A stretch of DNA of 64,000 bases from Paraburkholderia ginsengiterrae. Lineage in GTDB: Bacteria > Pseudomonadota > Gammaproteobacteria > Burkholderiales > Burkholderiaceae. Where the stretch lies: positions 124,001 through 188,000 of the forward strand of contig NZ_LXKA01000382.1 of NCBI RefSeq assembly GCF_001645125.1, given 5' to 3'. This document shows, piece by piece, positions 1 through 64,000 of this stretch. How positions within the stretch are numbered: the first letter of the stretch is position 1; every line of letters starts with the position of its first letter. The position numbers and the translations under genes are program-made. Below the pieces are notes generated by a model. It ran no database searches, was not told where the DNA came from, and saw nothing but the letters and a program-made list of their open reading frames with translations.

Positions 1-507
1 GACCAGAAAGATGCTGCGCCAGCCGATCAAGCCGATCAGCACTCCACCCAGCAATGGCCCGGACGCCATGGCCACGCCGCCCAGTCCGGCCCACACGCCG
101 AACACGGCGGCGCGTTCGCGGGAATTCGACCAGGTGTGGTTGATGAGGGCCAGCGAGGCCGGCACCAGCAATGCCGCTCCGACACCCTGGACAATGCGCC
201 CGGCGACCAGCAGGGGGAGGCTCGGTGCGGCGCCGCACAGCGCCGACGCCACGGTGAATGCGGCCAGCCCCGCGATGTAGACGTTACGCGCGCCATGACG
301 ATCACCCAGCGTTCCGCCGGTCAACAGCAGGCTGGCAAAAGTCAGGGTGTAGGCGGTGACGATCCACTGCAATCCGGCAATGCCGCCCGCGAGACTATTG
401 GCGATCGGCTCCAGCGCGACGTTGACGATCGACGTATCGAGAATCACGATCACGTAGCTGAGGCTCGTCGCGAGTAGCACGCGTTGCTGATGCTTGACGT
501 TCTCCAC
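1..507 (-). CDS. DHA2-type MFS efflux transporter (3' end cut by window)
   Basis: N-terminal 169 codons of a drug:H+ antiporter of the EmrB/QacA type, which exports toxic compounds across the inner membrane. The first helix contains the family signature VILDTSIVNVALEPI, followed by QWIVTAYTL, then GGTLGDRHGARNVY (the MFS loop 2-3 motif) and GRIVQGVGAALLVPASLALI (motif C region of 14-TM exporters). The likely start is GTG at 507, with an AAGGA about 12 bases upstream. The gene continues beyond position 1, so the C-terminal half is not seen. It is divergent from the HTH regulator at 642, a common pump/regulator arrangement. The substrate is unknown. Confidence 0.85.
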   Translation of the reverse strand, partial: MENVKHQQRVLLATSLSYVIVILDTSIVNVALEPIANSLAGGIAGLQWIVTAYTLTFASLLLTGGTLGDRHGARNVYIAGLAAFTVASALCGAAPSLPLLVAGRIVQGVGAALLVPASLALINHTWSNSRERAAVFGVWAGLGGVAMASGPLLGGVLIGLIGWRSIFLV

Positions 508-641
508 CTTGGGGCGATCCTTTTTTTCGTGCCGTGTGTTGCTCCAGTATCGGCGGCGCGTGGTGTCCGATGCTTCGATGCGTGTCGAAACATGCGACTA
601 TCGAATCGCCGTATGCTCGAGCTGAAATCACGGAGATCCTC

Positions 642-1418
642 TTGAACGCCCAGCCCAATCTATCCGCCACCGCATTCCTGATCGCGGATGCCGCCCGTGC
701 CGCCATGCTGATGGCGCTCGCCGACGGCCGCGCATTGCCCGCGGGTGAATTGGCCTATGCCGCCGGTGTGACGCCGCAAACGGCCAGCAGCCATCTGACG
801 AAGTTGTTGGACGGCGGACTTCTTGATGTCGAGAAACAAGGGCGGCACCGCTACTCCCGGCTCGCCGGCCCGCAAGTCGCGCTGGCGCTCGAAAGCCTCG
901 CGTCGATCGGCACGCCACGGACCGTCCGCCGTAAACCGCCTGGCCGCGACGCCGAGAAACTCCGGTTCGCGCGTTGTTGCTACGACCATCTGGCTGGCCA
1001 GGCCGGCGTTGCGATCACGCAAGCGCTGTTGACGCGGGGTTTGCTATCCGTCGAACCAGACAAGCGCTTTGCGATCACGGACCAGGGCGCGGCGTGGTTC
1101 GACGCGTTCGGCCTCGACCTCGAAGCGGCTCGACCGGGGCGGCATGGCATCGCACGTCAATGCCTCGACTGGACTGAACGGCAGCACCATCTCGCGGGGC
1201 CGCTCGGCGTAGCGCTGCTCGATTCGCTGTGTGCCAAAGGCTGGGTCACACGCAGCCGGGCCTCGCGGGCCGTGCAGATCACGCCGCGAGGATGGACAGG
1301 ATTGCGGGAGCAACTCGACATTACGGCCGATGCGATTGAAGGCATCGGCAGCGACGCCGCGGACGAAGCGCAGACCGCACGCACGACCGCGCCGGCCAAC
1401 ACGGCTGCTGGTCGCTAG
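642..1418 (+). CDS. ArsR-like winged-helix transcriptional regulator
   Basis: About 258 residues. An N-terminal winged-helix domain reads SATAFLIADAARAAMLMALADG, then ELAYAAGVTPQTASSHLTKL (recognition helix) and GGLLDVEKQGRHRYSRLA (wing), typical of ArsR/HTH_20 proteins. The C-terminal half is a longer effector-like region that I cannot assign. I chose the TTG at 642 because CGGAG lies six bases upstream and the match to the family begins just after it; an in-frame GTG at 534 would add 36 residues of poor quality. It is divergent from the efflux gene ending at 507 and probably controls it (inference). The stop codon overlaps the stop of the convergent gene at 1415. Confidence 0.8.
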   Translation: MNAQPNLSATAFLIADAARAAMLMALADGRALPAGELAYAAGVTPQTASSHLTKLLDGGLLDVEKQGRHRYSRLAGPQVALALESLASIGTPRTVRRKPPGRDAEKLRFARCCYDHLAGQAGVAITQALLTRGLLSVEPDKRFAITDQGAAWFDAFGLDLEAARPGRHGIARQCLDWTERQHHLAGPLGVALLDSLCAKGWVTRSRASRAVQITPRGWTGLREQLDITADAIEGIGSDAADEAQTARTTAPANTAAGR

Positions 1419-1648
1419 CGGCGTCCGCTGCGACCCCACACATAGCGCACCCACCGCTGCCACCGGCTCTGCTGCGGAGCGGTTGCGTGATGCCTGGCCT
1501 GCGCTTCGCGATCGCGCTCGACGCTCTTCTGCACCTGGTCGTGAATCTGGCGCAGCGTCATACCGCCGGGGCCGGTCAGCTTGTCGGGTTCGGAATCGGG
1601 ATCGGGATTGGGGTCGCTAGTGGCATTGTGATCGGGATCATCGGTCAT
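1415..1648 (-). CDS. small hypothetical protein (77 aa)
   Basis: Begins MTDDPDHNATSDPN: an acidic, Asp/Asn/Pro-rich N-terminus followed by MTLRQIHDQVQKSVERDRE (probable amphipathic helix) and a basic, Trp-rich tail (RWQRWVRYVWGRSGRR). There is no membrane segment or signal peptide. The ATG at 1648 is preceded by an AGGCGAG purine stretch; an upstream in-frame start at 1708 has no better support. Its stop and the stop of the regulator at 1418 interlock in a CTAG. Function is unknown; the acidic and basic halves suggest a small binding protein, but this is speculation. Confidence 0.55.
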   Translation of the reverse strand: MTDDPDHNATSDPNPDPDSEPDKLTGPGGMTLRQIHDQVQKSVERDREAQARHHATAPQQSRWQRWVRYVWGRSGRR

Positions 1649-1791
1649 GAGACTCGCCTGTTCCTGATGAGTCGACTCGATCTTGATACAGATGGAGAAC
1701 CGCCGCAAGCGCCACGCCTCTACGCGGGCCGCCCGTGAATCCGCAGGACTGGCACAATTGGGGGACTTTCGATCCGCCCAGGAAATGCATC

Positions 1792-3566
1792 ATGTCCGAT
1801 GCCGCCCCGCGTGCTTCGCGCCTCGGCCCGTTGTTCTCCTTATCACCCTTTCTGCGCCGTTACGCCGGCCGCTGGGCACTCGCTTTCCTCGCGCTGGTGA
1901 CGTCGGCGGGGGCGACCCTGACTTTGCCGGTGGCGTTCAGATACCTGATCGACCGCGGTTTCGCCGCCGGCAGCCGGGCGCATATCGATCGCTATTTTCT
2001 GGCGCTGTTCGTCGTGTCGCTGATCCTTGCCGCCGCCACGGCGCTGCGCTTTTACCTGGTGTCGTGGCTGGGCGAGCGGGTCACGGCCGATTTGCGGCAG
2101 GCGGTCTATGGGCACATCCTCGAGATGAGTCCGCAGTTCTTCGAGACCACGCAGACCGGAGAGGTGCTGTCGCGGCTGACCGCTGACACCACGTTGATCC
2201 AGACGGTGGTGGGCACCAGCCTGTCGCTGGGGTTGCGCAACTTCTTCCTGCTTACCGGCGGCGTCGCGATGCTGGCGGTGACGAGCCCCGTGCTGTGCGG
2301 CTACATTCTCGCCACGCTGGTTGTGGTGATCGTGCCCATCGTCGTTTTTGGGCGGCGCGTGCGGCGGCTCTCGCGTGCGAGTCAGGACAAGGTGGCGAAT
2401 GCGAGTGCGCTGGCGGGCGAGGTGCTCAACGCCATGCCGACCGTGCAATCGTTCACCCAGGAACCCTACGAGGCCATGCGCTTCACCGGCGCGGCGGAGG
2501 GCGCATTCCAGACGGCGCTCACGCGCATCCGCGCACGCGCCTGGCTGACGGCCGTGGTGATCGTGCTGGTGTTCGCCGCCGTCGTGTTCGTGCTGTGGCT
2601 CGGCGCGCAACAAGTGCTGGCCGGCAGCATGACAGCGGGTCAATTGTCCCAGTTCATTCTCTACGCGGTCGTCACCGCCGGCGCGGTGGGGGCGGTCGCC
2701 GAAGTGTGGGGCGATCTGCAACGTGCCGCGGGCGCCACGGAGCGGCTGCTGCAACTGCTGGAGGCGCGCTCGCCGGTCGAGCAGGCCGAAGCCACCGTCC
2801 CGCTGCCACGGCGCGGCGACGGTATCCGCTTCGACAACGTGAGCTTCTCGTATCCGTCGCGTCCCGGCGTGGCGGCGCTCGCCGGTATTTCACTCGATGT
2901 CCGTCCGGGCGAGCATGTCGCATTGGTCGGACCGTCCGGCGCGGGCAAGACCACGCTGTTCCAACTGCTGCTGCGTTTTTACGATCCGCAGTCCGGCAAC
3001 ATCCTCATCAACGGCGTGCCGGCGCGGCAGGTGGCGCTTGCTGAATTGCGCCGGGAAATTGGCGTGGTCTTGCAGGAGTCCGTAATTTTTTCCGGAACTG
3101 TGCTCGACAACATCCGCTACGGCGCACCGGATGCCACCTTCGAGGAAGTACAGCGCGCCGCTGACATGGCGGCTGCGAGCGGCTTTATCGACGAGTTGCC
3201 GCAACGCTACGACACGTCAGCGGCGAGCGCGGCGTGCGGCTCTCAGGCGGGCAGCGTCAGCGCATCGCGATCGCCCGCGCGATTCTGAAGAACCCGCCCA
3301 TTCTGCTGCTCGACGAGGCGACCAGCGCGCTCGACGCCGCCAGCGAACGGCTCGTGCAACTGGCGCTGGACAATGCCGCGCAGAACCGCACCACGCTGGT
3401 CATCGCACACCGTTTGGCGACCGTGCAACAGGCTGACCGCATCGTCGTGCTGGAGCAGGGGCGCATCGTCGCGCAGGGCCGTCACGCCGATCTCCTTCTC
3501 AGTTCGCCGCTCTATGCCCAGCTTGCCGCACTGCAGTTCGGCGAGCCGCTCGGGCAGACGGCATAA
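1792..3566 (+). pseudogene. ABC exporter (MsbA/LapB-like half-transporter) with a frameshift
   Basis: A fused membrane and ATPase subunit of a lipid or drug exporter. The first reading frame gives six transmembrane helices (residues about 20-310), the Walker A motif GPSGAGKTT (about residue 383) and the Q-loop VVLQESVIFSG. It then breaks after ELPQRYDT near 3220. The rest continues in another frame from about 3221: [15 protein letters not shown] (signature), [12 protein letters not shown] (Walker B) and the H-loop [15 protein letters not shown]. Only five bases separate ACG (Thr) from GGCGAGCGC where six are expected, so one base appears to be missing; restoring it gives DT-S-V-GERGV. ATG 1792 has AGGAA upstream; an in-frame start at 1735 is less likely. 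Either a recent inactivating mutation or a sequencing error; every motif is otherwise intact. Confidence 0.85.
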
Positions 3567-3597
3567 TGACGCAATATCCGCGTGACTGGATCGCATC

Positions 3598-3846
3598 ATG
3601 TCATCTGAGCAAGACTACTGGTTTCCGGCTAAACGCTATGGTTGGGGCTGGGGCCTCCCGTCGCGTTGGCAAGGATGGGTGGTGTTGGTCACTTACCTGG
3701 TGGTGATCTGGCTGGACACGCGTTTTTTCCGCCCGCACGAAGAGCCCGTCACGTTTGCCTTGCTGGTCGCGCTATCGAGTCTCGCTCTCGTGGCCGTGTG
3801 CTGGCTCAAGGGCGAGCCGCCTCGCTGGCGGTGGGGCAAGGACTGA
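3598..3846 (+). CDS. small two-helix membrane protein
   Basis: 82 residues. After an aromatic N-terminus (YWFPAKRYGWGWGLPSRW) come two hydrophobic segments, WVVLVTYLVVIWL (residues about 28-40) and FALLVALSSLALVAVCWL (about 52-69). It ends in a basic tail. It starts 31 bases after the broken ABC exporter and ends 52 bases before the uracil-DNA-glycosylase-family gene, so all three may be co-transcribed. I do not recognise a named family. Likely an inner-membrane protein of unknown role. Confidence 0.65.
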   Translation: MSSEQDYWFPAKRYGWGWGLPSRWQGWVVLVTYLVVIWLDTRFFRPHEEPVTFALLVALSSLALVAVCWLKGEPPRWRWGKD

Positions 3847-3898
3847 TCTCGTTGAACGGCCGCGCACGTCGCTTCCATACCGAAACCTGCAATCCCCC

Positions 3899-4495
3899 AT
3901 GTCTGAAGAACGACGCACGCCGCTCGACGTGCTGCTTACCGAAATCCGCGCCTGCCGCGCTTGCGAAGCCGTGCTGCCGCTTGGCCCGCGCCCCGTGGTG
4001 CGCGCGCACCGTGACGCGCGCATTCTGATCGTCGGGCAGGCGCCTGGCGCGCGCGTGCATGCCAGCGGTATTCCATGGGACGACGCGAGTGGCAAGCGGC
4101 TGCGCGAGTGGCTTGGTGTCGAGCCCGACACGTTCTATGACGCGTCGCGCTTCGCGATCGTGCCGATGGGATTCTGCTACCCGGGCCGCGGCGCGAGCGG
4201 CGACAACCCGCCACGGCCCGAATGCGCGAGGCTCTGGCTCGACCGGCTGCTCGCGGAATTGCCGGCGATACGCCTCACGCTGTTGATCGGCCAGTATGCG
4301 CAGCGGCATTTCCTCGCGAACGCGCGCAAGGCGACGCTGACGGACACCGTCCTCGCATGGCGCGACTTTGGTCCTGCGGTGTTGCCATTGCCGCATCCGT
4401 CGCCGCGCAACCAGGCCTGGTTCAAGCATCACCCGTGGTTCGAAAGCGACGTGCTGCCCGAATTGCGCCGGCGGGTCGCACAGCAACTCGCGTGA
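3899..4495 (+). CDS. uracil-DNA glycosylase family protein
   Basis: 198 residues of the uracil-DNA glycosylase superfamily, which excises damaged or misincorporated bases. The region CRACEAVLP (residues 18-26) resembles the N-terminal Cys pair of family 4/5 enzymes. ILIVGQAPGARVH carries the GQAPG active-site loop, and LPHPSPRNQAW is the HPSPRN motif of motif 2. FAIVPMGFCYPG lies between them. Only two of the usual four iron-sulphur Cys residues are obvious, so it belongs with the short family-like proteins whose activity is less well known. The ATG at 3899 was chosen over an earlier in-frame start at 3755 because homology begins at MSEERRTPLD. Confidence 0.85.
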   Translation: MSEERRTPLDVLLTEIRACRACEAVLPLGPRPVVRAHRDARILIVGQAPGARVHASGIPWDDASGKRLREWLGVEPDTFYDASRFAIVPMGFCYPGRGASGDNPPRPECARLWLDRLLAELPAIRLTLLIGQYAQRHFLANARKATLTDTVLAWRDFGPAVLPLPHPSPRNQAWFKHHPWFESDVLPELRRRVAQQLA

Positions 4496-4503
4496 TTCGT
4501 CGC

Positions 4504-4911
4504 TCATTGGTGCGTTGCCTGCGATCGTTGTGCGTGCTGTGTTGGAATCAGGCGCCAGGCCAGTAACACCGCCAGGCCGAAAGCGACGTACAGGAGCGTG
4601 AGCACCCAGGCCGGCAAATCGTAGTAGAGCAGGCGGCTCACCCAGCGCTGGATAAAACCTTGTGTGACGCCTGACGATTCCAGCGAGCCTGTACGCAGCC
4701 AGTCCTCGAGCGTCGTCAACGGGCACGCGATACCCAGCAGCGACAGCGCTGACACGATCAGAATCGAGAAGAGGTGTGTGAGGCGGAAAAGCCGTTGACG
4801 TATCCAGCTCCAGCCGAGGGCGGCGCCCACCCAGATCGCGACGAGTCCGCCCACAATGAACAACGCAAGCAGCGCATGCACGACAAGCACCGCATCGGCT
4901 AGCCAGATCAT
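4504..4911 (-). CDS. DUF2784-type membrane protein
   Basis: 135 residues with four predicted transmembrane helices: LADAVLVVHALLALFIVGGLVAI, RLTHLFSILIVSALSLLG, a segment around VSRLLYYDLPAWVL, and LTLLYVAFGLAVLLAW. The pattern WSWIRQRLFRLTHL and the conserved CPLTTLEDWLR segment fit the DUF2784 family of small integral membrane proteins. Function is unknown in the family. It is convergent with the glycosylase-family gene, whose stop is eight bases away. Confidence 0.8.
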   Translation of the reverse strand: MIWLADAVLVVHALLALFIVGGLVAIWVGAALGWSWIRQRLFRLTHLFSILIVSALSLLGIACPLTTLEDWLRTGSLESSGVTQGFIQRWVSRLLYYDLPAWVLTLLYVAFGLAVLLAWRLIPTQHAQRSQATHQ

Positions 4912-5013
4912 GATCCGCTTTCTTTTGCCCTGCTTTCCCGCAGGTCAAATTGAATCAAACAGAGTCCAACTTGTTCAGTACTCAGAAGTGCAAGGTTGCC
5001 GGCGCGATTATTT

Positions 5014-5172
5014 TCAGCGTCGGTGGCGCATGACTTCCCAGCAATCGCGATGGTCCATTCGCTTGAGTTGCCGGCGCCGTTTCATTTCGCGCCAGTAGTG
5101 AACCGCAACGAGCAGCATGGCGGCACTTAGCCCACACAGACCCACCACGATTCCTGTCCCCGACTCGGCCAT
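5014..5172 (-). CDS. very small single-helix membrane protein (52 aa)
   Basis: Starts MAESGTGIVVGLCGLSAAML: a hydrophobic helix of about 20 residues beginning at residue 7, followed by a strongly basic tail (REMKRRRQLKRMDHRD), which predicts a cytoplasmic C-terminus. The ATG at 5172 is preceded by a perfect AAGGAG with six-base spacing, so I prefer it over the in-frame start at 5202. Function is unknown. Confidence 0.65.
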   Translation of the reverse strand: MAESGTGIVVGLCGLSAAMLLVAVHYWREMKRRRQLKRMDHRDCWEVMRHRR

Positions 5173-5212
5173 GGAACACTCCTTGAGTGTGAACCTGATC
5201 AAGCGATGCGTG

Positions 5213-5419
5213 TCATTCGTCGTTCAGGACACGAGCGGCAGCTTTTAGAAATATTTGTCCGTCGTCGGTAATAAGCGGACGTTGCTGCCCGGAAGCGAGG
5301 TTCTCCAACGTAATGAGTTGGCGATCCAGCAGCGCTTCCAGATCGGCACGGTCCAGACTCAGCAGATCCGGTGCATCCTTGAGTAGCATGAGGGTTGCGA
5401 ATTCATGTGGACTGAGCAT
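5213..5419 (-). CDS. small hypothetical protein (68 aa)
   Basis: MLSPHEFATLMLLKDAPDLL followed by LDRADLEALLDRQLI and LITDDGQIFLKAAARVL. It looks like an all-helical domain resembling a winged-helix fragment (helix, helix, short strand after a TDDGQ turn), but I cannot name a family. GAGGAGAC stands just upstream of the ATG. It lies 41 bases upstream of the 52-residue membrane protein on the same strand, so the two may form a small operon. Confidence 0.6.
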   Translation of the reverse strand: MLSPHEFATLMLLKDAPDLLSLDRADLEALLDRQLITLENLASGQQRPLITDDGQIFLKAAARVLNDE

Positions 5420-5667
5420 CTCCGTCTCCTCGCTGAGCTTGTTGCTTCGCTGGGAATTTGATCCGTTGATCTCGCTTCGCGACCAGGATCAATTCGGGGA
5501 TGGCTGCTGCGGGATGTCATCTCGCGTTCGGGAGACATGTCGCGCGCCAAGGAGGTCATCTTAATGCTGAGGCGTCCAATAGATCAACATATGGGAATTG
5601 TTTTTTCGAAATTTTTATGGCGCCGCTGCGAGGCCATCGCGGTGCAGCATGATTCGCCGGCTGGCAA

Positions 5668-6000
5668 ATGTGTGCTGCTTCACATCACGCGTTTGCCAGC
5701 GCACATACTCGATGCGTGCGCACCGATCCTGATGATTTTTCTGGTAGCGCTTCCACGCGAAAGTCTGCACGCGCGCTTCTCGATCCTGCGCATCATGATC
5801 CGCCAGAAGGTTTCGAAGTCCTTATCGAAAGTGACTTGGTTCGCGAATTGTCCGACATGCCGATCAAGAACAGTGATGCGTGCGCTGTCTATCGCGAAGG
5901 CAAAACGATCATGCCTGGCCTGATCGATCAGGCCCTCAATGTGACGAACAACCGCGGCGGCGGCGCGGTTCGCCGCCTGGCTAGGTCGTTGAAAAAATGA
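5668..6000 (+). CDS. possible hypothetical protein (110 aa), uncertain
   Basis: The second half reads like real coding sequence with good third-position GC: GFEVLIESDLVRELSDMP, then DACAVYREGKTIMPGLIDQ. The N-terminal part (residues 1-40) is rich in His, Ser and Arg and less convincing, and no ribosome-binding site precedes the ATG. An overlapping ORF in another frame starts at 5537, so an upstream frameshift joining the two is possible. The stop overlaps the convergent gene at 5981 by 20 bases. I do not recognise a family. Confidence 0.35.
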   Translation: MCAASHHAFASAHTRCVRTDPDDFSGSASTRKSARALLDPAHHDPPEGFEVLIESDLVRELSDMPIKNSDACAVYREGKTIMPGLIDQALNVTNNRGGGAVRRLARSLKK

Positions 6001-6319
6001 CCGCGGCCGTGTCTTCGACTTGCGTGAAGGTGCGTACAAATCGGTAAGCCTGGCCGCCGATCGGCATCTGATTGAGGCCTGAGCTGGTCAGTTCCAGCAT
6101 TTCATTGGCGAGCGGGATGGCGATCGTGCCGGCCCGCTTCATTTCCTCGAGCGGACCGGACGGATCGCCCAGGTACACGGTGCAAACAGCGTTCGTGTGA
6201 CGCATCATCACCACGGACGCCGCCTTGTCGAGGGACAGTTCGAGATATTCCGCCAATGTCTGCAGCGACTCTGGCACGGGCTCCCGAGCGCCGTTCATTG
6301 TTGTGGTTGCGAATGTCAT
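5981..6319 (-). CDS. hypothetical protein (112 aa)
   Basis: Cytoplasmic protein without signal peptide. The core runs LQTLAEYLELSLDKAASVVM, then NAVCTVYLGDPSGPLEEM, ANEMLELTSSGLNQMPIGG and AYRFVRTFTQVEDTAAVIF. The alternating strands look like a small alpha/beta fold. The ATG at 6319 is preserved with a GGGGGA purine run upstream; the in-frame ATG at 6334 is a weaker alternative. The 285 bases upstream separate it from the divergent GGDEF-EAL gene. No family recognised. Confidence 0.65.
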   Translation of the reverse strand: MTFATTTMNGAREPVPESLQTLAEYLELSLDKAASVVMMRHTNAVCTVYLGDPSGPLEEMKRAGTIAIPLANEMLELTSSGLNQMPIGGQAYRFVRTFTQVEDTAAVIFSTT

Positions 6320-6604
6320 CTCGTAGTCCCCCATCTCGCGGATGTGAAAACAGGCCGCTGAACAGGCAGCGGTACGTCCACTATACGGCCAGGGGCGTGA
6401 AACGGGAATACGCCGAAAGCGGCGTGGACCACGCATGCGCCTATTGCCGGTAGCACGCCAACGTTCCCCGCCTGTTTGTCATATTTCCGCCACCGGCGGG
6501 GCGGCGGGTTTTCCTCTGCTGAAATCCCCTGATACCTTATGTATACGCAATAATCGCGATGCATGCCCTTTTTCGATCCGCCAACCATCAAAAATGCGTA
6601 GGTC

Positions 6605-8542
6605 ATGGCTTTCAGCGAACCAAGGTCTCCATTTTTCAAGTGGGTCGTCTCGAACGCTCAGGACCTGAGCGAAGACAACCGGCAGATACTGCTTGCCAAT
6701 CTGTTCACGCGCACCGCGTCGATTGTGTTTGCGTCGGTCTGTGAAATCAGCGTTTGTGCGACCGCCTACTACTTTTATCCCAAGGCGCTTTACGCGGGTT
6801 GGGCGAGTGCCGTCGTCGCGCTGCTGATCGTGCGCCTGGCCTTAATCGGGTGGTGCCGTACGCGCAGTGCATATGGCTTGCCGACGCCCACTTCGGCGTT
6901 TTTGCTGGCAAGCCTGCTGTGGAGCGCGCTGTTCGGCTTCGGCACGTTGCTATGCAATATCAGCGGAGATCAGACACTTTTTCTGCTCGGCAACGTTTGC
7001 GCGGTAGGCGTGATTGGCGGACTGGCCGGGCGCAATGCCGGCACCCCCCGGCTCGCCATGCTGCAGATTTCCTTCATTCTCGGCCTGTTGGGTGTCGGTG
7101 CTGCGTTGTCTCCGGGGTCCGGCAAGCTCGTCCTGCTGTTTCAGGCGCCTTTTTGCGCCGCCGGTTTCTTTACCGTTGCGCTGCGCAGCAATCGCGACAC
7201 GGTCGCGTTGCTGCTGGCGCGCGAGCATAGCCAACGCCTCGCCCATCACGACAGCCTCACCGGCTTGCCCAACCGCGCGCGGATCAGCGAACTGCTGCTC
7301 GAACGCACGGAAATGGGCTCGATGCATCAGGATCAGCTGTTTGCGGTTCTACTGATCGATCTCGACGGCTTCAAGGCTATCAATGACAGTCTGGGGCACG
7401 CCGCGGGCGATCAGATCCTTCAGGAAGCGGCCGTGCGGTTGCGTGAAGTGCTGCCGAGTGGCGATCTCGTCGGACGCCTCGCTGGCGACGAGTTCGTGGT
7501 GATCTCCGACGGCGCGGCGCAGCTTCGCGACGTCCGCGTTCTGGCGGATCGCATTGTCAAGGCGCTGGCGCGTCCGTTCGCGCTGCGGCAGGCGCTGGTG
7601 CATATCGGCGCAAGCGTGGGCATCTCGCTCTATCCGGAGCATGCGAGTACCGGACCACAGTTGCTCATCTGTGCCGACCGCGCGCTGTATGCGGTGAAAC
7701 GCAGCGGCAAGAGCGCGTTCTCCGTTTTCGATGCGAAGAGGCATGCTTCGGATGAAAGCCTGAGTCTGTTGCGCAGCGATCTCGAAGGGGCGTTGAAGTC
7801 GTTCAGCGGTTTGCGCATGGAGTATCAGCCGATCATCGATCTCAGCAACGGCGCGGTGTCCGGCCGCGAGGCGCTGATGCGTTGGACGCACCCGACCCGC
7901 GGTGAGCTTTCACCCTCCGCGTTCATTCCCACCGCCGAACGTACGGGGCTCATTCTGGCATTGGGCGAATGGGCCTTGCGGCAGTCGTGCAAGGAGGCGG
8001 TGACATGGCGAGACGGAGCGACAGTCGCCGTCAATGTGTCGCCCGTGCAATTGCGGGAGGAATCGTTTGCTTCGACCCTGACCGGGATTCTTCGCCAGAC
8101 GAAGCTGCCGCCGGAGCGCCTGAATATCGAGGTCACGGAAACCGTGCTGCTGAACGACGACGACGTCGTGACCCAGCGCAACATCGCGAGGCTGCGTGCG
8201 TTGGGCATCGGACTCGCGCTCGACGATTTTGGAACCGGCTTTTCGACCATGTCGACCCTCGTGCGCTTCTCGTTCGACAAGCTCAAGATCGACAGCTCGT
8301 TCGTCAAGGAGTCGGTGCACCGGCGGGAATCGGCGGCGGTGGTGCGCGGCGTCGTGGCGTTGGCGCGGGAAATCGGCATGCCGACCACGGCGGAAGGCAT
8401 TGAAACGCAAGAACAGCTGGACTTCGTGCGCGTGTGCGGATGCACACATGCTCAGGGGTTTCTGCTCGGCAGGCCGGTGCGGGGTTCCGAGATCGAGCGG
8501 ATCGAAGAGAGGACCGCCGCGCATTCCGCGGATAAGGGGTAG
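6605..8542 (+). CDS. membrane-anchored GGDEF-EAL cyclic-di-GMP enzyme
   Basis: 645 residues. An N-terminal membrane sensor has about six helices (residues 35-200, e.g. AGWASAVVALLIVRLALIGW). A GGDEF domain follows, with HHDSLTGLPNR, LLIDLDGFKAINDSLGH and the active loop written AGDEF. The inhibitory I-site RxxD is absent (PSGD in its place). The EAL domain (about 395-635) retains REALMRW, NVSPVQLR, EVTETVLL, LDDFGTGFS, KLKIDSSFV and AEGIETQEQL, so all expected metal and catalytic residues appear present. AGDEF loops are often active, but the intact EAL half suggests that c-di-GMP hydrolysis is at least possible. It probably links a membrane signal to c-di-GMP level. Confidence 0.92.
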   Translation: MAFSEPRSPFFKWVVSNAQDLSEDNRQILLANLFTRTASIVFASVCEISVCATAYYFYPKALYAGWASAVVALLIVRLALIGWCRTRSAYGLPTPTSAFLLASLLWSALFGFGTLLCNISGDQTLFLLGNVCAVGVIGGLAGRNAGTPRLAMLQISFILGLLGVGAALSPGSGKLVLLFQAPFCAAGFFTVALRSNRDTVALLLAREHSQRLAHHDSLTGLPNRARISELLLERTEMGSMHQDQLFAVLLIDLDGFKAINDSLGHAAGDQILQEAAVRLREVLPSGDLVGRLAGDEFVVISDGAAQLRDVRVLADRIVKALARPFALRQALVHIGASVGISLYPEHASTGPQLLICADRALYAVKRSGKSAFSVFDAKRHASDESLSLLRSDLEGALKSFSGLRMEYQPIIDLSNGAVSGREALMRWTHPTRGELSPSAFIPTAERTGLILALGEWALRQSCKEAVTWRDGATVAVNVSPVQLREESFASTLTGILRQTKLPPERLNIEVTETVLLNDDDVVTQRNIARLRALGIGLALDDFGTGFSTMSTLVRFSFDKLKIDSSFVKESVHRRESAAVVRGVVALAREIGMPTTAEGIETQEQLDFVRVCGCTHAQGFLLGRPVRGSEIERIEERTAAHSADKG

Positions 8543-8571
8543 CGCCGGCGAGCGGTGCCTGTTCCGGTTTC

Positions 8572-10164
8572 CTAGTTCGCGTTTCTCCCCTTGCCCCACA
8601 CCAGCGACTCCGGATGCTGCTCGAGGTAATCGGCGAGCGTGTTCAAGGAGCGCAGCGTCTGCGTCAACTGCGTCAGCGCCCGATGCATATCCGCTTGCAA
8701 TGGCGAATCCTGTTGCAGAACGGCCTGCGCGACGTTGAAGGTTCGCTCGGCCGATGCGAGCGTGTCGCGGGCCTGAGGGGCGAGCTGCGTGTCGAGTTGC
8801 CGCAGGAGAAGATTGGCATTCGCGAGCGCGCTGTCCAGGTTATTGCCGATTTGATCGAACGGCACCTGATTGAGTTTCTTCGCGATGTCGGCGATCTGCA
8901 CCTGGAGTTCCTGAAGCGTGTTCGGCGCGGTGGGGAGTTCGATCGGCCTCCGGTTCAGGTCGACGTGTGCGGTTGGCGCCTGCGGAAACATGTCGAGAGC
9001 GACGTAGAGCTGATTGGTCAGGAGATTGCCTGTGCGCAATTGTCCGCGCAATCCGCTCGCCACGAGTTTGACGAGCAATGCCTTGCCGGCGCTCGCGTCG
9101 CGGTGTTGGACCGATTCCCGATAGCGTTGCCCGAGACGGTCCGGATAGAGATTGAGCGTCACAGGCAGCGTGAATTCGCGCGTCTTTGGGTCGAACTCGA
9201 TGCCGATTTTTGTCACTTCGCCAAGCTGGATGCCGCGGAAGTCGACCGGCGCGCCAACCGATAGCCCCCGCAGCGACTGACTGAAGCGCATCACCACCTG
9301 TGCGGGTGGACCGTCGTCGTGGCGCATGGCGTCGGACTCATCGCGTGCCAGCCGGAACACGGCGCCGCCCGCGGCGGCTTCGCCGACGGTTTCGCCTGGC
9401 GGCCCTTGAAACGCAATGCCACCCAGCATGACTGCGGCGAGCGATTGCGTATTGAGTTGAAGACCGTTCGAATCGAGCCGCAGGTCGAGGCCGCTTGCCT
9501 GCCACCAGCGCGTATTCGTGCCGACATACTGCTGATACGGCCGGCCGACGAATACGTTCAACGTGACACCCGCGCCATCCTTATCCAGCGTTACCCCGGT
9601 GACTCGCCCCACCTGGAGGCGCCGGTAATAGACCGGGGACCCGATGTCGACCGAGCCGAGCGAGTCACCGTGCAGAACGTATTGCGCGCCTTCCTCGCCG
9701 GTGCCGATGGCGGGCGGCGTTTCGAGGCCAGTAAAGCGCGTTTCTGTTTCGTGGGAGTGGCCGGCATCGGCGCCAATGTAGGCGCCCGACAAGAGGGTGC
9801 CGAGACCGGAAACACCGCCCGCGTCGACACGCGGATGGACGATCCAGAAGCGTGCGCCTTTGGCCGCGAAACGCTTCGCGCTTTCCGTCAGCCGGACTTC
9901 GACCAGTACATGGGACCGATCCGGCGCCAGCGTGATTGCCGTCACCGAGCCGATGTCCACATCACGATATCGGACCGCCGCCTTGCCGGCTTCGAGTCCC
10001 TCCGCATTGGGGAAGCTGATGACGATCGCCGGACCGCGCTCGCTCACCGATCTGTACGCGAGGCCGATGCAGACGAGCGCCGCCGCGAGTGGAATCAGCC
10101 AGACGAGCGACGGCAGCCAGCCACGAGCCGGCACCGCATTACTTGAGTTGCGCGACCAGCGCAT
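8572..10164 (-). CDS. pqiB: PqiB-type MCE protein, intermembrane lipid transport
   Basis: 530 residues, inner-membrane anchored. One N-terminal helix (LVWLIPLAAALVCIGLAY) is followed by three MCE domains starting near VISFPNAEGLEAGKAAVRYR, YVLHGDSLGSVDIGSPVYYR and VMRFSQSLRGLSVGAPVDFR. A C-terminal helical segment (LADYLEQHPESLVWGKG) matches the PqiB ending. PqiB forms a syringe-like periplasmic tube that connects inner and outer membranes. The start overlaps the end of the upstream lipoprotein gene by 26 bases, with GGGAG before it. A pqiA membrane partner is not adjacent. Confidence 0.92.
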   Translation of the reverse strand: MRWSRNSSNAVPARGWLPSLVWLIPLAAALVCIGLAYRSVSERGPAIVISFPNAEGLEAGKAAVRYRDVDIGSVTAITLAPDRSHVLVEVRLTESAKRFAAKGARFWIVHPRVDAGGVSGLGTLLSGAYIGADAGHSHETETRFTGLETPPAIGTGEEGAQYVLHGDSLGSVDIGSPVYYRRLQVGRVTGVTLDKDGAGVTLNVFVGRPYQQYVGTNTRWWQASGLDLRLDSNGLQLNTQSLAAVMLGGIAFQGPPGETVGEAAAGGAVFRLARDESDAMRHDDGPPAQVVMRFSQSLRGLSVGAPVDFRGIQLGEVTKIGIEFDPKTREFTLPVTLNLYPDRLGQRYRESVQHRDASAGKALLVKLVASGLRGQLRTGNLLTNQLYVALDMFPQAPTAHVDLNRRPIELPTAPNTLQELQVQIADIAKKLNQVPFDQIGNNLDSALANANLLLRQLDTQLAPQARDTLASAERTFNVAQAVLQQDSPLQADMHRALTQLTQTLRSLNTLADYLEQHPESLVWGKGRNAN

Positions 10165-10801
10165 CGGCTCCCTTTTCGATGCCGGTTTTCGACGCGCCGA
10201 GTGAACCGAAGCTCGCGCCGATATTCATCGCATTGGGATATTGCTTGGTCACGTACGCGTTGATGAGGCGGTTGGTCGGTGCATCGTAGATTTCGACGGC
10301 GTAGATCACAGATCCTGTGAAGGCGCCTTCACGCCCACGGACCGCTTGCACGCCGTTATAAAGACCGCCCGCGATGTCGATGCGCGAGAACGTGCTGATT
10401 ACAGGCGTACTGGTTTTCGCACCGGTCAGCGTGAGCCGCAGACGCAGGGTGTTCGGACCCGGCTGCGTGGCGATCTCGAAGCGCGTGCCCAGCTTCTCCG
10501 CGAAACGGGTCTGCATGTAATTCGCGAGGGCTGTTTTGTCTTCGTCGCGCATGTCGCCGAACTGGTTGTCCGTGCCTCGATAGACCACGACCGGATCGAT
10601 GATCACCTTCGTGTACTGCTGCCAGTCGGTTTGCGTTGAGAAGCGATACGGGATGCGGCCGGAGTCGTCCTGCGGATTGGACCGCAAATAGGGTGCCGAA
10701 GCGATGCCCGAATACGCGACCGGGGTCACGCTCGAGCAGCCGACCAAAGCGGCGCATGTGGCCGCAAGCAACACGTGACGCACCTTCACTGACCGTTTCA
10801 T
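10139..10801 (-). CDS. DUF3313-like lipoprotein, operon partner of pqiB
   Basis: 220 residues. The signal peptide MKRSVKVRHVLLAATCAALVGC ends in a lipobox (LVGC), giving an outer-membrane or periplasmic lipoprotein. The mature part contains IDPVVVYRGTDNQFGDM, LANYMQTRFAEKLGTRFEI and LRLRLTLTGAKTSTPV, which match the DUF3313 family. ATG 10801 is preferred over an in-frame start at 10819 because the signal peptide begins there. It is translationally coupled to pqiB by a 26-base overlap, and may play the lipoprotein role that PqiC plays elsewhere (inference). Confidence 0.85.
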   Translation of the reverse strand: MKRSVKVRHVLLAATCAALVGCSSVTPVAYSGIASAPYLRSNPQDDSGRIPYRFSTQTDWQQYTKVIIDPVVVYRGTDNQFGDMRDEDKTALANYMQTRFAEKLGTRFEIATQPGPNTLRLRLTLTGAKTSTPVISTFSRIDIAGGLYNGVQAVRGREGAFTGSVIYAVEIYDAPTNRLINAYVTKQYPNAMNIGASFGSLGASKTGIEKGADALVAQLK

Positions 10802-10899
10802 GCCTGGCTCCGTTTCCAATTTCGACTTTGTCTGCCCTGGCCGATCCAGGCGTGACAGTTCATGGCGGGCTCAAGCCTATCACCGCAATTTTGGAATGT

Positions 10900-10928
10900 A
10901 AACCGACCAGGCGGTTTGTTTGTTGGTC
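10900..10928. promoter_or_regulatory. TetR-type operator candidate upstream of the lipoprotein-pqiB operon
   Basis: AAACCGACCAGGCGGTTT (10900-10917) is an 18-base dyad with perfect AAACCG/CGGTTT arms. The inner ACCGACCAGGCGGT differs by one base pair from a perfect palindrome of the kind often bound by TetR repressors. A second, wider pair GACCA...TGGTC ends at 10928. It stands between the TetR gene and the start of the lipoprotein gene at 10801, so control of that operon by the neighbouring TetR is the simplest reading. Confidence 0.5.
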
Positions 10929-10987
10929 AAAATCTGGCGTGCGGAGCACACCGGCCTTGGCCGGTGCGCTGTTTTTCAACGGTCCTT

Positions 10988-11617
10988 TTAGTCCTTCTTG
11001 ACGCTGCGCGTTGCGCGTGCGGCCCGAGGTTTGGCTTTGGCTTTAGTGGCGGTAGGAGCGGGGGAAGGCCATTGGCTATCGTCGAGCAGGCGATCGAACA
11101 AACGCACGCGCTCCTTTTCGGAAAGCGGCGAGAGGCCCAGCAAGGTCGTGAACACGAGCCCTCGCGCCGCCTCCCAGCGCAGGAGCGCCAGGTCCGGGTC
11201 GGCCGCGTCGGCCTTGATACGTTTGACTGCTTGCGCACTCCGGTCACGGACGGACGATACCAGCGCGGGGTCTTCAACCAGCGCGGCGAGCACGGCGAAA
11301 CCGCCTGCGTGCGGGCTATTGGCCGCTTCGCGCATGGTGGCGATCTCCGCCGCGAGATTGGCCTCGGGCGTCGTGTCGCCAACTTTGGCGAGGTAGCGCT
11401 GGGAGAAGGCTTCGAAGTGCGCGATGTCGTGGTCGAGCAGCGCCTTCAGCACTTCCGTCTTCGTGCGGAACTGATGCATCAACCCGCCCTTGCTGATGCC
11501 GCTTTCCCGGGAGATCGCGTCGAACGTGAGTTGACCCGGGCCATCGCGCGCGATGATGGTAAGCGCCGCCTGAAGTGCCGCTTGACGGGAACGTTCGGAA
11601 CGGGTCGGGTTGTCCAT
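10988..11617 (-). CDS. TetR/AcrR-family transcriptional regulator
   Basis: 209 residues. The N-terminal HTH reads RQAALQAALTIIARDGPGQ, LTFDAISRESGISKGGLMHQF and TKTEVLKALLDHDI, a standard TetR DNA-binding domain. The C-terminal ligand domain (residues 70-185) fits the TetR_C type, and the tail is Lys/Ala-rich (TKAKAKPRAARATRSVKKD). It is upstream of, and in the same direction as, the lipoprotein-pqiB pair, with a palindromic site between them. The ligand is unknown. Confidence 0.9.
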   Translation of the reverse strand: MDNPTRSERSRQAALQAALTIIARDGPGQLTFDAISRESGISKGGLMHQFRTKTEVLKALLDHDIAHFEAFSQRYLAKVGDTTPEANLAAEIATMREAANSPHAGGFAVLAALVEDPALVSSVRDRSAQAVKRIKADAADPDLALLRWEAARGLVFTTLLGLSPLSEKERVRLFDRLLDDSQWPSPAPTATKAKAKPRAARATRSVKKD

Positions 11618-11809
11618 GGAGTTTTTAGGGCGTTGGTGCGGATTCGCACAATCGGCGAGTGGCCTCGAGTGCGCCGTTTAGTGGTCAAATGAGGTTCGGG
11701 CGAGCGACTGTGTTCGGCAGCGTCGACAGGTCGCTACTCCGTCATTTTACAGACCGCGTCAACTGGCCTGCCAGGAATTGCTTCAACGCCGTCCCATATC
11801 GAGGTTCAA

Positions 11810-12229
11810 ATGGAGTCTACCTTGCAGTACCAGTTGCGGATCACCGTCTCGCCGGAACTGGCCGCCGCTCTACGCGCGGATGCGACGTATGCATCGCATC
11901 CCGCGCTTCAGGGTGTTTTGCGCAGACACAACGCTACGCTGAAGTGTCAGTTCGATGCCTTCGCCGACTATGTAAGCGAGGCGGAGCGATTGGGGACGGA
12001 GAATTATCCGTTGTACGAGTGGACCCGGCAGACAATCGAGAACCCGGAGAAAAAAGCGAAGTATCTGCAGTCAATGACCGTCTATGTAAACGGCGATGAA
12101 GTCTACAGCAAGGAAGTTGCAGATAGTATGGAGGCCGAACTGTTGGCGCTGGTCAGCGACGAGAGCATCAGACGAGTCTCACGGTTCGATACTGATCCGG
12201 CCAATAATCCGCAGCCGCCTGCGCGGTAG
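11810..12229 (+). CDS. hypothetical protein (139 aa)
   Basis: Cytoplasmic, acidic protein. Segments include YQLRITVSPELAAALRAD, HPALQGVLRRHNATLKCQFD, NYPLYEWTRQTIENPEKKAK and ELLALVSDESIRRVS. No signal peptide or membrane helix. Codon use matches the neighbourhood, supporting a real gene. No ideal ribosome-binding site is seen before the ATG (AGGTTCAA at -10). I do not recognise the family. Confidence 0.65.
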   Translation: MESTLQYQLRITVSPELAAALRADATYASHPALQGVLRRHNATLKCQFDAFADYVSEAERLGTENYPLYEWTRQTIENPEKKAKYLQSMTVYVNGDEVYSKEVADSMEAELLALVSDESIRRVSRFDTDPANNPQPPAR

Positions 12230-12363
12230 TCTTCGCTTACTAAACGTAATAATCGAGCCGGCTTTCGGCGGCGTCAGCCGACCGTCATTTCGAATTGACA
12301 ATTGACGACAAGGCGTCGAGTTCATGAGACGATGTGGGTTCACTTTTTCTCGAGGAGAGCGAC

Positions 12364-12588
12364 ATGGGACTCTTGGACGAAGCAGGAAAGATTGCAGGGG
12401 CGATTGCCGCCGTTGAAGCAGCGGAAAAAGTAGATCCGGATGCGGGTTTGGTGACGAAAGGCATCGCCGCTGTGGCCGGTTTTGAAGGCGCCGGCAAGCT
12501 GGAATCGATGCTCGAAAAGAAAGACGATGAGAAGCAGGAAGAAGCGGATAACGCGCAACCTGCGGACGACTCGAATCCTCAGACCTGA
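12364..12588 (+). CDS. small acidic hypothetical protein (74 aa)
   Basis: MGLLDEAGKIAGAIAAVEAA followed by a Gly/Ala-rich stretch (GLVTKGIAAVAGFEGAGKL) and a strongly acidic, Lys/Glu-rich tail (EKKDDEKQEEADNAQPADD). The N-terminal pattern could form an amphipathic or glycine-zipper-like helix. GAGGAGAG stands eight bases before the ATG at 12364, so this start is preferred to 12334. A hairpin terminator follows at 12600. Function unknown. Confidence 0.7.
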   Translation: MGLLDEAGKIAGAIAAVEAAEKVDPDAGLVTKGIAAVAGFEGAGKLESMLEKKDDEKQEEADNAQPADDSNPQT

Positions 12589-12599
12589 TTGAACACGCG

Positions 12600-12645
12600 C
12601 CGCCGGCCGCATGATCCGCAATGGACTGCATGCGCCGGCGGTTTT
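12600..12645 (+). terminator. rho-independent-type terminator
   Basis: CCGCCGGCCGCATG pairs, with one bulged base, with CATGCGCCGGCGG, directly followed by TTTT (12642-12645). The stem is 13 bp with a 15-base loop. It ends the transcript of the 74-residue acidic protein. Confidence 0.6.
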
Positions 12646-12735
12646 GCGTGGCGTCGCCGCTTGCGTCGAAAGTACCCCGCCGGCGATATGGCTCAACAAT
12701 GAGCCGCCGGCACTGCCCGATATCCAGGTCACGCC

Positions 12736-13215
12736 TTAAATCGTGCTGGCCTTGGGGGCTGCAGACTTGCAGCCGCTGTCAATAGATGGCGTGGCCGCGT
12801 GCATGAGAGGACGATCTGCGGCCAAATTCTGACTGTTGGCAGCCTGCGGGAAGACGTGCCAATTGCCGTCATCATGCTTGAAGAAGAACAGCGCGTGCAC
12901 GCCTGATGGCGACAATGTCTCGACACACACGTAACGTTGGCCGCCCAATCTGGTGCGGCTGAAAGCGGTCACACGAACCGGCGTTGTGGGCGCCGGCGCC
13001 AGCCATTTTTCGACCTGACAACGCAGGGATTGCCCATTCGTGCTTTTCATGTCGCCCGCCAGAAAATCTGAAGGCCACCAAGGATAGGTAGAACTCAGTC
13101 CGCCGATGCCGGCGTCTACCTTATTAACGGCTAAGGCAACCGCAATGCCGACCGCGCAGTTGTGAGTTCTGAAACGGAATATTTCGTGACGTTCAGGTTC
13201 TGGAGAAGCGTGCAC
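12736..13215 (-). CDS. hypothetical protein, probably secreted
   Basis: Up to 159 residues. A hydrophobic stretch (CAVGIAVALAVNKVDAGIGG) suggests an N-terminal signal or anchor. The rest contains STYPWWPSDFLAGDMKS, LRCQVEKWLAPAPTTPVRV, GQRYVCVETLSPSGVHALFF and DDGNWHVFPQAANSQNL, which looks like a beta-rich domain with paired Cys. The start is uncertain: the ATG at 13215 leaves about 18 charged residues before the hydrophobic stretch, and an internal start near GTG of AVGIAVAL may be used. No family recognised. Confidence 0.45.
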   Translation of the reverse strand: MHASPEPERHEIFRFRTHNCAVGIAVALAVNKVDAGIGGLSSTYPWWPSDFLAGDMKSTNGQSLRCQVEKWLAPAPTTPVRVTAFSRTRLGGQRYVCVETLSPSGVHALFFFKHDDGNWHVFPQAANSQNLAADRPLMHAATPSIDSGCKSAAPKASTI

Positions 13216-13315
13216 ACAGAGAGGTGTTTCAAATTACACGTCTCGTTACACTCAAAAACACGGGTAATCTGCGGGCTCAATATAGTGCCGTCACAACTAA
13301 CACGTGAGGCACGCA

Positions 13316-13417
13316 ATGAAGCGAATTTTTGTGTTGATGCTGACTGCTGTATGTCTGGGAAGCATGCTGGGTGGCTGTATCGTTGTGCCTGCAGGCGGCT
13401 ACTATCACCGCTACTAG
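13316..13417 (+). CDS. 33-residue putative lipoprotein
   Basis: A very short gene. It starts MKRIFVLMLTAVCLGSML and continues GGCIVVPAGGYYHRY. The lipobox is L-G-G-C with Cys at residue 21, leaving a mature peptide of only 13 residues (CIVVPAGGYYHRY) attached to lipid. TGAGG lies seven bases before the ATG. Small Tyr/His-rich lipoproteins of this shape occur in Burkholderiaceae (recollection, not checked). Role unknown. Confidence 0.65.
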   Translation: MKRIFVLMLTAVCLGSMLGGCIVVPAGGYYHRY

Positions 13418-13741
13418 AGCGCAGGCAGAGCGGTGGCGCAGAGGCGGAAGCCATCTGCGCCACCGGTGACTTTTCCGGAATATTCAGGTCCTCGCACTCA
13501 GTGGGTGGTGGCGGAACATGAGCCGCCCCGGGCCGCACTGGTACCATGTCGAACTCGGCGTCGTCCGGAGCCTGGTGTCCAGGATTCAAGAACACCAAGC
13601 GCCTGCCGTAAATGCATACGAGAGCCTGTGCTCTCCGAAATAAGGCAAAAAAACTCGCAGCGCAGGAGCGCTTCAGTACGCCTGTGCGCTTGACGCCTTC
13701 TAATCCACAACCCTGCAAGTCTCGACTTAACGCCGCCAGGT
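13418..13741. other. 324-base intergenic stretch
   Basis: No ORF here has convincing codon use. The short ORFs on both strands give Arg/Pro/Ser-rich, out-of-frame-looking products. It presumably holds the terminator of the small lipoprotein gene and the promoter of the diguanylate cyclase at 13742, but I cannot point to a clear element. Confidence 0.4.
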
Positions 13742-14959
13742 ATGCCTAGCCCCGTCATCCTCCTCGTTGTCGCAATGATGTCCAGCGTGATGAGTATGGC
13801 GGTGTTTGGTTCGCTGCTGCGCGCCGCAATTCCAGGGTTGCCCCGCTGGATTGGCGCAAACGCCGTGATAGCCGCCGTGCTGGTCCTTCTCGTGCGGCAA
13901 GCGCCCGCGCCCGCACAACTGACTATCGTTGTCGCAAGCGCATTGCTCGGGGCCGCGGCGCTCATGATGCTGCAGGGCTGCCGGGAGTTCTTTGGACTTC
14001 GGCCCGCGCGTTCGTTCGAGTACGTCCTATACGGCGCATTGCTACTTGGGATTGTCTATTGGGGATACCTGTCGCCAAACGCCAATGCCAGAATTGCGTT
14101 GCTATCGGCGTTTCTTGCGTATGTCCGTGTGGTTATCGGCTGGATTGCGCTCAGGTTGCGGCCTCCGGGCAGACCGAAATATTGCTACCAGTTTATGGCC
14201 GGCGCGGCACTCCTCGGCGCAGCTGTCCACGCATCACGTAGTGTTGCCTGCGTAGTGGGCTGGGAGCATCAAGCCTCCTTTCTGGAGCCGACCCCGCTGA
14301 ACATCGTATTCCTCGGACTTGGCATCTTGGCGATGCCATGTCTTTCGATTGGCGCGGTCATGCTTGCTCACGACCGGATGGCCGAGCGTATGGAGCGGCT
14401 GGCAAACGTCGATGGCCTGACCGGCGCGCTTGTGCGCCGGGCGTTCCTTGTCCAGGCAGAGGCATTGCTGCAAGAGGCCAGGAATGCGAAGTTGCGGCTG
14501 TCCATTGCGATTCTCGACCTCGACAAGTTCAAGGCAATCAACGACGTACATGGGCATGCGGGCGGCGACCAGGTGCTTGCGCATTTCGCTGCTACCGTAT
14601 CAAGCGGCTTGCGACAAGGAGATATCTTCGGCCGTCTTGGCGGCGAGGAATTCGCCGTCCTGTCTCTGTCCACCGGGCAAGCCGACACGGTTCGTTTGAT
14701 AGACCAGCTGCGCGTCCATGTCGCGGCATCGCGTCTGACTATTCCATCAGGCGAGGTCGCGTATACCTTCAGTGCCGGTGTCGATGAGTACCACGAAGGC
14801 GACACGCTGGCGAACATGATGGGCAGGGCGGACGCCGCGCTATACGCCGCGAAGGCCATGGGCCGGAATTGCGTTGTCGGCACGCTGTTGTCTGCCGGGC
14901 AACGGGTCGAAGATACGCAAGGCGAGAGCACGACCGAGCAAACCAACGACCCTGCATGA
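13742..14959 (+). CDS. membrane diguanylate cyclase (GGDEF)
   Basis: 405 residues. Six or seven helices at the N-terminus (residues 1-210, e.g. LTIVVASALLGAAALMML) form a membrane sensor. A GGDEF domain follows, with VDGLTGALVRRAFL, IAILDLDKFKAINDVHGHAGGD and the catalytic loop RLGGEEFAVL. An inhibitory I-site is present: RQGD sits five residues before GGEEF, so product inhibition is expected. All the features of an active cyclase are present. It synthesises c-di-GMP from GTP. No EAL domain. Confidence 0.92.
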   Translation: MPSPVILLVVAMMSSVMSMAVFGSLLRAAIPGLPRWIGANAVIAAVLVLLVRQAPAPAQLTIVVASALLGAAALMMLQGCREFFGLRPARSFEYVLYGALLLGIVYWGYLSPNANARIALLSAFLAYVRVVIGWIALRLRPPGRPKYCYQFMAGAALLGAAVHASRSVACVVGWEHQASFLEPTPLNIVFLGLGILAMPCLSIGAVMLAHDRMAERMERLANVDGLTGALVRRAFLVQAEALLQEARNAKLRLSIAILDLDKFKAINDVHGHAGGDQVLAHFAATVSSGLRQGDIFGRLGGEEFAVLSLSTGQADTVRLIDQLRVHVAASRLTIPSGEVAYTFSAGVDEYHEGDTLANMMGRADAALYAAKAMGRNCVVGTLLSAGQRVEDTQGESTTEQTNDPA

Positions 14960-15234
14960 AAATCCTGTATAGCGCTCTGCTTCAATCCCTGCCGGACAAC
15001 TGAGCCGAGCAATCCCCAACGTGTGAACGCTTGAAGTTTGCCGCCGCGACGCAGGATCGGGGTTTCATCCGCATGTCATCGCCGCGCGGCTAGCATGGCT
15101 CGTCTCATCCATTGCGTCTGTTCAATCCGTCAGGCCCCCGGCGCCCGTCCGGCAGCGCACTCGCAGTTCACGCGGCACGGTGCACCCGGAATAGAGGCCG
15201 GCATCCTTCCATCCCCTGCACAACAACACCAGCT

Positions 15235-16926
15235 ATGTCGAACAAGAAAAACGCCAAGGTTTTACCGACCGATCAGGGCGCGTCCATTGTCTCGCGTCGT
15301 GGGTTTCTGAAGTTGGCCGGCGCGTCCGGTCTGGCAACAGCGGCGGGCACGCTTTCGTCGGCGGCGCGCGCGGCGGGCAGCACGCCCGACGGCACGCCGG
15401 AGCAGGTCCACCTGACCTGGGGCAACGATCCGGCGCGTGAGGTCACCGTGTCGTGGGCGTCGCCGGCGCCCGCGGTGAATCCGCGCGTGCGCCTGAGCGG
15501 TGCAGGTGAGGCGAGTCGGACGGTGCACGGCGTGCAAAGCACCTATGCCGACGGCCTCAACGGCGAGGTCGTGTTCACGTATCACGCGCGTTTGCACGAC
15601 CTGAAGCCCGATACCAGTTACGAGTACGAGGTGACCGCGGAGAACGACAGCAACGCGGCGCAGCCTTTCTCGGCGAATTTCCGCACCGCGCCGCACGGCC
15701 GCGCTCCATTCCGCTGGACGAGCTATGGCGACCTCGCGACGCCCAACACGGGCTGGGTCCTGTCGTCGCCGCAAAGCCGCTTTGCGGTGCAGGCGGTCGA
15801 GCGGTTCCAGCCGCTGTTCCACCTGCTCAATGGCGATCTTTGCTACGCCAATCTGAACCCGATGCATCAGCCGGAAGTGTGGCGCGACTTCGGCAACAAC
15901 TGCCAGACTTCGGCGTCGAACCGGCCGTGGATGCCGTGTCCGGGCAACCACGAACTCGAATTCCACAACGGGGAACAGGGCCTCGCATCGTATCTCGCAC
16001 GCTATACGCTGCCGGACAATCACACGCGTTATCAGGGCCGCTGGTACAGCTTCCGAGTGAGCTCGGTACTCTTCATTTCGCTCGACGCGGATGACGTCGT
16101 CTATCAGGACGCGGCGGCATTCGTTGCCGGCCCGAATCCGCTGGTGCCGGTTGCGAGCACCGGCAATCCGCCGATCCAACCGGGCACGTCGCTCTATGTG
16201 CGGGGATATAGCGCCGGCGAGCAGACGCGCTGGCTCGAGAGGACCTTGCGACGCGCAGCTGAGGACGATGACATCGACTGGATCGTCGTGCAGATGCATC
16301 AGGACGCGTTGAGTTCCTCGAAGACCGGCAACGGTTCGGACAAGGGCATCCGCGAAGCATGGTTGCCGCTGTTTGACCGCTATGGCGTCGATCTGGTGCT
16401 GTGCGGCCATGATCACGACTATGAGCGCAGCTATCCCGTACGCGGCTGCAATCACAACCATGGCACCGACATCGCGACCGGCAGGCCGGTCGATACGTTG
16501 CAGCCGAAGCCGGTAATGTCGGCGGTGTCGCCGGGGGCGTCGACTTTCGATACGAGCCACGGCACGATTCACCTGATTCTGGGCGGCGGAGGCACGAGTG
16601 CCCCGCTGGATGTGTACGGCGTGGATGCCGGCACGGGGCTGCCGCAGGCGCGTATCTTCACGCGGCCCAACCGTCCGGTGACCGGCACGACAGCCGGGAC
16701 TTTCGTGCGCGCGAGCGCGGACGCCGTGGAAGACGCGATCTGGTCGGCGCAACGCGATACCGGCACCGGCTACGGCATCGCGGTGTTCGATCACGACCCG
16801 GGACAGCCCGGCGGCGAGACCACCATTACGATGAACTATTACCATGCGCCCGGCGCGGACCAGACGCCGACGCAGACCTACGAGCTGTTCGAGACCATCG
16901 AGTTGAAAAAGAAGCGGCGCGGCTGA
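15235..16926 (+). CDS. Tat-exported purple-acid-phosphatase-like metallophosphoesterase
   Basis: 563 residues. The Tat signal SRRGFLKLAGASGLATAAGT (residues 21-40) predicts folded export. A fibronectin-like N-terminal domain (VHLTWGNDPAREVTVSWAS) is typical of purple acid phosphatases. Metal-site motifs follow: YGDLATPN, LLNGDLCYAN, PCPGNHELEF and CGHDHDYERSYP. These blocks match the binuclear-metal phosphoesterase fold. It probably hydrolyses phosphomonoesters in the periplasm. ATG 15235 was chosen because it precedes the twin-arginine motif; a longer in-frame ORF starts at 15112. Confidence 0.9.
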   Translation: MSNKKNAKVLPTDQGASIVSRRGFLKLAGASGLATAAGTLSSAARAAGSTPDGTPEQVHLTWGNDPAREVTVSWASPAPAVNPRVRLSGAGEASRTVHGVQSTYADGLNGEVVFTYHARLHDLKPDTSYEYEVTAENDSNAAQPFSANFRTAPHGRAPFRWTSYGDLATPNTGWVLSSPQSRFAVQAVERFQPLFHLLNGDLCYANLNPMHQPEVWRDFGNNCQTSASNRPWMPCPGNHELEFHNGEQGLASYLARYTLPDNHTRYQGRWYSFRVSSVLFISLDADDVVYQDAAAFVAGPNPLVPVASTGNPPIQPGTSLYVRGYSAGEQTRWLERTLRRAAEDDDIDWIVVQMHQDALSSSKTGNGSDKGIREAWLPLFDRYGVDLVLCGHDHDYERSYPVRGCNHNHGTDIATGRPVDTLQPKPVMSAVSPGASTFDTSHGTIHLILGGGGTSAPLDVYGVDAGTGLPQARIFTRPNRPVTGTTAGTFVRASADAVEDAIWSAQRDTGTGYGIAVFDHDPGQPGGETTITMNYYHAPGADQTPTQTYELFETIELKKKRRG

Positions 16927-17077
16927 GGTGTTGGAGCGCCCCCACGATCTGCCCCCACATCAAATCCTATAAGACCATTTTTGTTACACGTCTTACCGAT
17001 GTGGAGCCGGGGCGTTACAAATGCCTTTCATTTGCCGGATATACTCCGCGCTGTCTAAAAATTATGAATTGCCTTTT

Positions 17078-17518
17078 ATGTCGAAGAAAATCCTCCAGAT
17101 TGTTGCCGTTGCGGCGCTCACCGCCACGGCGTCGTTATCGGCAGTGGCGAGCGATATGAACAATGCCCTTGGCGGCGCGCTCGGTGGTGTCGCCGGCGCG
17201 GCCCTCGGTGGCGCCGTAGGCGGCAGCACGGGTGCCGTGATTGGCGGCGCGGTGGGCGGCGGTGCAGGTGGAGCGGTCACGTCGAACCGCAGGGAACGCA
17301 CGGGCGCCATCATCGGCGGCGCGCTTGGCGGCGGTGCGGGCACGGCGGCCGGCAATGCTATGGGCGGGCGTGGCGGCGGTCTGGTCGGTGCTGCGGTGGG
17401 TGGCGGTCTCGGCTCGGCGCTCGGCGGCAACGTCTCGCGCTCCAACTCGTACGCGGACGACTATTCCCGCGGCTACCACTCGGGCAAGAAGCACCACAAA
17501 CATCGCCACTACGACTGA
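17078..17518 (+). CDS. glycine-zipper surface or envelope protein
   Basis: 146 residues. Signal peptide MSKKILQIVAVAALTATASL, likely cleaved after SAVAS. The mature part is a long glycine-zipper repeat (ALGGALGGVAGAALGGAVGG and later copies of GGxxGGxxG), interrupted by one charged segment, TSNRRERTGA. It ends in a His/Lys-rich tail (GKKHHKHRHYD) that may bind metal. Glycine-zipper proteins are usually outer-membrane or osmotic-stress proteins. In-frame extension to 17021 is possible but lacks a signal peptide at its start. Confidence 0.8.
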   Translation: MSKKILQIVAVAALTATASLSAVASDMNNALGGALGGVAGAALGGAVGGSTGAVIGGAVGGGAGGAVTSNRRERTGAIIGGALGGGAGTAAGNAMGGRGGGLVGAAVGGGLGSALGGNVSRSNSYADDYSRGYHSGKKHHKHRHYD

Positions 17519-17540
17519 ACGGTGAGCGGGATGCAGCGCG

Positions 17541-17562
17541 GGTCGACGGGTAACCGTCGACC
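17541..17562. terminator. bidirectional hairpin between convergent genes
   Basis: GGTCGACG-GGTAAC-CGTCGACC forms a perfect 8-bp stem between the stop codons of the glycine-zipper gene (+) and glnQ (-). There is no U-tract, so termination strength is uncertain. Confidence 0.45.
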
Positions 17563-17586
17563 TCTGCAGAGGGCAGCGTGGTCCAC

Positions 17587-18315
17587 TTAAGCCACGTGCT
17601 TCAGAAAGTCTCTTAGCCGCTGCGTGGGCGGATTGTCGATCAGCGCGGCAGGTTCGCCGTCTTCCGCAATTCCGCCCTGATCCATGAATAGCAGGCGCGT
17701 GCCTACCCGCTTCGCGAATCCGATCTCATGGGTCACGACGATCATCGTCATGCCTTCCATCGCCAGGTCTTGCATGACCTTTAGCACTTCATGACGTAGC
17801 TCGGGATCCAGCGCCGAGGTCGGCTCGTCGAACAGCATCAGCTTCGGCTTGATCGCTAACGCTCGCGCAATGGCCACACGCTGCTGCTGTCCTCCGGACA
17901 GTTCGGAAGGGTAGTGATTCGCTCGCGATTCCAGACCGACCTTGTCGAGTAACGCCATGGCTTGGTCACGGGCCTCCGCGCGCGATGCGCCGCGCACCTG
18001 AATCGGCCCAAACATCACGTTCTCGAGCGCGGTCATCTGCGGAAACAGATTGAACTGCTGGAACACCATGCCGGCTTCGAGGCGAATCGCGCGGATGTCG
18101 GACGCATGGCCTTTGACGCTCAAGCCGTCCACCAGCAACTCGCCGCCGCTGATTTTCTCGAGCGCGTTGATGCATCGAAGCATGGTCGATTTGCCCGAAC
18201 CCGAGGGACCGACCACTACCACTACCTCAGCATTCTCAATACGAAGATCGATGTTCCTGAGCACGGGCACGTGGCCGAAGCTCTTCGACACGTTCTTGAA
18301 TTCCACCATGCTCAT
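17587..18315 (-). CDS. glnQ: glutamine ABC transporter ATP-binding protein GlnQ
   Basis: 242 residues, the usual length for polar amino acid ATPases. Walker A is GPSGSGKST, the Q-loop is [13 protein letters not shown], the signature is [15 protein letters not shown] and Walker B is [14 protein letters not shown], with the H-loop [12 protein letters not shown]. It couples ATP hydrolysis to uptake through the adjacent permease. The start overlaps the end of the permease gene by four bases, indicating translational coupling. Glutamine specificity rests on the binding protein at 19034. Confidence 0.93.
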
Positions 18316-18968
18316 AGTATGCGCATCCTTTTTTCAACGACGCGGAGCGACAGCGTCATCGCGCCGGTCAGCACGAGATAGATCACCGCGACGGCCGACC
18401 AGATTTCAACCGCGCGAAAATTTCCCGCGATGATTTCCTGACCCTTGCGCGTCAGTTCCCCGACGCCGATGACGATAAACAGCGACGTGTCCTTCAAACT
18501 GACAATGCACTGATTGCCCAATGGCGGAATCAGCCGGCGGAATGCGAGCGGACCGACGATTTTCAGCAGCACGCGCGGCATCGACAGCCCCATGGCGAGG
18601 CCAGCCTCCATCAAACCCTTTGGAATGGACAGCAAGGCGCCGCGCACGACTTCGGCGAGATACGCGCCGGAATTCACGGTAATGGCGATAATCGCGGCGC
18701 TGAGCCCGTCGATCCTGAGGTGTGCAAGCAGGGGCAGGGCGAAGTAGAGAAACATCACCTGCACCACAATCGGTGTGCCGCGAATGAGTTCAATGTAGAC
18801 CTGCGCGGCGATGTTCAGCGCGAGCGGCCCATAAGCGCGGAACATGCCGGCGACGACACCGACCACGAAGCCGCCCACCAGCCCGACGAACGCAATGAAC
18901 ACCGTCAATTTCACGCCGGTTATCAAGTCTGGAAGCGCAGTCCAGATCACTGACCAATCGAATTCCAC
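18312..18968 (-). CDS. glnP: glutamine ABC transporter permease GlnP
   Basis: 218 residues, His/Glu/Gln permease family. Helices include [21 protein letters not shown] and the last segment [14 protein letters not shown]. The EAA loop reads [20 protein letters not shown]. The motif [17 protein letters not shown] is diagnostic of the family. GTG start at 18968. It forms a homodimeric channel in the inner membrane, driven by GlnQ. A hairpin at 18995 lies between this gene and glnH. Confidence 0.92.
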
Positions 18969-18994
18969 AAACCGCTCCTGGTTGATTCGCCTTT

Positions 18995-19018
18995 CGCGCA
19001 GCGAATCCTCGCTGCGCG
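18995..19018 (-). terminator. intra-operon hairpin between glnH and glnP
   Basis: CGCGCAGCGA-ATCC-TCGCTGCGCG is a perfect 10-bp stem with a 4-base loop in the 65-base glnH-glnP gap. No U-tract follows. Such hairpins after binding-protein genes commonly stabilise the upstream mRNA or attenuate downstream genes, giving an excess of binding protein. Confidence 0.55.
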
Positions 19019-19033
19019 TTCAACTTGCGACGC

Positions 19034-19786
19034 TTACGACTTGGGCGGCTCGGAGCCGAACCACTTCTTGTACAGCGTCGCGTAGCGGCCATCGGCCTTC
19101 ATTTTGGCGAGCGACGCGTTGACCGTGGCGACCAGCGGGCTGCCCTTCGGGAAGCCAATGCCGTATTTGTCGCCGTTGACTGGCGCGCCGGCGACCTTCA
19201 CCTGGCCTTTGCCGACCGTGTTGACAAAATAGAGCACGTTCGGCGTGTCGTGCATGGCGGCATCGACACGGCCTGCCTCCAGCGCGAGATAGGCCTGGTC
19301 GATGTTCGGGAACTGGCGGATTTCCTTGGGCTTCAGATGAGCCTTGATCCAGTCGATGGTGGCCGTGCCGGTTTTGGCGGCAATGACTTTGCCATTCAGG
19401 TCATCGATTGACTTGATGGTGGTGTTGCCGCTTTGCACCATCGCAGCCAGTCCGCTGTCGTAATACGGGTCGGAGAAGTCGATCGCCTTCTTGCGCTCTT
19501 CCTTGATGGTCATACCCGACAGCGCGACGTCGATGTTCTGCGTTTGCAGGGCCGGAATCAGGCCGCTGAAGTCCATCGGCTGGATTTTGTATTTCCAGCC
19601 CTGGTCTTTCGCAATCTCTGCCCAGAGATCGAGGTCGAAACCGACGTACTTATCGCCCTGCTTGAATTCGAAAGGCATGAACGATGTATCGGTGCCGACG
19701 ATGAGTTCCTTGTTCTCGGCGTGAACGAGGCCTGTGCCGAACAGGGCGGCAGCAGCGATAGACAGCAGGAAGGCGCGACGTCCCAT
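19034..19786 (-). CDS. glnH: glutamine-binding periplasmic protein GlnH
   Basis: 250 residues. Signal peptide MGRRAFLLSIAAAALFGTG, with likely cleavage after VHA. The mature protein closely follows Escherichia coli GlnH as I know it: FMPFEFKQGDKYVGFDLDLW, MDFSGLIPALQTQNIDVALS, ERKKAIDFSDPYYDSG, RQFPNIDQAYLALEAGR and LYKKWFGSEP. It captures glutamine in the periplasm and delivers it to GlnP. GGAGAG stands six bases before ATG 19786, which is preferred over 19801. First gene of glnHPQ. Confidence 0.94.
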   Translation of the reverse strand: MGRRAFLLSIAAAALFGTGLVHAENKELIVGTDTSFMPFEFKQGDKYVGFDLDLWAEIAKDQGWKYKIQPMDFSGLIPALQTQNIDVALSGMTIKEERKKAIDFSDPYYDSGLAAMVQSGNTTIKSIDDLNGKVIAAKTGTATIDWIKAHLKPKEIRQFPNIDQAYLALEAGRVDAAMHDTPNVLYFVNTVGKGQVKVAGAPVNGDKYGIGFPKGSPLVATVNASLAKMKADGRYATLYKKWFGSEPPKS

Positions 19787-19859
19787 GATTTCTCTCCGCA
19801 TTGATTGGCAATACCCCGGGCCGGGTCAACAACATGCGATGTGCGATCCAGGATGACTG

Positions 19860-19871
19860 CAACATATGTTG
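19860..19871. promoter_or_regulatory. 12-bp perfect palindrome upstream of glnH
   Basis: CAACATATGTTG is a perfect palindrome 74 bases upstream of the glnH start. A related dyad, ACAAC-GTTT-GTTGT, is at 19940-19953, 80 bases further away. The shared CAAC/GTTG arms suggest two copies of one operator; the regulator is unknown. Confidence 0.45.
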
Positions 19872-19939
19872 TCAATGCGGATACTACGACAACAATAATT
19901 TTGGTGAAAGCAATTTCTGTTAATGAAAACCCTGGACTG

Positions 19940-19953
19940 ACAACGTTTGTTGT
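19940..19953. promoter_or_regulatory. second CAAC/GTTG dyad upstream of glnH
   Basis: ACAAC-N4-GTTGT, with 5-bp perfect arms. It shares arm sequence with the palindrome at 19860 and could be a second binding site for the same regulator. Confidence 0.4.
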
Positions 19954-20476
19954 TTCGCGATGAAGAGGCGGCAGAAACGGTGGGGCGGGGCCGCTCCAGC
20001 CGCTCCAGCCGCTCGCGAACGGACGTTCGATATTGACTGGCTTGAGGGATACAACCTGCGTTCGGGCAGAGGGGGAGACAAACGGGACTTCGCGGCGTCA
20101 TCTTAAAGTCTGATTCACTGAATCACACTTCCCCGCGCGTGCCGGAACACGCTAAGCTTCGCCCCCGCGTTGTTCTTTCGACACCACGCATTTATTTTTT
20201 TGACACTGAATTTATTTTCATCGTCCTATGATTGGCGTGCGCGATTTCTAATCGTACTGGTTAGTCCGCGTGCACTCATATCAATTTGAAAGCCCTGCAA
20301 TCTATCAGCGCGCACCATCGCAGTGCCATTGGCATGGCGTAGCGCGCAATGAACAACAAACAGCAACTTATGCTTCTCGCAGATAGCGCAACTATGATTG
20401 CGGACGTATTGCGTGCGCGTTCATGGCGCTGGTGGATCGAGCAAATGAATTCCTCAATCACACGGAGCCAACAAGT

Positions 20477-21637
20477 ATGAAAAAGTCTTTACTCACAGCC
20501 GCGCTCTTCGGCGCCGTTTCAATGTCCGCGCATGCGCAAAGCAGCGTGACGCTCTACGGCCTGATCGATGCGGGTCTCGTTTATACGAACAATCAATTCG
20601 GACACAGCAACTGGCAGGAAGTGAGCAGCTCAACGCAGAACACGGTTTTCGGATTGAAAGGCTCGGAAGATCTGGGCGGCGGCTTGCATGCAATCTTCAA
20701 GCTCGAACAAGGTTTCCTGCTGAATAACGGAGCGCAGGCGTTCTCCGGTGATGGATTCGGTTCCCAGGCATGGGTCGGCCTGCAAAGCGATCCTTACGGC
20801 ACCTTGACGTTCGGCCGCCAGTTCGACGTGATGAACGACCTGGTTGGACCGCTCACGGCGGAGTCCAACACGTGGGGCGGCAATATGGCCGCGCATCCGT
20901 TCGAGAACGACAACCTGGCGGCGAATTCCGTTGTTATCAACAATTCGGTCAAGTACGCGAGTCCGACGTACCACGGCGTGACGTTCGAAACGATGTATTC
21001 GTTCAGCAACAAGGCCGGCAACTTCGCGAACAACCGTTCATACGGCTTCGGCCTTTCCTATGCGCAGGGTCCGGTGAACCTTGCCGCCGGCTACCTGCAA
21101 CTGAATGGCGCGGGCAACGGCGGCGGCGCCGTCACCTCGGGCGATACGAGCGCGAACTTCCTGGCGCAGCGCCAGCGCATCTGGTCGCTGGGTGGCAACT
21201 ACACCTATGGACCGGCCACCGTCGGGCTGGTCTGGAGCCATACGCAGATCGACAACGCGTCGGGCGTGTTCTCGTTCGGCACGGGCACCTACCTCGGCTC
21301 GGACGATGCGTCGGCCGGTACGCTGGCCGGCTCGTTGCGGCTCGACAACTACGAAGTGAACGCGAAGTACGCGCTCACGCCGGCGTTGAGCGTGTCGGGC
21401 GCGTACACGTACACGCATGGCGCCTACAACGGCTCGTCGCCGGGTTGGAATACGGGCATGCTGCAGACCGACTACGCGATCAGCAAGCGCACGGACTTCT
21501 ATCTTGAAGGCGTGTATCAGAACGTGCATGGCGCGCCGGCGGATTCGGTGCTCTCGCATGCCATGATCAACACGCTGTCGCCGTCGTCCAGCAACACGCA
21601 AGTGGCGGTCACGGTGGGAATGCGCCACGCGTTCTGA
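20477..21637 (+). CDS. OmpC-like general porin (Gram-negative porin family)
   Basis: 386 residues. The signal peptide MKKSLLTAALFGAVSMSAHA ends before QSSVTLYGLIDAGL, the standard opening of Burkholderia trimeric porins. Porin motifs include GSEDLGGGLHAIFKLEQGF, WVGLQSDPYGTLTFGRQFD, NSVKYASPTYHGV and the final VGMRHAF, where the terminal Phe is needed for BamA-dependent assembly. It forms a 16-stranded outer-membrane channel for small solutes. ATG 20477 was chosen for the signal peptide; GGAG lies about ten bases upstream. Confidence 0.95.
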   Translation: MKKSLLTAALFGAVSMSAHAQSSVTLYGLIDAGLVYTNNQFGHSNWQEVSSSTQNTVFGLKGSEDLGGGLHAIFKLEQGFLLNNGAQAFSGDGFGSQAWVGLQSDPYGTLTFGRQFDVMNDLVGPLTAESNTWGGNMAAHPFENDNLAANSVVINNSVKYASPTYHGVTFETMYSFSNKAGNFANNRSYGFGLSYAQGPVNLAAGYLQLNGAGNGGGAVTSGDTSANFLAQRQRIWSLGGNYTYGPATVGLVWSHTQIDNASGVFSFGTGTYLGSDDASAGTLAGSLRLDNYEVNAKYALTPALSVSGAYTYTHGAYNGSSPGWNTGMLQTDYAISKRTDFYLEGVYQNVHGAPADSVLSHAMINTLSPSSSNTQVAVTVGMRHAF

Positions 21638-21666
21638 TCGATCTCGCGTTGAGCATTGAGTGAAAC

Positions 21667-21694
21667 CGTATGCCTGGTTTGCGCCAGGCATACG
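21667..21694 (+). terminator. hairpin after the porin gene
   Basis: CGTATGCCTGG-TTTGCG-CCAGGCATACG is a perfect 11-bp stem with a 6-base loop, 29 bases after the porin stop. No clear T-run follows on either strand. It lies between convergent genes and probably terminates the porin transcript. Confidence 0.65.
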
Positions 21695-21758
21695 AGTCCG
21701 CGCGGGTAATGTCATCCGTGGTTATCCACGGTTATCCGCGCGGCGCCACGTCAACGGC

Positions 21759-22430
21759 TTATCGTTGCGTATCCGTTGATTCCCCGTTCTTCTCTTCGGC
21801 CAGAATCTGTTCGATGACTTCCACGAACGTTTCCACGGGCTGTCCACCGCTCACCAGATAGCGGCGATTGAAGATGATGGCGGGCACCGACTGAATACCC
21901 ATTGCCGCGTTGTTCTGCTCTGCCGCGCGCACGTCGTCGGCATAGATGCCGCTTTGCAGTACTTCGCGCGCCTCTGCGGCGTCGAGTCCCACGGACTGCG
22001 CTGCTTCTATCAGGACGTCGTGGTTGCTCGGATCCTTGCCCTCGGAGTGATAGGCGCGCAGCAGCGCCAGTTTGAGCGGCAATTGCTGGCCCTTGGTGCC
22101 CGCCCAATGGAGCAGGCGGTGCGCGTCGAACGTGTTGTAGACGTGCGTGCGCGGGCCGAAGTCAAAACCGACGCTCGCGCCGCGTTCGTGGATCGCGGCA
22201 TGCGTTTCCGCGATCTGCTCGGGCGTGCGTCCGTATTTCTTGCCGAGATACTCGACGATCGTCTGGCCGCCGGGGCCCATTTGCGGATTCAACTCGAACG
22301 GATGCACGGTTATCTGGGCGTCGACCGTTTCGCCAAGCTGCGCTAGCGCACGTTGGAGCGAGGATAGGCCGATCGCGCACCACGGGCAGGCGATATCGGA
22401 GACAAAGTCGATGGTTAGCGGTTGGGTCAT
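21759..22430 (-). CDS. DsbA-family oxidoreductase (FrnE-like)
   Basis: 223 residues, thioredoxin fold with an inserted helical domain. The active site is CPWC in IDFVSDIACPWCAIGLSSL, followed by a long helical insert and the cis-Pro loop QSVPAIIFNRRYLVSGG. No signal peptide, so it is cytoplasmic, as for FrnE-type proteins that act in disulphide exchange or oxidative stress. ATG 22430 has AGGA seven bases upstream; an in-frame extension to 22565 is unlikely. Confidence 0.9.
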   Translation of the reverse strand: MTQPLTIDFVSDIACPWCAIGLSSLQRALAQLGETVDAQITVHPFELNPQMGPGGQTIVEYLGKKYGRTPEQIAETHAAIHERGASVGFDFGPRTHVYNTFDAHRLLHWAGTKGQQLPLKLALLRAYHSEGKDPSNHDVLIEAAQSVGLDAAEAREVLQSGIYADDVRAAEQNNAAMGIQSVPAIIFNRRYLVSGGQPVETFVEVIEQILAEEKNGESTDTQR

Positions 22431-22722
22431 TGTGTTCCTGAGAGATGGAGCGCTGTGGCGCTGCTGCCATGGCGGCGCGGCGATAGCTGTCGACAGCGTA
22501 ACCGGAATTGCCGATATTTGCAGGACGATGCGATACCACGCTGTACGACGATGCAGCACGATCAAGCGCGATCATTCGCCGTGCTACGCTGCTTATATTC
22601 CATGCCGGAGTCTGGGTCTTCCATCCACCGGATAACAGGAATATCCGAACAATGGCATAGTCACGTTCTGCCAGCCATGCAGGACGGCGACTGCTTTTTC
22701 ACCGTAGAACAAGGAGCTTCAA

Positions 22723-23016
22723 ATGAGCAAGGGTTATTGGGTGACGTCATATCGCGCGACGAAAGACCCAGCCAAACTGGCCGCGTACGCGCAGCTCGCG
22801 CTGCCCGCGGTGACGGCTGCCGGCGGCAAGTTCATCGTGCGGGGCGTGGCTGAAGAGGCGCGTGAGCAGGGCTTGAACGAGCGTACGGTCGTGATCGAGT
22901 TTCCGACCTACGAAGCGGCGGTTGCCGCTTATAGCAGCGATCTCTACAAGAAGGCGCTCGAAGCGTTGGGCGATGGTGTGGAGCGCGATCTGCGGATCGT
23001 GCGCGGCGCGGAATAA
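22723..23016 (+). CDS. DUF1330 domain protein
   Basis: 97 residues, the full length of DUF1330 proteins, which are dimeric alpha/beta (ferredoxin-like) proteins of unknown function. Typical elements are KGYWVTSYRATKDPAKLAAY, AAGGKFIVRG, ERTVVIEFPTYEAAVAAYSS and ERDLRIVRGAE. AAGGAG lies eight bases before the ATG. Single-gene unit, followed by the hairpin at 23031. Confidence 0.88.
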   Translation: MSKGYWVTSYRATKDPAKLAAYAQLALPAVTAAGGKFIVRGVAEEAREQGLNERTVVIEFPTYEAAVAAYSSDLYKKALEALGDGVERDLRIVRGAE

Positions 23017-23030
23017 CGCCTGCGGAGAAA

Positions 23031-23061
23031 CGTCACGCGGCCGGGCAAGGTCCGCGTGACG
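23031..23061. terminator. bidirectional hairpin between DUF1330 gene and sugar permease
   Basis: CGTCACGCGG-N11-CCGCGTGACG, a perfect 10-bp stem in the 100-base gap between two convergent genes. A TGTTT follows on the + strand. Confidence 0.55.
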
Positions 23062-23116
23062 TCAGTGTTTCGGCGAGAGCCGATATCAGGTCGGGGCAGG
23101 CTTGGCCCTTAAGACG

Positions 23117-23968
23117 TTACTTGACTGCCCCCAACGCCAGCCCCTTCACCAGGTACCGCTGCAGCCACGCAAACACGACCGACACCGGCAACGTGGCGCA
23201 GAGCGTCGCGGCCATCACCAGATGCCATTGGACGACGTATTTTCCCGCTACCATATCGGTCACCTGCACGGTTAGCGTCTTGTTCTCCGGCGAGCGGATC
23301 AGCGTGTAGACGACCGCGAACTCGTTCCACGCATTGATGAACGTGAAGATCGCGGTCACCACAATCGCGGGCACCGCGAGCGGCAAGAACACTTTGAAAA
23401 CGGCTTTGGTTCGCCCGCATCCTTCCAGCCACGCGGACTCTTCCAGATCTCGCGGCACCGTCTGAAAGTAGGACGACAGCATCCACACGGCAAACGCGAT
23501 ATTGAAAGCCGCGTAGGAAACGATCACGCCGATTTTCGAATCCACCAGATTGCCATCGCCATAAGGAATCATCGCGGCGAGCCGGAACAGGCCGACCACG
23601 AGCAGGATAGGCGACAGCATCTGTGTGACGAGCAGAAACTGCCGATAGAGCCCGCGTCCACGAAACGGAAATCTCGCCAGCGCGTAAGCGGCCGGCAAGC
23701 TCACGGCCAGCGCGAGCGCGGTCGACAGCAAGCTGATCACCGTGCTATTGCGTAACGCCACGCCGAAATTGGCGGCTTCCCACATGTCGGAGAAATTGCT
23801 CCATTGCCAATGCACCGGCAGCCAGCGCGCCGGATAGACAAAGATCTCCGAAGCCGGCTTCAACGCGGTGAACAGCATGACGGCAAACGGAAACAGCACC
23901 ACCACAATGAGCGGCGACAGCGCGAGCCAGCACCACAGCGAGCGCTTCATCTTCGTGCTGAGACTCAT
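23117..23968 (-). CDS. carbohydrate ABC transporter permease (MalG-type)
   Basis: 283 residues, six helices. Segments include LALSPLIVVVLFPFAVMLFT (helix 1), LLSTALALAVSLPAAYALAR and the EAA loop ESAWLEGCGRTKAVFKVFLP. The ending AWLQRYLVKGLALGAVK is the typical C-terminus of MalG-like permeases. It forms the inner-membrane channel with the MalF-type partner at 23965. The start overlaps the partner's stop by four bases. Confidence 0.9.
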   Translation of the reverse strand: MSLSTKMKRSLWCWLALSPLIVVVLFPFAVMLFTALKPASEIFVYPARWLPVHWQWSNFSDMWEAANFGVALRNSTVISLLSTALALAVSLPAAYALARFPFRGRGLYRQFLLVTQMLSPILLVVGLFRLAAMIPYGDGNLVDSKIGVIVSYAAFNIAFAVWMLSSYFQTVPRDLEESAWLEGCGRTKAVFKVFLPLAVPAIVVTAIFTFINAWNEFAVVYTLIRSPENKTLTVQVTDMVAGKYVVQWHLVMAATLCATLPVSVVFAWLQRYLVKGLALGAVK

Positions 23969-24855
23969 GACGGCTCCCCTTCTTTTGCGGGCTGCAAGCG
24001 CAGATAGGCGATCGAGAACACGAACAGCATTACGAGCATGATCAGCGACACCGCCGCGGCTTCGCCGGGACGTCCGAGCCGGAAACCGAGTTCATAGAGA
24101 TACGTGACGAGAATGTGCGTGCTGTTGTCGGGGCCGCCTTGCGTCATCACCCAGATGATGGGGAACGAGTTGAAGACGTAGATCACGTTCAACAGAATCG
24201 CCATATTGATGAAGGGGCGCAGCAGCGGCATGGTGAGCTGGCGAAATTGCTGCCACGCACTTGCGCCGTCGATCCGCGCAGCCTCATAAATATCGCCCGG
24301 CACCGACGACAATCCGCCCAGCAGAATCGTCACCGTAAACGGAATCGACACCAGAATGCCAACCGCGATTTCAACCGGAAACGCGAGTTCCGGCGTGGCG
24401 AGCCAATGGATCGGCCCGCTGATCAAGCCCAGTTTCTGCAGCGTGACGTTGACCATGCCGTAGTCGTCGTTGAAGGACCAACGCCACACCACGGCGGTCA
24501 TGGTCAGCGAGACGGACCACGGCAGCATCACAATTGTGCGGGCTATGCCGCGGCCGTGGAAGTCCTGATTCAGCACCAGGGCGACGGGCACCGAGGTCAG
24601 CACCGTGCCTCCCACCACGCACACGGTCCAAACGATGGTGCGCTTGGCGGCCGCAAGAAAATAAGGGTCGCTGAAGATCGTATAGAAGTTCTGCAGACCG
24701 GTGAAATCGCGAATCGCGCCGAAGCGCGAGACCTCGTGCAGCGACTGCCACACGATGTTAAAAATCGGATAGCTGATGATGAACAACGCCAGTACCAGAC
24801 TCGGCGCAATCAGCAACCAGGGCGCTTGCAGGCGCGGAGAAGCGGAACGGCTCAT
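23965..24855 (-). CDS. carbohydrate ABC transporter permease (MalF-type)
   Basis: 296 residues, six helices. It begins RLQAPWLLIAPSLVLALFII and continues with IARTIVMLPWSVSLTMTAVV and the EAA loop EAARIDGASAWQQFRQLTMP, as in MalF/UgpA-like subunits. It pairs with the MalG-type gene through a 4-base overlap. Upstream is the binding-protein gene, separated by a 146-base gap containing a strong hairpin at 24928. Confidence 0.9.
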   Translation of the reverse strand: MSRSASPRLQAPWLLIAPSLVLALFIISYPIFNIVWQSLHEVSRFGAIRDFTGLQNFYTIFSDPYFLAAAKRTIVWTVCVVGGTVLTSVPVALVLNQDFHGRGIARTIVMLPWSVSLTMTAVVWRWSFNDDYGMVNVTLQKLGLISGPIHWLATPELAFPVEIAVGILVSIPFTVTILLGGLSSVPGDIYEAARIDGASAWQQFRQLTMPLLRPFINMAILLNVIYVFNSFPIIWVMTQGGPDNSTHILVTYLYELGFRLGRPGEAAAVSLIMLVMLFVFSIAYLRLQPAKEGEPS

Positions 24856-24927
24856 GCGTGCTCGATCGTAAGACGCGCCTGCGTGGATAGGCGGGCGCGG
24901 CGGAATGGGCCGGATGGTGCAGGACAG

Positions 24928-24969
24928 CCGGAACGCGCGCTACCCTGGCAAGGGCGGTGCGCGTTCCGG
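24928..24969 (-). terminator. intra-operon hairpin after the sugar-binding protein gene
   Basis: CCGGAACGCGC and GCGCGTTCCGG form a perfect 11-bp stem around a 20-base loop in the gap between the binding protein and its permeases. As with glnH-glnP, a hairpin at this place would favour high expression of the binding protein relative to the permeases. Confidence 0.6.
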
Positions 24970-25001
24970 GTTCAGCCAGTTACTGCGGGACTACCTTGCG
25001 A

Positions 25002-26234
25002 TCAATGCCCCAGCGACTTGTTCGCTTGCGCAGCCGCCGCGTTCAACGCATCAGCCGGCTTTGCCTTGCCCAGGTAGATCGACTGCATTGCGTCGGTCAC
25101 GGCCTTCGCGGTGTCTTCCCAGCCGGTCACGGTCGGCGCGAAGCGGGCCGTCGGCAGCAGCGCGACGAACGCTTTGGTGTCCGGATCGTTGAACGCCGGG
25201 TCGGTCGATTCAGCCTTGGTGGTCGGCAGGAAGCCTTCCGTTGTCGTGAACTCGACGCGCGGCTCCTTCGTGAACAGATAGTCAAGGAACTTCCACGCCG
25301 ACTTCTTCACCTTCGAGTTCTTGAACATCACGATCGAATCGGTGACGGCGTAGGTGGCGTGCGTCGTGCCCATCGGGATCGGATCGATGCCGTACTTCAG
25401 GTTCGGCGCTTCCTTCTTGATCTGCTTCGCGAGGAACGGCGCGGAGATCATCATCGCGACACGGCCCTGCTTGAAGAGGTTCTGCACGTCTTCGCGGCTG
25501 TAGCCAGTCACGCCGGGTTGCGTCAGGCCGTCGTCGATCATCGTCTTGTACAGCGTGGCCGCCTTGATGCCGGCCGGCGAAGCGAAAGCGGCCTTGCCGT
25601 CCTTGCCGACCACGTCGCCGCCGTTGGTCCACAACGCGTAGTAATAGTAGACGTCCGTTTCGATTTCCTTGCCTTGCAGGCCGAAGCCGGCAATGCCTTG
25701 CGCCTTCAGTTTCTTCGACGCATCGATCACGTCGTTCCAGGTTTTCGGACCGTCGGGATAGCCGACCTTCGCGAGCAGATCCTTGTTGTAGTAGAGCGCG
25801 CGCGCGGAGGCGGCGATCGGCAGGCCATACACCTTGCCGTTGATTTCGCCCGGTGCGAGGAACGGACCGATGAAGCGGCCCTTGAAGCTCGAATCCATAT
25901 AGCCGTCGAGCGGCTCGGCCACGTCGTCCTTTACGAAGTCGAGCAGCCAGCGCGTGCCGACGATCGCGAGGTCGGCGTTGGCGCCGCCGGAGATATCCGT
26001 CTGGAGTTTCTGTTGCAGCGTGTCCCAGTTCACGTCTTCGATCTTGATGGTCGTGCCGGGATTGGCCTTCTCGAAGTTGCGAGCCATTTTTTCGAAGTAC
26101 GGCGCGGTCGCATCGCTGTAGTGCGCGACCGTGACGCGGACCGTGTCGGCGTGAGCCGCGACGGCGATACCTGCAAACGCGAGCGCGAAGGCAACTTTGC
26201 CGAGCGCGAGGGAAGCACGGGCATGCAACGACAT
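25002..26234 (-). CDS. extracellular sugar-binding protein of ABC transporter
   Basis: 410 residues. Signal peptide with the hydrophobic core VAFALAFAGIAVAAHA, then TVRVTVAHYSDATAPYFEKM. Family 1 binding-protein features include FEKANPGTTIKIEDVNWDTL, DLAIVGTRWLLDF, PIAASARALYYNKDLLAKVG and QGRVAMMISAPFLAKQIKKE. It binds a sugar or sugar alcohol in the periplasm; the exact substrate cannot be read from the sequence. The operon is divergent from the SDR, ATPase and RpiR genes. Confidence 0.9.
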   Translation of the reverse strand: MSLHARASLALGKVAFALAFAGIAVAAHADTVRVTVAHYSDATAPYFEKMARNFEKANPGTTIKIEDVNWDTLQQKLQTDISGGANADLAIVGTRWLLDFVKDDVAEPLDGYMDSSFKGRFIGPFLAPGEINGKVYGLPIAASARALYYNKDLLAKVGYPDGPKTWNDVIDASKKLKAQGIAGFGLQGKEIETDVYYYYALWTNGGDVVGKDGKAAFASPAGIKAATLYKTMIDDGLTQPGVTGYSREDVQNLFKQGRVAMMISAPFLAKQIKKEAPNLKYGIDPIPMGTTHATYAVTDSIVMFKNSKVKKSAWKFLDYLFTKEPRVEFTTTEGFLPTTKAESTDPAFNDPDTKAFVALLPTARFAPTVTGWEDTAKAVTDAMQSIYLGKAKPADALNAAAAQANKSLGH

Positions 26235-26287
26235 CTCTCTCTCCTAATGGTCTGCTGCCGTCGCCGGCCGCTTTGGGTTAAATTGTT

Positions 26288-26302
26288 TGTAAAAATCCTA
26301 CA
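26288..26302. promoter_or_regulatory. RpiR-type operator candidate 1, over the binding-protein promoter
   Basis: TGTAAAAATCCTACA has inverted TGTA/TACA arms. It contains the reverse complement of TAGGAT (26295-26300), which with GTGACA (26318-26323) and a 17-base spacer makes a good sigma-70 promoter for the binding-protein gene on the - strand. Binding here would block transcription. It matches the dyad at 26454. Confidence 0.6.
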
Positions 26303-26453
26303 TGACGAAAAATAGCTTGTCACGTAGGGTCTGCGATATTTTTTCTTGGCTGGTTTTGTGCCTAAGATGCTGTAAAGGAAGGAATATTTTGCATCGCGAG
26401 AAAGTGTGAATACCCAAATTTTGGGATGGCATAGAACCGCGCGATGTCGGATT

Positions 26454-26468
26454 TGTAGGAAATTTACA
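26454..26468. promoter_or_regulatory. RpiR-type operator candidate 2, in front of the SDR gene
   Basis: TGTAGGAAATTTACA; its reverse complement TGTAAATTTCCTACA agrees with the site at 26288 at 13 of 15 positions. It ends 50 bases before the SDR start. The two sites thus flank the divergent promoter region, as expected for one regulator controlling both directions. Confidence 0.6.
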
Positions 26469-26518
26469 TGCCGGGCCAATGCCGGCGCGGGTGGCGAGGT
26501 CGAGGAGCGAGGGCGGAC

Positions 26519-27292
26519 ATGAATCGTGTGGTGTTGGTAACGGGCGCTTGCGGCGGGATCGGCAGCGTGTTGTGCAAGCGCTTCGTGGAGCAGGGCGATA
26601 CGGTGCTGGCGCTCGACATCGACGCTGCCGCGCTGCTGGCCTTGACCGCGCACCTCGGCGCGGCGCGCGTCACGCCGGTTGCGGTCGATCTCGGCGACGC
26701 CGCCGCGGTGCAGCAAGCGGTGGCCGCCGCGGTCAAGACGCGCGGTCCGGTGGACGTGCTGGTCGCGAACGCGGGTGCCGCGCAAGGACTGACGCTCGCC
26801 ACCACGGATGCCGCGAGCTGGCAGCGCGATATTCATCTGAACCTGAACGGCACGTATCACACGGTGGAAGCGGTGCGCGCGTCGATGATCGAACGGCAGC
26901 AGGGCGTGCTGGTGCTGATCGGCTCGGTGAACGGCATGGCCGCGCTCGGTCATCCGGCGTACAGCGCGGCGAAGGCGGGGCTGATCAGTTACACGAAGGC
27001 GCTGGCGCTTGAACTCGGCCGCCATGGCATACGCGCCAACATTGTCTGCCCGGGCACGGTGAAGACGCAGGCGTGGCAGGCCCGAGTTGACAAGAATCCG
27101 CAGGTGTTCGAGGAACTGAAAAAGTGGTACCCGTTGGGTGACTTCGCGACGCCCGACGATATCGCCGATGCAGTGCAGTTTCTGGCGTCGCCGATGGCGC
27201 GGGTGATTACCGGTGTCGCCTTGCCGGTCGACGGTGGGCTGATGGCTGGCAACCGTTTGATGGCGCAGGAACTGACGCTCGAATCGTTCTGA
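26519..27292 (+). CDS. SDR-family NAD(P)-dependent oxidoreductase
   Basis: 257 residues, classical short-chain dehydrogenase. The cofactor loop is VTGACGGIGSVL and the NAG motif is LVANAGAAQG. The catalytic residues are Ser in IGSVNGMAAL and Tyr/Lys in YSAAKAG. An acidic residue follows beta-2 (LALDID), favouring NAD over NADP. The C-terminal motif GVALPVDGGLMAG is standard. It probably oxidises the sugar or polyol imported by the linked ABC system (inference). ATG 26519 has GAGGAG upstream; 26468 is in-frame but overlaps the operator. Confidence 0.9.
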   Translation: MNRVVLVTGACGGIGSVLCKRFVEQGDTVLALDIDAAALLALTAHLGAARVTPVAVDLGDAAAVQQAVAAAVKTRGPVDVLVANAGAAQGLTLATTDAASWQRDIHLNLNGTYHTVEAVRASMIERQQGVLVLIGSVNGMAALGHPAYSAAKAGLISYTKALALELGRHGIRANIVCPGTVKTQAWQARVDKNPQVFEELKKWYPLGDFATPDDIADAVQFLASPMARVITGVALPVDGGLMAGNRLMAQELTLESF

Positions 27293-27299
27293 ACCACCG

Positions 27300-27337
27300 G
27301 AAGCTACAAGCAAGCAACGAGCAAGCTACAAGCAAGC
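27300..27337 (+). repeat. short direct repeat between SDR and ATPase genes
   Basis: Two copies of AAGCTACAAGCAAGCA, separated by a partial copy (ACGAGC), fill the 86-base gap. It may be a slippage product; no function is suggested. Confidence 0.5.
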
Positions 27338-27378
27338 AGCGCGAGATCGAGTCAACGAAGCACGACGATGAGGACAGC

Positions 27379-28461
27379 ATGGCAGCAGTGCAACTGAGCG
27401 GCATCTTCAAACGCTATGGCGACACGCAAGTGGTGCACGGCATCGACCTCGACATCGACGACGGCGAATTCGTCGTGCTGGTCGGGCCGTCGGGCTGCGG
27501 CAAGAGCACGCTGATGCGCATGGTGGCGGGGCTCGAAGAGATCAGCGGCGGCGATCTGATGATCGGCGGCACGCGTGCGAACAGCCTCGCACCGCAGCAG
27601 CGCAATATTTCGATGGTGTTCCAGAGTTACGCGCTCTATCCGCATCTGTCCGTCTACGAAAACATTGCATTTGGGCCGCGGATTCGCAAGGAGCCGTCCG
27701 CGAAGTTCAAGCCGCGGATCGAAGCGGCCGCGAAGATGCTGAATCTCAGCGGCTATTTGGATCGCTTGCCGCGCGCGCTGTCCGGCGGCCAGCGCCAACG
27801 CGTGGCGATGGGCCGCGCGGTGGTGCGCGAGCCTTCGCTATTCCTGTTCGACGAACCGCTGTCCAATCTCGACGCCAAACTGCGCGTGCAGATGCGCACG
27901 GAAATCAAGGCACTGCATCAGCGGCTGAAGAACACGGTGATCTACGTCACGCACGATCAGATCGAAGCGATGACCATGGCCGACCGCATCGTCGTGATGA
28001 ACGCGGGGCGCATCGAGCAGATCGGCCGTCCGCTGGAGCTGTACGATCGTCCCGCGAATCTGTTCGTGGCGAGCTTTCTCGGTTCGCCATCGATGAATTT
28101 TGCCGAGGGCGCGATCGCGAACCGCTCGCAAGGGCAGGGGCTTGCGTTGAATCTCACGGACGGCGGCGAGATCGTGCTCGAGGGAGCGCCTGCGTCGGCC
28201 GTGGTTGGCGCGAAGGTCACGCTCGGCGTGCGGCCGGAGCACATCGAGATCACGAGCGCGACGCCGGACGCCACGATGGAAGTCGAAGTGACCGAGCCGA
28301 CTGGCGCGGAGACCCATTTGTACGGGAAAATAGGCGGCAGCACGTGGTGCGTGACGACTCGCCAGCGCTCGAAAGTCGAGCCTGGCCAGCGCGTCGCGCT
28401 GCGCCTGCCGGCCGAACATATTCATCTGTTCGACACGGAGAGCGGGCGCAGGCTGGTTTGA
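27379..28461 (+). CDS. sugar ABC transporter ATP-binding protein (UgpC/MalK type)
   Basis: 360 residues. Walker A GPSGCGKST (about residues 37-45), Q-loop SMVFQSYALYPHLSV, signature [17 protein letters not shown], Walker B LFLFDEPLSNLDAKLR and H-loop YVTHDQIEAMTMADRI. The C-terminal TOBE domain (GVRPEHIEITSA, PTGAETHLYGKIGG) is typical of the MalK/UgpC subfamily. It powers the permeases at 23117 and 23965, which have no ATPase gene of their own. Confidence 0.93.
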   Translation: MAAVQLSGIFKRYGDTQVVHGIDLDIDDGEFVVLVGPSGCGKSTLMRMVAGLEEISGGDLMIGGTRANSLAPQQRNISMVFQSYALYPHLSVYENIAFGPRIRKEPSAKFKPRIEAAAKMLNLSGYLDRLPRALSGGQRQRVAMGRAVVREPSLFLFDEPLSNLDAKLRVQMRTEIKALHQRLKNTVIYVTHDQIEAMTMADRIVVMNAGRIEQIGRPLELYDRPANLFVASFLGSPSMNFAEGAIANRSQGQGLALNLTDGGEIVLEGAPASAVVGAKVTLGVRPEHIEITSATPDATMEVEVTEPTGAETHLYGKIGGSTWCVTTRQRSKVEPGQRVALRLPAEHIHLFDTESGRRLV

Positions 28462-28563
28462 ACCGCGTGTTGCTGCTCGAGACCGATTCAAGGACGGCTC
28501 GAGCTGAAGCTGCGACGCGGATTCGTTTAACCCGTGAGAGTAGGCGCTTTTAAGGAACACCGG

Positions 28564-29427
28564 GTGTCCGCACCAAACTTGATTCCCCACATCCGCAGTG
28601 CACTGGCCAATTTGCGGCCCGCCGAGCGCAAGGTCGCCGACATGGTGCTGAGCGACGTCGACTTCGCGATGCGCGCGAGCATCACCGAACTCGCGCAGCG
28701 CGCGGACGTGTCCGAGCCCTCCGTCACGCGATTTTGCCGCGCTATCGGCGCGCATGGCCTGCGCGACTTCAAGATGCAACTGGCGCAGAGCGTGGCGGGC
28801 GGCGTGCCGTATGCATCGACGGCGGTGGCGCGCGACGACGACGTGCAGACGCTGATGGACAAGGTGGGCGAAGCGGCCATCGACGGCATTACCCATGCGC
28901 GTGGCGCGCTGGATCCGGCGGTGGTCGAGAGTGCGATTGCCGCGTTATCGAGCGCGCGGCGGGTGTTTTTCTTCGGCGTCGGTTCGGGATCGGGGCTGGT
29001 CGCGCAGGACGCGGCACTGCGGTTCCTGCGGCTCGATATTGCATCGACCGCTTTTACGGATGGTCATCTGCAGCGTCTTTACGCGGGCCTGATGGAACCG
29101 GGCGACGTGGCTTTCGCGATTTCGCATTCCGGCCGCAGCGTCGAGGTGAACGAAAGCATGCAGATCGCCAAGGAGCGCGGCGCGACCACGATCGCGCTTA
29201 CCAATGTCGGTTCGCGCCTGGCATGGCTGGTCGATATTCCGCTGCTGCTGCGCGTGGCGAGTCCTGTGGATCCGAATACGCCGGGCGTGTCGCGGCTCGT
29301 GCATCTGTGCATCATGGATGCGCTCGCGATTGGGGTCGCGCTCAAGGCCGGGCCTAAGACGCTTGAGAAGATGCGGCATGCGAAGGCGAGGCTGGCGTCG
29401 CATGAACCGGAGGCGGCGGGGGATTGA
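28564..29427 (+). CDS. RpiR/MurR-family transcriptional regulator
   Basis: 287 residues. The N-terminal HTH_6 domain (NLRPAERKVADMVLSDVDFA, then LAQRADVSEPSVTRFCRAIG) is followed by a sugar-phosphate SIS domain (RRVFFFGVGSGSGLVAQDAA, AFAISHSGRSVEVNESM, ATTIALTNVGSRLAWL). Such proteins sense phosphosugars. GTG 28564 has AAGGA seven bases upstream and gives VSAPNLIPHI; a longer frame starts at 28534. It probably acts at the paired dyads in the divergent promoter region. Confidence 0.9.
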   Translation: MSAPNLIPHIRSALANLRPAERKVADMVLSDVDFAMRASITELAQRADVSEPSVTRFCRAIGAHGLRDFKMQLAQSVAGGVPYASTAVARDDDVQTLMDKVGEAAIDGITHARGALDPAVVESAIAALSSARRVFFFGVGSGSGLVAQDAALRFLRLDIASTAFTDGHLQRLYAGLMEPGDVAFAISHSGRSVEVNESMQIAKERGATTIALTNVGSRLAWLVDIPLLLRVASPVDPNTPGVSRLVHLCIMDALAIGVALKAGPKTLEKMRHAKARLASHEPEAAGD

Positions 29428-29510
29428 TTGGCTGTTGGCGGGATTTACGCCTGGCTGGTTAAGGCCTCCAGGTACTTCTGAATAAGCGTTCGTTGCCAGC
29501 GCTGTGGGTC

Positions 29511-30275
29511 TCAAGACCCCGCGTTAATCACTTCGGCACCACTGCTGCCGAAAAATGCCAGTCCGTTGCCGAGCATCGCCTGACCTCGTATGACCGGCAT
29601 GTCATGCGGCGCGGCATCAGCCGCTTTCTTGAGCCACGCGGCGTTGAAGATCTTGCTCCACTGAGCGTTTAACTCAGTCGGTGTCTTGATCTGTACGTGT
29701 CGCGTGGGTGAGAAATTGACCCTCAGCGGAAAGCTCACATATCGTGCCGCGGCGGCGCGGTCGCCGGTTAGCACGGCTTTGTAGAAACCTTGTGCCTGGG
29801 CTTCGAAGGCGGTGTCGCTTTTGTCGGTCACGTCCTGGTAGCGGCGTGTGTCGGGCGGGGCCGCGGGGCCCGGACCGCCACCGCCGGCGAGCGCTACCGG
29901 ATAGGTTTTGCTGTCGGGGCCGGTCCAGCTTCCCGACAAGCCGATGCTGTTTTCGAAGGCAAGCGGAGCATTGCCGTTGCTGCCGTTTCCTTCGAAATGC
30001 AGGGTGAAAGTGCCGCCGCCGGGTTCTTTCAGGGTTAGGCTGCGGCCGGCTGTGCCGGTGAGCGGGATGTCGGTCAAATGCTTGTTGTAGAAGTAGTGGC
30101 TGTCGGGGATAAGCTGACCGTCCTTCACGATCAATGTCATGCCGATTCGCTGGGAGCCAAGGGTGCCTTCGTAGACGGCAGTGACGACTTCGTTATTGCT
30201 TTGCGCTAATGCGGAGGTCGCCAGAGCGATGCAGATGGCGCCGGTGGTGGTCAAATGCTGGAAGAAGCGTTTCAT
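29511..30275 (-). CDS. secreted hypothetical protein (254 aa)
   Basis: Signal peptide MKRFFQHLTTTGAICIALAT, cleaved after ALA, leaving QSNNEVVTAVYEGTLGSQRI. The N-terminal half repeats short beta segments (IGMTLIVKDGQLIPDSHYFY, LTLKEPGGGTFTLHFEGN). The C-terminal half has DTAFEAQAQGFYKAVLTGDR and FPLRVNFSPTRHVQIKTPTE, like a nuclear-transport-factor-2-type or lipocalin-like periplasmic domain, but I cannot assign a family. GGAAGGG stands before the ATG at 30275. It lies downstream of, and in the same direction as, the LuxR gene. Confidence 0.65.
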   Translation of the reverse strand: MKRFFQHLTTTGAICIALATSALAQSNNEVVTAVYEGTLGSQRIGMTLIVKDGQLIPDSHYFYNKHLTDIPLTGTAGRSLTLKEPGGGTFTLHFEGNGSNGNAPLAFENSIGLSGSWTGPDSKTYPVALAGGGGPGPAAPPDTRRYQDVTDKSDTAFEAQAQGFYKAVLTGDRAAAARYVSFPLRVNFSPTRHVQIKTPTELNAQWSKIFNAAWLKKAADAAPHDMPVIRGQAMLGNGLAFFGSSGAEVINAGS

Positions 30276-30316
30276 GCGTTTCCCTTCCGGATTCCGCGCT
30301 GGCTCGGGCAATCGCG

Positions 30317-31120
30317 TCAATGTGCCTCCGACTCTTCGTCGAGAATCAGCAGGAACAACGTTGATTGGGATGAGATATCCAGTTTCTTGTAGAGATTGCG
30401 CCGATGAACCTTGGCAGTTGCAGGCGAGACGCCGAGTAGCCGCGCGATATTCTTGGTGGAATGACCGGCGAGGATCATCAGCGCAATTTCAATTTCGCGG
30501 TTCGTGAGGGCCGCGGTGGATTTCTTACGCAGCGCTTGTTCGAACTGAACACGACGGTCGCCCCCTGAGGCGGAAGCAACGCTCGGCGACGCAACAGCTG
30601 TCTGCGAGGAAACCGCGTGGCACATCAACGGAATGATCCACGCTCCATAAAGACACAGCGTGCCGATCTCGGACGCACTGAAGCGCCGCTTACCGCCCAG
30701 CGATAGTGACAGCGTTCCCCCGGTTGATAGAGGTGCCAGGAACTGCACTTCATCTTCCAGCACGTTAATCGAAAAATAGCGGCGAAAGTATTCGGTTTCT
30801 CGGAAGTGATCGGGCGCCACTTCGTCGAGACAATACACGCCGGAGCGAATGGCACTCAGACTGAATTGATAGAAAGGGTCCAGAAGATAAACGCTGTTCA
30901 AATACCCTCTGAACAATTCTTCCCCCGAGGCAGGCGCCTGGATTTCCGCAATCAACTGCGGTTTCCTGTCAGGCCAGAAGATCACCGCCACCCAGTTGTC
31001 GAACTGGACCACGCCGCGTAGCAAATCCGTCAGCGCATGCCAGAACTGCTTGTCGTCGAGTTTTTCGATCAGACGTCCAAGCCGGTTATGAAATGCCACG
31101 TCCGAGACTTCAAACTGCAT
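30317..31120 (-). CDS. LuxR-family transcriptional regulator
   Basis: 267 residues. The C-terminal HTH reads ALTNREIEIALMILAGHSTK, NIARLLGVSPATAKVHRRNL and YKKLDIS, a standard GerE/LuxR domain. The N-terminal 190 residues (FHNRLGRLIEKLDDKQFWHA, SGVYCLDEVAPDHFRETEYF) form an unassigned sensory domain without autoinducer-site signatures. ATG 31120 has GGGAG upstream; in-frame 31135 is an alternative. It is divergent from the P1 peptidase and polyamine-binding genes and probably regulates them. Confidence 0.88.
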   Translation of the reverse strand: MQFEVSDVAFHNRLGRLIEKLDDKQFWHALTDLLRGVVQFDNWVAVIFWPDRKPQLIAEIQAPASGEELFRGYLNSVYLLDPFYQFSLSAIRSGVYCLDEVAPDHFRETEYFRRYFSINVLEDEVQFLAPLSTGGTLSLSLGGKRRFSASEIGTLCLYGAWIIPLMCHAVSSQTAVASPSVASASGGDRRVQFEQALRKKSTAALTNREIEIALMILAGHSTKNIARLLGVSPATAKVHRRNLYKKLDISSQSTLFLLILDEESEAH

Positions 31121-31271
31121 GCCGACTTCTCCCAACTACCCCTAAAAGGGTAGGCCGCACAATTGTTCTAGCCCTTCGGCCTGATTTTCACCCACAGCCT
31201 TGCACCCTAGTATCGCAGTACCCCAACGCATACACGCCGACTAATTCGCTCGGCAATACAGGAGGAAAGGC

Positions 31272-32399
31272 ATGGGCATCAGAGACCTCGGTGTTCGAAT
31301 CGGTTACGGCACCCCGGGCCCGTTCAACAGCATTACCGACGTGCAAGGCGTCAGAGTCGGTCATCGTACCCTGGTCGAAAATCGGGGAGAAGTTTCGATT
31401 CGAACGGGCGTGACCATCATCGAGCCGCGCCCCGGCGTCGCGAGGTTCGAACCATGTTTTGCCGGGACTCACGTGCTTAACGGCAACGGTGACGCAACTG
31501 GCCTCGAATGGATCCGCGAGTCCGGTTTGCTCACGACGCCGATTGCCTATACGAACACGCACAGTGTCGGCGTGGTCCGTGATGCGCTCGTCGCCGCGGA
31601 GCGTTCTTCGGTTGGCGATAGCCAGTACTGGTGCATGCCCGTGGTGCTGGAGACTTTCGACGGGGTACTAAACGACATCTGGGGCCAGCATGTCACGGCG
31701 GCGCACGTCCACGAGGCAATGGCACAGGCCACGAGCGGGCCGGTCCCTGAAGGATCGGTCGGCGGAGGCACCGGCATGATTTGCCATGAATTCAAAGGCG
31801 GCATCGGAACGGCATCGCGCAAGCTGACGCCAGACGAGGGCGGCTGGACGGTCGGCGCGTTGGTTCAGGCCAACTACGGCCGCCGCGAAGCGCTTCGCGT
31901 AGCCGGCTACCCTGTCGGCGATGTGCTGCGCGACGTGCCGTCGCCGTTTTCCCGACGGCTGGCAGGCGTCCCGGGAATGGGATCGATCGTGGTGACGCTC
32001 GCCACTGACGCGCCACTGCTGCCACACCAGTGCGATCAGGTAGCGCGGCGCGCGAGCATCGGACTCGCACGCGTGGGCGGCGGTACCGAATATGCCAGCG
32101 GCGACATCTTCGTCGCTTTCTCGGTAGGCAACCGCGGCATCCCGCCGGCGGATTACAGCCTGGCGCGAGAGCCCATCATGCACGTGCGCAGCATAGCCCA
32201 GGATTTCATTTCGTCAATCTTCGTCGCTGCGGCGGAAGCGGTTGAAGAAGCGATTCTCAACGCACTGGTAGCGGCCGACGATACCGAGGGACAAGGTGTT
32301 CATGTCCACGCGCTGGGCGCGGACCGCTTGCTGGATGCTCTCGCGGAAGTGGGGTGGCGTCCGGGCCGGAGGCCATTGACGCATTACTCCACGAACTAA
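31272..32399 (+). CDS. P1-family peptidase (DmpA-like aminopeptidase)
   Basis: 375 residues, the length of DmpA/BapA-type N-terminal nucleophile hydrolases, which cleave N-terminal residues or beta-peptides and mature by self-cleavage. Family signatures are ITDVQGVRVGHRTL, VGGGTGMICHEFKGGIGTAS and the nucleophile segment RLAGVPGMGSIVVTLATDAP, in which the Ser (about residue 238) is the expected self-processing nucleophile. A GGAGG is just upstream of the start. The next gene encodes a polyamine-type binding protein, suggesting use of amidated polyamine or small peptide substrates. Confidence 0.9.
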   Translation: MGIRDLGVRIGYGTPGPFNSITDVQGVRVGHRTLVENRGEVSIRTGVTIIEPRPGVARFEPCFAGTHVLNGNGDATGLEWIRESGLLTTPIAYTNTHSVGVVRDALVAAERSSVGDSQYWCMPVVLETFDGVLNDIWGQHVTAAHVHEAMAQATSGPVPEGSVGGGTGMICHEFKGGIGTASRKLTPDEGGWTVGALVQANYGRREALRVAGYPVGDVLRDVPSPFSRRLAGVPGMGSIVVTLATDAPLLPHQCDQVARRASIGLARVGGGTEYASGDIFVAFSVGNRGIPPADYSLAREPIMHVRSIAQDFISSIFVAAAEAVEEAILNALVAADDTEGQGVHVHALGADRLLDALAEVGWRPGRRPLTHYSTN

Positions 32400-32445
32400 C
32401 GATTACGTCTTCTGTGAAACGCTTCATCCTGATCGAAGGGCCACT

Positions 32446-33555
32446 ATGACTATCCGTCATCGCATCTCCGTCATCACCGGTACGCTTGTCGCTTTGGGCG
32501 TCATGACGTTGGGCGCCAACCATGCCGAAGCCGAAGACCTGAATGTCTACAACTGGTCGGACAATATCGCCGACGACACCGTGTCGGGATTCGAAAAGCA
32601 AACCAGTATTCACACACGCTACGACGTCTACGACGGCGACGACACCTTGCAGGCCAAATTGCTGAGTGGCTCGTCGGGTTACGACGTGGTAGTGCCTTCG
32701 TCCGCCTATGCCGCCAAGCAAATTGAAGCGGGTGTTTATCGAAAGCTCGACAAGAGCAAGATTCCCAACCTGGCCAACTTGGACCCGTTGCTCATGAAAA
32801 TGCTCGCCTCAGCCGACCCGGGCAATCAATACATGGTGCCATGGTCATGGGGAACGGATGGCATTGGGTACAACGCGACCAAAGTCACCCAGATTCTGGG
32901 CAAGGACGCACCTTATGACAGCTGGGACCTGCTATTTAACCCGCAGTATGTATCCAGGCTGAAATCCTGTGGAGTCTCGGTGCTCGACTCGCCAGAGGAT
33001 GCGTTCTCAGTCGGGTTGGTCTACTTGCATAAGGATCCTAATAGCAGGAACCCGGCGGATTATCAGGCGGTTTACCAGTTGTTCAAGACGATTCGACCGT
33101 ACATCACCCAGTTCAATTCTTCCGGCTACATCAATGACCTGGCCAATAACGATGTTTGCATCGCGCTGGCGTGGTCGGGTGATGTTGGCATCGCGAAACG
33201 GCGTGCTGAGGAAGCGCACCGCTCCTACGAAATTCGCTATGTCATTCCGAATGGCGACGGGGTACTGTGGTTCGATCTGATGGGTGTGCCGAAAGATGCA
33301 CCTCACCCTGAAGCCGCCATGCTATGGATCAACTACATCCTTCAGCCAAAGGTTAGCGCGGCAATCACCAATCAGGTTTTCTATCCGAACGCCAACGCCG
33401 CTGCTCTTAACTATGTGAAGGCGGACATTCTCAAGAACAACGCGGTCTACCCTGACCCTGACAGGATGAAATCGCTCACGCTGTCACAACCCTTGCCGAC
33501 AGATATCATGCGCCTTGAAAACCGGTTGTGGACCCAGCTGAAGTCGGGGCGCTGA
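32446..33555 (+). CDS. potF: polyamine-type ABC binding protein (PotF-like)
   Basis: 369 residues. Signal peptide with the core VITGTLVALGVMTLGANHAEA, then DLNVYNWSDNIADDTVSGFE, strongly like the opening of mature PotF. Other blocks are SGYDVVVPSSAYAAKQIEAG, YRKLDKSKIPNLANLDPLL, SWGTDGIGYNATKV and VIPNGDGVLWFDLMGVPKDA. It binds putrescine or a related amine in the periplasm. The cognate permease and ATPase genes are not in the window, so this may serve an unlinked transporter. It follows the P1 peptidase by 46 bases. Confidence 0.85.
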   Translation: MTIRHRISVITGTLVALGVMTLGANHAEAEDLNVYNWSDNIADDTVSGFEKQTSIHTRYDVYDGDDTLQAKLLSGSSGYDVVVPSSAYAAKQIEAGVYRKLDKSKIPNLANLDPLLMKMLASADPGNQYMVPWSWGTDGIGYNATKVTQILGKDAPYDSWDLLFNPQYVSRLKSCGVSVLDSPEDAFSVGLVYLHKDPNSRNPADYQAVYQLFKTIRPYITQFNSSGYINDLANNDVCIALAWSGDVGIAKRRAEEAHRSYEIRYVIPNGDGVLWFDLMGVPKDAPHPEAAMLWINYILQPKVSAAITNQVFYPNANAAALNYVKADILKNNAVYPDPDRMKSLTLSQPLPTDIMRLENRLWTQLKSGR

Positions 33556-33637
33556 CGGGGATGTTTTGCGGGAACGCTGCAGAGTCGCGAGGCAATTGTT
33601 CGATAGAATGGCTCGTCGAAGTTCCCGCGCACTTGCC

Positions 33638-34573
33638 ATGACGAGTCCTATGACCACGACATTCGGCGTCGATCTTCCGCAACCGGCACTGCTCTACACG
33701 CCAACGCAAGGTGTACCGATCCGCGTCATCGAGGCGCCTACGGACTACATCACGCCGTCGATTCAGATCGCCACAACGATCTTTGCAGCGGCAGTCAGTG
33801 TCCTGGTGATCGTGCTTCAGTTGCGGCGGCAACATCGTGAGGCGATTGAGCAGCACAAGCGAAGCGTCAAAGCTGATCTTCAGCTTGAGGCGTATCGTGA
33901 GTTCCAGAGCGCCATCCGGCCGTACAGCGATGCGAGTGTGCCAACGGCCACGATGGCTTCCATCCGAACGGCTTTTGCCATAGCTGTTGATCGCACCCAG
34001 GCCGGGCTGGACCAGGCCCCTGTCATCTACAGGGCGCCTGCTTTCATGGGAGAACTGAACCGCTATGCCGAGGCGGCCGTTCGACTCATCTTCTTTATCG
34101 AGCGATACGACGCGCTGCTGGTGGGCTTCGATATCTTCAAGATAGCGATCAATTCCGCAATACACGATATTCATCACACAAACCTTCTGTTCCAGTCGAT
34201 GCTTATCCGTTGGTTGCCTATCGAGAATCCAGAAGTCGCGCGAAACCCTGCCGCCGCTCCGTTCATTTATCGACCGGACATCACGGCCAATACGCTTATC
34301 GAATTTGATGCGCTTGCGGAACCGCTTCAAGTCGCATTGGGACGCCTTCAATGCTGGATCGGCGATCTCGCCGTTGAAGTTCAGAATCATCTGCTCGGCG
34401 AGTATGCGGATCAACCCGTGGAGCGCCGCAACGCGCCCAATCAATCCTACTTCACCGTCACTGCCGCGCCGGACGAACGCCAACGGCTAGATGGGCTGTT
34501 TAGCGCCATGCCATTCATGCAACAGGCGATTGCCGCCGGGAACCACGCGAGACAAGCTAACCAGCGCGGATAG
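33638..34573 (+). CDS. hypothetical single-pass membrane protein
   Basis: About 311 residues. One helix (IQIATTIFAAAVSVLVIVLQ) near residue 40 is followed by a basic/coiled segment (LRRQHREAIEQHKRSVKADL) and a long helical domain containing RTAFAIAVDRTQAGLDQAP, MGELNRYAEAAVRLIFFIER and LQVALGRLQCWIGDLAVEVQ. It resembles small bacterial proteins with an N-terminal anchor and a cytoplasmic helical domain. The start is uncertain (33638, or in-frame 33608); neither has a good ribosome-binding site. Confidence 0.6.
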   Translation: MTSPMTTTFGVDLPQPALLYTPTQGVPIRVIEAPTDYITPSIQIATTIFAAAVSVLVIVLQLRRQHREAIEQHKRSVKADLQLEAYREFQSAIRPYSDASVPTATMASIRTAFAIAVDRTQAGLDQAPVIYRAPAFMGELNRYAEAAVRLIFFIERYDALLVGFDIFKIAINSAIHDIHHTNLLFQSMLIRWLPIENPEVARNPAAAPFIYRPDITANTLIEFDALAEPLQVALGRLQCWIGDLAVEVQNHLLGEYADQPVERRNAPNQSYFTVTAAPDERQRLDGLFSAMPFMQQAIAAGNHARQANQRG

Positions 34574-34633
34574 CCCACAGTTCACCGGCCGTGCAGTGTC
34601 GCGGCCTTCGGCGTGCGCGGCTTCGACTGGAAA

Positions 34634-35548
34634 TCAGTCGTGAACCAGTTTGTTATCAGGTTTTGCGAACGATTCACCCACCACCATCCACCCAAACCTC
34701 CGCGACAACCTCTCCGTCGCGGCGCGCAAAGTTTGCGCCGGCGCGCCTGCCAATTCGCTATCGAAATTCCCGCTAGTGCCCATGATCGCCAGCACGAGGC
34801 AGATGTTGCCCGTATGGTCGAACACCGGCGCAGCCAACGTATCGATGCCCGGAACGGGTCGGCTAAGGGCCGTATCGACACCATCGGCTCGAATTTGCGC
34901 AAGGCGCTGCTCATAGGCTTTCGTCAGCGGCGGCGACCCGGACACAGCATCCGCGCAGCCAACGGCCTTTCCCGCGAACACTTCAGCCATGTCCGCCCCC
35001 GCGAGCCGTAGATGATCCTGCGCCAGCAACCCAGCGCGCACATCATCCGCGACATACGCAGCAAACACCCGCCCAATTGCTGTATTCACCAGCGACATCA
35101 CCGTGCCGACCCGCAGGCTCACGTGCAGCGGCCGCGCGGATTCCTCCAGGCGCACCACGGTGGGCCCGAGCGGACCGAGCACGGCCATCGCGACGCTCAT
35201 CCCCGTCGACCCCGCCAGCTCCACCACCTCGGGTTCCGCCTCACGCGTCGGCGACAAGCGCTGCAAGCCAATCAGCCCCAACTCCAGCGCAAGGGGCCCA
35301 GCTTCAAAACAGCCCGCCGCATCACGATTAAGCAAGCCGATTTTCTGCAAGCTCACCAGATGCGGAAACGCCTTTGCCGGCGGCATGCCGGCCGAGGCCG
35401 CGAGATCGCGGAGGTTCAGCGGCCGCGCCGCCGCCACGAGCGCGGCCAGCAGTTCGCCCGTGCTATCGAGCGACTGGATGCCGCGCTGCGGTTTCAGATC
35501 GGCAGAAGCAGCAGAAGCGCCGTGAGAAGTATCGGGAGAGTCGGTCAC
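34634..35548 (-). CDS. IclR-family transcriptional regulator (downstream copy)
   Basis: 304 residues. Winged HTH: GIQSLDSTGELLAALVAAAR, LRDLAASAGMPPAKAFPHLV, SLQKIGLLNRD. The effector domain has VVRLEESARPLHVSLRVGTV and DTLAAPVFDHTGNICLVLAI. The first codons overlap the last codons of the upstream IclR gene by four bases, so they are co-translated. The two proteins are paralogous in layout (Q-R-G-I-Q-S at the same place) and may form heterodimers. Target: probably the divergent MBL/monooxygenase operon. Confidence 0.88.
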   Translation of the reverse strand: MTDSPDTSHGASAASADLKPQRGIQSLDSTGELLAALVAAARPLNLRDLAASAGMPPAKAFPHLVSLQKIGLLNRDAAGCFEAGPLALELGLIGLQRLSPTREAEPEVVELAGSTGMSVAMAVLGPLGPTVVRLEESARPLHVSLRVGTVMSLVNTAIGRVFAAYVADDVRAGLLAQDHLRLAGADMAEVFAGKAVGCADAVSGSPPLTKAYEQRLAQIRADGVDTALSRPVPGIDTLAAPVFDHTGNICLVLAIMGTSGNFDSELAGAPAQTLRAATERLSRRFGWMVVGESFAKPDNKLVHD

Positions 35549-36402
35549 GATGCTGTAGAAGCCAATAGAGAAGGTGCAGCCGCCAGTTCAGCGCCAATAT
35601 CGTGCGCCGTCGCCAGCAGCGCACGCGCGATCGAACCATCAACAGCGACATCGATCGCGCCGGTCGAGCCAATCACCGTCAACGCGAGGGTCAAACGCCC
35701 GTCGCTATCCAACACCGGCGCGCACAAACTGCTGATGCCCGGGCTCGGCACATCCACACTGCATTCCAACCCACGCGCGCGAATCGCATCCAACGTAGCA
35801 TCAAACTCCGCGCTTGCCTCGGGCGCAGTCATAACGCGACTCGACCCACCCGACTGATTCGCCCACATCCCGTCCACCACATCACGCGGCAGAAAAGCGC
35901 AACACACGCGTCCCGTCGACGTGCCCGGCAGCGACATCACCGTCCCCACATGCAAATTGACATGCAACGGAAAGCCCGCATGCTCATACCGAACGATAGT
36001 TGGCCCTTGCGCCCCGGCAATACAGATCGCCACGCTAAAGCCGATCGCCTCGGCCAGCGCGGCCACACGCGGCACGGCGGCGCGAAACGCCGGCTGATTC
36101 TCCAGATGCAGCAGCCCGAGCCGCAGCGACAGCGGACCCGGTTCATAGCGCCCCGTCAGCTCGTCGCGCTTGATCAAGCCGAGCCGGCTCAGGCTCACCA
36201 GATACGCGTGCGCCTGCCCCGGCGCGATCTGCGCGGCGGTGGCGAGGTCTGACAACGCGAGCGGCGCGCGCGCCTGGGCGAGCGCCAGCAGGACGCGGCC
36301 GCCCACTTCGACGCTCTGGATGCCGCGCTGCGTCTTGCCGCCCTCCGCCGTCTCGCGGCCGCCCGCGCCTTTGCCCGTGGCCGATTTCGCTGTTTTGCTC
36401 AC
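35545..36402 (-). CDS. IclR-family transcriptional regulator (upstream copy)
   Basis: 285 residues. HTH: GIQSVEVGGRVLLALAQARA, LSDLATAAQIAPGQAHAYLV, SLSRLGLIKRD. Effector domain: IVRYEHAGFPLHVNLHVGTV, STGRVCCAFLPRDVVDGMW and ISSLCAPVLDSDGRLTLALT. A basic, low-complexity N-terminus (SKTAKSATGKGAGG) precedes the HTH. It is the first gene of the two-IclR unit, divergent from the operon at 36681. Confidence 0.88.
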   Translation of the reverse strand: MSKTAKSATGKGAGGRETAEGGKTQRGIQSVEVGGRVLLALAQARAPLALSDLATAAQIAPGQAHAYLVSLSRLGLIKRDELTGRYEPGPLSLRLGLLHLENQPAFRAAVPRVAALAEAIGFSVAICIAGAQGPTIVRYEHAGFPLHVNLHVGTVMSLPGTSTGRVCCAFLPRDVVDGMWANQSGGSSRVMTAPEASAEFDATLDAIRARGLECSVDVPSPGISSLCAPVLDSDGRLTLALTVIGSTGAIDVAVDGSIARALLATAHDIGAELAAAPSLLASTAS

Positions 36403-36497
36403 ACCCGCGCTCGTCCGTAAAAAGGGTCCATGTTAACCGAAGGCCGTCGCGCCGACCCGCCTGACCATGCCTTCATCTTAGTCGTTCTGAAATTTGC

Positions 36498-36548
36498 GTA
36501 TAGCGATACATTTCGTCATTGACAAATAAGCGGCCGCCGTCCTAATAT
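36498..36548 (+). promoter_or_regulatory. sigma-70 promoter of the MBL/monooxygenase operon, with adjacent dyad
   Basis: TTGACA (36519-36524), an 18-base spacer and TAATAT (36543-36548) form a near-consensus promoter. GTAT-AGCG-ATAC (36498-36509) stands just upstream of the -35 box and could be an IclR-type site. The ATG of the first gene is at 36681, so the leader is about 125 bases. Confidence 0.6.
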
Positions 36549-36680
36549 TGATTCACCCCGACACACCGTCGCAGTCACAGAGTCAAAGCGGGGCGAGACA
36601 GTCCTCCAAACCCGTCAGCCAGCGCGGCATCCGCGCGGTCGGCCGTCTCGCCTCACGTCCAACTTTTGAGGGAGACAAGC

Positions 36681-37640
36681 ATGGCAAAGGCATTCGCATC
36701 CCAGGCCGACCTGGAAGTCAAAAAAGTCACATGGACGCAACTGTCCGAGAACGCCTACGCATACACCGCCGAGGGCGATCCGAACTCGGGCGTGATCATC
36801 GGCGACGACGGCGTGCTGATCGTCGACACGACCGCCACGCCGGCCATGGCGCAAGACCTCATCGCAAAGATTCGCAGCGTCACGGACAAGCCGATCAAAT
36901 ACGTCGTGCTGTCGCACTACCACGCGGTGCGCGTGCTTGGCGCATCGGCCTATTTCAAGGAAGGCGCGCAGGAGGTGATCGCGAGCCGCGGCACGTACGA
37001 AATGATCGTCGAGCGTGGCGAACAGGACATGAAGTCGGAAATCGAGCGCTTCCCCCGCCTGTTCGCGGGTGTCGAAACGGTGCCGGGCCTGACATGGCCG
37101 ACGCTCGTGTTCGAAAAGGAAATGACGCTGTTCCTCGGCAAGCTCGAAGTGCGTATCGCTCATCTGGGCGCGGGTCACACGAAGGGCGACACGGTGGTAT
37201 GGCTGCCGTCGCAGAAGGTGCTGTTCTCGGGCGACCTGGTCGAGTACGACGCGGCTTGCTATTGCGGCGACGCGCAGCTCGAACAATGGCCGGCCACGCT
37301 CGAAGCGTTGCGCGCGCTGAAGGCCGACAAGCTCGTACCGGGCCGCGGCCCCGCGCTGACCACGCCGGAAGAGGTCGACCAGGGTCTGGACTACACGAAG
37401 GACTTTGTCACCACGCTGCTTCAGCAGGGCCGTGAGGCCGTCGAACAGAAGCTCGATCTGAAGGCTGCCATGGCGCACACGCGCAAGGCGATGGACCCGA
37501 AGTTCGGCCACGTTTTCATCTACGAGCACTGTCTGCCGTTCGACGTGTCGCGCGCGTTCGACGAAGCGAGCGGCATCACGCATCCGCGCATCTGGACCGC
37601 GCAGCGCGACAAGGAAATGTGGGACGCGCTGCAAGCCTGA
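36681..37640 (+). CDS. MBL-fold hydrolase with an altered metal motif
   Basis: 319 residues, metallo-beta-lactamase fold. DPNSGVIIGDDGVLIVDT is the usual first strand pair. The classical HxHxDH site is written LSHYHAVRVLG, which keeps the first two His but has Val-Arg in place of Asp-His. The later ligands look normal: GHTKGDTVVWLP and FSGDLVEYD. Thus one metal site may be missing or rebuilt. GAGGGAGAC precedes ATG 36681. It heads an operon with an FAD monooxygenase, a DUF2783 protein and an MFS transporter, probably for an aromatic acid. Confidence 0.85.
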   Translation: MAKAFASQADLEVKKVTWTQLSENAYAYTAEGDPNSGVIIGDDGVLIVDTTATPAMAQDLIAKIRSVTDKPIKYVVLSHYHAVRVLGASAYFKEGAQEVIASRGTYEMIVERGEQDMKSEIERFPRLFAGVETVPGLTWPTLVFEKEMTLFLGKLEVRIAHLGAGHTKGDTVVWLPSQKVLFSGDLVEYDAACYCGDAQLEQWPATLEALRALKADKLVPGRGPALTTPEEVDQGLDYTKDFVTTLLQQGREAVEQKLDLKAAMAHTRKAMDPKFGHVFIYEHCLPFDVSRAFDEASGITHPRIWTAQRDKEMWDALQA

Positions 37641-37694
37641 GATTAACCGGCGCACAGCACAAAGAAGCAGAGCGGAGAAGGACGGAGACACAAG

Positions 37695-39404
37695 ATGAGC
37701 ATCAACTACCAGACGCTGGCGTTCGACTATCAGCCGTGTCGTGAGCAGAGCGGGCAGGGCGGCATGGACCAGACGGCGTATCCGGTGATCGTGGTCGGTG
37801 CGGGGCCGGTGGGCCTCGCTACCGCGATCGATATCGCGCAGCAGGGCGTGCCGGTCGTGCTGGTGGACGACGATTGTTCGTTGTCCACAGGGTCGCGGGC
37901 AATCTGCTTCTCGAAGCGCTCGCTGGATATCTTCGACCGGCTGGGATGCGGTCAGCGCATGGTGGACAAGGGCATCAGCTGGAACGTCGGCAAGGTGTTC
38001 CTGAAAGACGAACTGGTGTACACGTTCAATCTGCAACCGGAAGCGGGCCACCATCGGCCTGCGTTCATCAACTTGCAGCAGTACTACGTGGAAGGCTTTC
38101 TGCTCGAACGTGCGCAGGAAATGCCGAATCTCGAGATCCGCTGGAAAAGCAAAGTGGTCGGCGTGCAGCAAAGCGGCACACCCGGCACGGATGACGCCAG
38201 CGTCACGCTGACGGTCGACACGCCCAATGGCCAGTACGCGTTGCGCGGCCGTTATGTGGTCGCCGCCGACGGTTCGCGCAGCCCGATGCGCAACCTGATG
38301 GGACTCGACAGCAAAGGTGTGACGTTCAAAGACCGTTTCCTGATCGCCGACGTCAAGATGGAAGCGGAATTTCCGACGGAGCGCTGGTTCTGGTTCGATC
38401 CGCCGTTCCATCCGAATCAATCCGTGCTGTTGCATCGGCAGCCGGATAACGTGTGGCGGATCGATTTCCAGTTGGGCTGGGACGCCGATCCGGTGTTGGA
38501 GAAAACGCCGGAGCGCGTGATCCCGCGCGTGCGCGCGCTGCTCGGCAAGGACGCGAAGTTCGAACTGGAATGGGTCAGCGTCTATACGTTTTCATGTTTG
38601 CGCATGGAACGCTTCCGGCACGGCAACGTGCTGTTCGCCGGAGACTCCGCGCATGGCGTGTCGCCGTTCGGCGCGCGTGGTGCGAATAGCGGGCTGCAGG
38701 ACGCGGAAAACCTCGCATGGAAACTGGCGATGGTGCTCGGCGGCAACGCGTCCGATGCGTTGCTCGACAGCTATGCCAGCGAGCGCGAGTTCGCCGCCGA
38801 CGAAAACATCCGCAACTCCACGCGCTCCACGGATTTCATTACGCCGAAAAGCCCCGTGAGCCGCGTGTTCCGCGACGCGGTGCTGAAGCTCGCGCGTCAT
38901 CATCCGTTTGCGCGGCAACTGACGAATAGTGGGCGGCTCTCGGTGCCGGCGGTGTTGCGTGATTCCCCGCTGAATACGGCGGATAGCGATAGCTTTGAAG
39001 GGTTGATGGTGCCGGGCACGTCATGTGTCGATGCACCGGTGCAACTGGCGGGACAGCCGGCATGGCTGCTGCCGCAGCTCGGTCAGCAATTCACTGGCGT
39101 GTTGTTCTGCGGTGAACAAGGTGTCGACCAGGCTGCGCAGGCCGCGCTGGATTCGCTGCGCGCGGGTCCGATTCGGTTGAAGCTTGTTGTGGTGACGCGT
39201 GGCGATGAGTCAGCCGTTACGTCGGCGGGCGCTAAAGTGGTCCGCGATGCGGAAGGTCTTGCAAGTGCACGCTATGACGCAAAACCAGGCACGTTCTATC
39301 TGATTCGTCCGGACCAGCATGTTTGCGCGCGCTGGCGCCAACTCGATGCGGGCGCGGTGGAGCAGGCGTTGAAACGAGCACTGTGCGTGGAAGGCACCGC
39401 CTGA
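37695..39404 (+). CDS. FAD-dependent aromatic monooxygenase (MhpA-like)
   Basis: 569 residues, class A flavoprotein hydroxylase. FAD-binding motif VVGAGPVGLATAIDIAQQG with the following DDD segment; DG motif VVAADGSRSPMRNLMGL; GD motif VLFAGDSAHGVSPFGARGAN; and LQDAENLAWKLAMVLGG. The C-terminal thioredoxin-like domain of this subfamily (after about residue 420) is present. It hydroxylates an aromatic ring using NAD(P)H and O2. The substrate is unknown; 3-hydroxyphenylpropionate-like compounds are one guess. The MFS gene at 39778 may import it. Confidence 0.9.
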   Translation: MSINYQTLAFDYQPCREQSGQGGMDQTAYPVIVVGAGPVGLATAIDIAQQGVPVVLVDDDCSLSTGSRAICFSKRSLDIFDRLGCGQRMVDKGISWNVGKVFLKDELVYTFNLQPEAGHHRPAFINLQQYYVEGFLLERAQEMPNLEIRWKSKVVGVQQSGTPGTDDASVTLTVDTPNGQYALRGRYVVAADGSRSPMRNLMGLDSKGVTFKDRFLIADVKMEAEFPTERWFWFDPPFHPNQSVLLHRQPDNVWRIDFQLGWDADPVLEKTPERVIPRVRALLGKDAKFELEWVSVYTFSCLRMERFRHGNVLFAGDSAHGVSPFGARGANSGLQDAENLAWKLAMVLGGNASDALLDSYASEREFAADENIRNSTRSTDFITPKSPVSRVFRDAVLKLARHHPFARQLTNSGRLSVPAVLRDSPLNTADSDSFEGLMVPGTSCVDAPVQLAGQPAWLLPQLGQQFTGVLFCGEQGVDQAAQAALDSLRAGPIRLKLVVVTRGDESAVTSAGAKVVRDAEGLASARYDAKPGTFYLIRPDQHVCARWRQLDAGAVEQALKRALCVEGTA

Positions 39405-39466
39405 CCGAACGCGCCGCAGACGCGGCACGCGCACCACATCAGCAAAAATAGCAGTTGGAGACCGAC

Positions 39467-39703
39467 ATGCCACTCAACACCCAACCCAACCTCGCCCGCC
39501 CCGACGATTTCTACGAGGCGCTGATCGACATGCATCGCGATCTGGACGATGCGCAGAGCCAGTCGGCCAACGCGCAACTGATCCTGCTGCTCGCCAACCA
39601 TATCGGCGATCACGACGTTCTGCTCGAAGCCATGCGGCATGCACGCGAAGGTGTGTCCGACGCATCCAGCCAAGGCACCGAGCCGCATTCCCTCGCGGCC
39701 TGA
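39467..39703 (+). CDS. DUF2783 small protein
   Basis: 78 residues: RPDDFYEALIDMHRDLDDAQ, then SQSANAQLILLLANHIGDHD, then EAMRHAREGVSDASSQ. Helical and acidic. DUF2783 proteins are often found beside FAD monooxygenases, as here. GGAG stands seven bases before ATG 39467. Perhaps a small partner or regulator of the oxygenase; function unknown. Confidence 0.8.
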   Translation: MPLNTQPNLARPDDFYEALIDMHRDLDDAQSQSANAQLILLLANHIGDHDVLLEAMRHAREGVSDASSQGTEPHSLAA

Positions 39704-39777
39704 TTCCACCCACAACGCGGCGCAGTAAGACGCCGGACCCGGCGGGTCCGTTGGACCCTCACGTTTGGAGATAACCG

Positions 39778-41106
39778 ATGAGCCAATCCCTCGCCCCCGC
39801 GCTCGAGCCGGGCGCATCCGCTGCCGTACCTGATGATCTGCTATATAGAAAGGTATCCTTAAGGATTATTCCTTTTCTGTTTCTCTGCTACGTCGTGTCG
39901 TTTCTCGATCGCATCAATATCGGCTTCGCGCAGTTGCAGATGAAGCACGACCTCGGCTTCAGCGATGCGATGTACGGTCTCGGCGCGGCGGTCTTCTACG
40001 TCGGCTATGTCCTATGTGAAGTGCCGAGCAACATGCTCCTCGCGCGTTTCGGCGCACGCCGCACGTTCACGCGGATCATGCTGCTGTGGGGGATTGCGTC
40101 GGTCGGCATGATGCTGGTGTCGAAGCCCACGCACTTTTATCTGCTGCGCTTCATGCTCGGGGTGTTCGAAGCGGGCTTCTTTCCCGGCATCGTGCTGTAT
40201 CTGACCTACTGGTATCCGGCGCGGCGGCGCGCCGCCGTGCTGTCGATTTTCTTCGCGGGAGTGGCGGTGGCGGGCGTGCTCGGCGGCCTCGTGTCCGGCT
40301 GGATCATGCGCGACATGGGCGGCGTGCTGGGCCTGTTCGGCTGGCAGTGGATGTTCGTGATCGAAGGCGCGCCCGCGATCGTGCTCGGTCTGCTCGCTGC
40401 CTACTACCTGGTGGACGGCCCGCAGCACGCCACGTGGCTCAGCGCCGCGGAGAAAGCACAACTGCTGGCGCAGCGCGATGAAGACCGCCGGCCTTCCTCA
40501 GATGCGCATTCGTCACGCTCGTTCATGCAGGCGTTGCGCAATCCGCGTGTGTATCTGTTCGCGTTCATCTATTTTTCGCTGACCTGCGCGTCGTTGACGC
40601 TGAACTTCTGGATGCCGCTGATGATTCGCGACTTCGGCGTTCATGATGTGCTCGCAATCAGCTTGTACACCGTGATTCCCAACGCGGTCGGCGCGGTGGG
40701 GCTGATCCTGATTGCGCGTCACTCGGATCGCCGTGGCGAACGCCGCCGGCATTTCGCCGTCTGCACGATTGGCGGCGGTGTGGCGCTCTCGTTGCTGACG
40801 CTTCATCTGAGCAGCTTTCCCGCGATGCTGGCGATTCTCTCGCTGGCTGCCGTGCTGATTTTCGCGGCGCTGCCGATCTTCTGGACGGTACCGTCGGGTT
40901 ATCTGTCCGGCACCGCGGCGGCGGCCGGCATCGCGTTGATCAGCAGCATCGGCATTACGAGCGGTATCGTCAGTCCCTGGGTGATCGGCATGATCAAGAC
41001 GCACACCGGCAGCATGGACAACGCGCTGTATCTGCTCACCGCATTGCTGTTCGTCAGCGGAGCGGCGTTGTTGCTGGGCGTGCCGAAAGACGCCAAACAC
41101 GTTTGA
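39778..41106 (+). CDS. MFS transporter, anion:cation symporter family
   Basis: 442 residues, 12 helices. FLCYVVSFLDRINIGFAQLQ is the signature of the ACS/phthalate permease family. Also YVGYVLCEVPSNMLLARFGA and GVFEAGFFPGIVLYLTYWYP, the conserved helix 4-5 region. It probably imports an aromatic carboxylate with protons or sodium, feeding the monooxygenase upstream. It is the last gene of the operon that starts at 36681. Confidence 0.92.
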   Translation: MSQSLAPALEPGASAAVPDDLLYRKVSLRIIPFLFLCYVVSFLDRINIGFAQLQMKHDLGFSDAMYGLGAAVFYVGYVLCEVPSNMLLARFGARRTFTRIMLLWGIASVGMMLVSKPTHFYLLRFMLGVFEAGFFPGIVLYLTYWYPARRRAAVLSIFFAGVAVAGVLGGLVSGWIMRDMGGVLGLFGWQWMFVIEGAPAIVLGLLAAYYLVDGPQHATWLSAAEKAQLLAQRDEDRRPSSDAHSSRSFMQALRNPRVYLFAFIYFSLTCASLTLNFWMPLMIRDFGVHDVLAISLYTVIPNAVGAVGLILIARHSDRRGERRRHFAVCTIGGGVALSLLTLHLSSFPAMLAILSLAAVLIFAALPIFWTVPSGYLSGTAAAAGIALISSIGITSGIVSPWVIGMIKTHTGSMDNALYLLTALLFVSGAALLLGVPKDAKHV

Positions 41107-41154
41107 TGCCGAATGCCGCACGCCGGTGCCAACGGCAGGCATCGGCTGGCTTCT

Positions 41155-41634
41155 TCAGTGCATGTACGTCACACGCCGTGCCTGCACGCTGAGTTCCACG
41201 CCGGCGTCGAGCAAGTCGATGGCGAACCAGCGAATCAGCTTCAACACGCCACTCACGGCGGGCGCTGGCAGCCACTCGCTCAACATGCGCAACGCCGCGC
41301 CGCTGTGGGTCTTTTGCAGCAGCGCGATGGTTTGCAGGACCACCGCCTCGTCCTTGCCGAGATCGCTCGCGCAACGGCAGCGCATGTCGAGCGGACGATA
41401 CGACACGTGCATGAGCGAGCGCATCAGCAGATCGAAATGCTCGATGCCGTCGCGACGCAAGCCGGCACCGCTCAGAATGTCGCGCCAGTGCACGTCGCCG
41501 CGTGCCGTTTCGCAAGCGGGCCGCAGCCAGGTCCGAACGGCACTGAGAACGGTGCGTTCGGGCGTGTCGGCTGGATCGGCCGGATGGTCGTCGATCAGTT
41601 CGGGGCGGCTGCTGTATGGAGAGCGGAAATTCAT
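41155..41634 (-). CDS. hypothetical protein (159 aa)
   Basis: Starts MNFRSPYSSRPELIDDHPAD, then TVLSAVRTWLRPACETARGD, GIEHFDLLMRSLMHVSYRPL and VLKLIRWFAIDLLDAGVELS. Mostly helical with no signal peptide. AGGAGC lies five bases before ATG 41634. A Fur-box-like dyad at 41750 is about 115 bases upstream. No family recognised, although iron control would fit a siderophore or iron-limitation role. Confidence 0.65.
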   Translation of the reverse strand: MNFRSPYSSRPELIDDHPADPADTPERTVLSAVRTWLRPACETARGDVHWRDILSGAGLRRDGIEHFDLLMRSLMHVSYRPLDMRCRCASDLGKDEAVVLQTIALLQKTHSGAALRMLSEWLPAPAVSGVLKLIRWFAIDLLDAGVELSVQARRVTYMH

Positions 41635-41749
41635 CGTTGCTCCTGAATGGACGCGGTCCAATGAATCGCGCGGGCGGGTGAGAGGGGCGCGCTGACGCGA
41701 TTGGGTGGTGTTCGGCAAATGTTATGGACTGAATGATGAGCCAGTTCTC

Positions 41750-41778
41750 GTCTAAATGCAAATCATTCTCATTTAGAC
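41750..41778. promoter_or_regulatory. Fur-box-like extended dyad
   Basis: GTCTAAATG and CATTTAGAC are perfect 9-base arms around an 11-base centre. The inner 19 bases AATGCAAATCATTCTCATT (41755-41773) resemble Fur boxes of proteobacteria. It could control the hypothetical gene at 41634 (-) or the MFS gene at 41975 (+), which it separates. Confidence 0.6.
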
Positions 41779-41974
41779 GATGGCATCATCGCATGAAACA
41801 GCATGCGTTCGACGGGGGGCTGCGAGACGTCCGCCGTGCAAGTGCTCGTTTTCGGCTATCAAAGGCAACTAACGGTCAAGCCCGCCCGCGGTCCCCGGAT
41901 ATGATGACGAAGTGCCAAATTCAACGTTCGCTGCAAAAGCGTTCTGCAGCCTCCTTGTCCACTTCCGCTAGCAC

Positions 41975-43210
41975 ATGCCGACCAAATCTCTCGATTCAGC
42001 ATCGCCTCACACGGACACCGAAGCCGCGGAACGTTTGCCCACGCTGACGCTCGCCGCCGCGCTGTCGCTAGGCAGCGCGATCGCGTTGGGACTGGCCCGT
42101 TTCGCGTACGCGCTGCTGTTGCCGTCGATGAAACTCGATCTCGGCTGGAGCTTCGCGCAGGCGGGCGCGATGAACACGGCCAACGCCCTGGGTTATCTGC
42201 TCGGCGCACTGGCGTTTCCGCGGCTCGCGCACCGCTGGTCGGCCGGCGCGCTGTTCGGCGCCGGTTGCGCGGCAACCGCTGTGCTGATGGCGGTCAGTGG
42301 CCTGCTCGCCGACACACACTCGCTGCTGGTGTTGCGCGTGATTACCGGCGCGACCAGCGCGGCGGTTTTCATCAGCGGCGGCGTGCTGGCGGCGCGGCTG
42401 GCATCGGCTAGACCATACGATGCCGGGCTTGTGCTCGGCCTGTACTACGGCGGCACGGGATGGGGCATCGTGGCGTCGTCGGTGCTGGTGCCGTTCACGA
42501 TCACCCAGGCCACCCACGGCTGGCAATCTGCGTGGTTCGCGCTGGCAGCGGCGTGCGCGGTGTTCTCCGCGGTGGCAATTGGCGCCGCGCGCAAAATCGA
42601 AAACAGGCATCCCGCGGCAGGGTCGGCCGCGCCCTCGCATGCGGCCGCCGATGCCCCGCGCTGGCCGCGTTTCAGCCTCGCATTGGCGGGCTATGGATTG
42701 TTCGGCGTCGGGTATATCGGCTACATGACGTTCATCGTGGCGCTGCTGCGCAACGCGGGCATGAGCGCGGCGGTCGTGACGGGCTTTTATCTGCTGCTCG
42801 GTGTCGCGACCGTGCTGTCGGCGCGAGTGTGGTCCGGGCTGCTCGATCGCATGCGCGGCGGCCAGGCGCTCGCCGTGCTCAACGCTTTGCTCGCGGTCGC
42901 GACGCTGCTGCCCGCGCTGTTCACGCAGCCGTGGGTCGCGTTCGTATCCGGCGTGCTGTTTGGCGCGACGTTTCTCTCCGCCGTGGCGTCGACCACGGCT
43001 TTCGTGCGCCACAACCTGCCCGCGAGCCACTGGGCCAAAGGCATCAGCGCTTTCACGATCGTGTTCGCATTCGGACAGATAGTCGGCCCGATGGTGATCG
43101 GCTGGGTCTCGGACGGCGCGGGTCTCGCACGCGGCCTCGTGTATTCCGCGCTGCTGCTCGGCGCGGGCGCGGTGTTGGCCGCGTGTCAGAAGCCGCTGCG
43201 CGCATCGTGA
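41975..43210 (+). CDS. YbfB/YjiJ-family MFS transporter
   Basis: 411 residues, 12 helices. FARFAYALLLPSMKLDLGWS in the first helix and AQAGAMNTANALGYLLGALA mark the YbfB/YjiJ family. Also VLRVITGATSAAVFISGGVL and GLYYGGTGWGIVASSVLVP. Substrate unknown; the family includes putative sugar or small-molecule exporters. Single gene, convergent with the Lrp regulator, whose stop is 35 bases away. Confidence 0.88.
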   Translation: MPTKSLDSASPHTDTEAAERLPTLTLAAALSLGSAIALGLARFAYALLLPSMKLDLGWSFAQAGAMNTANALGYLLGALAFPRLAHRWSAGALFGAGCAATAVLMAVSGLLADTHSLLVLRVITGATSAAVFISGGVLAARLASARPYDAGLVLGLYYGGTGWGIVASSVLVPFTITQATHGWQSAWFALAAACAVFSAVAIGAARKIENRHPAAGSAAPSHAAADAPRWPRFSLALAGYGLFGVGYIGYMTFIVALLRNAGMSAAVVTGFYLLLGVATVLSARVWSGLLDRMRGGQALAVLNALLAVATLLPALFTQPWVAFVSGVLFGATFLSAVASTTAFVRHNLPASHWAKGISAFTIVFAFGQIVGPMVIGWVSDGAGLARGLVYSALLLGAGAVLAACQKPLRAS

Positions 43211-43244
43211 CGTTGCACGCTCGGGCCTTCGCGCGTTACACCGG

Positions 43245-43718
43245 CTACACCTGCACGGACGGGATGCTCTTCATGCACCGCAGCGCGAACATCGAACGGC
43301 TGTGACGGATGCCGGCGATCTTGTAGAGCTTCTCGCGCAGAAACCGCTCGTAGCCGGCCGTGCCGTCCACCGCTACTTTCACCAGATAGTCGTAGTCACC
43401 CGACACGAGATACGCCTCGAGCACTTCGGTCAGCGTCGCCAGTTCGGCGCCGAAGCGGGCGAGGGCGTCCTCGTCGTGACGGTTCAGTGTGACCTCGAGC
43501 AGCACCACGTCCGCGAAACCGAGCTTCTGCTGATCGAGCAGTGCAACGTAGCCACGGATATACCCCTCGGTTTCCAATTGACGCGTGCGATTCCAGCATG
43601 CGGTGGTCGACATGCCGACCAGTTCGGCGAGTTCAGCATTGCTCAGGCGCGCGTTCTTCTGCAACTCGCGCATGATCTTGCGGTCCTGGTTGTCCAGCGG
43701 GCGATTTCGGGTGGTCAT
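43245..43718 (-). CDS. Lrp/AsnC-family transcriptional regulator
   Basis: 157 residues. The HTH reads LDNQDRKIMRELQKNARLSN, AELAELVGMSTTACWNRTRQ and LETEGYIRGYVALLD. The RAM domain follows: VLLEVTLNRHDEDALARF and AYLVSGDYDYLVKVAVDG. It probably senses an amino acid. The ATG at 43718 lacks a strong ribosome-binding site; an in-frame codon at 43751 adds a short Pro/Gln tail. Target genes not identified. Confidence 0.9.
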   Translation of the reverse strand: MTTRNRPLDNQDRKIMRELQKNARLSNAELAELVGMSTTACWNRTRQLETEGYIRGYVALLDQQKLGFADVVLLEVTLNRHDEDALARFGAELATLTEVLEAYLVSGDYDYLVKVAVDGTAGYERFLREKLYKIAGIRHSRSMFALRCMKSIPSVQV

Positions 43719-44107
43719 GGTGTGTCTGGAAGCTTGTACTGGAAAATGCAATTTTAGCGGAAGATCGTTCTGGTATCGGTCAGACGATAGATCGCTTTAA
43801 GAAGCCTATCCAGCCTGGGTCCCGGTATATTTTCACCATGCATTCATGCCCGGGACAACCGTCCGGGTCGCGGTCTTCGCGCCCGCGGCCTCATGCGGCC
43901 ACAAGCTGCCCTCCGGTGTCTCGCCGCCTTCACAGGAAGGCGGCACGCGGACGAATTCCGGCGCCACCAGCGCCGGAGCGCGCACCCGCCGGGCATGGAT
44001 GCATCTTCCCGCCGGCTGCGTTGCGCACGCCACGCCTCGAAACCCGATTGACTAACGATGACGCACGCAAGCCCTTGCCCGCGTGATTTTTCACATCGGG
44101 AGAGGAC
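43719..44107. other. 389-base intergenic stretch
   Basis: Short ORFs exist on both strands (for example 43846-44055 on +), but they overlap one another and have no ribosome-binding sites or recognisable content. Part of it is simple GC-rich sequence with local inverted repeats (GGCGCCACCAGCGCC). It probably includes the promoter of the 48-residue membrane protein. Confidence 0.4.
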
Positions 44108-44254
44108 ATGGATTCTCGTGTGTATCTGCTGGCGGCAACAGTGTCGTTGGCCTTAGGCAGCGTGGTAGTGGAAGTCGCAGCGTGTCTCGCCTGGACCTCG
44201 GCCAGCGTCGCCATGCCGGTACGTGAACACGCTCCGCAACATGCGCGTCACTGA
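44108..44254 (+). CDS. 48-residue membrane protein
   Basis: MDSRVYLLAATVSLALGSVV then EVAACLAWTSASVAMP and a His-rich end (REHAPQHARH). One or two short hydrophobic helices. GGGAGAGG stands right before the ATG, the best evidence that it is translated. Function unknown. Confidence 0.55.
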   Translation: MDSRVYLLAATVSLALGSVVVEVAACLAWTSASVAMPVREHAPQHARH

Positions 44255-44284
44255 AGATGCGCGAGTCGAAGCAGCGGCAGGCGT

Positions 44285-45922
44285 CTACAGCGCCGTACCG
44301 TGCGGAGGGAGCGCGTCGGCGGGTGATTGCCCATCTGGCGCGAGGCCGGTTTCAGCATAGACGATCTGCACCGGCGGGACGAACCACGCGAGACAAAGTC
44401 CGACCAGCGTGGCGGCGCAAGCCATCAGAATGCCGATGTGTATCGACTGCACGAGCGCATCGCGCGCGGAATGCATCATGGCGTCGCCCGCATGGCCGGC
44501 GCTCACCAGGCGGTTGATCAGCGCGGCCTGCTCCGCGCGATCCACCAGCAACTCCGGGCTGGCGAATGACTTGAACCACTGCGTCGCCTGATACGAATCG
44601 AGCGAACGATGCACGCCTTGCGAGTAGAGATGGCCGAGCAACGCACCGGTCAGCACGGTGCCGAGCATGCCGCCGAACGTGCGCAGCGACTGAAGGAGCG
44701 CGGTGGCTGCGCCCACATGATCCCGGTCGACGATCTGCTGCGAGCACACCGTCAGACTGGTCGCGACGAGACCAAGCCCGAGTCCGCTCAGGCCCATGCA
44801 CGACATCCACACGAGATGCGGCTCGTTGCCATGCAGCGCGACCACGCTGAGGCAGGCGAGCGCGGACAGCGCAAACCCCACATACATGATGCCGTTCGCG
44901 CGGCGAATTCGTGTGACGATACGATTGTTGACCACGCTGCCTATCGTCGTACCGAGCAGGAGCGGCGTGATCAGCATGCCCGAGGCATGCGCGGACATGG
45001 CGTAGCCGCCCTGAAACAGCAACGGCACGTAGAACACCAGCGAAAAGAGCGCGAAGCCCCCGAGCGCCGCCATGGCGAAGAGCGCTGACAGTTTGCGGTC
45101 CATCAGCATGTCCACGGGCACGATCGGATAGCCGATGCGCCGCTCCCATAGCCAGAGAATGAGCCCGCAAGTGGTCGATATGATGGCCAGCACGATTGTC
45201 GTCGTGTCGAAGCCGCGTTTCGGCAACAGTTCGATCAGGAGTTGCACTGAACCGAACGTGACGGCAAGCACGAATGCACCGAGCCAGTCGAGCCGCACGG
45301 GGCCTTTATGCCGCAGATGGCGCAGCGGCGGCACAAAGCGCTGCACGAAAAATAGCGAAGCAATCCCGACCGGCACGTTGACGAAAAACACCAGACGCCA
45401 GCCGCCATACTGCGTCAACAGTCCGCCCAATGTTGGCCCGACCATATTGGCTACGCCGAACGCGGAAGTGACGAAAACCAGCCAGCGCAGCCGCAGTTTC
45501 GGATTGGGGAACAGATCGGCGACGGTGGCGAACACCGTGCCGATCAGAATGCCGCCGCCGATGCCTTGCAGGCCGCGCGAGATCACCAGCAGCAGCATGC
45601 TGGAGGCGAATCCGCACAAGACGGACGCGCCGGTGAACAGCAGGATCGCGGCGATCAGAAACGGCTTGCGGCCAAACAGATCGCCGAGCCGCCCGAAGAT
45701 CGGAATGGTGATGACGGAGGCCAGCATGTACGACGTCGCGACCCACGCGTACAGGTCGAAACCCTTCAGGTCGGCGACGATACGTGGCAGTGCGGTTCCG
45801 ACAATGGTTTGATCCAGCGCCACCAGCATGGCCACGAACGCAATGCCGAGCATCGCGAGAAACGATTCGCGAAACGGCAGCAGTTGACCGCCAGGGAGAG
45901 GCGCCGGGAGCTCTGGAGTCAT
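44285..45922 (-). CDS. DHA2-family MFS multidrug transporter (14 TM)
   Basis: 545 residues with 14 predicted helices. FVAMLVALDQTIVGTALPRI is motif D1 of the DHA2 family; GRLGDLFGRKPFLIAAILLF is the loop 2-3 motif; VISRGLQGIGGGILIGTVFA is motif C. Gene order puts it seven bases downstream of a DUF3303 gene, so they are co-transcribed. Likely exports a toxic compound; substrate unknown. Confidence 0.92.
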   Translation of the reverse strand: MTPELPAPLPGGQLLPFRESFLAMLGIAFVAMLVALDQTIVGTALPRIVADLKGFDLYAWVATSYMLASVITIPIFGRLGDLFGRKPFLIAAILLFTGASVLCGFASSMLLLVISRGLQGIGGGILIGTVFATVADLFPNPKLRLRWLVFVTSAFGVANMVGPTLGGLLTQYGGWRLVFFVNVPVGIASLFFVQRFVPPLRHLRHKGPVRLDWLGAFVLAVTFGSVQLLIELLPKRGFDTTTIVLAIISTTCGLILWLWERRIGYPIVPVDMLMDRKLSALFAMAALGGFALFSLVFYVPLLFQGGYAMSAHASGMLITPLLLGTTIGSVVNNRIVTRIRRANGIMYVGFALSALACLSVVALHGNEPHLVWMSCMGLSGLGLGLVATSLTVCSQQIVDRDHVGAATALLQSLRTFGGMLGTVLTGALLGHLYSQGVHRSLDSYQATQWFKSFASPELLVDRAEQAALINRLVSAGHAGDAMMHSARDALVQSIHIGILMACAATLVGLCLAWFVPPVQIVYAETGLAPDGQSPADALPPHGTAL

Positions 45923-45929
45923 GAGGTAC

Positions 45930-46217
45930 TTACTGTTGATGGGTTGCCTGATGTTTGGCGAGTGCCGCGCCCAGGTCTTCGTCGGTCATGGCCGGGAAGA
46001 TGCTCATGGTCAGCAAGTCACCCCATTCGAGCGCCAGTGCCGAGATGCCTCGGGTGTCCTCCGCCTCGACGACCGCGAAGCCATGCAATCCGCCAATCGC
46101 ATGCCAACGTCCCAGCAATTTGACACCGTCCGGTGTTTGACCACCGGTCTTCATGAAGCGTTCGATAACGGAACCCTCCGCAGTCGGCAGACCGTTCCAC
46201 TGGACGATGAATTTCAT
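45930..46217 (-). CDS. DUF3303-like small protein
   Basis: 95 residues. MKFIVQWNGLPTAEGSVIER then MKTGGQTPDGVKLLGRWHAI and GFAVVEAEDTRGISALALEW match DUF3303, a ferredoxin-like dimer family of unknown function. GGAG lies eight bases before ATG 46217. It is first in an operon with the MFS pump; possible role in detoxification or regulation. Confidence 0.8.
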   Translation of the reverse strand: MKFIVQWNGLPTAEGSVIERFMKTGGQTPDGVKLLGRWHAIGGLHGFAVVEAEDTRGISALALEWGDLLTMSIFPAMTDEDLGAALAKHQATHQQ

Positions 46218-46680
46218 GGTGTGTCTCCAATTCGAATCCGCGATGCCGGCTCGTGGCGTGCCGAAATCTCTTTTGCGCCGGCAAGCTGTCCGGATAGCAC
46301 GCGCTATTGGCGGGCAGCAGGAAAAAACCACGTGGCGTCCTAAGCATCATAGGTGAGCGAAAGGTCGGCGTCGTCGCCACGTGCGGACATTCACCAGGCG
46401 AATTGAACAGACCCACTTGACCTGGATCGCGCGAGCAGGGCCTGTTTCCAATTGCGGCCGATTCGCGCGTCCTACAGGTAGGCACCCTTGATGGCGATTT
46501 TCCAAGATGTCGGTGACGCTCGACGAACCTGCAATCGGACGGACGTATTCGGTGAAGCGCTGCGAGGCGTGCACAGACGGCCGGTTGACGGCGTGTCGAT
46601 TGCCACATGAGCAAACGGCACGCGGATCTGGCGCGTGCCGTTTCGATGAAGCTAATTGCGCGGACTGGTGGCGAGATGCG
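46218..46680. other. 463-base intergenic stretch
   Basis: No gene that I trust. It holds the promoter side of the DUF3303-MFS operon and, at 46613-46643, a strong hairpin. ORFs crossing it on both strands (for example 46507-47379) run through several genes in the wrong frame. Confidence 0.4.
46613..46643 (-). terminator. hairpin after the double-glycine peptide genes
   Basis: AAACGGCACGCG-GATCTGG-CGCGTGCCGTTT, a perfect 12-bp stem with a 7-base loop, 37 bases downstream of the last of three peptide genes. Strongest hairpin in this part of the window. No U-tract, but the A/T pairs at its base would give U's at the 3' end of the stem. Confidence 0.65.
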
Positions 46681-46890
46681 TTAGGTTTTGCGCTGCATGG
46701 CCGCCTTGACAATGGTCTGATGAGCCGCGGGGAACCCGGGCGGGTATTCCACCACGCGTGCCGAAGCCGGCACCAGTGGCGCGGCGACATTAAGGCGCGC
46801 GCCGATGCGCGCACCGCCGACTATGGCCGCCATCGCTTGACGGTCCAGTTCGACGCTGTCCGTGAGGTCCTTGATGATGAGCTTGGCCAT
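46681..46890 (-). CDS. double-glycine leader peptide precursor 1 (43-aa cargo)
   Basis: 69 residues. The leader MAKLIIKDLTDSVELDRQAM-AAIVGG is 26 residues, ending in Gly-Gly at 25-26. The cargo ARIGARLNVAAPLVPASARV then VEYPPGFPAAHQTIVKAAMQ is short, Pro/Ala-rich and basic. It differs from the other three precursors in lacking the Asn-rich repeats. AGGAG is five bases before the ATG. The leader matches the type cleaved by C39 peptidases, and an exporter of that class is encoded at 61107. Not a known family by name. Confidence 0.75.
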   Translation of the reverse strand: MAKLIIKDLTDSVELDRQAMAAIVGGARIGARLNVAAPLVPASARVVEYPPGFPAAHQTIVKAAMQRKT

Positions 46891-47097
46891 GGAGGCTCCT
46901 ACAAAGAAATCGAGCGGCCGGCCGGGGTGATGCTCCGGTCGCCGCTCGGGTGTGTCGTGAAGTGTGCAGAGGTCTCGTCGCACTATCAGTATAGGAAACA
47001 GGCTTGCCGCTTGCCGGCTGATTGCGACGCGGCTTGCGACCCGGCTTGCGACGCGGCGGCAGTAGGGAAGTCCCCCGGCCCTTGCTACCGCCGGCCG

Positions 47098-47382
47098 TCA
47101 CACGAAGGCGTTATTGGAGCCCCACAGCGCCGGGCTGACGTTCAGATTGGGCGGAATGAAATTCGCGCCGATCACGCCGATGTTATTGAGTGCGGCCACG
47201 TTCACGTTTTGCGTCTGGATGAGGTTCTGGTTCACGGAGACGTTGATGTTGGCGAGGGTGCCGAGACCGGCCAGGGAAGGCAGGCCGGGCACGCTGCCGC
47301 CGGTGCCGCCGGCCACCGCCGACATGGCGCGGCGGTCGAGCTCGCGAGTGCTGGACAGATCGCGAATCATGAGGGATGACAT
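47098..47382 (-). CDS. double-glycine leader peptide precursor 2 (68-aa cargo)
   Basis: 94 residues. Leader MSSLMIRDLSSTRELDRRAM-SAVAGG, Gly-Gly at residues 25-26. The cargo is Gly/Asn/Val-rich: TGGSVPGLPSLAGLGTLANI then NVSVNQNLIQTQNVNVAALN and NIGVIGANFIPPNLNV. The alternating N/V pattern suggests beta structure. No Cys. GGAG is seven bases before the ATG. It is the middle gene of three tandem precursors; predicted to be cleaved after Gly-Gly and exported. Confidence 0.75.
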   Translation of the reverse strand: MSSLMIRDLSSTRELDRRAMSAVAGGTGGSVPGLPSLAGLGTLANINVSVNQNLIQTQNVNVAALNNIGVIGANFIPPNLNVSPALWGSNNAFV

Positions 47383-47426
47383 GGTGATTCTCCAAAAGTG
47401 CGCGGAAGACGGGCGTGCTCAGCGGG

Positions 47427-47461
47427 AGGCGAAGCGGGCCGGCGAGCCGGACGCTTCGCCT
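47427..47461 (-). terminator. hairpin between precursor genes 3 and 2
   Basis: AGGCGAAGCG and CGCTTCGCCT form a perfect 10-bp stem around a 15-base loop, starting just after the stop of precursor 3. It may act as an attenuator or mRNA-stability element, so that precursor 3 is made in excess. Confidence 0.55.
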
Positions 47462-47470
47462 GGGGGTGCC

Positions 47471-47749
47471 TTACACCTTGATGTTGTTGCTCGTGTTGAC
47501 GCAGGGGTTGATCGTCGAGGTAATGCAATTGGCGAGCGCGACGTTGTTGCCGTTGGCGTTTTCGATGTTCACTCCGCCGGTGATGAACTGGGAGGCGGTA
47601 ACCGTCTTGCTTTCGTTCGGCGCGTAGACCGGGCTGAAGTTGAAGTACGACGTCGGGTAGCCGTAGCTGTAGCCGCCGCGCACGGCGCTCATGGCGCGGC
47701 CGTCGAGTTCTTCGGTGATGGACAGGTCTTTGATCATCAGCGTGTTCAT
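47471..47749 (-). CDS. double-glycine leader peptide precursor 3 (66-aa cargo)
   Basis: 92 residues. Leader MNTLMIKDLSITEELDGRAM-SAVRGG, identical to that of precursor 4 at 54065. The cargo starts with an aromatic block, YSYGYPTSYFNFSPVYAPNE, then SKTVTASQFITGGVNIENAN and GNNVALANCITSTINPCVN, with two Cys in the last part (NCITSTINPC), which could form a disulphide. AGGAG is seven bases before ATG 47749. It has its own sigma-54-type promoter at 47824 and is probably the first gene of the three-precursor unit. Confidence 0.78.
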   Translation of the reverse strand: MNTLMIKDLSITEELDGRAMSAVRGGYSYGYPTSYFNFSPVYAPNESKTVTASQFITGGVNIENANGNNVALANCITSTINPCVNTSNNIKV

Positions 47750-47802
47750 GGCAAATCTCCTGGAAGGAATGGTCGCAGTCTTGCGGTGGGTTTCGAGCAA
47801 CT
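47660..47802 (-). repeat. 143-bp inverted repeat, left copy
   Basis: By my reading, identical on the - strand to 54012-54154 on the + strand. It covers the upstream region, ribosome-binding site, complete leader and first cargo codons (YSYG) of precursor 3. Similarity with scattered mismatches continues outward to about 47865. The two copies are in opposite orientation, 6.2 kb apart. Confidence 0.85.
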
Positions 47803-48080
47803 TGTCTGCTCGTACGTCACTAACGCATGGGCCGTGCCAGTCTTATTCAAGGTTCCTAAGAAAATTGCAGATGGCTTGATGCACAAGGCTTTCATGCGGG
47901 CCACCAAGGTTGCGCACGGTCTGCCGCCGCGCATCACAGGTACTCGGCTGACGGCGCACACCCGACAGACCCTGGCGGGCTGTTGGCTCACGCACGACAC
48001 CCGCGTGCTACGCGGGCAGCGGGGCAATCCTGGTTTGCGAAAGGGCGGGCCGGGGACTAGTATCGAAACGGCACATGTAA
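47750..48080. other. 331-base divergent promoter region, precursor 3 / kinase
   Basis: No gene. It contains most of the upstream half of the inverted repeat, a sigma-54-type element at 47824-47839 and, towards the kinase, GC-rich sequence with no clear sigma-70 promoter. Confidence 0.5.
47824..47839 (-). promoter_or_regulatory. sigma-54-type -24/-12 promoter of precursor 3
   Basis: On the - strand TGGCACGGCCCATGCG: the -24 block TGGCACG is perfect and the -12 GC is at the required distance (consensus TGGCACG-N4-TTGCW; here A replaces the first T, and the last base is G). The ATG is 75 bases downstream. The same element stands before precursor 4. Confidence 0.6.
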
Positions 48081-50321
48081 ATGGCTACGACAGGTTTTCT
48101 ATCGGCCCGAGAGGTTGCGGTCGCGTGCGATCCGGCCCAACGGCAGCGGCGGCGCTTCGCACAAATGGCTAGCCTTGCGCGTGTGATTCACGACTTTCAG
48201 AACGGCGAGCTGTCCCGTGACGAGTTCGTGGCTCAACTCGACAGCACGTTGACGACGGAAGGACTCGCTCCTACCCAGCTGCTGGAGATGCTCGGCGCTG
48301 CGCATCGCAAAACACCGCTACCCGACGATCTCTACGTGGAAGTGCGGCGGCGCATCGAACAGTTGCGCGTCTCGAACGTGGCGGCGGGGGGCGACGAAAC
48401 CGGTCTTCAGACCACGGTCGAAATTCCATCGGTTCGCTCGGCCAGTACGGGCAGCGCGGGTAGTGCGGCCAACGCGCCAGGCACCGCCGACGCGGCCGGA
48501 CACGATCAGATCAAAGGCACCGGCGACACGCTGAACAACCGCTTCGTTCTCGAAGAGTGTCTCGGCGTGGGCGGCATGGGAACGGTGTACAAGGCGCTCG
48601 ATCTGCGCAAGCTCGAGGCTTCGGACCGCAAGCCGTATCTCGCGATCAAGGTGCTCAACCTCCAGTTCCGCGGCAATCCGAATTCGCTCGTCGCGTTGCA
48701 GCGCGAGGCGCGCAAGGCGCAGGTGCTTGCGCACCGCAACATCATCACGGTCTACGACTTCGACCGCGACGGGCCCATCGTCTATCTGACGATGGAGTAC
48801 CTGTCCGGCAAGCCGCTCAGCCAGTTGCTGCGCACGCCCGGCTACCAGGGCATGCCGGTGCGCGCCGCGTTGCCGATTGTGCGCGGCATGTGCAGCGCGC
48901 TTGCCTACGCACACGAACGCGGCTTTGTTCACTGCGATTTCAAGCCCGCCAATGTATTTCTCACGACGAATGCCGAAGTGAAGGTGATCGACTTCGGCAT
49001 CGCACGCGTGTTCCAGCGGCCGGAAGAAGAGAGCGACGCCACCGTGTTCGACCCCGGCAGCCTCGGCGCGCTGACGCCGGCGTATGCCAGCCCGGAAATG
49101 ATCGAGCATCGCGAGCCGGACCCGCGCGACGACATCTACGCGCTTGGTTGCATCACCTACGAGCTGTTGACCGGCCATCATCCGTTCGACCGCCTGTCGG
49201 CGACGCAGGCACGTAATGCCGATTTCAAGCCGCAACGGCCGGCCAATCTCGATGCGAGGCAGTGGCGCGCGTTGCGTGCCGCGCTGTCGTTCGATCGCAA
49301 TACGCGCATGCCGAGCGTGACGCGCTTCATCGCCGAGTTCGACAACGAGGCGCGTGCGGAGAAGTCGGGCACGCTGGCGAAGGTGGGGCTTGCGAGTCTC
49401 GCCATGGTGTGCGCGGCGGCGGTCGGTGTGTTCGCGCTGCGCTCCGCGCCGAACCGGCAGGGCGGTTCGCAGACCAATGCGGGCGCTTCGCAGGCTTCGG
49501 CGGAGCAGGCGGCTTCGTCTTCCGCGGTGGAGGGACCGGTCTCGGCGCCGGCGCCTCTTGCGGCGCTTCCGGCGGGCCCTGCTACGGCACCACCCGCGCC
49601 ACCTGCTTCGCCTGCATCGCCAGTGGTACCGGCACCCAAGCCGGCGCTGACGCTGGCCGCGGTGACCCCGGTGTTGGCGCAAGTGCCCTGTTCGGCGCTG
49701 TCCGCTTCGACCCAGGATCACTCGCTGACGGTGCGTGGCTACGTTTCGCAGCGCTACGGCGCGGCGCATCTTAAAGACACGCTGGGCACGTTGCCGGGTG
49801 TCGATACGCTGGCGCTCAACGTGGAGCCGGTCGCCGACGACAAGTGCGACACCATCAAGGCACTAGCGCCGTACTGGATTCACAACTGGCAGGCGGGCCA
49901 CGTTGCGGCTTTACACGTTCGGCCGCCCGGTGGGCAGCTGAGCGATGGCGACCCGCTGGTCGTCGACGTCACCACGCCGGGATACGATTCTTATGTAAAC
50001 CTCGACTACTATCAGCTCGACGGCAGCGTCGTGCACATGGTGCCGAGCCCGCGCGCGAAAGATAATCAGGCGCCGCCGCACTACGCGGCCACCATTGGCA
50101 GCGCGGGCGACTGGGTCATTTCGAAGCCATTCGGATCGGAGATGGTCGTGCTGCTGATCACGCCGGCGCCGCTATTCGACAAACCGCGGCCCGAAAGCGA
50201 ATCGCGCGCCGATTATCTACGTGCGCTCGACGCGCGGCTTACGCAAATGGGTGGCAAATACGGCCGCGATCGTATCGTTGCCGATTTCGCGCCGATCACG
50301 ACGAAGCCACGCACGCCTTGA
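48081..50321 (+). CDS. membrane Ser/Thr protein kinase, non-RD type
   Basis: 746 residues. An N-terminal helical segment (residues 1-120) precedes the kinase domain: Gly-rich loop LGVGGMGTVYKA, Lys190 in YLAIKVL, catalytic loop HCDFKPAN (His284-Cys285-Asp286 instead of His-Arg-Asp), and Asp304 in the DFG of VIDFGIAR. The P+1 and APE-like segments are TPAYASPEMIEHREPDPRDD. One helix (VGLASLAMVCAAAVGVFAL, about 436-455) leads to a periplasmic Ala/Pro-rich linker and a DUF4384-like end (DGSVVHMVPSPRAK). No ribosome-binding site at 48081; in-frame ATG 48165 is possible. It stands between the precursor genes of the secretion locus. Confidence 0.88.
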   Translation: MATTGFLSAREVAVACDPAQRQRRRFAQMASLARVIHDFQNGELSRDEFVAQLDSTLTTEGLAPTQLLEMLGAAHRKTPLPDDLYVEVRRRIEQLRVSNVAAGGDETGLQTTVEIPSVRSASTGSAGSAANAPGTADAAGHDQIKGTGDTLNNRFVLEECLGVGGMGTVYKALDLRKLEASDRKPYLAIKVLNLQFRGNPNSLVALQREARKAQVLAHRNIITVYDFDRDGPIVYLTMEYLSGKPLSQLLRTPGYQGMPVRAALPIVRGMCSALAYAHERGFVHCDFKPANVFLTTNAEVKVIDFGIARVFQRPEEESDATVFDPGSLGALTPAYASPEMIEHREPDPRDDIYALGCITYELLTGHHPFDRLSATQARNADFKPQRPANLDARQWRALRAALSFDRNTRMPSVTRFIAEFDNEARAEKSGTLAKVGLASLAMVCAAAVGVFALRSAPNRQGGSQTNAGASQASAEQAASSSAVEGPVSAPAPLAALPAGPATAPPAPPASPASPVVPAPKPALTLAAVTPVLAQVPCSALSASTQDHSLTVRGYVSQRYGAAHLKDTLGTLPGVDTLALNVEPVADDKCDTIKALAPYWIHNWQAGHVAALHVRPPGGQLSDGDPLVVDVTTPGYDSYVNLDYYQLDGSVVHMVPSPRAKDNQAPPHYAATIGSAGDWVISKPFGSEMVVLLITPAPLFDKPRPESESRADYLRALDARLTQMGGKYGRDRIVADFAPITTKPRTP

Positions 50322-50397
50322 CCGCAACGGCGGCGGCATCGATAACGTTCAGAGAACCAGAACCGGCCATGCTTCCCGCCGTGCACCCCCTCGCACG

Positions 50398-52419
50398 TCA
50401 CCTGAGATCCTTGACGACCCGCACGCCATCCTGCGATTGACGCACGCCGGCGCTGTACTTGAAGCGTGTGGCGCTCAGCATGTAGCCGCCGCCTTCGCGC
50501 CACGAACCGCCGCGAATCACGCGCATGTCGCAGCCGGGGCTGTCCCACGCGTGGCCGTCGGTGGGCGCGCCCTGGTAGGAGTTGTGCCAGCAGTCGGCGG
50601 TCCATTCCCAGACGCCGCCGTTCATGTCGTACAAGCCGAGCGGATTCGGTGCGAACGAGCCGGCGACTTCGGGTCCTTCCTTGTGCCACGGATCGCCGCA
50701 GTCCTTGCAATTGGCGTTGCCTTTGCGCATCTGGTCGCCCCACCAGTAGGCGGTGGTCGTGCCGCCGCGACCCGCGTATTCCCACTCCGCCTCCGTCGGC
50801 AGGCGGTACGGCTTGCCCGTGGTCTTGCTCAGCCATTTCACGTACTGCTGCGCATCGTCCCAACTGAGATCGCGTGCCGGGGCGGCCTTGTTGGTGTTGC
50901 TCTCGGGTGTCAGCTTCTGACAAGCGTTGGCGGCCACGCACGCATTCCATTGATCGACGGTGACAGCGTATTTGCCGATGGCGAATGGCGCGCCGATGCT
51001 CACGTGATGAACGGGCTTCTCTGACGGATCGTCGGTGCTGCTGCCCATTGAAAACGAGCCGGCGGACACGGCGATCATGATCGGGCAAGTGGCACAGTCA
51101 CGGCTCTCGCCGGCTACCGGTGGGTGCGTGATGGGTTTTTGCGCGACAGCTGTGATGGCCGCGGCGGGCGGAGCGGCGGGCCCGGGGGCAGGTGGGGCCG
51201 CGCTCACAGCGGGTTTGGGCGTGGTGACCGGATGCTCCTGCGCAGCGGGACTGGCCGACGCGGCAGGTGTGGATGGTCGCACGGCCGCCTGCGCGGGCGC
51301 GGCTGAAGGTGCGGCGGGTGTCGCCGCGGACGGCGCAGTCGAGCTTGCCGCCGCGCGCAAGCGGTCGATGCGCGCATGAGCGAGCGCGGCGAAGCGGCCA
51401 TTCGGATAGGCCTTCAGATACGCCTCGTAATCGGCGGGGTAGTTGCTGTCCTTGATCGAATTCCAGAAAGCGATTTCGTATTGTTCGCTGCTGTCTTTCG
51501 GCAGAATGCCCCGGCTGTGCAGCGTGACCACGGAGTCGTTCTGAAGCGCAATCGCCGCATTCGAATCGGGCGACGGCGAGTGGAGCGACGAAGCCGCCCA
51601 CGGCATTTGCCTGCCGTCAGTCACCTCGCGAACCTGTAGCGCGACGCGTTGCAGCAGGGCAGCGAGCGTCTGCGACGGAGTCGTGTCGAGCGCATGCAGC
51701 CATGCATTCGTGTAGATGCCGTGGCGCATGCCGTCCGCGGCAAAACCGCCAGGCGCTGTTGCGTAGGCAATCACGGTATTGCCTGGAAGCGCAGACGTAT
51801 CGATCGACGCATCAGGCGAGAACGGATTGTTCAGACACGTATCGAGGATCACCAGATTGAGCTGACCGTCACGCGCCGCGCGCATCGCCTGCAATACCGT
51901 ATTCAGGTCGACGCCCTCGCGCACGAGCGTTGCGGGTGAGCGCGAGTCGAGTCCGGCTGGAATGAGCAGCGTCTGCTGGCCGATCCGCATGCCGTGTCCC
52001 GCGAAATAAAACAGACCGGTACCGCCGGCTTGCAAGCGCTGATGAAATTCGCGGATGGCTTCCCGCATTTGCCCGGGCGTAGCATCGGTGCGTGCAATCA
52101 CGTCGAAGCCGAGCGTGCGCAGCCGGTCACGCATGGCTTCGGCGTCGCGCGGCGCATTCCCACGGAGCGCATTGGCCTGCACGTCAGCGCGATTCGCACC
52201 GTACGCGCCGTTGCCGATCACAAGCGCGATGCGTGGGGAAGGCCCGGGATTGCGCTGTGGGGCGAACGGCGTGAGCAGCGAACTCCTGGGGTTCGCCGCT
52301 GCCGTGCTGGCCATGCCAAGGCCAGCGTCAGCGCCGCTGCGTTGCGCCGCGGCATGGACATCGCCGCCATGTGCCTGAATTGCCCCGGCCACGCACACCA
52401 GCATGAATATTCGCCACAT
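50398..52419 (-). CDS. secreted caspase-like peptidase fused to an FGE/SUMF1 domain
   Basis: 673 residues. Signal peptide [20 protein letters not shown], then a caspase-like (C14) domain: [12 protein letters not shown], catalytic His142 in [12 protein letters not shown] and Cys195 in [13 protein letters not shown] Pro/Ala-rich linker (about 375-490) joins an FGE-sulfatase (SUMF1/EgtB-type) domain: [50 protein letters not shown] and [15 protein letters not shown] is eight bases before ATG 52419; an in-frame extension to 52572 lacks a signal. This fusion is known from other proteobacteria, but its target is unknown. Convergent with the kinase gene; both probably belong to the secretion locus. 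Confidence 0.88.
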
Positions 52420-52786
52420 CTTCACATCCTGTTTGTTCCGGACAGAACATAGGCATTCGAGCATCGCGATACGCCCGGCAACAGCCCGAGCCAATCGTGT
52501 GAAGCATCGATGCCGCCATCGATCATCCATCCGCGACCTATTAACAACGATAGCACGCGTGGTGCGCGCCACAAACGTTAGCGTGTCCTGAATGCTCCAT
52601 ACGGTTAACGACCGTGGCGTATCTTTTTGGCAAGTTACGTCCTAAGCTAATTCACAAAGTCAGGCGGCCCGGTCGTTTTAACTACGCGGCCGTTCGATTG
52701 CACGTGTGCCAGCGACATCCAGCCGCAACGCCCGGCCTGTCCCGTGCAGCCGAGGTGGCCACGACCGCTCTTCGGGAGAGTGCGCT
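52420..52786. other. 367-base divergent promoter region, caspase / DUF4399
   Basis: No gene supported; small ORFs on both strands overlap without ribosome-binding sites. It must contain both promoters. On the caspase side TGGCGCG-N4-ACGC (around 52560, - strand) has the spacing of a sigma-54 element but a poor -12 block, so I do not list it as a promoter. Confidence 0.4.
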
Positions 52787-53302
52787 ATGCGAAGAAATCC
52801 CACCCCCGTTGTTCCCAATCTGCCTCATCGAGCAACCGCGGGAGCGCCCGCGCGGCGCGCCGTGCTGCGCTCGGTGTGGCGCACCGTGGTCGTTGCGGCC
52901 ATCGGCAGCGTGATGCCGTTGCGCTTCGCGCTGGCCGAGCAAACGCCGTCGCCGCCGGGCGCCGAGGAGTACATCATCTGGCCAGCCGATGGCGCTGTGA
53001 TTCATGGCGGCAAGCTGTGGGTCCGCATGGGCCTGCGCAACATGGGTGTGTGCCCGAAAGGCATCGCGCATCCGAACACCGGGCACCACCATCTGCTGAT
53101 CGACACCGACCTGCCGGCGCTCGATCAGGAGATCCCATCGGATCGTAATCACCTGCACTTCGGCGCCGGTGAGACGGATGCGCGTATCGAGTTGCCGCCG
53201 GGCAAGCACACGTTGCAGCTCATTCTCGGCGACCACAATCATGTGCCGCACGTGCCGCCGGTGTATTCGAAGAAGATCACCATCACGGTGCTGAAAGACT
53301 AG
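52787..53302 (+). CDS. DUF4399 protein, signal-peptide-bearing (copy 1)
   Basis: 171 residues. A long N-terminus (about 45 residues, RRAVLRSVWRTVVVAAIGSV then MPLRFALAEQ) is consistent with a signal peptide ending before TPSPPG. The DUF4399 domain follows: IIWPADGAVIHGGKLWVRMG, NTGHHHLLIDTDLPALDQEI, SDRNHLHFGAGETDARIELP and GKHTLQLILGDHNHVPHVPP. The His clusters (GHHH, RNHLHF, DHNH) suggest metal binding. GGGAGAG is six bases before ATG 52787. Upstream of a paralogue. Confidence 0.88.
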   Translation: MRRNPTPVVPNLPHRATAGAPARRAVLRSVWRTVVVAAIGSVMPLRFALAEQTPSPPGAEEYIIWPADGAVIHGGKLWVRMGLRNMGVCPKGIAHPNTGHHHLLIDTDLPALDQEIPSDRNHLHFGAGETDARIELPPGKHTLQLILGDHNHVPHVPPVYSKKITITVLKD

Positions 53303-53349
53303 CGCGATCCGTTCGCTCGAAGCGGGTCCGTCAGGACGGAGAGACCTTC

Positions 53350-53784
53350 ATGTACAAGATCATCGCAGTCGCGGCGCTCGTTACGTGGGCGGCGTTGGCG
53401 TCGCCGGTTGCCGCCGTGGCGGGTACCACGCCGGCGCCGGCCCGCGCCCTTGCCTATATCGGCTATCCGAACGACGGCCAGGTCGTGCCCGCCAATAAAC
53501 CGTTTCGCGTGTGGTTCGGCCTGCGCTACATGGGCGTGGCGCCGAAGGGTGTCAAGTATCCGAATACCGGCCACCACCATCTGCTGATCGACACCGATCT
53601 GCCGCCGATGGATCAGGAAATTCCGTCGGACCGCAATCATCTGCACTTCGGCGCGGGCGAAACGGAAACCATGATTCAGCTGCCGCCGGGCAAGCATACG
53701 TTGCAGTTGCTGATGGGCGACGATATGCACATGCCGCACAATCCGCCCGTGTACTCGAAGAAGATCACCGTCATTGCGCGATGA
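53350..53784 (+). CDS. DUF4399 protein, secreted (copy 2)
   Basis: 144 residues. Signal peptide MYKIIAVAALVTWAALASPV, cleaved after AVA. Domain: YIGYPNDGQVVPANKPFRVW, NTGHHHLLIDTDLPPMDQEI, SDRNHLHFGAGETETMIQLP and MGDDMHMPHNPPVYSKKITV. Very close to copy 1 in the domain (shared GHHHLLIDTDLP and SDRNHLHFGAGET blocks), so the pair is a tandem duplication. 47 bases after copy 1; likely co-transcribed. Function unknown. Confidence 0.88.
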   Translation: MYKIIAVAALVTWAALASPVAAVAGTTPAPARALAYIGYPNDGQVVPANKPFRVWFGLRYMGVAPKGVKYPNTGHHHLLIDTDLPPMDQEIPSDRNHLHFGAGETETMIQLPPGKHTLQLLMGDDMHMPHNPPVYSKKITVIAR

Positions 53785-53974
53785 CCGGTGCGCGGCACGA
53801 CCCGTGAAGTCCCGGTGTCGCGCCGCGTCCAACCATTTCGCGCGAATTGTTGGCCGTGATCCACCATCCTCATTCCGCCTTTGTGCCGGCCGGACTTTCT
53901 CCCGGCGTTGGCCCATCCCCGCAGCCCTTTATCCACGGCGCTTTTGGCAATTTCTTAGGATCGGAAAACAAAAC

Positions 53975-53990
53975 TGGCACAGCCCATGCA
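53975..53990 (+). promoter_or_regulatory. sigma-54-type -24/-12 promoter of precursor 4
   Basis: TGGCACAGCCCATGCA: the -24 block is TGGCAC and the -12 is TGCA, with the exact 16-base frame of the sigma-54 consensus. It ends 74 bases upstream of the ATG at 54065. The second copy at 47824 differs at only two of 16 positions. Confidence 0.6.
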
Positions 53991-54011
53991 TTAGTGACGT
54001 ACGAGCAGACG

Positions 54012-54154
54012 AGTTGCTCGAAACCCACCGCAAGACTGCGACCATTCCTTCCAGGAGATTTGCCATGAACACGCTGATGATCAAAGACCTGTCCATCACC
54101 GAAGAACTCGACGGCCGCGCCATGAGCGCCGTGCGCGGCGGCTACAGCTACGGC
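54012..54154 (+). repeat. 143-bp inverted repeat, right copy
   Basis: Identical by my reading to the reverse complement of 47660-47802. Contains the ribosome-binding site and leader of precursor 4 and the upstream leader mRNA. A short dyad in the untranslated region (CGAGCA...TGCTCG, ending at 54020) is shared in both copies apart from one base in its loop. Weaker similarity extends outward to about 53947. Confidence 0.85.
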
Positions 54155-54358
54155 AGCTACTGCTATCCGTCGCCGTCGTATTTCAGCTTCGACCCGGTCT
54201 ACGCGCCGAACCAGGGCAAGACGGTTACCGCCACCCAGTTCATCAGCTCGGCGGTGAACATCCAGAACGCCAACGGCAACAACACGGCATTGGTCTCCGG
54301 CATCACGACCACGATCGACCCGCATGTGAGCACGAGCAACAACATCACCGTGCGCTAA
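54065..54358 (+). CDS. double-glycine leader peptide precursor 4 (71-aa cargo)
   Basis: 97 residues. Leader identical to precursor 3 (Gly-Gly at 25-26). The cargo opens YSYGSYCYPSPSYFSFDPVY then APNQGKTVTATQFISSAVNI, QNANGNNTALVSGITTTIDP and HVSTSNNITVR. It shares the aromatic block and the VNIxNANGNNxAL segment with precursor 3, but it has one Cys near the start instead of two near the end, and a six-residue longer N-terminal part. AGGAG is seven bases before the ATG. Followed by a hairpin at 54371. Confidence 0.78.
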   Translation: MNTLMIKDLSITEELDGRAMSAVRGGYSYGSYCYPSPSYFSFDPVYAPNQGKTVTATQFISSAVNIQNANGNNTALVSGITTTIDPHVSTSNNITVR

Positions 54359-54370
54359 CCGGCGCCGGCC

Positions 54371-54397
54371 GCCGCGGAGGCTCACCGCCTCCGCGGC
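54371..54397 (+). terminator. hairpin after precursor 4
   Basis: GCCGCGGAGGC-TCACC-GCCTCCGCGGC is a perfect 11-bp stem with a 5-base loop, 12 bases after the stop. No long T-run follows (GTCTTGAAGG). It probably ends or stabilises the precursor 4 transcript. Confidence 0.65.
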
Positions 54398-54582
54398 GTC
54401 TTGAAGGACGCGCCTCAAAAAGATTTCGCTTCCAATCGTTCTTTTCACGCCACCCCCGCGTCACCGCCCGATCCCTGCGCCGATTTTCCCGCATTGCTCC
54501 GATGGTGAAGCCGTGCAGGAGATGCTTTACTTAAAGAGCGTGTTCTCCTCGTGCAGCGAAGTGGGCGTCATCGGAGACAATC

Positions 54583-56091
54583 GTGTCAGCGTTGCTTGAA
54601 TCAGCGGTCCGCCAGCGCTTCTTCCGCAAGACATCGGCGCTGCGTGGCGAGTCGGATCGAGCGTTGCGCGCGGTCAAAAGCACCGCGGCGCTGCGCGCCG
54701 TTTGTGCGGTAGTGGTTTGCGCAGTCTCGCTGTCCGCCTGTATCGACGTCAGCATGCCCGACTACAAGCGTCCTGACACGCCCGCCAAAGCGTCGTGGTC
54801 GAATCAGAAGGGCGCACCGGTGTCGGCTGCCGCGACGATCGAACCCGATTGGTGGAAAGGCTTCCACGATCCCTATCTCGACGAACTGATTGCGAAAGCG
54901 ATTGCGGGCAACTTCGACATCAAGGTGCTGGCCGCGCGTATCGACGTTGCCCGCACGCAGATCGGCGAGGCCAAAGCGGGCGCGCTGCCAACCATGGACC
55001 TCGGCGCGGGCGCCGACTTCGAAAAGACCACGGGCCAGACGTTCTCCAAGCAGTACAACCTCGCGACCCAGGTGAGCTGGGATATCGACATCTGGGGCAA
55101 AGTCGAAAAAGGCGTGCAGGCCCAGAAGGCGGAGTTTCACGCCAGCGAGGCGGATTGGCGCGCCGGCTACCTCGAGTTGGTGTCGAACGTTTCCAGTACC
55201 TATTTCCAGATTCTGCAGTTCGACGACCAGATCGACCAGCAGCAGAAAACGCTCGAAACGAACCGGCAGATTCTCACCATCTACGAAGGCCAGCGCCGCA
55301 GCGGACTCGTGCCGCAAACGCAGGTGTTGCGCCAGCAGGCCGAGATTAATCGCCTGACGAACGAGTTGCTCGAACTGCGCCGCTCGCGCGCGCTTGCGAA
55401 CAACGCGCTTTGCACGCTGACCGGCGTACCTGCCGGCGAGTTTCAGATGCCCACAGGTCATTTGCAGCAGCGCGTGCAGTTGCCGCCCGTGCCTGAAGGC
55501 TTGCCGGCGCAACTGCTTGCGCGGCGTCCCGACGTGGTGGCTGCGGAATTCCGCGTGCTGGAAGCGTACAACCTCGTCGGCGAAGCAAAGCTCGCGCAAT
55601 TGCCGACCATCAACCTGACCGGGCACGGCGGCACCGCGAGTTTCGCGCTGACCGACTTGCTGAAGTCGTTCACGTACGGCTTCATGCCCAGCATCAATAT
55701 TCCGCTGCTCGATCCCGGTGTGCGGGCGCATGTGAAGGTCACCCAGGCGCAATCGACGGTGGCCGAGCAGCAGTACCGCGTGGCGGTGATGGGCGCCTTC
55801 GAGGAAGTGGAGAACGCGCTGGTCAATCTGAATTCGCACAAGGCGCAGCGTGTGGAATTGCAGCAGGAAGTGTCGCGGCTGCAAATCGTCGCGGACCAGA
55901 TTCAGTCGCAATTGCGGCTTGGCGTGGTGTCGCAACTGGAAGTTTTCGAAACCGAGCGAACCTTGCTGGAAGCGCAACAGCAACTGCTTGCCAACCATCA
56001 ACTGCTGCTGTCCGACACCGTGCTGCTCTACAAGGCGTTGGGGGGCGGCTGGCCGAACGTCGACGTGCAAGCCGAAGTAAAGGAGCACTGA
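54583..56091 (+). CDS. NodT/TolC-type outer-membrane channel lipoprotein
   Basis: 502 residues. A lipobox (VSLSAC, Cys about residue 50) follows a long N-terminus. Two outer-membrane-efflux-protein repeats with long helices: LIAKAIAGNFDIKVLAARID, ELVSNVSSTYFQILQFDDQI, YEGQRRSGLVPQTQVLRQQA, and PVPEGLPAQLLARRPDVVAA, LDPGVRAHVKVTQAQSTVAE, EVENALVNLNSHKAQRVELQ. This matches the RND/NodT lipoprotein family. It forms the outer-membrane duct. The GTG start at 54583 has GGAG seven bases upstream. First of five secretion genes in a row. Confidence 0.92.
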   Translation: MSALLESAVRQRFFRKTSALRGESDRALRAVKSTAALRAVCAVVVCAVSLSACIDVSMPDYKRPDTPAKASWSNQKGAPVSAAATIEPDWWKGFHDPYLDELIAKAIAGNFDIKVLAARIDVARTQIGEAKAGALPTMDLGAGADFEKTTGQTFSKQYNLATQVSWDIDIWGKVEKGVQAQKAEFHASEADWRAGYLELVSNVSSTYFQILQFDDQIDQQQKTLETNRQILTIYEGQRRSGLVPQTQVLRQQAEINRLTNELLELRRSRALANNALCTLTGVPAGEFQMPTGHLQQRVQLPPVPEGLPAQLLARRPDVVAAEFRVLEAYNLVGEAKLAQLPTINLTGHGGTASFALTDLLKSFTYGFMPSINIPLLDPGVRAHVKVTQAQSTVAEQQYRVAVMGAFEEVENALVNLNSHKAQRVELQQEVSRLQIVADQIQSQLRLGVVSQLEVFETERTLLEAQQQLLANHQLLLSDTVLLYKALGGGWPNVDVQAEVKEH

Positions 56092-56174
56092 GCTAATCCG
56101 CGATGTGGCGGGCAGCGTGGGAATTTTGTCCGTCGTTGACTCGTTCATTGCTCTCATTACCGACAATCGGAAAA

Positions 56175-56202
56175 TTGACACTCGCCATGCGTGACTTACA
56201 AT
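56175..56202 (+). promoter_or_regulatory. sigma-70 promoter in front of the FHA-HlyD-isomerase-exporter genes
   Basis: TTGACA (56175-56180), a 16-base spacer and TACAAT (56197-56202) are close to consensus. It lies 118 bases before the FHA gene, so the four downstream genes may be expressed independently of the channel gene and of the sigma-54 elements. Confidence 0.6.
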
Positions 56203-56319
56203 CCTTAAGCAGCCGTCTTTCGCGCGGCTCATTCGAACAGACTCTTTCCGCCGTAGTCCTTCGTCCCGTTTCCGCCGCGCGTTCTTCGCGGCGGGTAAAC
56301 GATTAGTGATCCAGATAAA

Positions 56320-58893
56320 ATGACCACCGGCGAAGCTCCGATTGCTGAGATGCGCGCGACAATGGACGCCGCGTTCGACGTGGTGTTGTCGCCGGTTGCG
56401 TCGGCGCAGGGACCCGCGCTCGACGCGATCCGGATCGTCGACAGCCTGTTTGCGATCGGCCGCAGCGAGGCGCCGTTTACCGACTACCCATCCGAGCGGA
56501 TTGCGCGCCTGTCCCGCCGGCATGCGCGGATTTTCACGGAACACGGCGCGGTCTACGTCGCCGACCTCGACAGCAAGAACGGCACCACGGTCAACGGCGT
56601 CGCGGTGCGGCAAACGCCGGCCCGCGTGCGCGCCGGCGACGAACTGTGCTTTGGCGGCGAACTCTGCTACCGGGTGGCGATCGAGCCGCGCGCGCGCATT
56701 GTGGCGGCGGCCAAGTCACCCGCTGTGCCAGGCCTGCTGCTCGTGCCGGAACGCGATGACCTCGGCCTGCAGCCTATCGAGGTGCAGGCGTTTCCGTTTC
56801 TGGTCAGCAAGACGGACGAGATTTTCGCGCGTTACAAAGATCGCTATCCGCACCAGGTCAACTACATCTCCCGGCGCCACGCACACCTCTTTCTGAAGGG
56901 TGGCGAACTCTATGTCGAAGATCTCGGCAGCACCAACGGCACATTCGTCGGGGGAAAGCGCCTGGCTGAATCCGCGCTGCCGTTGGTAGAGGGAGACTGT
57001 GTTGCATTTGGCGGAGACCACTTCGTCTACAGGGTGACGCTGCAGAGCGCCCCTGAAGTCGAGCCTACCGTGACCCAGCTATTTCTCAAGCCGGCCGTCG
57101 ACGAAACCGGCGATGCCGACAAGACGACGTTCGTCGGCGCCGCGCATTCGTTCCTCGATATCTTTTGCGTGGACCCCGTGCTGTTGCGTGAAGACGAAGT
57201 CAACGAAGCGGCTCAGTCCGCCGACGAGCATGGCGGCGCGGCGAGAGGAGCGAGCGGTGCAAATGGTGCAAACGGCACAAACGGCGCGCATGGACCCGCC
57301 CCTACTGGTTCCACGAAGCGCCGCCCGCGACGTTGGCGGCTGCTGGCGGGCGAACTCAGCAAGGCTCTCGCGGTTGACGATCGCGCGAGCGTGCGGCGCT
57401 TCGCGTGGTGGGGCGCCGCGGGTGTCGTGCTGCTGGTGGTGTTCGCGTCGACACTCTATCTGCGTGGGTCGTCGGAACGCGAGGTGAAGAATCTGCTGAC
57501 AAATGGCGACTACGGCAGTGCGGTCGCGGCGGCCACGGGCTATCTGGCGAGTCATCCCGCGGACACAAGAGTCAGCGCGCTCGCCAGTGAGGCGCTCCTG
57601 AAGGCGAAACTCCCTGGGTGGCTGAATGCGCTGGACAAGGCGCAGTTCGCTCAGGCGGATGCCTTCCTCAACGAGATGAGATCACTGAGCGCGAATAACG
57701 CGGACGCCGCCTCGCTCATCAGCGAACTGCAATGGGTGGGCGATCTGGAGCGCTTCGTGGCGGGACGCGGCGGCGTGGACGCGCCGATCCGCATGTACGT
57801 GGACGAGGCCACCATCGGCAACCTGCTGCAACGCTGGGACGACGACGCGAAAAGCCATCAGCGCGCGCTCGACCGGATCGCGACCTACGTCCCCGTGTTT
57901 GCCGAACCGTACGCACAGGCGATGAGCCATCTGCGCAAACTGGAGAGCGACGATTCGGTGTATCTCGCCGCCATCGACCGGCTGAACGGAACGATCCGCA
58001 CCGAACTGGCGCGCGACAAACCCGGCGCGCTGCCTCCCGTGCTGGACGATTACGGGCAACGCTATCCGCGGCTGGCGGGTCTCGACCGCGTGCGTGAGGA
58101 TTTGCGGCAGTACACGGACGTGTTGAACGCCGCGCTTGGCCGTCAATTGATCCCGTTGCTCGCCTTGCTGAAATCGGTGCATCTCACCACACCGCCGTTT
58201 CAGGCGCAGTTTCAGCAGCTGACGGCGATCCGTTTGCCATCCCCCGACATCATTGCGCGTCACGACGCGGTGACGGCTGCATGGCAGCGCGGCGACGCAC
58301 AGCAGGCGCTGGCTGGTTTGCAAGACATGCCTGCCGGTCCGTGGTCCGACGTGCTCGCGGCGGAACTGGCGCACAAGAAGGCGCTGCTCGATCAGTTCAG
58401 CGAGTTGCAGAAGACGCGCGGAGACAAGGATTACGACCAGCGCTTGCTGTCGTTTTACGCCAGTCTCGACCCGGCCATCGACGTGTGGTTCGCGCAGTCG
58501 ATCCAGAAAGACGTGGCCGCGCTGCACGACAAGGCGCTGGCGCGTGCGCAAGATCTCATGCTGCGCGCCCAGAGCCTGTGGAAGCAGTACCGCGCGAGCG
58601 GCTCGATTGGCGGCACGCAACGGCTCGAAGCCGGGATTTCGCCGGGATTTCGCAGCGAGGCGCGGCTGCTGTCCGACGCGCAAACGTCTGCGCAACAGGG
58701 CATGCGCATCTACACGCAGCTCAAGGCCGATCATCCCGCGGACTTTGACCGCCTGCTCGCGGATATCGATGCCGAAGCCGATCTGCAACGCCGTTCGTTG
58801 ACGGAACTGCGCATGGTGCTGGACCCGGGGCTTCTGAAAGCGAAGCTGGCACTGATTGGAGGCGAGCAGAGTGAAGCGCGACAGTCACCCTAA
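56320..58893 (+). CDS. double-FHA inner-membrane protein
   Basis: 857 residues. Two FHA domains: the first with GRSEAPF, RLSRRHARIFTEHGAVYVAD and LDSKNGTTVNG; the second with ISRRHAHLFLKGGELYVEDL and GSTNGTFVGG. Both contain the phosphothreonine-binding Ser-Arg-Arg-His and Asn-Gly-Thr elements. A linker rich in Gly/Asn/Ala (GASGANGANGTNGAHG) leads to one helix (FAWWGAAGVVLLVVFASTLY, about 365-385). The remaining 470 residues are a helical, TPR-like periplasmic domain. It is probably a phosphorylation-sensing scaffold for the exporter, with the kinase at 48081 as the likely partner. No strong ribosome-binding site; start tentative. Confidence 0.85.
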   Translation: MTTGEAPIAEMRATMDAAFDVVLSPVASAQGPALDAIRIVDSLFAIGRSEAPFTDYPSERIARLSRRHARIFTEHGAVYVADLDSKNGTTVNGVAVRQTPARVRAGDELCFGGELCYRVAIEPRARIVAAAKSPAVPGLLLVPERDDLGLQPIEVQAFPFLVSKTDEIFARYKDRYPHQVNYISRRHAHLFLKGGELYVEDLGSTNGTFVGGKRLAESALPLVEGDCVAFGGDHFVYRVTLQSAPEVEPTVTQLFLKPAVDETGDADKTTFVGAAHSFLDIFCVDPVLLREDEVNEAAQSADEHGGAARGASGANGANGTNGAHGPAPTGSTKRRPRRWRLLAGELSKALAVDDRASVRRFAWWGAAGVVLLVVFASTLYLRGSSEREVKNLLTNGDYGSAVAAATGYLASHPADTRVSALASEALLKAKLPGWLNALDKAQFAQADAFLNEMRSLSANNADAASLISELQWVGDLERFVAGRGGVDAPIRMYVDEATIGNLLQRWDDDAKSHQRALDRIATYVPVFAEPYAQAMSHLRKLESDDSVYLAAIDRLNGTIRTELARDKPGALPPVLDDYGQRYPRLAGLDRVREDLRQYTDVLNAALGRQLIPLLALLKSVHLTTPPFQAQFQQLTAIRLPSPDIIARHDAVTAAWQRGDAQQALAGLQDMPAGPWSDVLAAELAHKKALLDQFSELQKTRGDKDYDQRLLSFYASLDPAIDVWFAQSIQKDVAALHDKALARAQDLMLRAQSLWKQYRASGSIGGTQRLEAGISPGFRSEARLLSDAQTSAQQGMRIYTQLKADHPADFDRLLADIDAEADLQRRSLTELRMVLDPGLLKAKLALIGGEQSEARQSP

Positions 58894-60244
58894 ACCGTTG
58901 TCGGAGGCGCTGGAGGACCACAGCGTCGAAGGCATCGCCATTCTCACCGCGGAACCGGTGCGGATCGCGCGCGCGCTCATCTGGGCGATGGTCGCGCTGG
59001 TGGTGGCCGGGCTGCTGTGGTCGTTCGTCGGCCGCGCGGATGTGATCGTCAGCGCGCAAGGCACGTTGTCGCCGGAATCCGAGGTGCGCCGCATCTATGC
59101 GCCGATCGACGGTGAACTCGCCGATCTGTATATCGCCGAAGGTCAGCCGGTGCAAAAAGGCGATGTACTGGCACGGCTGAATGCGCGCGGTGCGATCGAA
59201 GCGGCGAGCAATGCGCTGCAAGCGCAACTCAAGCTGGAGGACGCCGAGCGCGACTGGAAGCAGTTTCCGGAGAAGAAGGCGCTGATGGTGCGCAAGGCCG
59301 CCGCGCTCAAGGCGCAGATGGAGGTGGAAGCGCGCCAGCACGAAAACCGCGTGTCCGAGGGCACGACCAAACTCGCTGAAGGGCAGAAGGCCGAACTCGA
59401 CGAAGCGCGCAGCGCGCTCGACAATGCCCGCCGCACGCGCGAGGCGGCGCACCAGGAACTGGATCGCTACTCGCAGCTTTTTGCGCAACCAGGCGGTGGC
59501 GGCATTGCCGGGCTGCAGGTGGAGCAGAAGCGCACCGCGGCGCTGGAAGCGGACAACGCCTACCGCGTCGCGCAATCGAAGCTGGCGGAACTGGATTTCC
59601 GCCTGAGCCACGAATATGCGCTGGCTAACGCACAACTGGAAACCAGCGGCCAGCAGACTACCGACCTGCAGCTTCAGTACGATTCGGCGGTGCGCGACAT
59701 TACCGACGCGGAAGACAAAGTGCGCTTGCAACTGCAAACCGCGCGACTGGTGGCGGACGCTGCCGCGCGGATTCGCTTCGAGAACATCGACAAAGACAAT
59801 TTCCTGCTGATCCTCGCACCGGTTTCAGGTGTCATCACAGACGTCACGTCGACACAACGCGGTGACAAGATTCAGGCGAATGCGCCGCTCGGCGGCATTG
59901 CGCCGAAAGACGCGCGGCCCGTGCTGAAAATCGAAATCGCCGAACACGATCGTGCTTTTCTGCACGAAGGCCTGCCGGTCAAGCTGAAGTTCAACGCGTT
60001 TCCGTATCAGCGCTATGGATTGATCAGCGGCACGCTTGCCTACATTTCGCCCGCCACCAAGCCGTCGTTAGCCGACAAGCAACCCGTCTACGAAGGCCGC
60101 GTCACGCTCGACAAGAATTACTACCAGATTGCCGACACGCGCTATCCATTGCGTTATGGCATGACGGCAAGCGCGGAGATCGTGGTGCGCGAGCGGCGCC
60201 TGATCGATCTGGGTCTCGATCCGTTCAGGCAGGTGGCGGGTTGA
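58871..60244 (+). CDS. HlyD-family membrane fusion protein
   Basis: 457 residues. One inner-membrane helix (ALIWAMVALVVAGLLWSFVG) is followed by a lipoyl half-motif (IYAPIDGELADLYIAEGQPV), a long coiled coil (about residues 110-290, including LDNARRTREAAHQELDRYSQ) and the second half-motif (ILAPVSGVITDVTSTQRGDK) with the HlyD_3 barrel (KFNAFPYQRYGLISGTLAYI). It bridges the exporter and the outer-membrane channel. GTG 58871 has GGAGG eight bases upstream and overlaps the FHA gene by 23 bases. An earlier in-frame start is at 58856. Confidence 0.92.
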   Translation: MKRDSHPKPLSEALEDHSVEGIAILTAEPVRIARALIWAMVALVVAGLLWSFVGRADVIVSAQGTLSPESEVRRIYAPIDGELADLYIAEGQPVQKGDVLARLNARGAIEAASNALQAQLKLEDAERDWKQFPEKKALMVRKAAALKAQMEVEARQHENRVSEGTTKLAEGQKAELDEARSALDNARRTREAAHQELDRYSQLFAQPGGGGIAGLQVEQKRTAALEADNAYRVAQSKLAELDFRLSHEYALANAQLETSGQQTTDLQLQYDSAVRDITDAEDKVRLQLQTARLVADAAARIRFENIDKDNFLLILAPVSGVITDVTSTQRGDKIQANAPLGGIAPKDARPVLKIEIAEHDRAFLHEGLPVKLKFNAFPYQRYGLISGTLAYISPATKPSLADKQPVYEGRVTLDKNYYQIADTRYPLRYGMTASAEIVVRERRLIDLGLDPFRQVAG

Positions 60245-60281
60245 CCGCGCGAATAACACGTCAATTAAAGGAGCCGATGAG

Positions 60282-61034
60282 ATGAGCGCGATTGTGCGAA
60301 TCGATGACGAAGTCGTGGACGTGGCCGAGTTCATTCGTCTTCTGAAATTGACCGGCCAGTTCGAGAGCCTGATCGAGCAGATCGTGCGCGACAAGCTCAC
60401 GGTGCACGCGGCGAAGAAGCAGGGCATTACCGTTAGCGCCGACGACATACAGGAGCGCGCCGACCAGTTTCGCCGCGTGCGCGGCCTGCATCGCGCGACG
60501 GATATGAACCAGTATCTCGACGCGCTTCATGTCAGTCTCGACGAATTCGAGGCCTTCATCACCGACGGGCTGTATCAGGAGAAGATGCTCGACGAGATCG
60601 GCAACGACGCGGCGATCAAGGACTACTTCGCGCTGAATTCACCGAAGTTCGATGCGATCGAGGTAAGCCACATCGTGCTGGACAGCGAGGGCAAGGCGAA
60701 GGAAATGATCTCGTACCTGCACGACGATCCCGATAGCTTCGCCGACATGGCGCGCGAGCATTCGATTGCGGATACGCGCGAGGCGGGCGGCGTGATCGGC
60801 AAGGTGCTGCGCGGTTCGCTGAAGCCGGACATCGAAGCGAAGATTTTCAATGCGGCGGTGGGCGACCTGCTGGGGCCGTTTCCGTCGGCGGACCGCTCGT
60901 GTTTCGAGATCTTCGCCGTGACGGCCAAATATCCGGCCACGCTCGATGCGGATGTGGCTGCCGAGATCAGACGGCTGCTGCGCGAGAGCTGGCTGATCGC
61001 GCGCGCTCAGGAACACGTGATCGAAGCGCGCTAG
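60282..61034 (+). CDS. parvulin-type peptidyl-prolyl isomerase
   Basis: 250 residues. The N-terminal helical part (LTGQFESLIEQIVRDKLTVH, GITVSADDIQERADQFRRVR) resembles the SurA/PrsA-N chaperone fold. The rotamase domain contains IEVSHIVLDSEGKAKEMISY, FADMAREHSIADTREAGGVI and VGDLLGPFPSADRSCFEIFA. No signal peptide, so it acts on the cytoplasmic side. Isomerases of this type are also found beside C39 exporters in cyanobacteria. It may present the leader or cargo to the exporter (inference). Confidence 0.85.
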   Translation: MSAIVRIDDEVVDVAEFIRLLKLTGQFESLIEQIVRDKLTVHAAKKQGITVSADDIQERADQFRRVRGLHRATDMNQYLDALHVSLDEFEAFITDGLYQEKMLDEIGNDAAIKDYFALNSPKFDAIEVSHIVLDSEGKAKEMISYLHDDPDSFADMAREHSIADTREAGGVIGKVLRGSLKPDIEAKIFNAAVGDLLGPFPSADRSCFEIFAVTAKYPATLDADVAAEIRRLLRESWLIARAQEHVIEAR

Positions 61035-61106
61035 CCGGATAGCGAAACACACCATACGCCACACCAGGTCCACGCAACGATACGCTGAATCGAGGTCCGC
61101 AAGCCC

Positions 61107-64000
61107 ATGGACGCCCCCCAAACCGCGCCTTCCGCAGCCGAGTTTCTAGCCTCGGTGGAAATTCTGTCGCCGTTCTCGCGCGATGAGATCGAGCGTCTCG
61201 CGGAAGATGCGCAAGCGCGTTTCTACTCGTTCGGAGAAACGGTCTGCTCGGCGGGCGAAACGGCGGACGGCCTCTACGTGATTCGCTCGGGTTCCGTGCG
61301 TATCTTCAGGGAGGAGCACGGGAAGGAAACCAGCATGGGCGTGCGCAAAGCGGGCGAGATATTCGCCGACATCGCCATGTTGCGCACGTATGTTCACGAA
61401 GCGTCGGTGCGGGCGTCGGCGAAAACCGAGCTGCTGTTCATTCCGCGCACCACGATCGAACCGGTGATAACCGGCAATCAGGCCGCGTTGGCGTTTGTCG
61501 CCAGCTATGTCGCGATCAATTCGGCGGGCGGTTTCGTCGCGCAACTGTTCGATCTGCGCGGCAAACTGAACAAGGCGGAACTCGAAGAGTATGTGCGCAG
61601 CGTCGGCGTAAAACGCGTGGCGGCGGGCAAGGAAATTCTCAAACAGGACGGACGCGAAGACCGGCGGCTGTACGTGGTGCGCCAGGGCGCAGTGCGTATC
61701 GTGCGGCACGAGGAGGGCCACGACTATACGCTCGCCACGCTCGGTGAAGGCGAGATATTCGGCGAGAAAGCCTGCCTGATGCGCCAGGAGCAGATGGCGT
61801 CGGCCGTGGCGGCGACCGACACGCGGCTGCTGGTGATTCCGGAGCGAACGGTCCACTTCATTCTGGAGCGCAATCCCAAGCTGCGTGAAGTGCTCGACGA
61901 GCGGATTCGTTACGGCGACCGCGAGTTGCAGCGGCAAAAGCGGCTCGAACAGCGGCGCAAATTGCCGCTGATGCTCGACTTGCAGAGCCAACCGGGGTTG
62001 GGCGAGAAAGTCATCAAACGCTTCGCGCTGGTCGAACAGGCGGAGGAGATGGATTGCGGCGCGGCGTGCCTCGCGATGGTGTGCCGCCACTACGGCATTC
62101 CGATGACGCTCGGCAAATTGCGCGAACTCGCCAATGTGACGACCCAGGGCGCGACGCTCGACAGCCTCGCCCGTGCGGGCGAATCGCTCGGATTCACGGC
62201 GCGCGGCGTGCAATGCACGTTCGATTCCTTGCGCGGCTTCGATCTGCCGTTCATCGTGCATTGGGAGGGTTACCACTACGTGGTGGTGTACGGACTCTCC
62301 AAAGACTATGTGTGGGTCGCGGACCCGGCCGTCGGTTTCAAGAAAATGACCGTCGAGGATTTCGAGCGCGGCTGGAGCGGCACGTGCCTGTTGTTCACGG
62401 GCGGCCCGCATCTGCTGCAAATGTCCGCGGCCCGTTCGCCGTGGATACGCTTTGTCGGCTACCTCAAGCCGTACAAAAAGATACTCGGCTACCTGTGTCT
62501 CGCCACTTTCGTGATTCAGGTGTTGGGCGTGATTCCGCCGCTGATTATCCAGAACATACTCGACGGCGTGATCGTGCATCAGAACGTCAGCCTGCTGCAC
62601 TTGCTGATAGGCGGCCTGATTATCGCCAATGTCTTTTCGCAACTGATGTCGTCGATACGCGCGTATCTGGCGAATTTCATGGTGCGGAACATGGACTTTG
62701 CGATGATGTCGCAGTTTTTTAAGCACACCATGTCGCTGCCGTTTTCGTTCTTCGCCAAGCGCAAGACCGGCGATATTTTCGCGCGCTTCCAGGAAAACCA
62801 GACGATCCGCGCGTTCCTCACCGAATCCACGGTCACTACCGCGCTGAATCTGCTGATGGTGTTCATCTACTTCACGATCATGTTCGTCTACAACGTGAAG
62901 ATGACACTGGTGCTGATCGCGTTCGTCATTCCGATCATGGCGCTCACTGCGCTCGCCACGCCGAAGATAAAAAGCTATGCGCGCGAGGTGTTCGCGGCGT
63001 CGACCGAATCGAAGTCGTTTCTGATGGAGGCGCTCGCCGGCGTGGAGACCGTCAAGGGCATGGGCATCGAGCGGCCGGTGCGTCTGCGCTGGGAGAAGAA
63101 GTACGCGAAAGCACTCGAAGTGCAATATCGCGCGCACGCGTTCAACATTCTCGTAGGCTTGGGCAGTCAGTTGCTGAACGCCGCCACCACGATCGCCATT
63201 CTCTGGGTCGGCGCGACGCTCGTACTAGCGCGTGAAATGACGATTGGCCAGCTGATCGCGTTCAACGCGTTCATGGGGAGCGTATTGGGTCCGCTGATGG
63301 GACTGGTCGGTTTGTGGAGCATGGTGAACGATGCGGGCGTGGCAATGGAGCGCCTCGGCGACGTGCTCGACATCGAACCCGAGCAGAAGCCGCAGGATTT
63401 GCCCTCGCGTGTGATGCTGCCCGAACTGCAAGGGGAAATCAGCCTCAGTGGCGTCTATTTCCGTTACGGTGAAAGCGACTCGGCCTACGTGCTCGAAAAC
63501 ATCAGTTTCGACATCAAGCCCGGCGAGCTTGTGGCGATTGTCGGGCGCAGCGGGTCGGGCAAAACGACGCTCGCCAAGTTGCTGGTGGGCTTTTATACGC
63601 CGACCGAAGGCAAGATGACCATCGACGGCTACGATCTCGGCGTGGTCGATAAAGCCTATTACCGCGCCCAGATCGGCTACGTGATGCAGAGCAACCTGCT
63701 GTTCTCCGGCACGATCGCGGAGAACATCGCGAGCGGCGACGATGCGCCCGAGCGCCGCCGCATCGAGGAAGTCGCGAAGATGGCCGACGCGCACGCTTTC
63801 ATCAGCAAGATGCCGCTCGGCTACGAACAGATTGTCGGCGAGCGGGGTATCGGGCTGTCGGGCGGGCAGATCCAGCGGCTGTGCATTGCGCGCGCGCTGT
63901 ATCACGATCCGCGCCTGCTTGTCTTCGACGAAGCGACCTCGGCGCTGGATTCCCAGTCGGAAAGCAATATCCTCGGCAATATGCACGACATTCTGAAGGG
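61107..64000 (+). CDS. C39 peptidase-containing ABC exporter with two cNMP-binding domains (3' end cut)
   Basis: 964 codons visible. Two cyclic-nucleotide-binding-like domains come first: GLYVIRSGSVRIFREEHGKE (about 50-70) and LYVVRQGAVRIVRHEEGHDY (about 190-210), each followed by GE-IF segments. A C39 peptidase domain has Cys317 in EMDCGAACLAMV, His390 in EGYHYVVVYG and Asp406 in VADPAVGF, the complete triad. Six helices follow (ILGYLCLATFVIQVLGVIPP and others), then Walker A GRSGSGKTT near residue 813, LSGGQIQRLCIARAL and [12 protein letters not shown]. It cleaves leaders after Gly-Gly and exports the cargo. Layout resembles HetC-like exporters of cyanobacteria. Window ends before the H-loop. 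Confidence 0.93.
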   Translation, partial: MDAPQTAPSAAEFLASVEILSPFSRDEIERLAEDAQARFYSFGETVCSAGETADGLYVIRSGSVRIFREEHGKETSMGVRKAGEIFADIAMLRTYVHEASVRASAKTELLFIPRTTIEPVITGNQAALAFVASYVAINSAGGFVAQLFDLRGKLNKAELEEYVRSVGVKRVAAGKEILKQDGREDRRLYVVRQGAVRIVRHEEGHDYTLATLGEGEIFGEKACLMRQEQMASAVAATDTRLLVIPERTVHFILERNPKLREVLDERIRYGDRELQRQKRLEQRRKLPLMLDLQSQPGLGEKVIKRFALVEQAEEMDCGAACLAMVCRHYGIPMTLGKLRELANVTTQGATLDSLARAGESLGFTARGVQCTFDSLRGFDLPFIVHWEGYHYVVVYGLSKDYVWVADPAVGFKKMTVEDFERGWSGTCLLFTGGPHLLQMSAARSPWIRFVGYLKPYKKILGYLCLATFVIQVLGVIPPLIIQNILDGVIVHQNVSLLHLLIGGLIIANVFSQLMSSIRAYLANFMVRNMDFAMMSQFFKHTMSLPFSFFAKRKTGDIFARFQENQTIRAFLTESTVTTALNLLMVFIYFTIMFVYNVKMTLVLIAFVIPIMALTALATPKIKSYAREVFAASTESKSFLMEALAGVETVKGMGIERPVRLRWEKKYAKALEVQYRAHAFNILVGLGSQLLNAATTIAILWVGATLVLAREMTIGQLIAFNAFMGSVLGPLMGLVGLWSMVNDAGVAMERLGDVLDIEPEQKPQDLPSRVMLPELQGEISLSGVYFRYGESDSAYVLENISFDIKPGELVAIVGRSGSGKTTLAKLLVGFYTPTEGKMTIDGYDLGVVDKAYYRAQIGYVMQSNLLFSGTIAENIASGDDAPERRRIEEVAKMADAHAFISKMPLGYEQIVGERGIGLSGGQIQRLCIARALYHDPRLLVFDEATSALDSQSESNILGNMHDILK

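Follow-up and report, generated by a model that had tools for sequence, protein, structure and literature searches.

Gene content and order of the locus

The window, i.e. the whole 64,000-nucleotide stretch of Paraburkholderia ginsengiterrae DNA that was analysed, ends within a block of about 18 genes that is carried by many Burkholderia-group bacteria. A minus-strand run of precursor genes is headed by type A1 (47471..47749; Asn-rich mature part of 66 residues) and continues through type B (47098..47382; Asn-rich, 68 residues) to type C (46681..46890; cationic, 43 residues), while a further precursor, type A2 (54065..54358, plus strand; Asn-rich, 71 residues), lies beyond the accessory genes. 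Each of these four precursors begins with a 26-residue leader ending in Gly-Gly, as the initial annotation had stated, and each has a GGAG-like stretch ahead of its ATG. Sigma-54-like promoters lie 90 bp upstream of A1 (TGGCACGGCCCATGCG, 47824..47839, minus strand), where the site is conserved in relatives, and 90 bp upstream of A2 (TGGCACAGCCCATGCA, 53975..53990, plus strand).

Between A1 and A2 are a Ser/Thr kinase gene (48081..50321, plus strand), identified by Pfam, motifs, hydropathy and co-occurrence, a caspase (C14)-FGE-sulfatase fusion (50398..52572, minus strand, start uncertain) with His and Cys motifs, and two DUF4399 proteins (52787..53302 and 53350..53784, both plus strand); the fusion and both DUF4399 proteins, all recognised by Pfam, are kept in 22/24 relatives. 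The kinase has one predicted membrane span and a C-terminal part predicted to lie outside, the C-terminus being DUF4384-like at a score below cut-off. The PADLOC models PD-T4-6 and mad6 match its kinase domain strongly, and the PADLOC caspase and PP2C models give weak matches.

Downstream of A2, and on the plus strand, the genes for a NodT-type outer-membrane channel (OEP; 54583..56091; NodT model over its cut-off), a double-FHA protein (56320..58893), an HlyD-type adaptor (58856..60244, start uncertain), a parvulin-type (PpiC) isomerase or rotamase (60282..61034) and the exporter (61107..64163) follow one another. The double-FHA protein has two N-terminal FHA domains, one predicted span and a long C-terminal part, and its gene is immediately upstream of, and overlaps, the HlyD gene. 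The rotamase has no predicted membrane span and matches TIGR04500 below that model's cut-off. In the exporter, two cNMP folds precede a C39 domain, ABC membrane domain and ATPase domain; the Cys, His and Asp of C39 and the ATPase motifs are intact, and the phosphate Arg of the cNMP folds, as read from an alignment, is seemingly absent. Pfam confirms the kinase, caspase-FGE fusion, DUF4399 pair, channel, double-FHA protein, adaptor, rotamase and exporter, and the observation made in the initial annotation stands.

What did not hold is the statement that the window contains the complete locus, for the exporter gene overruns its end (64000) by 163 bases and is followed by five further genes. These are a sigma-54 activator directly behind the exporter (64160..65518, plus strand), a PP2C phosphatase (65547..66326, minus strand), a fifth precursor, type D (66323..66610, minus strand), an LRAT-domain protein (67053..67589, plus strand) and a conserved 83-aa protein adjoining D (67644..67895, plus strand). 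The channel, FHA protein, HlyD adaptor, rotamase, exporter and activator are each present in 24/24 relatives, and the other parts in 22-23 of 24.

Leaders, cargo and promoters of the precursors

Substrate leaders of C39 peptidases are described as having Gly-Gly preceded by hydrophobic residues at -4, -7 and -12 (PMC6363468, as far as the excerpt goes). All three positions are hydrophobic in 106/106 precursors with Gly-Gly, these 106 being drawn from the 114 precursors recovered by the leader model. Position -8 is Ala in 92/106, unlike the Glu of ComA substrates. Those features of PCAT/AMS type I systems that sequence can show are found together here: ABC membrane and ATPase domains joined to a C39 domain that has its Cys, His and Asp, Gly-Gly leaders with the hydrophobic residues, and an HlyD adaptor with an outer-membrane factor; cleavage after Gly-Gly and export would complete the set. 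Within its own genome, the leader profile recovers the five locus precursors at E 1e-18 to 3e-15, a circular match given that the profile was built from the same five. Two weaker leader-like frames lie elsewhere in that genome.

The mature parts of types A, B and D average 65-69 residues, carry few charges (net charge about -1 to 0) and contain 15% Asn, whereas 14 further proteins encoded nearby have 1.4-3.9%. The cationic type C does not resemble a matrix peptide. Profile comparison of the mature parts weakly relates A to D (58% probability) and B to D (66%), gives 3% for A and B, and leaves types C and E unrelated to the others. None of the five locus precursors matches a Pfam or NCBIfam family over cut-off, and the same is true for the NHLP and Nif11 (N11P) models; below cut-off, type E matches Bacteriocin_IIc (E 0.014), A2 matches TIGR04149 (0.16), and type D matches lactococcin G-beta (0.08) and ComC (0.28). 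AlphaFold predictions for type A and type D peptides are of low confidence (pLDDT 52 and 35), and no phage record was similar to A2. The cargo varies between genomes and is amplified in one relative.

Sigma-54-like sites scoring at least 12.5, a score reached by 1.5% of 3000 random stretches, lie upstream of 38/39 type A and 21/23 type D precursors, and of 0/24 type C precursors. Since the own genome alone holds 4 sites at this score vs 4.3 expected, which is not above chance, only the place and conservation of the sites count. One unrelated own-genome site ties with that of A1 in score. Upstream of the promoters, no palindromic activator site common to the groups was found.

Co-occurrence of leaders, exporter and kinase

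The exporter is present in 105/300 Burkholderiaceae genomes, about a third; non-pathogenic carriers of the locus include P. elongata 5N and P. kirstenboschensis LMG 28727. Leaders, whose numbers per genome are lower bounds with at most 28 candidates scored in each, occur in 105/105 genomes with the exporter vs 5/195 without it, a distribution that strongly supports a locus dedicated to the secretion of Gly-Gly peptides and does not bear out the contrary possibility of leaders scattered apart from any exporter. Among same-genus relatives, where the comparison is non-circular, leaders are found in 24/24 genomes with the exporter and, at E 0.001, in 0/11 without, and 78/79 of the leaders among the matches listed, by hand-transcribed coordinates, are within 22.9 kb of the exporter. 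Fisher values of 1e-75 and 7e-12 overstate independence, the genomes being related by kinship.

The kinase follows the same pattern, being found in 45/45 exporter genomes tested, a choice from 75 such genomes outside the genus that covers seven other genera, and in 0/11 of the exporter-less same-genus genomes, which are all of those in the sample; its membership of the locus is thereby supported. In a survey of kinase position covering 20 of the 45 genomes, with hand-transcribed coordinates, kinase and exporter of split loci are separated by 103 kb to 1.05 Mb, yet the kinase still lies beside a leader; in the genus g34, the kinase is often far from the exporter. Some kinase matches in this survey are in two pieces, and two have a stop.

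Scanning of named loci for leaders was positive at 12/16, with leaders absent from the stretch examined at L112, L122, L124 and L126. L112 is from Skermanella and has a distant exporter; L126 is from Cupriavidus sp., and both it and L122, whose contig ends near the exporter, carry the exporter core yet no leader in the stretch examined. L124, from a gamma-proteobacterial MAG, has relatives of the channel and FHA protein and a PP2C match and no precursor, and was left uncounted.

Proposed working, known analogues and rival readings

The sequences themselves show the parts, the leader rule, the sigma-54-like sites, the synteny and the co-occurrence. Based on these and on analogy, the locus probably builds something outside the cell. 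The sigma-54 activator encoded behind the exporter would drive the precursor genes, the rotamase would probably keep them competent for export while they are still cytoplasmic, and the C39 domain would cut after Gly-Gly in their products, with the peptides then leaving from the ABC exporter via HlyD and the NodT channel. The membrane kinase, PP2C and membrane-bound double-FHA protein, which are co-present in the locus, would most likely act as an on-off control of secretion that works through Ser/Thr phosphorylation, and the caspase-FGE, DUF4399 and LRAT proteins may have roles in the same process, in which all the parts would act together. Judging from their composition and from the Synechococcus EbfG proteins, peptides of types A, B and D most likely form assemblies, either at the surface of the cell or within the matrix. 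This whole explanation, a regulated type I system exporting Gly-Gly peptides as surface or matrix cargo in the manner of EbfG/PteB, has in our estimate about an even chance of being correct.

Several known systems share portions of this arrangement. Groups I, II and VI of the cyanobacterial CAP_ED-C39-ABC exporters likewise have a nucleotide-binding domain before C39 and ABC, with HlyD, a rotamase (SurA) and Gly-Gly precursors nearby (Wang et al. 2011, PMC3140520), and the locus has the nucleotide-binding fold before C39, HlyD and rotamase by which such clusters are recognised. Unlike those groups, as they appear in the excerpted account (PMC3140520), the locus has two cNMP folds, a NodT channel, a kinase, PP2C, double-FHA protein, caspase-FGE fusion, DUF4399 proteins, LRAT protein and sigma-54 activator, and its precursors match neither NHLP nor Nif11 over cut-off. 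In Synechococcus elongatus, EbfG1-4 and PteB similarly combine several small Gly-Gly proteins with a C39 transporter; EbfG1-3 form amyloid, EbfG export depends on the C39 Cys, and the excerpts mention no set of kinase, PP2C, FHA and sigma-54 parts (PMC4997328, PMC9981879). The likeness, as drawn from the published description, makes EbfG/PteB an analogue in working for matrix cargo. HetC of Nostoc is also an exporter with a cNMP fold, C39 and ABC, and its cNMP fold binds ppGpp in vitro, although, according to the portion available, no Gly-Gly precursor or membrane-fusion gene is near hetC (PMC10986499). Finally, the PpkA/PppA/Fha threonine phosphorylation pathway of type VI secretion has a kinase, an FHA protein and a PP2C partner, with the kinase and FHA protein controlling the machine post-translationally (PMC3953482, in the part consulted); the machine here differs in being type I, and Pfam found no type VI domains among ten locus proteins scanned.

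The initial annotation had presented the grouping, in a Burkholderiaceae-type genome, as apparently undescribed. For the grouping as a whole this is not supported, because the core of cNMP (CAP_ED)-C39-ABC, HlyD and rotamase has been described in cyanobacteria (PMC3140520, in excerpt); the wrapping of kinase, phosphatase, FHA and sigma-54 parts and the Asn-rich cargo do look new, and no description of the locus was met in the open-licence literature among the matches listed. On a broader reading, which is possible but rather doubtful, a type I exporter equipped with a Ser/Thr phospho-switch (the membrane kinase, PP2C and double-FHA protein), a non-canonical cNMP sensor perhaps reading ppGpp and sigma-54-driven, self-assembling cargo would represent regulated extracellular-polymer building across the Burkholderiaceae. 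The exporter is present in about a third of the sampled family, and the five precursors belong to no Pfam or NCBIfam family over cut-off. If correct, the explanation would show that Ser/Thr phosphorylation can gate a type I exporter, as it does type VI systems, and it points to specific cargo, promoters and a sensor.

Bacteriocins typically have Gly-Gly leaders and C39 exporters, and the peptides might instead be bacteriocins or contact-dependent toxins that act against related bacteria and leave by the same machine. The cationic type C, the variable and in one relative amplified cargo, and the weak sub-cut-off matches to Gly-Gly families would suit this reading; however, no known bacteriocin family is matched over cut-off, the near-neutral, Asn-rich A, B and D peptides do not fit it well, and a crude scan of the precursor gaps recognised no immunity gene, with the 83-aa protein beside D unexplained, so that we consider it unlikely. 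Gly-Gly peptides also include signals, e.g. ComC-type pheromones, and a kinase that adjoins an A precursor, stays beside a leader in split loci and is predicted to expose its C-terminal part might be how the producer or its kin senses them. Mature parts of 65-69 residues are nevertheless long for pheromones, there are several peptide types per genome and no dedicated receptor was identified, making a signalling role quite unlikely. Least probable, and only a slim prospect, is that the kinase, FHA protein and caspase-FGE fusion only happen to adjoin the export genes, serve another function such as defence and do not contribute to peptide export: the PADLOC matches, the widespread nature of the domains and the distant kinase in g34 would agree with it, but the kinase tracks the exporter (45/45 present, 11/11 absent) and remains beside a leader after splitting, and the FHA gene that overlaps the HlyD gene is kept in 24/24 relatives.

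Make-up and conservation of the locus

In the 8.53 Mb draft genome of P. ginsengiterrae, where the window is C372:124001-188000, four open frames encode precursors with a 26-residue Gly-Gly leader, three on the reverse strand (46681-46890, type C; 47098-47382, type B; 47471-47749, type A1) and one on the forward strand (54065-54358, type A2). Among and after them lie genes for a Ser/Thr kinase, a caspase-FGE fusion, two DUF4399 proteins, a NodT-type channel, a double-FHA protein, an HlyD protein, a rotamase and an exporter that combines two cNMP folds with C39, membrane and ATPase domains and has intact catalytic motifs. The initial annotation considered the locus complete within the window; the four precursors, exporter, HlyD, channel and isomerase are indeed there, but completeness is not, as the exporter's stop falls outside, at 64163, and is followed by a sigma-54 AAA activator with a GAFTGA motif (64160-65518), a PP2C phosphatase (65547-66326) and a fifth precursor, type D (66323-66610). 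Beside precursor D, on the forward strand, are an LRAT-domain protein (67053-67589; 7053-7589 of stretch L003) and a conserved 83-aa protein without a Pfam match (67644-67895; L003:7644-7895). The locus, spanning approximately 21 kb in total, is very probably dedicated to Gly-Gly peptide secretion.

Of 35 same-genus genomes, 24 match exporter residues 1-430 with at least 566 bits, and the remaining 11 have weak C39 or cNMP matches only. The neighbourhoods of these 24 exporters all contain the genes for channel, FHA protein, HlyD, rotamase, exporter and activator; the kinase is present in 23, and caspase-FGE, both DUF4399 proteins (a and b), PP2C, LRAT and the 83-aa protein in 22 each. Parts are missing in G018 and G023, whose contigs end early, and G019 was counted as a miss for PP2C and LRAT, both outside the stretch examined. 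The LRAT and 83-aa proteins also occur in 9/16 named loci. At E <=1, the leader profile finds 3-15 leaders in each of the 25 exporter genomes, P. ginsengiterrae included, none in 10 of the 11 exporter-less same-genus genomes, and one single match (E 0.35) in the 11th. Of the leader matches listed in exporter genomes, 78/79 are no more than 22.9 kb from the exporter, and the remaining one is on a separate G023 contig. In one relative with a smaller genome (G008; L081, L082), a disrupted precursor and an exporter match split in two give the impression of a decaying locus.

Distribution in the family and phylum

The exporter is present in 105 of 300 Burkholderiaceae genomes, from 8 of 25 genera. 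The initial annotation had proposed comparing leader and exporter occurrence across the family, and the co-occurrence is borne out: the leader profile matches at least 110 genomes, namely all 105 with the exporter plus five without it in full, all from one genus, g34. One of these five holds an exporter fragment at 62% identity, and a search of the other four found nothing close to the exporter. In a phylum-wide sample of 398 genomes, strong exporter matches occur in three, each from Burkholderiaceae, with distant cNMP-C39 relatives (30-34% identity) in seven and matches through C39 alone in six. Leaders are present in 12/16 named loci scanned, the carriers including Paraburkholderia kirstenboschensis, P. 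rhizosphaerae, P. elongata, Caballeronia glathei, C. sordidicola, C. grimmiae, Trinickia soli and Burkholderia stagnalis. A gamma-proteobacterial MAG (L124) has adjoining channel and FHA relatives as well as a PP2C match; a leader scan of that stretch found no precursors. This gene combination was not found described in the literature searched, mostly at title level; a 2004 study reportedly screened Gram-negative genomes for Gly-Gly peptides.

Cargo peptides and their analogues

The mature parts of types A, B and D average 65-69 residues, with 15% Asn, versus 1.4-3.9% in 14 other proteins of the region, and 3-10% charged residues; that of type C is cationic and approximately 47 residues long. 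In the relative G001 (L065, 15007-18706), ten near-identical short type E precursors form tandem genes, an instance of cargo amplification. No family model scores over its cut-off for any precursor type, the weak sub-cut-off matches being to Gly-Gly families, and AlphaFold gave no confident fold for types A and D. All 106 leaders fit the C39 recognition residues at -4, -7 and -12 as given in the available text of PMC6363468, the sequences themselves having been collected with a leader model.

The locus has the same core as cyanobacterial groups I, II and VI, as far as these are set out in the available part of PMC3140520. The best functional analogue is EbfG/PteB; EbfG proteins are, according to the portions at hand of PMC4997328 and PMC9981879, small Gly-Gly proteins for which the C39 Cys is needed for efficient secretion, and three form amyloid. 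By this analogy the cargo might be surface or matrix peptides, a tentative reading given slightly less than an even chance.

Elsewhere in the genome, two unlinked frames (L199, C353:21253; L200, C311:42602) differ in their cores and match the leader less well (E 2e-5 and 6e-5); they perhaps encode cargo away from the locus. Pfam finds C39 at just one further place in the genome (L203, C222:254000-272000), in a stand-alone peptidase whose neighbours are sigma-54 activators and secreted proteins rich in repeats; the region resembles a Fap-type amyloid operon.

Sigma-54 and phosphorylation as candidate controls

Of the four top-scoring sigma-54-like sites in 37.9 kb around the locus, three lie 87-90 bp upstream of A1, A2 and D, but the number of sites is not above chance (4 found versus 4.3 expected at this score). 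The evidence for these sites is their conservation across relatives, not their number here. A site scoring at least 12.5 within 250 bp upstream precedes 38/39 type A and 21/23 type D precursors, 2/14 of type B, 0/24 of type C, 2/10 of type E and 4/4 fragments, in all 67/114 versus 1.5% of 3000 random stretches; B and C are downstream of A on the same strand. Given these conserved sites and an activator gene that overlaps the exporter's 3' end, the cargo is probably under sigma-54 control.

The exporter's cNMP folds are similar in sequence to cyclic-nucleotide-dependent kinases, and, as we read the alignment, the phosphate-loop arginine has no aligned counterpart in either fold; the cNMP fold of HetC binds ppGpp, according to the available text of PMC10986499.

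A kinase match is present in all 45 of the tested exporter genomes, which come from seven other genera, and in none of the 11 exporter-less same-genus genomes. In g34, it is frequently remote from the exporter. In six g34 genomes the two share a contig and the leader matches listed include one near the kinase; there, kinase and exporter are 103 kb-1.05 Mb apart, while the leader lies 355-476 bp from the kinase. A further three genomes have the two on different contigs, and a leader 362-749 bp from the kinase. Precursor and kinase therefore remain paired when kinase and exporter separate, in our view the best argument for a role of the kinase in the peptide system. Phospho-control of secretion is, by a small margin, the favoured view, and the kinase/PP2C/FHA set has an analogue in the type VI threonine phosphorylation pathway, as presented in the available part of PMC3953482. 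Residues 267-273 of the double-FHA protein (56320-58893) form a D-x-TTFVG segment, in which only x (K or R) varies across five aligned relatives, and PP2C (L003:5547-6326) ends in a C-terminal DKTLLNP stretch; judged from their sequence, both are possible phospho-threonine sites.
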